From: Utricularia gibba
Taxonomy: Eukaryota; Streptophyta; Magnoliopsida; Lamiales; Lentibulariaceae
Direction of reading: 5' to 3'
NCBI GenBank assembly: GCA_002189035.1
Contig: NEEC01000218.1
Span: forward strand, 1-38,359
Length of the DNA: 38,359 nucleotides
The notes below the pieces were generated by a model. That model had not been told where the DNA came from. It did no database searches and saw only the letters and a program-made list of their open reading frames with translations. The position numbers were made by a program, and so were the translations under genes. Of this stretch, positions 1-38,359 are shown in pieces. Positions within the stretch are counted from its first letter, which is position 1, and each line of letters begins with the position of its first letter.

Positions 1-108
1 TGGGCCCGAGCTCGACTCGACCTCCTGCTCGATACCGTTGCCCCACGAGAGCGCCTTATCAAATATAAAGCATGCGGTTGAGAAAACCATTTTGGGTGCT
101 CATGATAT

Positions 109-149
109 CCTAACTTCAATAACTGCATCACGATTTTCGTCGAGTAGGA
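109..149. other. Invariant core block of the monomer (first of ~124 copies)
   Basis: This 41 bp block runs from CCTAACTTCAATAACTG to TCGTCGAGTAGGA and is the most conserved part of the monomer. I compared all copies by eye and found a single clear departure, the loss of one T near 25637. Flanking bases vary freely: ATGAAATCC, ATGAATCC, ATGATATCC and ATGACATCC on the left, and GGACCCGATG, GGACCAGATT and GGACCGATG on the right. The block holds three CpG sites. A bound protein or a structural role could explain the constraint, but that is inference. Every other anchor position in the array marks another copy of the same block. Confidence 0.85.
130..140. other. Short dyad ACGATTTTCGT inside the invariant core
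   Basis: The arms ACGA and TCGT are perfect inverted complements around a TTT spacer, and the dyad sits at the same place in every monomer. An arm of four bases is short and could arise by chance in one unit. It gains interest only because it lies in the centre of the block that does not vary across the array. It does not fit the CENP-B box consensus. Confidence 0.5.
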
Positions 150-1357
150 CCCGATGTGGCAAAGGAGTCAGACCGAACCTATGGTCAGAACGAAGTTCCA
201 AAAGACATCACCCGCCAGAAACGACAAGCTTTTCCTTGAGAAACTATGTAGGCAGCCTAATAAAGCCGAACGTTAATAAATGCATCAATTTTTTTGCCGG
301 GCTACAAATGACTCTGGGACCGAGCTCGACTCGACCTCCTGCTCGATACCGTTGCCCCACGAGAGTGCCTTATCAAATATAAAGCATGCGGTTGAGAAAA
401 CCTTTTGGGTGCTCATGAATCCTAACTTCAATAACTGCATCACGATTTTCGTCGAGTAGGACCCGATGTGGCAAAGGAGTCAGACCGAACCTTGGGTCAG
501 AACGAAGTTCCCAACGACATCACCCGCCCAGAAACGACAAGCTTTTCCTTGAGAAAACATGTAGGCAGCCTATTAAAACCAACGTTAATAAATGCATCAA
601 GTTTTTTTGCCGAGCTACAAATGACTATGGGCCCGAGCTCGACTCGACCTCCTACTCGATACCGTTGCCCCACGAGAGCGCCTTAAATATAAAGCATGCG
701 GTTGAGAAAACCATTTTGGGTGCTCATGAATCCTAACTTCAATAACTGCATCACGATTTTCGTCGAGTAGGACCCGATGTGGCAAAGGAGTCAGTCAGAA
801 CCTTGGTCGAACGAAGTTCCCAACGACATCACCCGCCAGAAACGACAAGCTTTTCCTTGAGAAACTATGTAGGCAGCCTAAAAGCCCGAACGTTAATAAA
901 TGCATCAATTTTTTGTCGGGCTACAAATGACTCTGGGCCCGAGCTCGACTCGACCTCCTGCTCGATACCGTTGCCCACGAGAGCCCTTATCAAATATAAA
1001 GCATGCGGTTGAGAAAACCATTTTGGGTGCTCATGACATCCTAACTTCAATAACTGCATCACGATTTTCGTCGAGTAGGACCCGATGTGGCAAAGGAGTC
1101 AGACCGAACCTTGGGTCAGAACGAAGTTCCCAACGACATCACCGCCCAGAAACGACAAGCTTTTCCTTGAGAAAACATGTAGGCAGCCTATTAAAACCAA
1201 CGTTAATAATGCATCAAGTTTTTTGCCGGCTACAAATGACTATGGGCCCGAGCTCGACTCGACCTCCTACTCGATACGTTGCCCACGAGAGCGCCTTCAA
1301 ATATAAAGCATGCGGTTGAGAAAACCATTTTGGGTGCTCATGAATCCTAACTTCAAT

Positions 1358-1641
1358 AACTGCATCACGATTTTCGTCGAGTAGGACCCGATGTGGCAAA
1401 GGAGTCAGAGAACTTGGGTCGAACGAAGTTCCAACGACATCACCGCCAGAAACGACAAGCTTTTCCTTGAGAAACTATGTAGGCAGCCTAATAGCGCCGA
1501 ACGTTAATAAATGCATCAATTTTTTGCGGCTACAAATGACTCTGGATCGACCTTTGCCGATACCGTTGCCCACGAGAGCGCCTAAAACAAAGCATGCGAT
1601 TGAGAAAACATTTTGGGTGCTCATGAAATCCTAACTTCAAT
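1358..1641. repeat. Shortened monomer, 284 bp
   Basis: This unit lacks about 25 bp relative to its neighbours. The segment between GACTCTGG and GATACCG is reduced to ATCGACCTTTGCC at about 1545-1558, so the SacI/ApaI-type segment is missing. Its tail (GCCTAAAACAAAGCATGCGATT) resembles class C. The partner in the second copy, at 20374, is full length (306 bp), so the loss probably happened after the 19 kb duplication, in copy 1. Confidence 0.75.
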
Positions 1642-2575
1642 AACTGCATCACGATTTTCGTCGAGTAGGACCCGATGTGGCAAAGGAGTCAGACAGAACC
1701 TTGGGTCCGAACGAAGTTCCAAGACATCACCCGCAGAAACGACAAGCTTTTCCTTGAGAAACTATGTAGGCAGCCTAATAAAGCCGAACGTTAATAAATG
1801 CATCAATTTTTTTGCCGGGCTACAAATGACTCTGGGCCGAGCTCGACTCGACCTCCTGCTCGATACCGTTGCCCCACGAGAGTGCCTTATCAAATATAAA
1901 GCATGCGGTTGAGAAAACCATTTTGGGTGCTCATGATATCCTAACTTCAATAACTGCATCACGATTTTCGTCGAGTAGGACCGATGTGGCAAAGGAGTCA
2001 GACGAACCTATGGTCAGAACGAAGTTCCAAAAGACATCACCCGCCCAGAAACGACAAGCTTTTCCTTGAGAAACTATGTAGGCAGCCTAATAAAGCCGAA
2101 CGTTAATAAATGCATCAATTTTTTTTGCCGGGCTACAAATGACTCTGGGCCGAGCTCGACTCGACCTCCTGCTCGATACCGTTGCCCCACGAGAGTGCCT
2201 TATCAAATATAAAGCATGCGGTTGAGAAAACCATTTTGGGTGCTCATGATATCCTAACTTCAATAACTGCATCACGATTTTCGTCGAGTAGGACCGATGT
2301 GGCAAAGGAGTCAGACCGAACTATGGTCAGAACGAAGTTCCAAAAGACATCACCCGCCCAGAAACGACAAGCTTTTCCTTGAGAAACTATGTAGGCAGCC
2401 TAATAAAGCCGAACGTTAATAAATGCATCAATTTTTTTGCCGGCTACAAATGACTCTGGGCCCGAGCTCGACTCGACCTCTGCTCGATACCGTTGCCCCA
2501 CGAGAGTGCCTTATCAAATATAAAGCATGCGGTTGAGAAAACCATTTTGGGTGCTCATGATATCCTAACTTCAAT

Positions 2576-2889
2576 AACTGCATCACGATTTTCGTCGAGT
2601 AGGACCCGATGTGGCAAAGGAGTCAGACCGAACCTATGGTCAGAACGAAGTTCCAAAAGACATCACCCGCCCAGAAACGACAAGCTTTTCCTTGAGAAAC
2701 TATGTAGGCAGCCTAATAAAGCCGAACGTTAATAAATGCATCAATTTTTTTGCCGGGCTACAAATGACTCTGGGCCGAGCTCGACTCGACCTCCTGCTCG
2801 ATACCGTTGCCCCACGAGAGTGCCTTATCAAATATAAAGCATGCGGTTGAGAAAACCATTTTGGGTGCTCATGATATCCTAACTTCAAT
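2576..2889. repeat. Class A monomer, exemplar
   Basis: This is a clean 314 bp unit. Class A is recognised by CCTATGGTC, CCAAAAGAC, ACTATGTAGG, CTAATAAAGCCG, CAATTTTTTTGCCGG, GACTCTGGG and GAGAGTGCC. This copy also has the private GATATC variant just before the next core. Class A fills the blocks near 1.6-4.1 kb and 6.3-8.2 kb, and in more diverged form 20.7-23.1 kb and 25.3-27.5 kb. Its last third keeps GAGCTC, so SacI should cut it. Confidence 0.85.
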
Positions 2890-3202
2890 AACTGCATCAC
2901 GATTTTCGTCGAGTAGGACCCGATGTGGCAAAGGAGTCAGACCGAACCTATGGTCAGAACGAAGTTCCAAAAGACATCACCCGCCAGAAACGACAAGCTT
3001 TTCCTTGAGAAACTATGTAGGCAGCCTAATAAAGCCGAACGTTAATAAATGCATCAATTTTTTTGCCGGCTACAAATGACTCTGGGCCCGAGCTCGACTC
3101 GACCTCCTGCTCGATACCGTTGCCCCACGAGAGTGCCTTATCAAATATAAAGCATGCGGTTGAGAAAACCATTTTGGGTGCTCATGATATCCTAACTTCA
3201 AT

Positions 3203-3514
3203 AACTGCATCACGATTTTCGTCGAGTAGGACCCGATGTGGCAAAGGAGTCAGACCGAACCTATGGTCAGAACGAAGTTCCAAAAGACATCACCCGCCCA
3301 AAAACGACAAGCTTTTCCTTGAGAAAACATGTAGGCAGCCTATTAAAACCAACGTTAATAAATGCATCAAGTTTTTTGCCGAGCTACAAATGACTATGGG
3401 CCCGAGCTCGACTCGACCTCCTACTCGATACCGTTGCCCCACGAGAGCCCTTATCAAATATAAAGCATGCGGTTGAGAAAACATTTTGGGTGCTCATGAT
3501 ATCCTAACTTCAAT
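3203..3514. repeat. A/B hybrid monomer
   Basis: The front is class A (CCTATGGTC, CCAAAAGAC). It then switches to B-like sequence: GAAAACATGTAGG, ATTAAAACCAACG, CAAGTTTTTTGCCGAGC, GACTATGGG and CCTACTCG. Monomer 22230 has the same front-to-back switch at the same monomer number in the second 19 kb copy. Such hybrids are what unequal exchange or gene conversion between classes leaves behind. Confidence 0.7.
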
Positions 3515-4139
3515 AACTGCATCACGATTTTCGTCGAGTAGGACCCGATGTGGCAAAGGAGTCAGACCGAACCTATGGTCAGAACGAAGTTCCAAAAGAC
3601 ATCACCCGCCCAGAAACGACAAGCTTTTCCTTGAGAAACTATGTAGGCAGCCTAATAAAGCCGAACGTTAATAAATGCATCAATTTTTTTTTGCCGGGCT
3701 ACAAATGACTCTGGGCCCGAGCTCGACTCGACCTCCTGCTCGATACCGTTGCCCCACGAGAGTGCCTTATCAAATATAAAGCATGCGGTTGAGAAAACCA
3801 TTTTGGGTGCTCATGATATCCTAACTTCAATAACTGCATCACGATTTTCGTCGAGTAGGACCCGATGTGGCAAAGGAGTCAGACCGAACCTATGGTCAGA
3901 ACGAAGTTCCAAAAGACATCACCGCCCAGAAACGACAAGCTTTTCCTTGAGAAACTATGTAGGCAGCCTATTAAAACCGAACGTTAATAAATGCATCAAT
4001 TTTTTTGCCGGCTAAAAATGACTCTGGCGAGCTCGACTCGACCTTTTGCCCGATACCGTGCCCCACGAGAGCGCCTCCTCAAATATAAAGCATGCGATTG
4101 AGAAAACATTTTGGGTGCTCATGAAATCCTAACTTCAAT

Positions 4140-6302
4140 AACTGCATCACGATTTTCGTCGAGTAGGACCAGATTTGGCAAAGGAGTCAGACCGAACCTT
4201 GGGTCAGAACGAAGTTCCAACGACATCACCCGCCAAAAACGACAAGCTTTTCCTTGAGAAACCATTGAGGCAGCCTATTAAAACCAAACGTTAATAAATG
4301 CATCAATTTTTTTGCCGGGCTACAAATGACTCTGGCCCGAGCTCGACTCGACCTCCTGCTCGATACCGTTGCCCCACGAGAGCCTCAAATATAAAGCATG
4401 CGGTTGAGAAAACCATTTTGGGTGCTCATGAATCCTAACTTCAATAACTGCATCACGATTTTCGTCGAGTAGGACCCGATGTGGCAAAGGAGTCAGACCG
4501 AACCTATGGTCAGAACGAAGTTCCAAACGACATCACCCGCCCAGAAACGACAAGCTTTTCCTTGAGAAACTATGTAGGCAGCCTAATAAAGCCGAACGTT
4601 AATAAATGCATCAATTTTTTTTGCCGGCTACAAATGACTCTGGGGAGCTCGACTCGACCTCCTGCCGATACCGTGCCCCACGAGAGCGCCTCCTCAAATA
4701 TAAAGCATGCGATTGAAAAACATTTTGGGTGCTCATGAAATCCTAACTTCAATAACTGCATCACGATTTTCGTCGAGTAGGACCGATTGGCAAAGGAGTC
4801 AGACCGAACCTTGGGTCAGAACGAAGTTCCAACGACATCACCCGCCCAAAAACGACAAGCTTTTCCTTGAGAAAACTTGAGGCAGCCTATTAAAACCAAC
4901 CGTTAATAAATGCATCAAGTTTTTTTGCCGCTACAAATGACTATGGGCCCGAGCTCGACTCGACCTCCTGCTCGATACCGTTGCCCCACGAGAGCACCTT
5001 ATCAAATATAAAGCATGCGGTTGAGAAAACCATTTTGGGTGCTCATGAAATCCTAACTTCAATAACTGCATCACGATTTTCGTCGAGTAGGACCCGATGT
5101 GGCAAAGGAGTCAGACGAACCTATGGTCAGAACGAAGTTCAAAAGACATCACCCGCCAGAAACGACAAGCTTTTCCTTGAGAAACTATGTAGGCAGCCTA
5201 TTAAAACCCAACGTTAATAAATGCATCAATTTTTTTGCCGGCTAAATGACTCTGGCGAGCCCGACTCGACCTCCTGCTCGATACCGTTGCCCCACGAGAG
5301 CGCCTCCTCAATATAAAAGCATGCGGTTGAAAACATTTTGGGTGCTCATGAAATCCTAACTTCAATAACTGCATCACGATTTTCGTCGAGTAGGACCAGA
5401 TTTGGCAAAGGAGACAGACCGAACCTTGGGTCAGAACGAAGTTCACAACGACATCACCGCCCAAAAACGACAAGCTTTTCCTTGAGAAAACCATGAGGCA
5501 GCCTATTAAAACCAACCGTTAATAAATGCATCAAGTTTTTTGCCGAGCTACAAATGACTATGGGCCCGAGCTCGACTCGACCTCCTACTCGATACCGTTG
5601 CCCCACGAGAGCACCTTATCAAATATAAAGCATGCGGTTGAGAAAACCATTTTGGGTGCTCATGAAATCCTAACTTCAATAACTGCATCACGATTTTCGT
5701 CGAGTAGGACCCGATGTGGCAAAGGAGTCAGACCGAACCTATGGTCAGAACGAAGTTCCAAAAGACATCACCCCCAGAAACGACAAGCTTTTCCTTGAGA
5801 AACCATGTAGGCAGCCTATTAAAACCCAACGTTAATAAATGCATCACTTTTTTGCAGGCTAAAAATGACTCTGGGAGCGAGCCCGACTCGACCTTTTGCC
5901 CGATACCGTGCCCCACTAGAGCGCCTCCTCAACTACAAAGCATGCGATTGACAAAAGCATTTTGGGTGCTCATGAAATCCTAACTTCAATAACTGCATCA
6001 CGATTTTCGTCGAGTAGGACCAGATTTGGCAAAGGAGACAGACCGAACCTTGGGTCAGAACGAAGTTCAACGACATCACCCGCCCAAAAACGACAAGCTT
6101 TTCCTTGAGAAAACCATTGAGGCAGCCTATTAAAACCAACGTTAATAAATGCATCAAGTTTTTTGCCGAGCTACAAATGACTATGGGCCCGAGCTCGACT
6201 CGACCTCCTACTCGATACCGTTGCCCCACGAGAGTGCCTTATCAAATATAAAGCATGCGGTTGAGAAAACCATTTTGGGTGCTCATGAATCCTAACTTCA
6301 AT
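4140..6302. repeat. B alternating with A/C-type monomers, first copy
   Basis: The anchors are 4140 (B), 4446 (A/C), 4754 (B), 5064 (A/C), 5367 (B), 5681 (C) and 5991 (B). The B unit at 4754 has two unusual marks, GATTGGC (one T short) and AAAACTTGAGGC. Both recur in the partner monomer 23785 of the second copy. The alternation with period about 610-620 bp announces the dimer organisation that dominates later. Confidence 0.75.
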
Positions 6303-8480
6303 AACTGCATCACGATTTTCGTCGAGTAGGACCCGATGTGGCAAAGGAGTCAGACGAACCTATGGTCAGAACGAAGTTCCAAAAGACATCACCGCCCAGA
6401 AACGACAAGCTTTTCCTTGAGAAACTATGTAGGCAGCCTAATAAAACCGAACGTTAATAAATGCATCAATTTTTTTGCCGGGCTAAAAATGACTCTGGGC
6501 CGAGCTCGACTCGACCTCCTGCTCGATACCGTTGCCCCACGAGAGTGCCTTATCAAATATAAAGCATGCGGTTGAGAAAACCATTTTGGGTGCTCATGAA
6601 TCCTAACTTCAATAACTGCATCACGATTTTCGTCGAGTAGGACCCGATGTGGCAAAGGAGTCAGACCGAACCTATGGTCAGAACGAAGTTCCAAAAGACA
6701 TCACCCGCCCAGAAACGACAAGCTTTTCCTTGAGAAACTATGTAGGCAGCCTAATAAAGCCGAACGTTAATAAATGCATCAATTTTTTTGCCGGGCTACA
6801 AATGACTCTGGGCCGAGCTCGACTCGACCTCCTGCTCGATACCGTTGCCCCCACGAGAGTGCCTTATCAAATATAAAGCATGCGGTTGAGAAAACCATTT
6901 TGGGTGCTCATGAATCCTAACTTCAATAACTGCATCACGATTTTCGTCGAGTAGGACCCGATGTGGCAAAGGAGTCAGACCGAACCTTGGTCAGAACGAA
7001 GTTCCAAAAGACATCACCCGCCCAGAAACGACAAGCTTTTCCTTGAGAAACTATGTAGGCAGCCTAATAAAGCCGAACGTTAATAAATGCATCAATTTTT
7101 TTTTGCCGGGCTACAAATGACTCTGGGCCGAGCTCGACTCGACCTCCTGCTCGATACCGTTGCCCCACGAGAGTGCCTTATCAAATATAAAGCATGCGGT
7201 TGAGAAAACCATTTTGGGTGCTCATGAATCCTAACTTCAATAACTGCATCACGATTTTCGTCGAGTAGGACCCGATGTGGCAAAGGAGTCAGACCGAACC
7301 TATGGTCAGAACGAAGTTCCAAAAGACATCACCCGCCCAGAAACGACAAGCTTTTCCTTGAGAAACTATGTAGGCAGCCTAATAAAGCCGAACGTTAATA
7401 AATGCATCAATTTTTTTTTGCCGGGCTACAAATGACTCTGGGCCCAGCTCGACTCGACCTCCTGCTCGATACCGTTGCCCCACGAGAGTGCCTTATCAAA
7501 TATAAAGCATGCGGTTGAGAAAACCATTTTGGGTGCTCATGAATCCTAACTTCAATAACTGCATCACGATTTTCGTCGAGTAGGACCCGATGTGGCAAAG
7601 GAGTCAGACCGAACCTATGGTCAGAACGAAGTTCCAAAGACATCACCCGCCAAAAACGACAAGCTTTTCCTTGAGAAAACCATGTAGGCCTATTAAAACC
7701 AACGTTAATAAATGCATCAAGTTTTTTTGCCGAGCTACAAATGACTATGGGCCCGAGCTCGACTCGACCTCCTACTCGATACCGTTGCCCACGAGAGCCC
7801 TTATCAAATATAAAGCATGCGGTTGAGAAAACATTTTGGGTGCTCATGAATCCTAACTTCAATAACTGCATCACGATTTTCGTCGAGTAGGACCCGATGT
7901 GGCAAAGGAGTCAGACCGAACCTTGGTCAGAACGAAGTTCCAAAAGACATCACCCGCCCAGAAACGACAAGCTTTTCCTTGAGAAACTATGTAGGCAGCC
8001 TAATAAAGCCGAACGTTAATAAATGCATCAATTTTTTTGCCGGGCTACAAATGACTCTGGGCCCGAGCTCGACTCGACCTCCTGCTCGATACCGTTGCCC
8101 CACGAGAGTGCCTTATCAAATATAAAGCATGCGGTTGAGAAAACCATTTTGGGTGCTCATGAATCCTAACTTCAATAACTGCATCACGATTTTCGTCGAG
8201 TAGGACCCGATGTGGCAAAGGAGTCAGACCGAACCTATGGTCAGAACGAAGTTCCAAAAGACATCACCCGCCCAGAAACGACAAGCTTTTCCTTGAGAAA
8301 CCATGTAGGCAGCCTATTAAAACCCGTTAATAAATGCATCACTTTTTTGACAGGCTAAAAAATGACTGGGCGAGCCCGACTCGACCTTTGCCGATACCGT
8401 GCCCCACTAGAGCGCCTCCTCAACTACAAAGCATGCGATTGAAAAAGCATTTTGGGTGCTCATGAAATCCTAACTTCAAT
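6303..8480. repeat. Second class A block, first copy
   Basis: The anchors are 6303, 6614, 6928, 7242, 7557, 7864 and 8177. These are A units with ATGAATCC before the core rather than ATGATATCC. The unit at 7557 is an A/B hybrid and the unit at 8177 turns to class C (T run with GACAGGC). The same order (A, A, A, A, hybrid, A, A/C) is found at 25329-27492. Confidence 0.8.
7557..7863. repeat. A/B hybrid monomer, partner of 26567
   Basis: A-type CCTATGGTC is followed by CCATGTAGG, ATTAAAACCAACG, CAAGTTTTTTTGCCGAGC and GACTATGGG. The unit 19,010 bp downstream at 26567 has the same structure. Here the GCAG after ATGTAGG is lost, so it reads ATGTAGGCCTATT. Confidence 0.7.
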
Positions 8481-10021
8481 AACTGCATCACGATTTTCGT
8501 CGAGTAGGACCAGATTTGGCAAAGGAGACAGACCGAACCTTGGGTCAGAACGAAGTTCCAACGACATCACCCGCCCAAAAACGACAAGCTTTTCCTTGAG
8601 AAAACCATTGAGGCAGCCTATTAAAACCAACGTTAATAAATGCATCAATTTTTTTTTGCCGAGCTACAAATGACTCTGGCCCGAGCTCGACTCGACCTCC
8701 TGCTCGATACCGTTGCCCCACGAGAGTGCCTTATCAAATATAAAGCATGCGGTTGAGAAAACCATTTTGGGTGCTCATGAATCCTAACTTCAATAACTGC
8801 ATCACGATTTTCGTCGAGTAGGACCCGATGTGGCAAAGGAGTCAGACCGAACCTATGGTCAGAACGAAGTTCCAAATCACACCGCCCAGAAACGACAAGC
8901 TTTTCCTTGAGAAACTATGGCAGCCTAATTAAAGCCGAACGTTAATAAATGCATCAATTTTTTTGCCGGGCTACAAATGACTCTGGGCGAGCCCGACTCG
9001 ACCTTTTGCCCGATACCGTGCCCCACGAGCGCCTCAAATACAAAGCATGCGATTGAGAAAACATTTTGGGTGCTCATGAAATCCTAACTTCAATAACTGC
9101 ATCACGATTTTCGTCGAGTAGGACCCGATTGGCAAAGGAGTCAGACCGAACCTTGGGTCAGAACGAAGTTCACAACGACATCACCCGCCCAAAAAACGAC
9201 AAGCTTTTCCTTGAGAAACTTGAGGCAGCCTATTAAACCAACGTTAATAAATGCATCAAGTTTTTTTGCCGAGCTACAAATGACTATGGGCCCGAGCTCG
9301 ACTCGACCTCCTACTCGATACCGTTGCCCCACGAGAGCACCTTATCAAATATAAAGCATGCGGTTGAGAAAACCATTTTGGGTGCTCATGAATCCTAACT
9401 TCAATAACTGCATCACGATTTTCGTCGAGTAGGACCCGATGTGGCAAAGGAGTCAGACCGAACCTATGGTCAGAACGAAGTTCCAAAAGACATCACCCGC
9501 CCAGAAACGACAAGCTTTTCCTTGAGAAACATGTAGGCAGCCTATTAAAACCCAACGTTAATAAATGCATCAATTTTTTTGACAGGCTAAAAATGACTCT
9601 GGCGAGCCCGACTCGACCTCGCCCGATACCGTGCCCCACGAGAGCGCCTCCTCAAATACAAAGCATGCGATTGAAAAACATTTTGGGTGCTCATGAAATC
9701 CTAACTTCAATAACTGCATCACGATTTTCGTCGAGTAGGACCAGATTTGGCAAAGGAGACAGACCGAACCTTGGGTCAGAACGAAGTTCACAACGACATC
9801 ACCGCCCAAAAACGACAAGCTTTTCCTTGAGAAACCATTGAGGCAGCCTATTAAAACAACGTTAATAAATGCATCAAGTTTTTTGCCGAGCTACAAATGA
9901 CTATGGGCCCGAGCTCGACTCGACCTCCTACTCGATACCGTTGCCCCACGAGAGCCTTATCAAATATAAAGCATGCGGTTGAGAAAACCATTTTGGGTGC
10001 TCATGAAATCCTAACTTCAAT
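8481..10021. repeat. B/C dimer run leading into tetramers, first copy
   Basis: The anchors are 8481 (B), 8795 (A/C hybrid), 9095 (B), 9406 (C) and 9712 (B). The B unit at 8481 has a CAATTTTTTTT run with GACTCTGG, unlike normal B. The unit at 27493 shares this. The B at 9095 has GATTGGC and AACTTGAGGC, as does 28113. The C at 9406 reads CTCTGGCGAGCCCG (the GGCG starts at 9601); its partner is at 28617, an offset of 19,016 bp. Confidence 0.75.
8795..9094. repeat. A/C hybrid monomer, partner of 27808
   Basis: This 300 bp unit is A-like up to GCCGGGCTACAAATGACTC and then C-like from GGGCGAGCCCGACTCG on. The same switch point is seen in the unit at 27808. It also has several small deletions, including loss of GTAG in ACTATGGCAGCC. 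Confidence 0.7.
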
Positions 10022-11259
10022 AACTGCATCACGATTTTCGTCGAGTAGGACCCGATGTGGCAAAGGAGTCAGACCGAACCTATGGTCAGAACGAAGTTCC
10101 AAAAGACATCACCCCCAGAAACGACAAGCTTTTCCTTGAGAAACCATGTAGGCAGCCTATTAAAACCAACGTTAATAAATGCATCACTTTTTTGACAGGC
10201 TAAAAATGACTCTGGGAGCGAGCCCCGACTCGACCTTTTGCCGATACCGTGCCCCACTAGAGCGCCTCTCAATACAAAGCATGCGATTGACAAAAGCATT
10301 TTGGGTGCTCATGAAATCCTAACTTCAATAACTGCATCACGATTTTCGTCGAGTAGGACCAGATTTGGCAAAGGAGACAGACCGAACCTTGGGTCAGAAC
10401 GAAGTTCACAACGACATCACCGCCCAAAAACGACAAGCTTTTCCTTGAGAAACCATTGAGGCAGCCTATTAAAACCAACCGTTAATAAATGCATCAAGTT
10501 TTTTGCCGAGCTACAAATGACTATGGGCCCGAGCTCGACTCGACCTCCTACTCGATACCGTTGCCCCACGAGAGCACCTTATCAAATATAAAGCATGCGG
10601 TTGAGAAAACCATTTTGGGTGCTCATGAAATCCTAACTTCAATAACTGCATCACGATTTTCGTCGAGTAGGACCGATGTGGCAAGGACAGACCGAACCTT
10701 GGGTCAGAACGAAGTTCCAACGAAATCACCCGCCCAAAAACGACAAGCTTTTCCTTGAGAAACAATGTAGGCAGCCTATTAAAACCCAACGTTAATAAAT
10801 GCATCAAGTTTTTTTAGCTACAAATGACTATGGCCGAGCTCGACTCGACCTCCTGCTCGATACCGTGCCCCACTAGAGCGCCTCCTCAACTACAAAGCAT
10901 GCGATTGAAAAACATTTTGGGTGCTCATGAAATCCTAACTTCAATAACTGCATCACGATTTTCGTCGAGTAGGACCAGATTTGGCAAAGGAGACAGACCG
11001 AACCTTGGGTCAGAACGAAGTTCACAACGACATCACCCGCCCAAAAACGACAAGCTTTTCCTTGAGAAACCATTGAGGCAGCCTATTAAAACCAACGTTA
11101 ATAAATGCATCAAGTTTTTTGCCGAGCTACAAATGACTATGGGCCCGAGCTCGACTCGACCTCCTACTCGATACCGTTGCCCCACGAGAGCACCTTATCA
11201 AATATAAAGCATGCGGTTGAGAAAACCATTTTGGGTGCTCATGAAATCCTAACTTCAAT
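10022..11259. repeat. C-B-D-B higher-order unit 1, first copy (1238 bp)
   Basis: Monomers are C at 10022, B at 10330, D at 10644 and B at 10946. This is the first complete four-monomer unit of the run. The D unit contains a local loss of GCCG in the T-run region (TTTTTTTAGCTAC near 10810). Its partner in the second copy is 29045-30275. Confidence 0.75.
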
Positions 11260-12488
11260 AACTGCATCACGATTTTCGTCGAGTAGGACCCGATGTGGCA
11301 AAGGAGTCAGACCGAACCTATGGTCAGAACGAAGTTCCAAAAGACATCACCCGCCCAGAAACGACAAGCTTTTCCTTGAGAACCATGTAGGCAGCCTATT
11401 AAAACCAACGTTAATAAATGCATCACTTTTTTTGACAGGCTAAAAATGACTCTGGGCGAGCCGACTCGACCTTTTGCCCGATACCGTGCCCACTAGAGCG
11501 CCTCCTCAACTACAAAGCATGCGATTGAAAAAGCATTTTGGGTGCTCATGAAATCCTAACTTCAATAACTGCATCACGATTTTCGTCGAGTAGGACCAGA
11601 TTTGGCAAAGGAGACAGACCGAACCTTGGGTCAGAACGAAGTTCACAACGACATCACCGCCCAAAAACGACAAGCTTTTCCTTGAGAAAACCATTGAGGC
11701 AGCCTATTAAAACCAACCGTTAATAAATGCATCAAGTTTTTTGCCGAGCTACAAATGACTATGGGCCCGAGCTCGACTCGACCTCCTACTCGATACCGTT
11801 GCCCCACGAGAGCACCTTATCAAATATAAAGCATGCGGTTGAGAAAACCATTTTGGGTGCTCATGAAATCCTAACTTCAATAACTGCATCACGATTTTCG
11901 TCGAGTAGGACCGATGTGGCAAAGGTCAGACCGAACCTTGGTCAGAACGAAGTTCACAACGAAATCACCCGCCCAAAAACGACAAGCTTTTCCTTGAGAA
12001 ACAATGTAGGCAGCCTATTAAAACCCAACGTTAATAATGCATCAAGTTTTTTGCCGAGCTACAAATGACTATGAGCTCGACTCGACCTCTGCTCGATACC
12101 GTGCCCCACTAGAGCGCTCCTCAAATATAAAGCATGCGGTTGAAAACATTTTGGGTGCTCATGAAATCCTAACTTCAATAACTGCATCACGATTTTCGTC
12201 GAGTAGGACCAGATTTGGCAAAGGAGACAGACCGAACCTTGGGTCAGAACGAAGTTCACAACGACATCACCGCCAAAAACGACAAGCTTTTCCTTGAGAA
12301 AACCATTAGGCAGCCTATTAAAACCAACGTTAATAAATGCATCAAGTTTTTTGCCGAGCTACAATGACTATGGGCCGAGCTCGACTCGACCTCCTACTCG
12401 ATACCGTTGCCCCACGAGAGCCCTTATCAAATATAAAGCATGCGGTTGAGAAAACCATTTTGGGTGCTCATGAAATCCTAACTTCAAT
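11260..12488. repeat. C-B-D-B higher-order unit 2, first copy (1229 bp)
   Basis: Monomers are C at 11260, B at 11567, D at 11882 and B at 12180. The D unit carries CACAACGAAATC, as does its partner at 30898. The B at 12180 was preceded by a heavily eroded D tail (CTATGAGCTCG near 12069). Confidence 0.75.
11567..11881. repeat. Class B monomer, exemplar
   Basis: This 315 bp unit shows the class B variants GGACCAGATTTGG, GGAGACAGACC, CCTTGGGTC, TTCACAACGAC, CCATTGAGGC, CCAACCGTTAATAA, CAAGTTTTTTGCCGAGC, GACTATGGG, CCTACTCG and GAGAGCACC. Class B is the most uniform class in the window and takes every second position in the regions 8.5-16.4 kb and 27.5-35.2 kb. Its regular alternation with C or D shows that the dimer, and above it the tetramer, was the unit of amplification there. 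Confidence 0.85.
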
Positions 12489-13737
12489 AACTGCATCACG
12501 ATTTTCGTCGAGTAGGACCCGATGTGGCAAAGGAGTCAGACCGAACCTATGGTCAGAACGAAGTTCCAAAAGACATCACCCGCCCAGAAACGACAAGCTT
12601 TTCCTTGAGAAACCATGTAGGCAGCCTATTAAAACCAACGTTAATAAATGCATCACTTTTTTTTTGACAGGCTAAAAATGACTCTGGGCGAGCCGACTCG
12701 ACCTTTTGCCCGATACCGTGCCCCACTAGAGCGCCTCCTCAACTACAAAGCATGCGATTGAAAAGCATTTTGGGTGCTCATGAAATCCTAACTTCAATAA
12801 CTGCATCACGATTTTCGTCGAGTAGGACCAGATTTGGCAAAGGAGACAGACCGAACCTTGGGTCAGAACGAAGTTCACAACGACATCACCCGCCCAAAAA
12901 CGACAAGCTTTTCCTTGAGAAACCATTGAGGCAGCCTATTAAAACCAACCGTTAATAAATGCATCAAGTTTTTTGCCGAGCTACAAATGACTATGGGCCC
13001 GAGCTCGACTCGACCTCCTACTCGATACCGTTGCCCCACGAGAGCACCTTATCAAATATAAAGCATGCGGTTGAGAAAACCATTTTGGGTGCTCATGAAA
13101 TCCTAACTTCAATAACTGCATCACGATTTTCGTCGAGTAGGACCCGATTTGGCAAAGGAGACAGACCGAACCTTGGTCAGAACGAAGTTCACAACGACAT
13201 CACCCGCCCAAAAACGACAAGCTTTTCCTTGAGAAACCATGTAGGCAGCTATTAAAACCCAACGTTAATAAATGCATCAAGTTTTTTGCCGAGCTACAAA
13301 TGACTATGGGCCCGAGCTCGACTCGACCTCCTGCTCGATACCGTGCCCCACTAGAGCGCCTCCTCAAATACAAAGCATGCGATTTAAAAGCATTTTGGGT
13401 GCTCATGAAATCCTAACTTCAATAACTGCATCACGATTTTCGTCGAGTAGGACCAGATTTGGCAAAGGAGACAGACCGAACCTTGGGTCAGAACGAAGTT
13501 CACAACGACATCACCCGCCCAAAACGACAAGCTTTTCCTTGAGAAAACCATTGAGGCAGCCTATTAAAACCAACGTTAATAAATGCATCAAGTTTTTTGC
13601 CGAGCTACAAATGACTATGGGCCCGAGCTCGACTCGACCTCCTGCTCGATACCGTTGCCCCACGAGAGCACCTTATCAAATATAAAGCATGCGGTTGAGA
13701 AAACCATTTTGGGTGCTCATGAAATCCTAACTTCAAT
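12489..13737. repeat. C-B-D-B higher-order unit 3, first copy (1249 bp)
   Basis: Monomers are C at 12489, B at 12799, D at 13114 and B at 13424. The D unit has CCTTGGTC and GGCAGCTATTAAAACCC, and the D at 32143 has both. Confidence 0.75.
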
Positions 13738-14046
13738 AACTGCATCACGATTTTCGTCGAGTAGGACCCGATGTGGCAAAGGAGTCAGACCGAACCTATG
13801 GTCAGAACGAAGTTCCAAAAGACATCACCCGCCCAGAAACGACAAGCTTTTCCTTGAGAAACCATGTAGGCAGCCTATTAAAACCCAACGTTAATAAATG
13901 CATCATTTTTTTGACAGGCTAAAAATGACTCTGGGCGAGCCCGACTCGACCTTTTGCCCGATACCGTGCCCCACTAGAGCGCCTCCTCAACTACAAAGCA
14001 TGCGATTGAAAAGCATTTTGGGTGCTCATGAAATCCTAACTTCAAT
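13738..14046. repeat. Class C monomer, exemplar
   Basis: This 309 bp unit begins like class A (CCTATGGTC, CCAAAAGAC) and ends unlike it. Diagnostic features are CCATGTAGG, a T run followed by GACAGGC, GGGCGAGCCCGACTCG in place of the SacI-containing segment, CACTAGAGCGCC, CAACTACAAAGC and GCATGCGATTGA. The last third is the most diverged part of any class and lacks GAGCTC. A sub-variant with GGGAGCGAGCC occurs at 5681, 10022, 14363, 15608, 24709, 33381, 34617, 36173, 36799 and 37716. Confidence 0.85.
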
Positions 14047-14362
14047 AACTGCATCACGATTTTCGTCGAGTAGGACCAGATTTGGCAAAGGAGACAGACC
14101 GAACCTTGGGTCAGAACGAAGTTCACAACGACATCACCCGCCCAAAAACGACAAGCTTTTCCTTGAGAAAACCATTGAGGCAGCCTATTAAAACCAACCG
14201 TTAATAAATGCATCAAGTTTTTTTGCCGAGCTACAAATGACTATGGGCCCGAGCTCGACTCGACCTCCTACTCGATACCGTTGCCCCACGAGAGCACCTT
14301 ATCAAATATAAAGCATGCGGTTGAGAAAACCATTTGGGTGCTCATGAAATCCTAACTTCAAT
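13738..14362. repeat. C-B half-unit (phase slip) in the tetramer run, first copy
   Basis: C at 13738 and B at 14047 are followed directly by another C at 14363, so the D-B half is missing (or a C-B half is extra). The same slip occurs at the same ordinal place in the second copy, 32757-33380. It therefore predates the 19 kb duplication. Confidence 0.75.
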
Positions 14363-15607
14363 AACTGCATCACGATTTTCGTCGAGTAGGACCCGATGTG
14401 GCAAAGGAGTCAGACCGAACCTATGGTCAGAACGAAGTTCCAAAAGACATCACCGCCCAGAAACGACAAGCTTTTCCTTGAGAAACCATGTAGGCAGCCT
14501 ATTAAAACCAACGTTAATAAATGCATCACTTTTTTTGACAGGCTAAAAATGACTCTGGGAGCGAGCCGACTCGACCTTTTGCCGATACCGTGCCCCACTA
14601 GAGCGCCTCCTCAATACAAAGCATGCGATTGACAAAAGCATTTTGGGTGCTCATGAAATCCTAACTTCAATAACTGCATCACGATTTTCGTCGAGTAGGA
14701 CCAGATTTGGCAAAGGAGACAGACCGAACCTTGGGTCAGAACGAAGTTCACAACGACATCACCCGCCCAAAAACGACAAGCTTTTCCTTGAGAAAACCAT
14801 TGAGGCAGCCTATTAAAACCAACCGTTAATAAATGCATCAAGTTTTTTGCCGAGCTACAAATGACTATGGGCCCGAGCTCGACTCGACCTCCTACTCGAT
14901 ACCGTTGCCCCACGAGAGCACCTTATCAAATATAAAGCATGCGGTTGAGAAAACCATTTTGGGTGCTCATGAAATCCTAACTTCAATAACTGCATCACGA
15001 TTTTCGTCGAGTAGGACCGATGTGGCAAAGGACAGACCGAACCTTGGGTCAGAACGAAGTTCACAACGAAATCACCCGCCCAAAAACGACAAGCTTTTCC
15101 TTGAGAAAACATGTAGGGCCTATTAAAACCCAACGTTAATAAATGCATCAAGTTTTTTGCCGAGCTACAAATGACTATGGGCCCGAGCTCGACTCGACCT
15201 CCTGCTCGATACCGTTGCCCCACTAGAGCGCCTCCTCAATACAAAGCATGCGATTGAAAAGCATTTTGGGTGCTCATGAATCCTAACTTCAATAACTGCA
15301 TCACGATTTTCGTCGAGTAGGACCAGATTGGCAAAGGAGACAGACCGAACCTTGGGTCAGAACGAAGTTCACAACGACATCACCCGCCCAAAAACGACAA
15401 GCTTTTCCTTGAGAAAACCATTGAGGCAGCCTATTAAAACCAACCGTTAATAAATGCATCAAGTTTTTTGCCGAGCTACAAATGACTATGGCCCGAGCTC
15501 GACTCGACCTCCTACTCGATACCGTTGCCCCACGAGAGCACCTTATCAAATATAAAGCATGCGGTTGAGAAAACCATTTTGGGTGCTCATGAAATCCTAA
15601 CTTCAAT
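14363..15607. repeat. C-B-D-B higher-order unit 4, first copy (1245 bp)
   Basis: Monomers are C at 14363, B at 14672, D at 14988 and B at 15294. The C unit reads GGGAGCGAGCCGACTCG and TTTTGCCGATACC; the partner at 33381 has the same combination. The D unit has ATGTAGGGCC, a small loss. Confidence 0.75.
14988..15293. repeat. Class D monomer, exemplar
   Basis: This 306 bp unit is a mosaic. Its front is near class B (CCTTGGGTC, TTCACAACG followed by AAATC). Its middle has ATGTAGG and CAAGTTTTTTGCCGAGC with GACTATGGG. Its end is C-like (CACTAGAGCGCC, GCATGCGATTGA), but it keeps GAGCTC and CCTGCTCG. D occurs at 10644, 11882, 13114, 14988 and 16233, and again at 29653, 30898, 32143, 33997 and 35245. 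That is the same pattern in both 19 kb copies. Confidence 0.75.
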
Positions 15608-16466
15608 AACTGCATCACGATTTTCGTCGAGTAGGACCCGATGTGGCAAAGGAGTCAGACCGAACCTATGGTCAGAACGAAGTTCCAAAGACATCACCCG
15701 CCCAGAAACGACAAGCTTTTCCTTGAGAAACCATGTAGGCAGCCTATTAAAACCCAACGTTAATAAATGCATCACTTTTTTTGACAGGCTAAAAATGACT
15801 CTGGGAGCGAGCCCGACTCGACCTTTTGCCCGATACCGTGCCCCACGAGCGCCTCCTCAACTACAAAGCATGCGATTGAAAAAGCATTTTGGGTGCTCAT
15901 GAAATCCTAACTTCAATAACTGCATCACGATTTTCGTCGAGTAGGACCAGATTTGGCAAAGGAGACAGACCGAACCTTGGGTCAGAACGAAGTTCACAAC
16001 GACATCACCCGCCAAAAACGACAAGCTTTTCCTTGAGAAAACCATTGAGGCAGCCTATTAAAACCAACCGTTAATAAATGCATCAAGTTTTTTGCCGAGC
16101 TACAAATGACTATGGGCCCGAGCTCGACTCGACCTCCTACTCGATACCGTTGCCCCACGAGAGCACCTTATCAAATATAAAGCATGCGGTTGAGAAAACC
16201 ATTTTGGGTGCTCATGAAATCCTAACTTCAATAACTGCATCACGATTTTCGTCGAGTAGGACCCGATTTGGCAAAGGTGACAGACCGAACCTTGGGTCAG
16301 AACGAAGTTCACAACGAATCACCCGCCCAAAAACGACAAGCTTTTCCTTGAGAAAACAATGTAGGGCCTATTAAAACCCAACGTTAATTAATGCATCAAG
16401 TTTTTTGCCGAGCTACAAATGACTATGGGCCCGAGCTCGACTCGACCTCCTGCTCGATACCGTTGC
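15608..16466. repeat. C-B-D higher-order unit 5, truncated at its 3' end
   Basis: Monomers are C at 15608 (GGGAGCGAGCCCG), B at 15918 and D at 16233. The D stops at GATACCGTTGCC and runs straight into TTGAGAAACTATG. The corresponding full-length D in the second copy is 35245-35551. The D here has GTTAATTAATGC, a variant shared with 35392. Confidence 0.75.
16384..16391. other. TTAATTAA variant in a D monomer
   Basis: The usual GTTAATAAATGC reads GTTAATTAATGC here, which creates a PacI palindrome. The only other examples seen are 19596-19603 and 35392-35399. This one and 35392 are partners in the two 19 kb copies. Confidence 0.85.
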
Positions 16467-16472
16467 CTTGAG
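16462..16472. other. Deletion junction fusing two monomers
   Basis: The spacing between anchors 16233 and 16667 is 434 bp, which is neither one monomer (about 310) nor two (about 620). The left side ends in ACCGTTGCC, normally followed by CCACGAGAG. The right side begins at TTGAGAAACTATG, normally preceded by CTTTTCC. Two C bases are common to both ends. Comparison with the second copy (35245-35861) shows that about 180-190 bp present there is missing here. The sequence to the right then matches 35666 onward (ACTATGTAGGCAGCCTA, then GGGCCGAGCTCG). Confidence 0.8.
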
Positions 16473-17599
16473 AAACTATGTAGGCAGCCTAATAAAGCCG
16501 AACGTTAATAAATGCATCAATTTTTTTTTGCCGGGCTACAAATGACTCTGGGCCGAGCTCGACTCGACCTCCTGCTCGATACCGTTGCCCCACGAGAGTG
16601 CCTTATCAAATATAAAGCATGCGGTTGAGAAAACCATTTTGGGTGCTCATGAATCCTAACTTCAATAACTGCATCACGATTTTCGTCGAGTAGGACCCGA
16701 TGTGGCAAAGGAGTCAGACCGAACCTATGGTCAGAACGAAGTTCCAAAAGACATCACCCGCCCAAAACGACAAGCTTTTCCTTGAGAAACTATGTAGGCA
16801 GCCTAATAAAGCCGAACGTTAATAAATGCATCAATTTTTTTTGCCGGGCTACAAATGACTCTGGGCCCGAGCTCGACTCGACCTCCTGCTCGATACCGTT
16901 GCCCCACGAGAGTGCCTTATCAAATATAAAGCATGCGGTTGAGAAAACCATTTTGGGTGCTCATGAATCCTAACTTCAATAACTGCATCACGATTTTCGT
17001 CGAGTAGGACCCGATGTGGCAAAGGAGTCAGACCGAACCTATGGTCAGAACGAAGTTCCAAAAGACATCACCCCCAGAAACGACAAGCTTTTCCTTGAGA
17101 AACCATGTAGGCAGCCTATTAAAACCCAACGTTAATAAATGCATCACTTTTTTTGACAGGCTAAAAATGACTCTGGGCGAGCCCGACTCGACCTTTTGCC
17201 GATACCGTGCCCCACTAGAGCGCCTCCTCAACTACAAAGCATGCGATTGAAAAAACATTTTGGGTGCTCATGAAATCCTAACTTCAATAACTGCATCACG
17301 ATTTTCGTCGAGTAGGACCCGATTTGGCAAAGGAGACAGACCGAACCTTGGGTCAGAACGAAGTTCCAACGACATCACCCGCCAAAAACGACAAGCTTTT
17401 CCTTGAGAAAACCATGAGGCAGCCTATTAAAACCAACGTTAATAAATGCATCAAGTTTTTTGCCGAGCTACAAATGACTATGGGCCCGAGCTCGACTCGA
17501 CCTCCTACTCGATACCGTTGCCCCACGAGAGCACCTTATCAAATATAAAGCATGCGGTTGAGAAAACCATTTTGGTGCTCATGAAATCCTAACTTCAAT
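16467..17599. repeat. A-C-B tail of the first 19 kb copy
   Basis: A truncated monomer (16467-16666) is followed by A at 16667, C at 16981 and B at 17289. Monomers at 35861, 36173 and 36488 have the same order at an offset of about 19,195 bp. The offset is larger than upstream because of the deletion at 16466. The B at 17289 has CCCGATTTGG and CCATGAGGC. The likely boundary between the two 19 kb copies lies in or just after this monomer. Confidence 0.65.
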
Positions 17600-18822
17600 A
17601 ACTGCATCACGATTTTCGTCGAGTAGGACCCGATGTGGCAAAGGAGTCAGACCGAACCTTGGGTCAGAACGAAGTTCCAACGACATCACCCGCCCAAAAA
17701 ACGACAAGCTTTTCCTTGAGAAAAATGTAGGCAGCTATTAAAACCCAACGTTAATAAATGCATCAAGTTTTTTGCCGGCTACAAATGACTATGGGCCCGA
17801 GCTCGACTCGACCTCCTGCTCGATACCGTTGCCCCACGAGAGCGCCTTCAAATATAAAGCATGCGGTTGAGAAAACCATTTTGGGTGCTCATGAATCCTA
17901 ACTTCAATAACTGCATCACGATTTTCGTCGAGTAGGACCCGATGTGGCAAAGGAGTCAGACCGAACCTTGGTCGAACGAAGTTCCAACGACATCACCCGC
18001 AGAAACGACAAGCTTTTCCTTGAGAAACATGTAGGCAGCCTAAAACCAACGTTAATAAATGCATCAATTTTTTGCCGGGCTACAAATGACTCTGGGCCCG
18101 AGCTCGACTCGACCTCCTGCTCGATACCGTTGCCCCACGAGAGCACCTTATCAAATATAAAGCATGCGGTTGAGAAAACCATTTTGGGTGCTCATGAATC
18201 CTAACTTCAATAACTGCATCACGATTTTCGTCGAGTAGGACCCGATGTGGCAAAGGAGTCAGACCGAACCTTGGGTCAGAACGAAGTTCCCAACGACATC
18301 ACCCGCCAGAAACGACAAGCTTTTCCTTGAGAAAACTAGGCAGCTATTAAAACCCAACGTTAATAAATGCATCAAGTTTTTTGCCGAGCTACAAATGACT
18401 ATGGGCCCGAGCTCGACTCGACCTCCTACTCGATACCGTTGCCCCACGAGAGCCTCCTCAAATATAAAGCATGCGGTTGAGAAAACCATTTTGGGTGCTC
18501 ATGAAATCCTAACTTCAATAACTGCATCACGATTTTCGTCGAGTAGGACCCGATGTGGCAAAGGAGTCAGACCGAACCTTGGGTCAGAACGAAGTTCCAA
18601 CGACATCACCCGCCCAGAAACGACAAGCTTTTCCTTGAGAAACCATGTAGGCAGCCTAAAAACCAACGTTAATAAATGCATCAATTTTTTGCCGGGCTAC
18701 AAATGACTCTGGGCGAGCCCGACTCGACCTTTTGCTCGATACCGTGCCCACGAGAGCCTCCTCAAATATAAAGCATGCGATTGAGAAAACATTTTGGGTG
18801 CTCATGAAATCCTAACTTCAAT

Positions 18823-19134
18823 AACTGCATCACGATTTTCGTCGAGTAGGACCCGATGTGGCAAAGGAGTCAGACCGAACCTTGGGTCAGAACGAAGTTC
18901 CAACGACATCACCCGCCCAGAAACGACAAGCTTTTCCTTGAGAAAACAATGTAGGCAGCTATTAAAACCAACGTTAATAAATGCATCAAGTTTTTTGCCG
19001 AGCTACAAATGACTATGGGCCCGAGCTCGACTCGACCTCCTACTCGATACCGTTGCCCCACGAGAGCGCCTTATCAAATATAAAGCATGCGGTTGAGAAA
19101 ACCATTTTGGGTGCTCATGAATCCTAACTTCAAT
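18823..19134. repeat. Class F monomer, exemplar
   Basis: This 312 bp unit has CCTTGGGTC, TTCCAACGAC, CAATGTAGG, GGCAGCTATTAAAACC, CAAGTTTTTTGCCGAGC and GACTATGGG. Class F is close to D in its first two thirds but ends with GTTGCCCCACGAGAGCGCC rather than the C-like tail. It alternates with E to give dimers of 611-620 bp. Confidence 0.7.
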
Positions 19135-19444
19135 AACTGCATCACGATTTTCGTCGAGTAGGACCCGATGTGGCAAAGGAGTCAGACCGAACCTTGGTCA
19201 GAACGAAGTTCCAACGACATCACCCGCCAGAAACGACAAGCTTTTCCTTGAGAAACTATGTAGGCAGCCTATTAAAGCCGAACGTTAATAAATGCATCAA
19301 TTTTTTTGCCGGCTACAAATGACTCTGGGACCGAGCTCGACTCGACCTCCTGCTCGATACCGTTGCCCACGAGAGCGCCTTATCAAATATAAAGCATGCG
19401 GTTGAGAAAACCATTTTGGGTGCTCATGAAATCCTAACTTCAAT
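19135..19444. repeat. Class E monomer, exemplar
   Basis: This 310 bp unit combines CCTTGGTC and TTCCAACGAC with the A-like ACTATGTAGG, CAATTTTTTTGCC and GACTCTGGG. Class E alternates with class F in the E/F blocks. This copy has the rare GGGACCGAGC at 19327, which it shares with position 316. That pair is one of the markers linking the start of the window to its 19 kb duplicate. Confidence 0.7.
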
Positions 19445-19595
19445 AACTGCATCACGATTTTCGTCGAGTAGGACCCGATGTGGCAAAGGAGTCAGACCGA
19501 ACCTTGGGTCAGAACGAAGTTCCAACGACATCACCCGCCAGAAACGACAAGCTTTTCCTTGAGAAAACCATGTAGGCAGCTATTAAAACCCAACG

Positions 19596-19603
19596 TTAAT
19601 TAA
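19596..19603. other. TTAATTAA variant in an F monomer
   Basis: The sequence reads GTTAATTAAATGC, with one extra T relative to the consensus. It lies in the F monomer anchored at 19445. The matching monomer at 433 in the first copy has the normal GTTAATAAATGC. Confidence 0.8.
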
Positions 19604-20679
19604 ATGCATCAAGTTTTTTTGCCGAGCTACAAATGACTATGGGCCGAGCTCGACTCGACCTCCTCGATACCGTTGCCCCACGAGAGCGCCTCCTCAAATA
19701 TAAAGCATGCGGTTGAGAAAACCATTTTGGGTGCTCATGAATCCTAACTTCAATAACTGCATCACGATTTTCGTCGAGTAGGACCCGATGTGGCAAAGGA
19801 GTCAGACGAACCTTGGGTCAGAACGAAGTTCCAACGACATCACCCGCCAGAAACGACAAGCTTTTCCTTGAGAAACTATGTAGGCAGCCTAATAAACCAA
19901 CGTTAATAAATGCATCAATTTTTTGCCGGGCTACAAATGACTCTGGGCCCGAGCTCGACTCGACCTCCTGCTCGATACCGTTGCCCCACGAGAGCCCTTA
20001 TCAAATATAAAGCATGCGGTTGAGAAAACCATTTTGGGTGCTCATGAATCCTAACTTCAATAACTGCATCACGATTTTCGTCGAGTAGGACCCGATGTGG
20101 CAAAGGAGTCAGACCGAACCTTGGGTCAGAACGAAGTTCCAACGACATCACCCGCCAGAAACGACAAGCTTTTCCTTGAGAAAACAATGTAGGCAGCTAT
20201 TAAAACCCAACGTTAATAAATGCATCAAGTTTTTTGCCGAGCTACAAATGACTATGGGCCCGAGCTCGACTCGACCTCCTGCTCGATACCGTTGCCCCAC
20301 GAGAGCGCCTTATCAAATATAAAGCATGCGGTTGAGAAAACCATTTTGGGTGCTCATGAATCCTAACTTCAATAACTGCATCACGATTTTCGTCGAGTAG
20401 GACCCGATGTGGCAAAGGAGTCAGACCGAACCTTGGTCAGAACGAAGTTCCAACGACATCACCCGCCCAGAAACGACAAGCTTTTCCTTGAGAAACTATG
20501 TAGGCAGCCTAATAAAAACGTTAATAAATGCATCAATTTTTTGCCGGGCTACAAATGACTCTGGGCGAGCTCGACTCGACCTCCTGCCCGATACCGTTGC
20601 CCACGAGAGCGCCTCCTCAAATATAAAGCATGCGGTTGAGAAAAAACATTTTGGGTGCTCATGAAATCCTAACTTCAAT

Positions 20680-23162
20680 AACTGCATCACGATTTTCGTC
20701 GAGTAGGACCCGATGTGGCAAAGGAGTCAGACCGAACCTTGGGTCAGAACGAAGTTCCAACGACATCACCCGCCAGAAACGACAAGCTTTTCCTTGAGAA
20801 ACCATGTAGGCAGCCTATTAAAACCAACGTTAATAAATGCATCAATTTTTTTTGCCGAGCTACAAATGACTTGGGCCCGAGCTCGACTCGACCTCCTGCT
20901 CGATACCGTTGCCCCACGAGAGTGCCTTATCAAATATAAAGCATGCGGTTGAGAAAACCATTTTGGGTGCTCATGAAATCCTAACTTCAATAACTGCATC
21001 ACGATTTTCGTCGAGTAGGACCCGATGTGGCAAAGGAGTCAGACCGAACCTATGGTCAGAACGAAGTTCCAAAAGACATCACCCGCCCAGAAACGACAAG
21101 CTTTTCTTGAGAAACTATGTAGGCAGCCTATAAAGCCGAACGTTAATAAATGCATCAATTTTTTTGCCGGCTACAAATGACTCTGGGCCGAGCTCGACTC
21201 GACCTCCTGCTCGATACCGTTGCCCCACGAGAGCCTTATCAAATATAAAGCATGCGGTTGAGAAAACCATTTGGGTGCTCATGAATCCTAACTTCAATAA
21301 CTGCATCACGATTTTCGTCGAGTAGGACCCGATGTGGCAAAGGAGTCAGACCGAACCTATGGTCAGAACGAAGTTCCAAAGACATCACCCGCCCAGAAAC
21401 GACAAGCTTTTCTTGAGAAACCATGTAGGCAGCCTATTAAAACCAACGTTAATAAATGCATCAATTTTTTTGCCGGCTACAAATGACTCTGGGCCCGAGC
21501 TCGACTCGACCTCCTGCTCGATACCGTTGCCCACGAGAGCGCCTTATCAAATATAAAGCATGCGGTTGAGAAAACCATTTTGGGTGCTCATGAAATCCTA
21601 ACTTCAATAACTGCATCACGATTTTCGTCGAGTAGGACCCGATGTGGCAAAGGAGTCAGACCGAACCTTGGTCAGAACGAAGTTCCCAACGACATCACCC
21701 GCCCAGAAACGACAAGCTTTTCCTTGAGAAACATGTAGGCAGCCTATTAAAACCAACGTTAATAAATGCATCAATTTTTTTTGCCGGGCTACAAATGACT
21801 CTGGGCGAGCTCGACTCGACCTCCTGCTCGATACCGTTGCCCCACGAGAGTGCCTTATCAAATATAAAGCATGCGGTTGAGAAAACATTTTGGGTGCTCA
21901 TGAATCCTAACTTCAATAACTGCATCACGATTTTCGTCGAGTAGGACCCGATGTGGCAAAGGAGTCAGACCGAACCTATGGTCAGAACGAAGTTCCAAAA
22001 GACATCACCCGCCCAGAAACGACAAGCTTTTCCTTGAGAAACATGTAGGCAGCCTAATAAAGCCAACGTTAATAAATGCATCAATTTTTTTGCCGGCTAC
22101 AAATGACTCTGGGCCCGAGCTCGACTCGACCTCCTGCTCGATACCGTTGCCCCACGAGAGTGCCTTATCAAATATAAAGCATGCGGTTGAGAAAACCATT
22201 TTGGGTGCTCATGAAATCCTAACTTCAATAACTGCATCACGATTTTCGTCGAGTAGGACCAGATGTGGCAAAGGAGTCAGACCGAACCCTTGGTCAGAAC
22301 GAAGTTCCAAAAGACATCACCCGCCCAAAAACGACAAGCTTTTCCTTGAGAAAACCATGTAGGCAGCCTATTAAAACCAACCGTTAATAAATGCATCAAG
22401 TTTTTTGCGAGCTACAAATGACTATGGGCCCGAGCTCGACTCGACCTCCTACTCGATACCGTTGCCCCACGAGAGCACCTTATCAAATATAAAGCATGCG
22501 GTTGAGAAAACCATTTTGGGTGCTCATGAAATCCTAACTTCAATAACTGCATCACGATTTTCGTCGAGTAGGACCGATGTGGCAAAGGAGTCAGACCGAA
22601 CCTATGGTCAGAACGAAGTTCCAAAAGACATCACCCGCCCAGAAACGACAAGCTTTTCCTTGAGAAACTATGTAGGCAGCCTATTAAAGCCGAACGTTAA
22701 TAAATGCATCAATTTTTTTGCCGGGCTACAAATGACTCTGGGCCCGAGCTCGACTCGACCTCCTGCTCGATACCGTTGCCCCACGAGAGCCCTTATCAAA
22801 TATAAAGCATGCGGTTGAGAAAACCATTTTGGGTGCTCATGAATCCTAACTTCAATAACTGCATCACGATTTTCGTCGAGTAGGACCCGATGTGGCAAAG
22901 GAGTCAGACCGAACCTATGGTCAGAACGAAGTTCCAAAAGACATCACCCGCCCAGAAACGACAAGCTTTTCTTGAGAAACCATGTAGGCAGCCTATTAAA
23001 ACCAACGTTAATAAATGCATCAATTTTTTTGCAGCTAAAAATGACTCTGGGCGAGCCCGACTCGACCTTTTGCCCGATACCGTGCCCCACTAGAGAGCCT
23101 CCTCAAATACAAAGCATGCGATTGAAAAACATTTTGGGTGCTCATGAAATCCTAACTTCAAT
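20680..23162. repeat. Class A-like block, second copy
   Basis: The anchors are 20680, 20992, 21299, 21609, 21918, 22230, 22545 and 22857. The units are A or A mixed with E (21609 has CCTTGGTC and CCCAACGAC). Unlike the first copy, none has GATATC before the core; they read ATGAAATCC or ATGAATCC. Three units have the one-base deletion CTTTTCTTGAG (near 21101, 21407 and 22966). The hybrid at 22230 matches 3203. Confidence 0.75.
22230..22544. repeat. A/B hybrid monomer, partner of 3203
   Basis: The unit starts with GGACCAGATGTGG, then an A-like CCAAAAGAC, then CCATGTAGG, CCAACCGTTAATAA, CAAGTTTTTTGCGAGC, GACTATGGG and CCTACTCG. It lies 19,027 bp from 3203 and has the same change from A-like to B-like in the middle. 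Confidence 0.65.
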
Positions 23163-25328
23163 AACTGCATCACGATTTTCGTCGAGTAGGACCAGATTTG
23201 GCAAAGGAGACAGACCGAACCTTGGGTCAGAACGAAGTTCCAACGACATCACCCGCCCAAAACGACAAGCTTTTCCTTGAGAAAACATTGAGGCAGCCTA
23301 TTAAAACCAACGTTAATAAATGCATCAATTTTTTTTTGCCGGGCTACAAATGACTCTGGGCCCGAGCTCGACTCGACCTCCTGCTCGATACCGTTGCCCC
23401 ACGAGAGTGCCTTATCAAATATAAAGCATGCGGTTGAGAAAACCATTTTGGGTGCTCATGAATCCTAACTTCAATAACTGCATCACGATTTTCGTCGAGT
23501 AGGACCGATGTGGCAAAGGAGTCAGACCGAACCTATGGGTCAGAACGAAGTTCCAAAGACATCACCCGCCCAGAAACGACAAGCTTTTCCTTGAGAAACC
23601 ATGTAGGCAGCCTATTAAAACCAACGTTAATAAATGCATCAATTTTTTTGCCGGCTAAAATGACTCTGGGGCGAGCCCGACTCGACCTTTTGCCCGATAC
23701 CGTGCCCCACTAGAGCGCCTCCTCAACTACAAAGCATGCGATTGACAAAAGCATTTTGGGTGCTCATGAAATCCTAACTTCAATAACTGCATCACGATTT
23801 TCGTCGAGTAGGACCAGATTGGCAAAGGAGACAGACCGAACCTTGGGTCAGAACGAAGTTCACAACGACATCACCCGCCCAAAAACGACAAGCTTTTCCT
23901 TGAGAAAACTTGAGGCAGCTATTAAAAAACCGTTAATAAATGCATCAAGTTTTTTGCCGAGCTACAAATGACTATGGGCCCGAGCTCGACTCGACCTCCT
24001 ACTCGATACCGTTGCCCCACGAGAGCACCTTATCAAATATAAAGCATGCGGTTGAGAAAACCATTTTGGGTGCTCATGAAATCCTAACTTCAATAACTGC
24101 ATCACGATTTTCGTCGAGTAGGACCCGATGGCAAAGGAGTCAGACCGAACCTATGGTCAGAACGAAGTTCCAAAAGACATCACCCGCCCAGAAACGACAA
24201 GCTTTTCCTTGAGAAACCATGTAGGCAGCCTATTAAAACCCAACGTTAATAAATGCATCACTTTTTTGCCGGCTAAAATGACTCTTGCCCGACTCGACCT
24301 TTTGCCCGATACCGTGCCCCACTAGAGCGCCTCCTCAACTACAAAGCATGCGATTGAAAAGCATTTTGGGTGCTCATGAAATCCTAACTTCAATAACTGC
24401 ATCACGATTTTCGTCGAGTAGGACCCGATTTGGCAAAGGAGACAGACCGAACCTTGGGTCAGAACGAAGTTCACAACGACATCACCCGCCCAAAACGACA
24501 AGCTTTTCCTTGAGAAAACCATTGAGGCAGCCTATTAAAACCAACGTTAATAAATGCATCAAGTTTTTTGCCGAGCTACAAATGACTATGGGCCCGAGCT
24601 CGACTCGACCTCCTACTCGATACCGTTGCCCCACGAGAGCACCTTATCAAATATAAAGCATGCGGTTGAGAAAACCATTTTGGGTGCTCATGAAATCCTA
24701 ACTTCAATAACTGCATCACGATTTTCGTCGAGTAGGACCCGATGTGGCAAAGGAGTCAGACCGAACCTATGGTCAGAACGAAGTTCCAAAAGACATCACC
24801 CCCAGAAACGACAAGCTTTTCCTTGAGAAACCATGTAGGCAGCCTATTAAAACCAACGTTAATAAATGCATCACTTTTTTTGCAGGCTAAAAATGACTCT
24901 GGGAGCGAGCTCGACTCGACCTTTTGCTCGATACCGTGCCCCACGAGAGCGCCTCCTCAAATACAAAGCATGCGATTGAAAAAGCATTTTGGGTGCTCAT
25001 GAAATCCTAACTTCAATAACTGCATCACGATTTTCGTCGAGTAGGACCAGATTTGGCAAAGGAGTCAGACCGAACCTTGGTCAGAACGAAGTTCACAACG
25101 ACATCACCCGCCCAAAAACGACAAGCTTTTCCTTGAGAAAACCATTGAGGCAGCCTATTAAAACCAACGTTAATAAATGCATCAAGTTTTTTGCCGAGCT
25201 ACAAATGACTATGGGCCCGAGCTCGACTCGACCTCCTACTCGATACCGTTGCCCCACGAGAGCCTTATCAAATATAAAGCATGCGGTTGAGAAAACCATT
25301 TTGGGTGCTCATGAATCCTAACTTCAAT
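23163..25328. repeat. B alternating with C monomers, second copy
   Basis: The anchors are 23163 (B), 23476 (C), 23785 (B), 24095 (C), 24395 (B), 24709 (C) and 25018 (B). The B at 23785 has GATTGGC and AAAACTTGAGGC, shared with 4754. The C at 24095 is only 300 bp because GACTCTTGCCCGACTCG replaces the usual GGGCGAGCCC segment. C units here are more C-like than in 4140-6302. Confidence 0.75.
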
Positions 25329-27492
25329 AACTGCATCACGATTTTCGTCGAGTAGGACCCGATGTGGCAAAGGAGTCAGACCGAACCTATGGTCAGAACG
25401 AAGTTCAAAAGACATCACCCGCCCAGAAACGACAAGCTTTTCCTTGAGAAACTATGTAGGCAGCCTATAAAACCAACGTTAATAAATGCATCAATTTTTT
25501 TGCCGGGCTACAAATGACTCTGGGCCGAGCTCGACTCGACCTCCTGCTCGATACCGTTGCCCCACGAGAGCGCCTTATCAAATATAAAGCATGCGGTTGA
25601 GAAAACATTTTGGGTGCTCATGAAATCCTAACTTCAAAACTGCATCACGATTTTCGTCGAGTAGGACCCGATGTGGCAAAGGAGTCAGACCGAACCTTGG
25701 TCAGAACGAAGTTCCAAAAGACATCACCGCCCAGAAACGACAAGCTTTTCCTTGAGAAACCATGTAGGCAGCCTATTAAAACCAACGTTAATAAATGCAT
25801 CAATTTTTTTGCCGGCTACAAATGACTCTGGGCCCGAGCTCGACTCGACCTCCTGCTCGATACCGTTGCCCCACGAGAGCGCCTTATCAAATATAAAGCA
25901 TGCGGTTGAGAAAACCATTTTGGGTGCTCATGAAATCCTAACTTCAATAACTGCATCACGATTTTCGTCGAGTAGGACCCGATGTGGCAAAGGAGTCAGA
26001 CCGAACCTTGGTCAGAACGAAGTTCCAAAAGACATCACCCGCCCAGAAACGACAAGCTTTTCCTTGAGAAACCATGTAGGCAGCCTATTAAAACCCAACG
26101 TTAATAAATGCATCAATTTTTTTGCCGGGCTACAAATGACTCTGGGCCGAGCTCGACTCGACCTCCTGCTCGATACCGTTGCCCCACGAGAGCCTTATCT
26201 ATAAAGCATGCGGTTGAGAAAACCATTTTGGGTGCTCATGAATCCTAACTTCAATAACTGCATCACGATTTTCGTCGAGTAGGACCCGATGTGGCAAAGG
26301 AGTCAGACCGAACCTTGGTCAGAACGAAGTTCAAAAGACATCACCCGCCCAGAAACGACAAGCTTTTCCTTGAGAAACTATGTAGGCAGCCTATTAAAAC
26401 CAACGTTAATAAATGCATCAATTTTTTTGCCGGGCTACAAATGACTCTGGGCCCGAGCTCGACTCGACCTCCTGCTCGATACCGTTGCCCCACGAGAGTG
26501 CCTTATCAAATATAAAGCATGCGGTTGAGAAAACCATTTTGGGTGCTCATGAATCCTAACTTCAATAACTGCATCACGATTTTCGTCGAGTAGGACCGAT
26601 GTGGCAAAGGAGTCAGACCGAACCTATGGTCAGAACGAAGTTCCAAAAGACATCACCCCAAAAAACGACAAGCTTTTCCTGAGAAACCATGTAGGCAGCC
26701 TATTAAAACCAACGTTAATAAATGCATCAAGTTTTTTTGCCGAGCTACAAATGACTATGGGCCGAGCTCGACTCGACCTCCTACTCGATACCGTTGCCCC
26801 ACGAGAGCCCTTATCAAATATAAAGCATGCGGTTGAGAAAACCATTTTGGGTGCTCATGAATCCTAACTTCAATAACTGCATCACGATTTTCGTCGAGTA
26901 GGACCCGATGTGGCAAAGGAGTCAGACCGAACCTTGGTCAGAACGAAGTTCCAAAGACATCACCCGCCAGAAACGACAAGCTTTTCCTTGAGAAACTATG
27001 TAGGCAGCCTATAAAACCAACGTTAATAAATGCATCAATTTTTTTGCCGGGCTACAAATGACTCTGGGCCGAGCTCGACTCGACCTCTGCTCGATACCGT
27101 TGCCCCACGAGAGTGCCTTATCAAATATAAAGCATGCGGTTGAGAAAACCATTTTGGGTGCTCATGAATCCTAACTTCAATAACTGCATCACGATTTTCG
27201 TCGAGTAGGACCCGATGTGGCAAAGGAGTCAGACCGAACCTATGGTCAGAACGAAGTTCCAAAAGACATCACCCGCCCAGAAACGACAAGCTTTTCTTGA
27301 GAAACCATGTAGGCAGCCTATTAAAACCCAACGTTAATAAATGCATCACTTTTTTTGACAGGCTAAAAATGACTCTGGGCGAGCCCGACTCGACCTTTTG
27401 CCCGATACCGTGCCCCACTAGAGCGCCTCCTCAACTACAAAGCATGCGATTGACAAAAGCATTTTGGGTGCTCATGAAATCCTAACTTCAAT
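25329..27492. repeat. Second class A block, second copy
   Basis: The anchors are 25329, 25638, 25949, 26256, 26567, 26875 and 27182. The sequence is A-like but mixed with CCTTGGTC and ATTAAAACCAACG. The only change seen in the invariant core lies here (ACTTCAAAACTGC at 25631). The unit 26567 is an A/B hybrid matching 7557, and 27182 ends as class C, as 8177 does. Confidence 0.75.
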
Positions 27493-29044
27493 AACTGCAT
27501 CACGATTTTCGTCGAGTAGGACCAGATTTGGCAAAGGAGACAGACCGAACCTTGGGTCAGAACGAAGTTCCAACGACATCACCCGCCCAAAAACGACAAG
27601 CTTTTCCTTGAGAAAACCATTGAGGCAGCCTATTAAAACCAACCGTTAATAAATGCATCAATTTTTTTTGCCGAGCTACAAATGACTCTGGGCCCGAGCT
27701 CGACTCGACCTCCTGCTCGATACCGTTGCCCCACGAGAGTGCCTTATCAAATATAAAGCATGCGGTTGAGAAAACCATTTTGGGTGCTCATGAATCCTAA
27801 CTTCAATAACTGCATCACGATTTTCGTCGAGTAGGACCCGATGTGGCAAAGGAGTCAGACCGAACCTATGGTCAGAACGAAGTTCCAAAAGAATCACCCG
27901 CCAAAAACGACAAGCTTTTCCTTGAGAAACTATGTAGGCAGCCTAAAAACCAACGTTAATAAATGCATCAATTTTTTTGCGGGCTACAAATGACTCTGGG
28001 CGAGCCCGACTCGACCTTTGCCCGATACCGTGCCCCACTAGAGCGCCTCCTCAACTACAAAGCATGCGATTGACAAAAGCATTTTGGGTGCTCATGAAAT
28101 CCTAACTTCAATAACTGCATCACGATTTTCGTCGAGTAGGACCAGATTGGCAAAGGAGACAGACCGAACCTTGGGTCAGAAAAGTTCACAACGACATCAC
28201 CCGCCCAAAACGACAAGCTTTTCCTTGAGAAAACTTGAGGCAGCCTATTAAAACCAACGTTAATAAATGCATCAAGTTTTTTGCCGAGCTACAAATGACT
28301 ATGGGCCCGAGCTCGACTCGACCTCCTACTCGATACCGTTGCCCCACGAGAGCACCTTATCAAATATAAAGCATGCGGTTGAGAAAACCATTTTGGGTGC
28401 TCATGAAATCCTAACTTCAATAACTGCATCACGATTTTCGTCGAGTAGGACCCGATGTGGCAAAGGAGTCAGACCGAACCTATGGTCAGAACGAAGTTCC
28501 AAAAGACATCACCCGCCCAGAAACGACAAGCTTTTCCTTGAGAAACCTTGTAGGCAGCCTATTAAAACCCAACGTTAATAAATGCATCACTTTTTTGACA
28601 GGCTAAAAATGACTCTGGCGAGCCCGACTCGACCTTTTGCCCGATACCGTGCCCCACTAGAGCGCCTCCTCAACTACAAAGCATGCGATTGAAAAAGCAT
28701 TTTGGGTGCTCATGAAATCCTAACTTCAATAACTGCATCACGATTTTCGTCGAGTAGGACCAGATTTGGCAAAGGAGACAGACCGAACCTTGGGTCAGAA
28801 CGAAGTTCACAACGACATCACCCGCCCAAAAACGACAAGCTTTTCCTTGAGAAAACCATTGAGGCAGCCTATTAAAACCAACCGTTAATAAATGCATCAA
28901 GTTTTTTGCCGAGCTACAAATGACTATGGGCCCGAGCTCGACTCGACCTCCTACTCGATACCGTTGCCCCACGAGAGCCTTATCAAATATAAAGCATGCG
29001 GTTGAGAAAACCATTTTGGGTGCTCATGAAATCCTAACTTCAAT
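27493..29044. repeat. B/C dimer run leading into tetramers, second copy
   Basis: The anchors are 27493 (B with CAATTTTTTTT), 27808 (A/C hybrid), 28113 (B with GATTGGC and AACTTGAGGC), 28422 (C with CTCTGGCGAGCCCG) and 28731 (B). All five match the five monomers at 8481-9712, in order, at offsets of 19,012-19,019 bp. Confidence 0.75.
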
Positions 29045-30275
29045 AACTGCATCACGATTTTCGTCGAGTAGGACCCGATGTGGCAAAGGTCAGACCGAAC
29101 CTATGGTCAGAACGAAGTTCCAAAGACATCACCCCAAAAACGACAAGCTTTTCCTTGAGAAACCATGTAGGCAGCCTATTAAAACCAACGTTAATAAATG
29201 CATCAATTTTTTTGCCGGCTAAAATGACTCTGGGCGAGCCGACTCGACCTTGCCGATACCGTGCCCCACGAGAGCGCCTCCTCAAATATAAAGCATGCGG
29301 TTGAAAAACATTTTGGGTGCTCATGAAATCCTAACTTCAATAACTGCATCACGATTTTCGTCGAGTAGGACCAGATTTGGCAAAGAGACAGACCGAACCT
29401 TGGGTCAGAACGAAGTTCACAACGACATCACCCGCCCAAAACGACAAGCTTTTCCTTGAGAAAACCATTGAGGCAGCCTATTAAAACCAACCGTTAATAA
29501 ATGCATCAAGTTTTTTGCCGAGCTACAAATGACTATGGGCCGAGCTCGACTCGACCTCCTACTCGATACCGTTGCCCCACGAGAGCACCTTATCAAATAT
29601 AAAGCATGCGGTTGAGAAAACCATTTTGGGTGCTCATGAACCTAACTTCAATAACTGCATCACGATTTTCGTCGAGTAGGACCCGATTTGGCAAAGGAGT
29701 CAGACCGAACCTTGGTCAGAACGAAGTTCACAACGACATCACCCGCCCAAAAACGACAAGCTTTTCCTTGAGAAAACAATGTAGGCAGCCTATTAAAACC
29801 AACGTTAATAATGCATCAAGTTTTTTGCCGAGCTACAAATGACTCTGGGCCCGAGCTCGACTCGACCTCCTGCTCGATACCGTGCCCCACTAGAGCGCCT
29901 CCTCAACTACAAAGCATGCGATTGAAAACATTTTGGGTGCTCATGAAATCCTAACTTCAATAACTGCATCACGATTTTCGTCGAGTAGGACCAGATTTGG
30001 CAAAGGAGACAGACCGAACCTTGGGTCAGAACGAAGTTCACAACGACATCACCGCCCAAAAACGACAAGCTTTTCCTTGAGAAAACCATTGAGGCAGCCT
30101 ATTAAAACCAACGTTAATAAATGCATCAAGTTTTTTGCCGAGCTACAAATGACTATGGGCCCGAGCTCGACTCGACCTCCTACTCGATACCGTTGCCCCA
30201 CGAGAGCACCTTATCAAATATAAAGCATGCGGTTGAGAAAACCATTTTGGGTGCTCATGAAATCCTAACTTCAAT
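29045..30275. repeat. C-B-D-B higher-order unit 1, second copy (1231 bp)
   Basis: Monomers are C-like at 29045, B at 29342, D at 29653 and B at 29962. The first monomer is short (297 bp) and atypical: it has CAATTTTTTTGCCGGC and a GCATGCGG tail rather than the usual class C tail. It still has CCGACTCGACCTTGCCG. The reading as C is therefore tentative. Confidence 0.6.
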
Positions 30276-31517
30276 AACTGCATCACGATTTTCGTCGAGT
30301 AGGACCCGATGTGGCAAAGGAGTCAGACCGAACCTATGGTCAGAACGAAGTTCCAAAAGACATCACCCGCCCAGAAACGACAAGCTTTTCCTTGAGAAAC
30401 CATGTAGGCAGCCTATTAAAACCAACGTTAATAAATGCATCACTTTTTTTGACAGGCTAAAAATGACTCTGGGCGAGCCCGACTCGACCTTTGCCCGATA
30501 CCGTGCCCACTAGAGCGCCTCCTCAACTACAAAGCATGCGATTGAAAAGCATTTTGGGTGCTCATGAAATCCTAACTTCAATAACTGCATCACGATTTTC
30601 GTCGAGTAGGACCAGATTTGGCAAAGGAGACAGACCGAACCTTGGGTCAGAACGAAGTTCACAACGACATCACCCGCCCAAAAACGACAAGCTTTTCCTT
30701 GAGAAAACCATTGAGGCAGCCTATTAAAACCAACCGTTAATAAATGCATCAAGTTTTTTGCCGAGCTACAAATGACTATGGGCCCGAGCTCGACTCGACC
30801 TCCTACTCGATACCGTTGCCCCACGAGAGCACTTATCAAATATAAAGCATGCGGTTGAGAAAACCATTTTGGGTGCTCATGAAATCCTAACTTCAATAAC
30901 TGCATCACGATTTTCGTCGAGTAGGACCCGATGTGGCAAAGGAGTCAGACCGAACCTTGGGTCAGAACGAAGTTCACAACGAAATCACCCGCCCAAAAAC
31001 GACAAGCTTTTCCTTGAGAAACAATGTAGGCAGCCTATAAAAACCAACGTTAATAAATGCATCAATTTTTTGCCGGCTACAAATGACTCTGGGCGAGCTC
31101 GACTCGACCTGCTCGATACCGTGCCCCACTAGAGCGCCTCCTCAACTACAAAGCATGCGATTGAAAAGCATTTTGGGTGCTCATGAAATCCTAACTTCAA
31201 TAACTGCATCACGATTTTCGTCGAGTAGGACCAGATTTGGCAAAGGAGACAGACCGAACCTTGGGTCAGAACGAAGTTCACAACGACATCACCCGCCCAA
31301 AAACGACAAGCTTTTCCTTGAGAAAACCATTGAGGCAGCCTATTAAAACCAACCGTTAATAAATGCATCAAGTTTTTTGCCGAGCTACAAATGACTATGG
31401 GCCCGAGCTCGACTCGACCTCCTACTCGATACCGTTGCCCCACGAGAGCACCTTATCAAATATAAAGCATGCGGTTGAGAAAACCATTTTGGGTGCTCAT
31501 GAAATCCTAACTTCAAT
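30276..31517. repeat. C-B-D-B higher-order unit 2, second copy (1242 bp)
   Basis: Monomers are C at 30276, B at 30583, D at 30898 and B at 31202. The D carries CACAACGAAATC and CAATGTAGG, as 11882 does. Confidence 0.75.
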
Positions 31518-32756
31518 AACTGCATCACGATTTTCGTCGAGTAGGACCCGATGTGGCAAAGGAGTCAGACCGAACCTATGGTCAGAACGAAGTTCCAAAA
31601 GACATCACCCGCCCAGAAACGACAAGCTTTTCCTTGAGAAACCATGTAGGCAGCCTATTAAAACCCAACGTTAATAAATGCATCACTTTTTTTGCAGGCT
31701 AAAAATGACTCTGGGCGAGCCCGACTCGACCTTTTGCCCGATACCGTGCCCCACTAGAGCGCCTCCTCAACTACAAAGCATGCGATTTAAAAGCATTTTG
31801 GGTGCTCATGAAATCCTAACTTCAATAACTGCATCACGATTTTCGTCGAGTAGGACCAGATTTGGCAAAGGAGACAGACCGAACCTTGGGTCAGAACGAA
31901 GTTCACAACGACATCACCGCCCAAAAAACGACAAGCTTTTCCTTGAGAAAACCATTGAGGCAGCCTATTAAAACCAACCGTTAATAAATGCATCAAGTTT
32001 TTTGCCGAGCTACAAATGACTATGGGCCCGAGCTCGACTCGACCTCCTACTCGATACCGTTGCCCCACGAGAGCACCTTATCAAATATAAAGCATGCGGT
32101 TGAGAAAACCATTTTGGGTGCTCATGAAATCCTAACTTCAATAACTGCATCACGATTTTCGTCGAGTAGGACCCGATGTGGCAAAGGAGTCAGACCGAAC
32201 CTTGGTCAGAACGAAGTTCCAACGACATCACCCGCCAAAAACGACAAGCTTTTCCTTGAGAAAACAATGTAGGCAGCTATTAAAACCCAACGTTAATAAT
32301 GCATCAAGTTTTTTGCCGAGCTACAAATGACTATGGGCCGAGCTCGACTCGACCTTGCCGATACCGTGCCCCACTAGAGCGCCTCCTCAATACAAAGCAT
32401 GCGATTGAAAAACATTTTGGGTGCTCATGAAATCCTAACTTCAATAACTGCATCACGATTTTCGTCGAGTAGGACCAGATTTGGCAAAGGAGACAGACCG
32501 AACCTTGGGTCAGAACGAAGTTCACAACGACATCACCCGCCCAAAAACGACAAGCTTTTCCTTGAGAAAACCATTGAGGCAGCCTATTAAAACCAACGTT
32601 AATAAATGCATCAAGTTTTTTGCCGAGCTACAAATGACTATGGGAGCTCGACTCGACCTCCTACTCGATACCGTTGCCCCACGAGAGCACCTTATCAAAT
32701 ATAAAGCATGCGGTTGAGAAAACCATTTTGGGTGCTCATGAAATCCTAACTTCAAT
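31518..32756. repeat. C-B-D-B higher-order unit 3, second copy (1239 bp)
   Basis: Monomers are C at 31518, B at 31827, D at 32143 and B at 32446. The tail of the C reads GCATGCGATTTAAAAGC, a variant otherwise seen only near 13378. That lies in a different monomer of the tetramer, so it was moved or arose twice. Confidence 0.75.
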
Positions 32757-33380
32757 AACTGCATCACGATTTTCGTCGAGTAGGACCCGATGTGGCAAAG
32801 GAGTCAGACCGAACCTATGGTCAGAACGAAGTTCCAAAAGACATCACCCGCCCAGAAACGACAAGCTTTTCCTTGAGAAACCATGTAGGCAGCCTATTAA
32901 AACCCAACGTTAATAAATGCATCACTTTTTTTGACAGGCTAAAAATGACTCTGGGCGAGCCCGACTCGACCTTTTGCCCGATACCGTGCCCACTAGAGCG
33001 CCTCCTCAACTACAAAGCATGCGATTGAAAAGCATTTTGGGTGCTCATGAAATCCTAACTTCAATAACTGCATCACGATTTTCGTCGAGTAGGACCAGAT
33101 TTGGCAAAGGAGACAGACCGAACCTTGGGTCAGAACGAAGTTCACAACGACATCACCGCCCAAAAACGACAAGCTTTTCCTTGAGAAAACCATTGAGGCA
33201 GCCTATTAAAACCAACCGTTAATAAATGCATCAAGTTTTTTGCCGAGCTACAAATGACTATGGGCCCGAGCTCGACTCGACCTCCTACTCGATACCGTTG
33301 CCCCACGAGAGCACCTTATCAAATATAAAGCATGCGGTTGAGAAAACCATTTTGGGTGCTCATGAAATCCTAACTTCAAT
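32757..33380. repeat. C-B half-unit (phase slip), second copy
   Basis: C at 32757 and B at 33066 are followed by C at 33381. The slip sits after the same two full tetramers as the one at 13738, at an offset of 19,019 bp. Confidence 0.75.
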
Positions 33381-34616
33381 AACTGCATCACGATTTTCGT
33401 CGAGTAGGACCCGATGTGGCAAAGGAGTCAGACCGAACCTATGGTCAGAACGAAGTTCCAAAAGACATCACCCCAGAAACGACAAGCTTTTCCTTGAGAA
33501 ACCATGTAGGCAGCCTATTAAAACCCAACGTTAATAAATGCATCACTTTTTTTGCAGCTAAAATGACTCTGGGAGCGAGCCGACTCGACCTTTTGCCGAT
33601 ACCGTGCCCCACTAGAGCGCTCCTCAACTACAAAGCATGCGATTGAAAAACATTTTGGGTGCTCATGAATCCTAACTTCAATAACTGCATCACGATTTTC
33701 GTCGAGTAGGACCAGATTTGGCAAAGGAGACAGACCGAACCTTGGGTCAGAACGAAGTTCACAACGACATCACCGCCAAAAACGACAAGCTTTTCCTTGA
33801 GAAAACCATTGAGGCAGCCTATTAAAACCAACCGTTAATAAATGCATCAAGTTTTTTGCCGAGCTACAAATGACTATGGGCCCGAGCTCGACTCGACCTC
33901 CTACTCGATACCGTTGCCCCACGAGAGCACCTTATCAAATATAAAGCATGCGGTTGAGAAAACCATTTTGGGTGCTCATGAAATCCTAACTTCAATAACT
34001 GCATCACGATTTTCGTCGAGTAGGACCGATTGGCAAAGGAGACAGACCGAACCTTGGGTCAGAACGAAGTTCACAAACAATCACCCGCCAAAAACGACAA
34101 GCTTTTCCTTGAGAAACATGTAGGCAGCCTATTAAAACCCAACGTTAATAAATGCATCAATTTTTTGCCGAGCTACAAATGACTATGGGCCCGAGCTCGA
34201 CTCGACCTCCTGCTCGATACCGTGCCCCACTAGAGCGCCTCCTCAATACAAAGCATGCGATTGAAAAGCATTTTGGGTGCTCATGAAATCCTAACTTCAA
34301 TAACTGCATCACGATTTTCGTCGAGTAGGACCAGATTTGGCAAAGGAGACAGACCGAACCTTGGGTCAGAACGAAGTTCACAACGACATCACCCGCCCAA
34401 AAACGACAAGCTTTTCCTTGAGAAAACCATTGAGGCAGCCTATTAAAACCAACGTTAATAAATGCATCAAGTTTTTTGCCGAGCTACAAATGACTATGGG
34501 CCCGAGCTCGACTCGACCTCCTACTCGATACCGTTGCCCCACGAGAGCACCTTATCAAATATAAAGCATGCGGTTGAGAAAACCATTTTGGGTGCTCATG
34601 AAATCCTAACTTCAAT
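33381..34616. repeat. C-B-D-B higher-order unit 4, second copy (1236 bp)
   Basis: Monomers are C at 33381 (GGGAGCGAGCCGACTCG), B at 33683, D at 33997 and B at 34302. The D has GAAACATGTAGG, close to 14988, and CACAAACAATC, a further eroded form. Confidence 0.75.
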
Positions 34617-35551
34617 AACTGCATCACGATTTTCGTCGAGTAGGACCCGATGTGGCAAAGGAGTCAGACCGAACCTATGGTCAGAACGAAGTTCCAAAAG
34701 ACATCACCCGCCCAGAAACGACAAGCTTTTCCTTGAGAAACCATGTAGGCAGCCTATTAAAACCCAACGTTAATAAATGCATCACTTTTTTTGACAGGCT
34801 AAAAATGACTCTGGGAGCGAGCCCGACTCGACCTTTTGCCCGATACCGTGCCCCACTAGAGCGCCTCCTCAACTACAAAGCATGCGATTGACAAAAGCAT
34901 TTTGGGTGCTCATGAAATCCTAACTTCAATAACTGCATCACGATTTTCGTCGAGTAGGACCAGATTTGGCAAAGGAGACAGACCGAACCTTGGGTCAGAA
35001 CGAAGTTCACAACGACATCACCCGCCAAAAACGACAAGCTTTTCCTTGAGAAAACCATTGAGGCAGCCTATTAAAACCAACCGTTAATAAATGCATCAAG
35101 TTTTTTGCCGAGCTACAAATGACTATGGGCCCGAGCTCGACTCGACCTCCTACTCGATACCGTTGCCCACGAGAGCACCTTATCAAATATAAAGCATGCG
35201 GTTGAGAAAACCATTTTGGGTGCTCATGAAATCCTAACTTCAATAACTGCATCACGATTTTCGTCGAGTAGGACCGATGTGGCAAAGGAGACAGACCGAA
35301 CCTTGGGTCAGAACGAAGTTCACAACGACATCACCCGCCCAAAAACGACAAGCTTTTCCTTGAGAAACAATGTAGCTATTAAAACCCAACGTTAATTAAA
35401 TGCATCAAGTTTTTTGCCGAGCTACAAATGACTATGGGCCCGAGCTCGACTCGACCTCCTGCTCGATACCGTTGCCCCACGAGAGCGCCTTCAAATATAA
35501 AGCATGCGGTTGAGAAAACCATTTTGGGTGCTCATGAATCCTAACTTCAAT
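34617..35551. repeat. C-B-D higher-order unit 5, second copy (935 bp)
   Basis: Monomers are C at 34617 (GGGAGCGAGCCCG), B at 34931 and D at 35245. The D is full length and continues with GTTGCCCCACGAGAGCGCC, which shows what was lost at 16466 in the first copy. Confidence 0.75.
35392..35399. other. TTAATTAA variant in a D monomer, second copy
   Basis: The sequence GTTAATTAAATGC lies in the D monomer anchored at 35245. It marks the same D position as 16384 in the first copy and so supports their common origin. Confidence 0.85.
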
Positions 35552-36798
35552 AACTGCATCACGATTTTCGTCGAGTAGGACCCGATGTGGCAAAGGAGTC
35601 AGACCGAACCTTGGTCAGAACGAAGTTCCAACGACATCACCCGCCCAGAAACGACAAGCTTTTCTTGAGAAACTATGTAGGCAGCCTATAAAGCCGAACG
35701 TTAATAAATGCATCAATTTTTTTGCCGGGCTACAAATGACTCTGGGCCGAGCTCGACTCGACCTCCTGCTCGATACCGTTGCCCCACGAGAGCGCCTTAT
35801 CAAATATAAAGCATGCGGTTGAGAAAACCATTTTGGGTGCTCATGAATCCTAACTTCAATAACTGCATCACGATTTTCGTCGAGTAGGACCCGATGTGGC
35901 AAAGGAGTCAGACCGAACCTGGTCAGAACGAAGTTCCAAAAGACATCACCCGCCCAGAAACGACAAGCTTTTCCTTGAGAAACTATGTAGGCAGCCTAAT
36001 AAAGCCGAACGTTAATAAATGCATCAATTTTTTTTGCCGGGCTACAAATGACTCTGGGCCGAGCTCGACTCGACCTCCTGCTCGATACCGTTGCCCACGA
36101 GAGTGCCTTATCAAATATAAAGCATGCGGTTGAGAAAACCATTTTGGGTGCTCATGATATCCTAACTTCAATAACTGCATCACGATTTTCGTCGAGTAGG
36201 ACCCGATGTGGCAAAGGAGTCAGACCGAACCTATGGTCAGAACGAAGTTCCAAAAGACATCACCCGCCAGAAACGACAAGCTTTTCCTTGAGAAACCATG
36301 TAGGCAGCCTATTAAAACCCAACGTTAATAAATGCATCACTTTTTTTTGACAGGCTAAAAATGACTCTGGGAGCGAGCCCGACTCGACCTTTTGCCCGAT
36401 ACCGTTGCCCCACTAGAGCGCCTCCTCAACTACAAAGCATGCGATTGACAAAAGCATTTTGGGTGCTCATGAAATCCTAACTTCAATAACTGCATCACGA
36501 TTTTCGTCGAGTAGGACCAGATTTGGCAAAGGAGACAGACCGAACCTTGGTCAGAACGAAGTTCACAACGACATCACCCGCCAAAAACGACAAGCTTTTC
36601 CTTGAGAAAACCATTGAGGCAGCCTATTAAAACCAACCGTTAATAAATGCATCAAGTTTTTTGCCGAGCTACAAATGACTATGGGCCCGAGCTCGACTCG
36701 ACCTCCTACTCGATACCGTTGCCCACGAGAGCCTTATCAAATATAAAGCATGCGGTTGAGAAAACCATTTTGGGTGCTCATGAAATCCTAACTTCAAT
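35552..36798. repeat. E, A, C, B tail of the second 19 kb copy
   Basis: The anchors are 35552 (E-like, with CTTTTCTTGAG), 35861 (A), 36173 (C, with the GATATC variant before its core at 36156) and 36488 (B). The last three match 16667, 16981 and 17289. The correspondence with the first copy ends within or just after the B monomer. Confidence 0.65.
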
Positions 36799-38359
36799 AA
36801 CTGCATCACGATTTTCGTCGAGTAGGACCCGATGTGGCAAAGGAGTCAGACCGAACCTATGGTCAGAACGAAGTTCCATCACCCGCCAGAAACGACAAGC
36901 TTTTCCTTGAGAAACCATGTAGGCAGCCTATTAAAACCAACGTTAATAAATGCATCACTTTTTTGACAGGCTAAAAATGACTCTGGGAGCGAGCCGACTC
37001 GACCTTTTTGCCCGATACCGTGCCCACTAGAGCGCCTCCTCAACTACAAAGCATGCGATTGACAAAAGCATTTTGGGTGCTCATGAAATCCTAACTTCAA
37101 TAACTGCATCACGATTTTCGTCGAGTAGGACCAGATTGGCAAAGGAGACAGACCGAACCTTGGGTCAGAACGAAGTTCACAACGACATCACCGCCCAAAA
37201 AAACGACAAGCTTTTCCTTGAGAAACCATTGAGGCAGCCTATTAAAACCAACCGTTAATAAATGCATCAAGTTTTTTGCCGAGCTACAAATGACTATGGG
37301 CCGAGCTCGACTCGACTCCTACTCGATACCGTTGCCCCAGAGCACCTTATCAAATATAAAGCATGCGGTTGAGAAAACCATTTTGGGTGCTCATGAAATC
37401 CTAACTTCAATAACTGCATCACGATTTTCGTCGAGTAGGACCGATGTGGCAAAGGAGTCAGACCGAACGGTCAGAACGAAGTTCCAAAAGACATCACCCC
37501 GCCAGAAACGACAAGCTTTTCCTTGAGAACCATGTAGGCAGCCTATTAAAACCAACGTTAATAAATGCATCAATTTTTTTTTGCCGGGCTACAAATGACT
37601 CTGGGGAGCTCGACTCGACTCCTGCTCGATACCGTTGCCCCACGAGAGCGCCTTATCAATAAAAGCATGCGGTTGAGAAAACCATTTTGGGTGCTCATGA
37701 AATCCTAACTTCAATAACTGCATCACGATTTTCGTCGAGTAGGACCCGATGTGGCAAAGGAGTCAGACCGAACCTATGGTCAGAACGAAGTTCAAAAGAC
37801 ATCACCCCCAAACGACAAGCTTTTCCTTGAGAAACCATGTAGGCAGCCTATTAAAACCAACGTTAATAAATGCATCATTTTTTGCAGGCTAAAATGACTC
37901 TGGGAGCGAGCCGACTCGACCTTTTGCCCGATACCGTGCCCACTAGAGCGCCTTCAACTACAAAGCATGCGATTGACAAAAGCATTTTGGGTGCTCATGA
38001 AATCCTAACTTCAATAACTGCATCACGATTTTCGTCGAGTAGGACCAGATTGGCAAAGGAGACAGACCGAACCTTGGTCAGAACGAAGTTCACAACGACA
38101 TCACCCGCCAAAAAACGACAAGCTTTTCCTTGAGAAACCATTGAGGCAGCCTATTAAAACCAACGTTAATAAATGCATCAAGTTTTTTGCCGAGCTACAA
38201 ATGACTATGGGCCGAGCTCGACTCGACCTCCTACTCGATACCGTTGCCCACGAGAGCACCTTATCAAATATAAAGCATGCGGTTGAGAAAACCATTTTGG
38301 GTGCTCATGAAATCCTAACTTCAATAACTGCATCACGATTTTCGTCGAGTAGGACCCGA
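36799..38359. repeat. B/C-like monomers beyond the duplicated segment
   Basis: The anchors are 36799 (C), 37102 (B), 37412 (A/C mixture), 37716 (C), 38016 (B) and 38326 (cut by the window end). The C units use GGGAGCGAGCCGACTCG and the B units at 37102 and 38016 have GATTGGC. At the same place after the first copy (17600 onward) E/F dimers are found instead, so this stretch is not a third 19 kb copy. It may belong to another part of the array. Confidence 0.65.

Follow-up and report, generated by a model that had tools for sequence, protein, structure and literature searches.

Whether a satellite array can be extended by copying dozens of monomers at once, rather than monomer by monomer, is the question raised by a contig of Utricularia gibba. 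The window analyzed here is the whole of contig C52 (38,359 bp), in which a preliminary description had noticed a tandem duplication of about 19 kb inside a 310-bp satellite. We asked how well this duplication stands out from the shorter periods of the array, whether it recurs elsewhere in the genome, and what part the assembly may have had in it.

Materials and Methods

The all-versus-all comparison covered 780 monomers from six contigs, 726 of which were assigned to classes. Monomer pairs more than 60 bp apart in length were given a distance of 99, and a ceiling of 12 substitutions was applied in run scores and run means. For the deletion analysis, 21 of 464 monomers were left out before counting owing to irregular length. 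Contig C213 was initially divided using a strict anchor (316 monomers), and a 48.7-kb piece (3.656–3.7047 Mb) was later re-split (156 monomers); this piece is not a random sample because class-K matches led to it. An earlier monomer cut had missed a mutated anchor, which split the peak over indices 60 and 61 and narrowed its margin to 94.9% against 94.8%. Haplotypes projected onto a consensus also placed offset 61 first (mean of 5.05 differences, against 8.17 at offset 57) but were not used for pair distances, for which the projection is unfit because dense deletions become false alleles. Among the shuffled controls, blocks of 16 monomers preserve real shared segments. Monomers are numbered from 0, and all C52 coordinates refer to the forward strand.

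Results

C52 consists of 123.5 head-to-tail satellite monomers with a TRF period of 311, and the array of 310–311-bp monomers occupies the entire contig (1–38,359). Within it, the proposed duplication of about 19 kb, or 61 monomers, was borne out: 61 was the best offset by exact words, substitutions, and class order, and its score lay above those of block shuffles. For exact shared words of 30, 50, 80, and 120 bases, offset 61 ranked first at all four sizes. The five pairs originally offered as examples all start at monomer boundaries, with offsets of 19,027 (3203/22230), 19,031 (4754/23785), 19,010 (7557/26567), 19,018 (9095/28113), and 19,019 (13738/32757) and with 2, 2, 1, 2, and 0 substitutions, respectively. 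Across 55 aligned monomer pairs, copy 1 and copy 2 showed 96.85% identity and 0.69% substitutions, compared with 1.97% substitutions at the dimer offset and 3.51% over all monomer pairs. As anticipated, offset 61 also surpassed its neighbors between 57 and 65 (94.97, 95.12, 94.64, and 94.74% identity at 57, 59, 63, and 65 for monomers 0–51) and the dimer and tetramer diagonals (94.68% at offset 2 and 94.63% at offset 4 over the whole of C52), with all 7,381 monomer pairs of C52 having an identity of 92.4%. When one half of the contig was compared with the other using BLAST, with unmatched tails counted, the margin was smaller (95.35%, against 93.94% and 94.09% after a shift of one and two dimers).

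A 52-monomer run at offset 61 obtained the top score of the all-versus-all comparison (94; the runner-up in C52 reached 34). Shuffling C52 in blocks of 2, 4, 8, 12, and 16 monomers yielded maxima of 27, 33, 45, 61, and 80 (300 shuffles each), the largest blocks coming near the real score within C52 (80 vs 94). Class was identical at 37 of 61 positions at offset 61 and at no more than 38% at the other offsets from 20 to 62. Fifteen of monomers 0–51 belong to uncommon classes; at +61, seven of these keep their class and eight change it, compared with 0–3 keeping it at eight other offsets. Judged against the 779 other monomers, the partner at i+61 was unbeaten for 19 of 52 monomers and the sole best for one. 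The offset-61 signal resides in monomer order, and single pairs are seldom nearest neighbors. What emerges is a long collinear block at a single offset, more alike than neighboring offsets and shuffles, as a segmental duplication would be recognized. Divergence between the copies is uneven, with mean substitutions per monomer of 3.15 in monomers 0–25 and 1.26 in monomers 26–53 (irregular monomer excluded) and zero in monomers 44–51.

Homology had been traced to about 16.4 kb; it does extend that far, but its end lies beyond, with the alignment reaching about 17.6 kb and 36.8 kb in the two copies. Monomer-level local alignment matched monomers 0–55 with 61–117, one monomer being gained or lost at a 434-bp monomer, and in the base-level alignment, position 1 pairs with 19,016. 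Copy 1 (1–17,599), which is truncated on the left by the beginning of the contig, comprises a partial monomer (1–120) and monomers 0–55; copy 2 (19,016–36,798) comprises a partial monomer ending at 19,134 along with monomers 61–117. Monomers 54–60 have no repeat at +61 in C52. Copy 1 contains a nested tandem duplication of 14 monomers (1,952–10,643, divided into 1,952–6,302 and 6,303–10,643; mean of 1.57 substitutions), and a corresponding one lies in copy 2 (20,992–29,652; mean of 1.79). Monomers of classes J (3203, 7557) and K (4140, 8481), both uncommon in the sample, are located within 3,203–8,794, with copy 2 partners at 22230 and 26567 for J and 23163 and 27493 for K. Class K is not private to these copies, since K-like monomers (98–99%) also occur on C193, C75, and C118. 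The class-O monomers at 10644 and 14988 (10,644–15,293) have partners at 29653 and 33997; all five members of this class in the 780-monomer sample lie within C52, and a class-O query returned none above 96% among the matches listed, which omit the query's own locus and are hence incomplete.

The 61-monomer unit occurs a third time in the genome, on the 3.7-Mb contig C213, at about 3,687,209–3,668,436. The C52 unit (monomers 53–113; 16,667–35,551) matches it over 61 monomers in one register (score of 76, mean of 2.75 substitutions), with at most two substitutions in 36 of the 61 monomers and 11 and 12 in two others, whereas neighboring registers are worse (4.77–6.87). Copy 1 matches over 51 monomers (score of 84, mean of 2.35; neighboring registers, 4.08–7.00). 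Shuffled blocks of four and eight monomers gave maxima of 36 and 46 for this cross match (100 trials each), and 16-monomer blocks gave 83 against the real 84. Given that the 61-monomer order recurs on C213, the unit is not a product of C52 assembly; the same block, found independently of the contig, is a further mark of segmental duplication. Because C213 has matching monomers just before its block, monomers 53–60 (16,667–19,134; 2, 4, 4, 2, 1, 2, 7, and 0 substitutions against C213) can be the start of the unit, with monomers 53–55 being ambiguous in that they also match 115–117, the end of copy 2 (0, 1, and 1 substitutions). To the right of the unit, similarity to C213 is not clear-cut: the flank does not match in the same register, and five monomers match one register off.

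Relationships change along copy 1, whose left 10.6 kb is more similar to the C213 copy and whose right part is more similar to copy 2. Copy 1 states absent from copy 2 reappear in C213 at monomers 5, 7, 8, 21, 22, and 32, and V and H are carried at monomers 28 and 32 by both copy 2 and C93, where copy 1 carries T and D; therefore, both versions exist outside C52. A shared deletion was considered for monomer 4 of copy 1 and its C213 partner and rejected, as these two monomers, though short, lack different bases.

The 434-bp monomer (16,233–16,666) is present in copy 1 and absent from copy 2. Its first 235 bp are A-like and its last 199 bp are B-like, fused after 16,467, making it a candidate for either a head-to-tail junction or a 182-bp deletion. 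It was not retained as a sure duplication joint because the matches of both halves are non-specific. The right half shows 0 substitutions and 4 gap columns against the C213 monomer preceding the unit, a minimum at which 37 of 271 monomers tie; the left half fits monomer 38 (1 substitution, 19 gap columns) as well as monomer 113 (2 substitutions, 8 gap columns), and strings common to the 434-bp monomer and 113 recur in other monomers.

Discussion

A single locus assembled twice in C52 might have produced the observed pattern, given that the offset is near half of the contig and monomers 44–51 are substitution-free between the copies. However, classes that differ between the copies occur elsewhere (F and H in copy 1 versus D in copy 2; V in C93 as well as copy 2), the stretch of monomers 54–60 has no counterpart at +61, and gap columns are only mildly common to the copies (24 pairs, mean percentile of 0.32, where 0.5 denotes no sharing). 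Sequence comparisons with C213 and C93 have largely refuted such an artefact, which we find scarcely credible. A different possibility is that two separate or allelic 19-kb copies, each real, were joined head to tail during assembly. The assembly was produced with HGAP from reads with a mean length of 10,385 (PMC5793159), shorter than the 17-kb homology, and the adjacency of the C52 copies is putative because the contig has consensus-type deletions. Small deletions in C52 look like consensus errors, and since most internal ones do, the consensus may also have mixed copies. Deletions are most frequent at sites distinguishing monomer classes and number 1.43 each in the seven monomers adjoining unique sequence versus about 5.5–10.7 deeper, the next eight already having 9.12, as would happen if the assembly had combined reads from different copies; the nearest relative also changes inside copy 1. 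Nonetheless, copy 1 differs from copy 2 in its 434-bp monomer and in its class states, and after that monomer, C52 enters monomers 56–60, not the right flank of copy 2, so one false join seems insufficient. We consider a join of this kind unlikely, though it deserves some weight; if none occurred, the two copies would be truly adjacent in the plant.

The unit has at least three copies, two on C52 and one on C213, which would also suit a true higher-order repeat recurring many times along the array. By the standard of near-identical units, the copies differ by 0.69% against 3.51% among monomers, yet average 3.15 substitutions in each monomer of the left part. No outstanding 61-monomer period was seen in C93, C34, C201, C144, or two C213 stretches, a search limited by contigs of 27–28 kb, which leave little overlap at 19 kb, and by missed anchors that shift the C213 count. 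The best C52 matches to C93, C34, C201, C144, and the first C213 stretch scored 9–31. A higher-order repeat of 61 monomers is very improbable in our judgment. Nor do we give much credence to a moving unit with fixed ends (monomers 53 to 113), excised or copied, perhaps via a circle, and placed in tandem and elsewhere, with the 434-bp monomer as its closing joint.

The preliminary description had inferred exchange or amplification of long segments. Amplification is upheld by the same 61-monomer order on C213, but one simple tandem duplication is an incomplete account: the copies number three or more, and the sequence most closely related to copy 1 changes at around 10.6 kb. The interpretation we prefer, and regard as probable, is amplification of long segments followed by exchange, with which the shorter long-range duplications seen in C213, C34, and C93 agree. 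Under this reading, a stretch of 61 monomers (19 kb) would have been copied as a whole on at least two occasions, through misaligned exchange or re-copying guided by homology, such as unequal sister-chromatid exchange or break-induced replication. Of the products, one would lie head to tail in C52 and another in the C213 array; later exchange of segments between copies may then have left the left part of copy 1 nearest the C213 copy and its right part nearest copy 2.

Events of this kind are already known from pea (PMC10027222) and human (PMC12385485) satellites, and the present one is of an ordinary kind and large size. In pea centromere 6, segmental duplications occur within the satellite arrays FabTR-107 and FabTR-85, for which association with CENH3 has been studied (PMC10027222), whereas the order of the C52 array is that of draft contigs. 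Human alpha-satellite includes a 52mer on chromosome 21 (PMC12385485) and a 34mer on the Y (PMC8997354), which, as described there, resemble our case in that a unit of dozens of monomers is block-copied with shorter periods nested in it. Unlike those units, only three copies are seen here, divergence is uneven, and 61 is no more than a candidate for the ruling period. Arabidopsis CEN180 is likewise a plant satellite with local duplications and inter-monomer conversion, but its units mostly have 2–3 monomers and its conversion tracts span approximately 125 bp (PMC12321929), in contrast to the 61-monomer block of C52. The third copy of the unit on C213 is new.

From core counts, we estimate roughly 3 Mb of the 310-bp repeat in this 100-Mb assembly, although PMC8333044 reports no satellite at the putative centromeres of Utricularia gibba. 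Among the matches listed in contig order, none of the satellite core (at most two mismatches) lies before C34, and on C3, telomere repeats occur both at the start and near 5.347 Mb, which together suggest that some chromosomes lack the satellite. The 61-monomer unit, which can be followed through three copies and their marker monomers, offers a traceable case of satellite growth by blocks of dozens of monomers followed by exchange of parts. Its value is that of an example and not of a new principle, and it suggests that arrays of such a satellite grow by copying long stretches.

Results

The 38,359-bp Utricularia gibba contig NEEC01000218.1 (C52) consists, from end to end, of one array, 123.5 head-to-tail copies of a 310-311 bp satellite. 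Its monomers were cut at a conserved anchor, numbered from 0 and compared pairwise. An offset of 61 monomers, about 19 kb, ranks first at word sizes of 30, 50, 80 and 120, and monomer-level local alignment joins monomers 0-55 (copy 1; 1-17,599) with monomers 61-117 (copy 2; 19,016-36,798), one monomer having been gained or lost. The 55 aligned pairs share 96.85% identity with 0.69% substitutions, compared with 94.64-95.12% identity at offsets 57, 59, 63 and 65 on monomers 0-51, 94.68% and 94.63% on the offset-2 (dimer) and offset-4 (tetramer) diagonals of the whole contig, and 92.4% over all 7,381 monomer pairs. The preliminary description had proposed a tandem duplication of about 19.0 kb that would be more alike at offset 61 than at 57-65 and would exceed the dimer and tetramer diagonals; both expectations are borne out, and its five example pairs are all confirmed. 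The margin narrows when unmatched tails are counted (95.35% half versus half; 93.94% and 94.09% when shifted by one and two dimers). With a run score of 4 minus substitutions per monomer, offset 61 reaches 94 and every other offset in the contig at most 34, while block shuffles of 2, 4, 8, 12 and 16 monomers (300 each) gave maxima of 27, 33, 45, 61 and 80. The copies are unevenly alike: monomers 0-25 average 3.15 substitutions each, and monomers 26-53 average 1.26.

Clustering of 780 monomers from six contigs into sequence classes showed the same class recurring at +61 for 37 of 61 positions (61%); no other offset between 20 and 62 exceeded 38%. The monomer at +61 is the unique nearest neighbour for only 1 of 52 monomers, common classes matching widely, and the case for duplication rests on monomer order and uncommon classes. 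C52 holds four of the eight class J members in the sample, four of seven in K and all five in O, each class supplying two pairs at +61. Seven of the 15 uncommon-class monomers among 0-51 keep their class at +61 and eight do not, compared with zero to three at eight other offsets. These marker classes are uncommon in the sample and not private to C52; K-like monomers (98-99%) also occur on contigs C193, C75 and C118.

Sequence quality bears on how these arrays can be read. Across 464 monomers from five contigs, 3,013 deleted bases were counted alongside 55 substitutions outside class sites, and deletions are most frequent at class sites (6.1%), dropping to about 1% at a distance of 2-9 bases and to zero from 15 bases on (443 of 464 monomers). 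On contig C213, the seven monomers adjoining unique sequence average 1.43 deletions, with 8.43 private substitutions. Deletions rise to 9.12 each in the following eight, and in 10-kb bins of the interior they number about 5.5-10.7 per monomer, with private substitutions at 0.05-3.47. Such a pattern resembles that of a consensus called from mixed copies; the small deletions should therefore not be given a biological meaning, and C52 alone is no safe guide to tandem order. Gap columns are only mildly shared between copy 1 and copy 2 (mean percentile 0.32, 24 pairs).

A search with a class-K monomer gave two good matches on C213 (3,704,653 bp), 14 monomers apart as in C52, from which the last 48.7 kb of that contig were chosen for comparison. 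On the reverse strand, at about 3,687,209-3,668,436, 61 of 61 monomers correspond in one register to C52 monomers 53-113 (mean 2.75 substitutions, score 76); the corresponding register against monomers 1-51 gives 2.35 substitutions and a score of 84. The nearest even-shift registers average 4.77-6.87 and 4.08-7.00 substitutions, respectively. The fit is uneven: in the 61-monomer match 36 monomers have at most two substitutions and 2 have at least eight, and in the 51-monomer match the numbers are 37 and 6. Block shuffles of C213 (4, 8 and 16 monomers, 100 trials each) gave maxima of 36, 46 and 83 against the observed 84, the 16-monomer blocks keeping much of the shared order. Elsewhere C52 scored low: 25 with the remaining 114 kb of C213 that was read, and 9-31 with C93, C34, C201 and C144. 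The 61-monomer unit thus exists outside C52, in agreement with the amplification of long segments proposed in the preliminary description.

Monomers 53-60, which lie between the C52 copies, also precede the C213 block (2, 4, 4, 2, 1, 2, 7 and 0 substitutions), and the unit may therefore comprise 61 monomers with no spacer. The placing of monomers 53-55 is ambiguous, because they match the end of copy 2 (115-117) as well, with 0, 1 and 1 substitutions. At the right flank, the same register no longer fits C213 from monomer 114 on; a shift of one register gives a match at monomers 116-120 (2, 0, 2, 1 and 2 substitutions). Because the classes there are common, this flank may or may not be shared.

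The C213 array starts near 3,486 kb (3,486,181) and runs about 218 kb to the contig end at 3,704,653, with satellite at each place read or sampled (3,598-3,656 kb sampled only). Directly outside its start lies sequence that resembles, by eye, a Copia-type retrotransposon end. At about 3.521-3.561 Mb, private substitutions number 1.75-3.47 per monomer, above most of the array interior, and this stretch may be older or less homogenised. Further duplications in C213 span 17 monomers at offset 26 (0.65 substitutions) and 21 monomers at offset 28; C34 has them at offsets 19 and 36 (13 and 19 monomers), C93 holds several, and several more link C34 with C213. The C52 block is the top score in the sample, yet one of several long-range duplications.

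The assembly totals 100,091,633 bases in 516 contigs, with TTTAGGG repeats at contig ends and chlorophyll-binding protein genes, as in a plant. A review table lists the U. gibba HGAP assembly with a mean read length of 10,385 at 88x (PMC5793159). Assembly-wide, a 29-base satellite core occurs 3,893 times exactly and a 24-base piece 9,524 times at two or fewer mismatches, roughly 3 Mb of satellite at 310 bp per core occurrence. Among the matches listed, in contig order, none lies on contigs before C34. A 37-base stretch of the monomer, counted from the anchor, is identical at 123 positions in the window, and 779 of the 780 monomers cut from six contigs carry the 29-base core exactly, a figure inflated because monomers with indels in the core were not cut. 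PMC8333044 describes putative centromeric regions of U. gibba as without satellite repeats.

Discussion

The relationships among the three copies change along the block. For monomers 0-12 and 13-25, copy 1 differs from C213 by 1.54 and 1.46 substitutions and from copy 2 by 3.00 and 3.31; in monomers 26-33 the three copies are about equidistant (2.00, 1.75 and 1.75); and for 34-43 and 44-51, copy 1 differs from copy 2 by 1.60 and 0.00 and from C213 by 4.60 and 3.12. The closest relative of copy 1 thus switches near 10.6 kb of the window, from C213 on the left to copy 2 on the right. Of 52 monomers taken one by one, 15 have copies 1 and 2 as the strictly closest pair, 13 have copy 1 and C213, and 3 have copy 2 and C213. 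Monomers 28 and 32 are of classes V and H in copy 2 and C93 and of T and D in copy 1; within the sample, V occurs only on C52 and C93, and H is more widely spread. Copies 1 and 2 each contain a nested 14-monomer duplication (1.57 and 1.79 substitutions), and C213 has a less regular version of it (3.00, one monomer being at 15). One nested position is class B in both copy-1 halves (monomers 7 and 21) and E in both copy-2 halves (68 and 82), a pattern that local exchange following the long duplication would explain; mixed reads in the consensus would produce it equally.

An irregular 434-bp monomer in copy 1 (16,233-16,666) begins with 235 bp of type A and continues with 199 bp of type B. It marks either the joint where the duplicated blocks meet head to tail or a place where copy 1 has lost 182 bp. 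Within it, 16,346-16,589 holds two 122-bp direct copies (88% matches) from out-of-phase fusion inside one monomer; long monomers of 435, 414 and 406 bp occur on C213 too. The long block could have been copied in register by unequal exchange between sister arrays or by break-induced replication, models that are both described in a review (PMC8997354). To produce the out-of-phase monomer as well, ends would have to be joined, or the template switched, at positions that do not match. Copying by one or other of these two routes, exchange or break-induced replication, is favoured.

A period of 61 monomers was not found in the array stretches read, and the C52 block is for this reason not established as a higher-order repeat in the usual sense. 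Literature searches returned no account of this satellite; the negative carries little weight, because the assembly's own paper lies outside their coverage. Large portions of satellite arrays are reported to have been duplicated in pea (PMC10027222), and human alpha satellite has a 52-monomer unit (PMC12385485), compared with 61 monomers here. The kind of event proposed for the C52 block is thus already known from pea and human alpha satellite.
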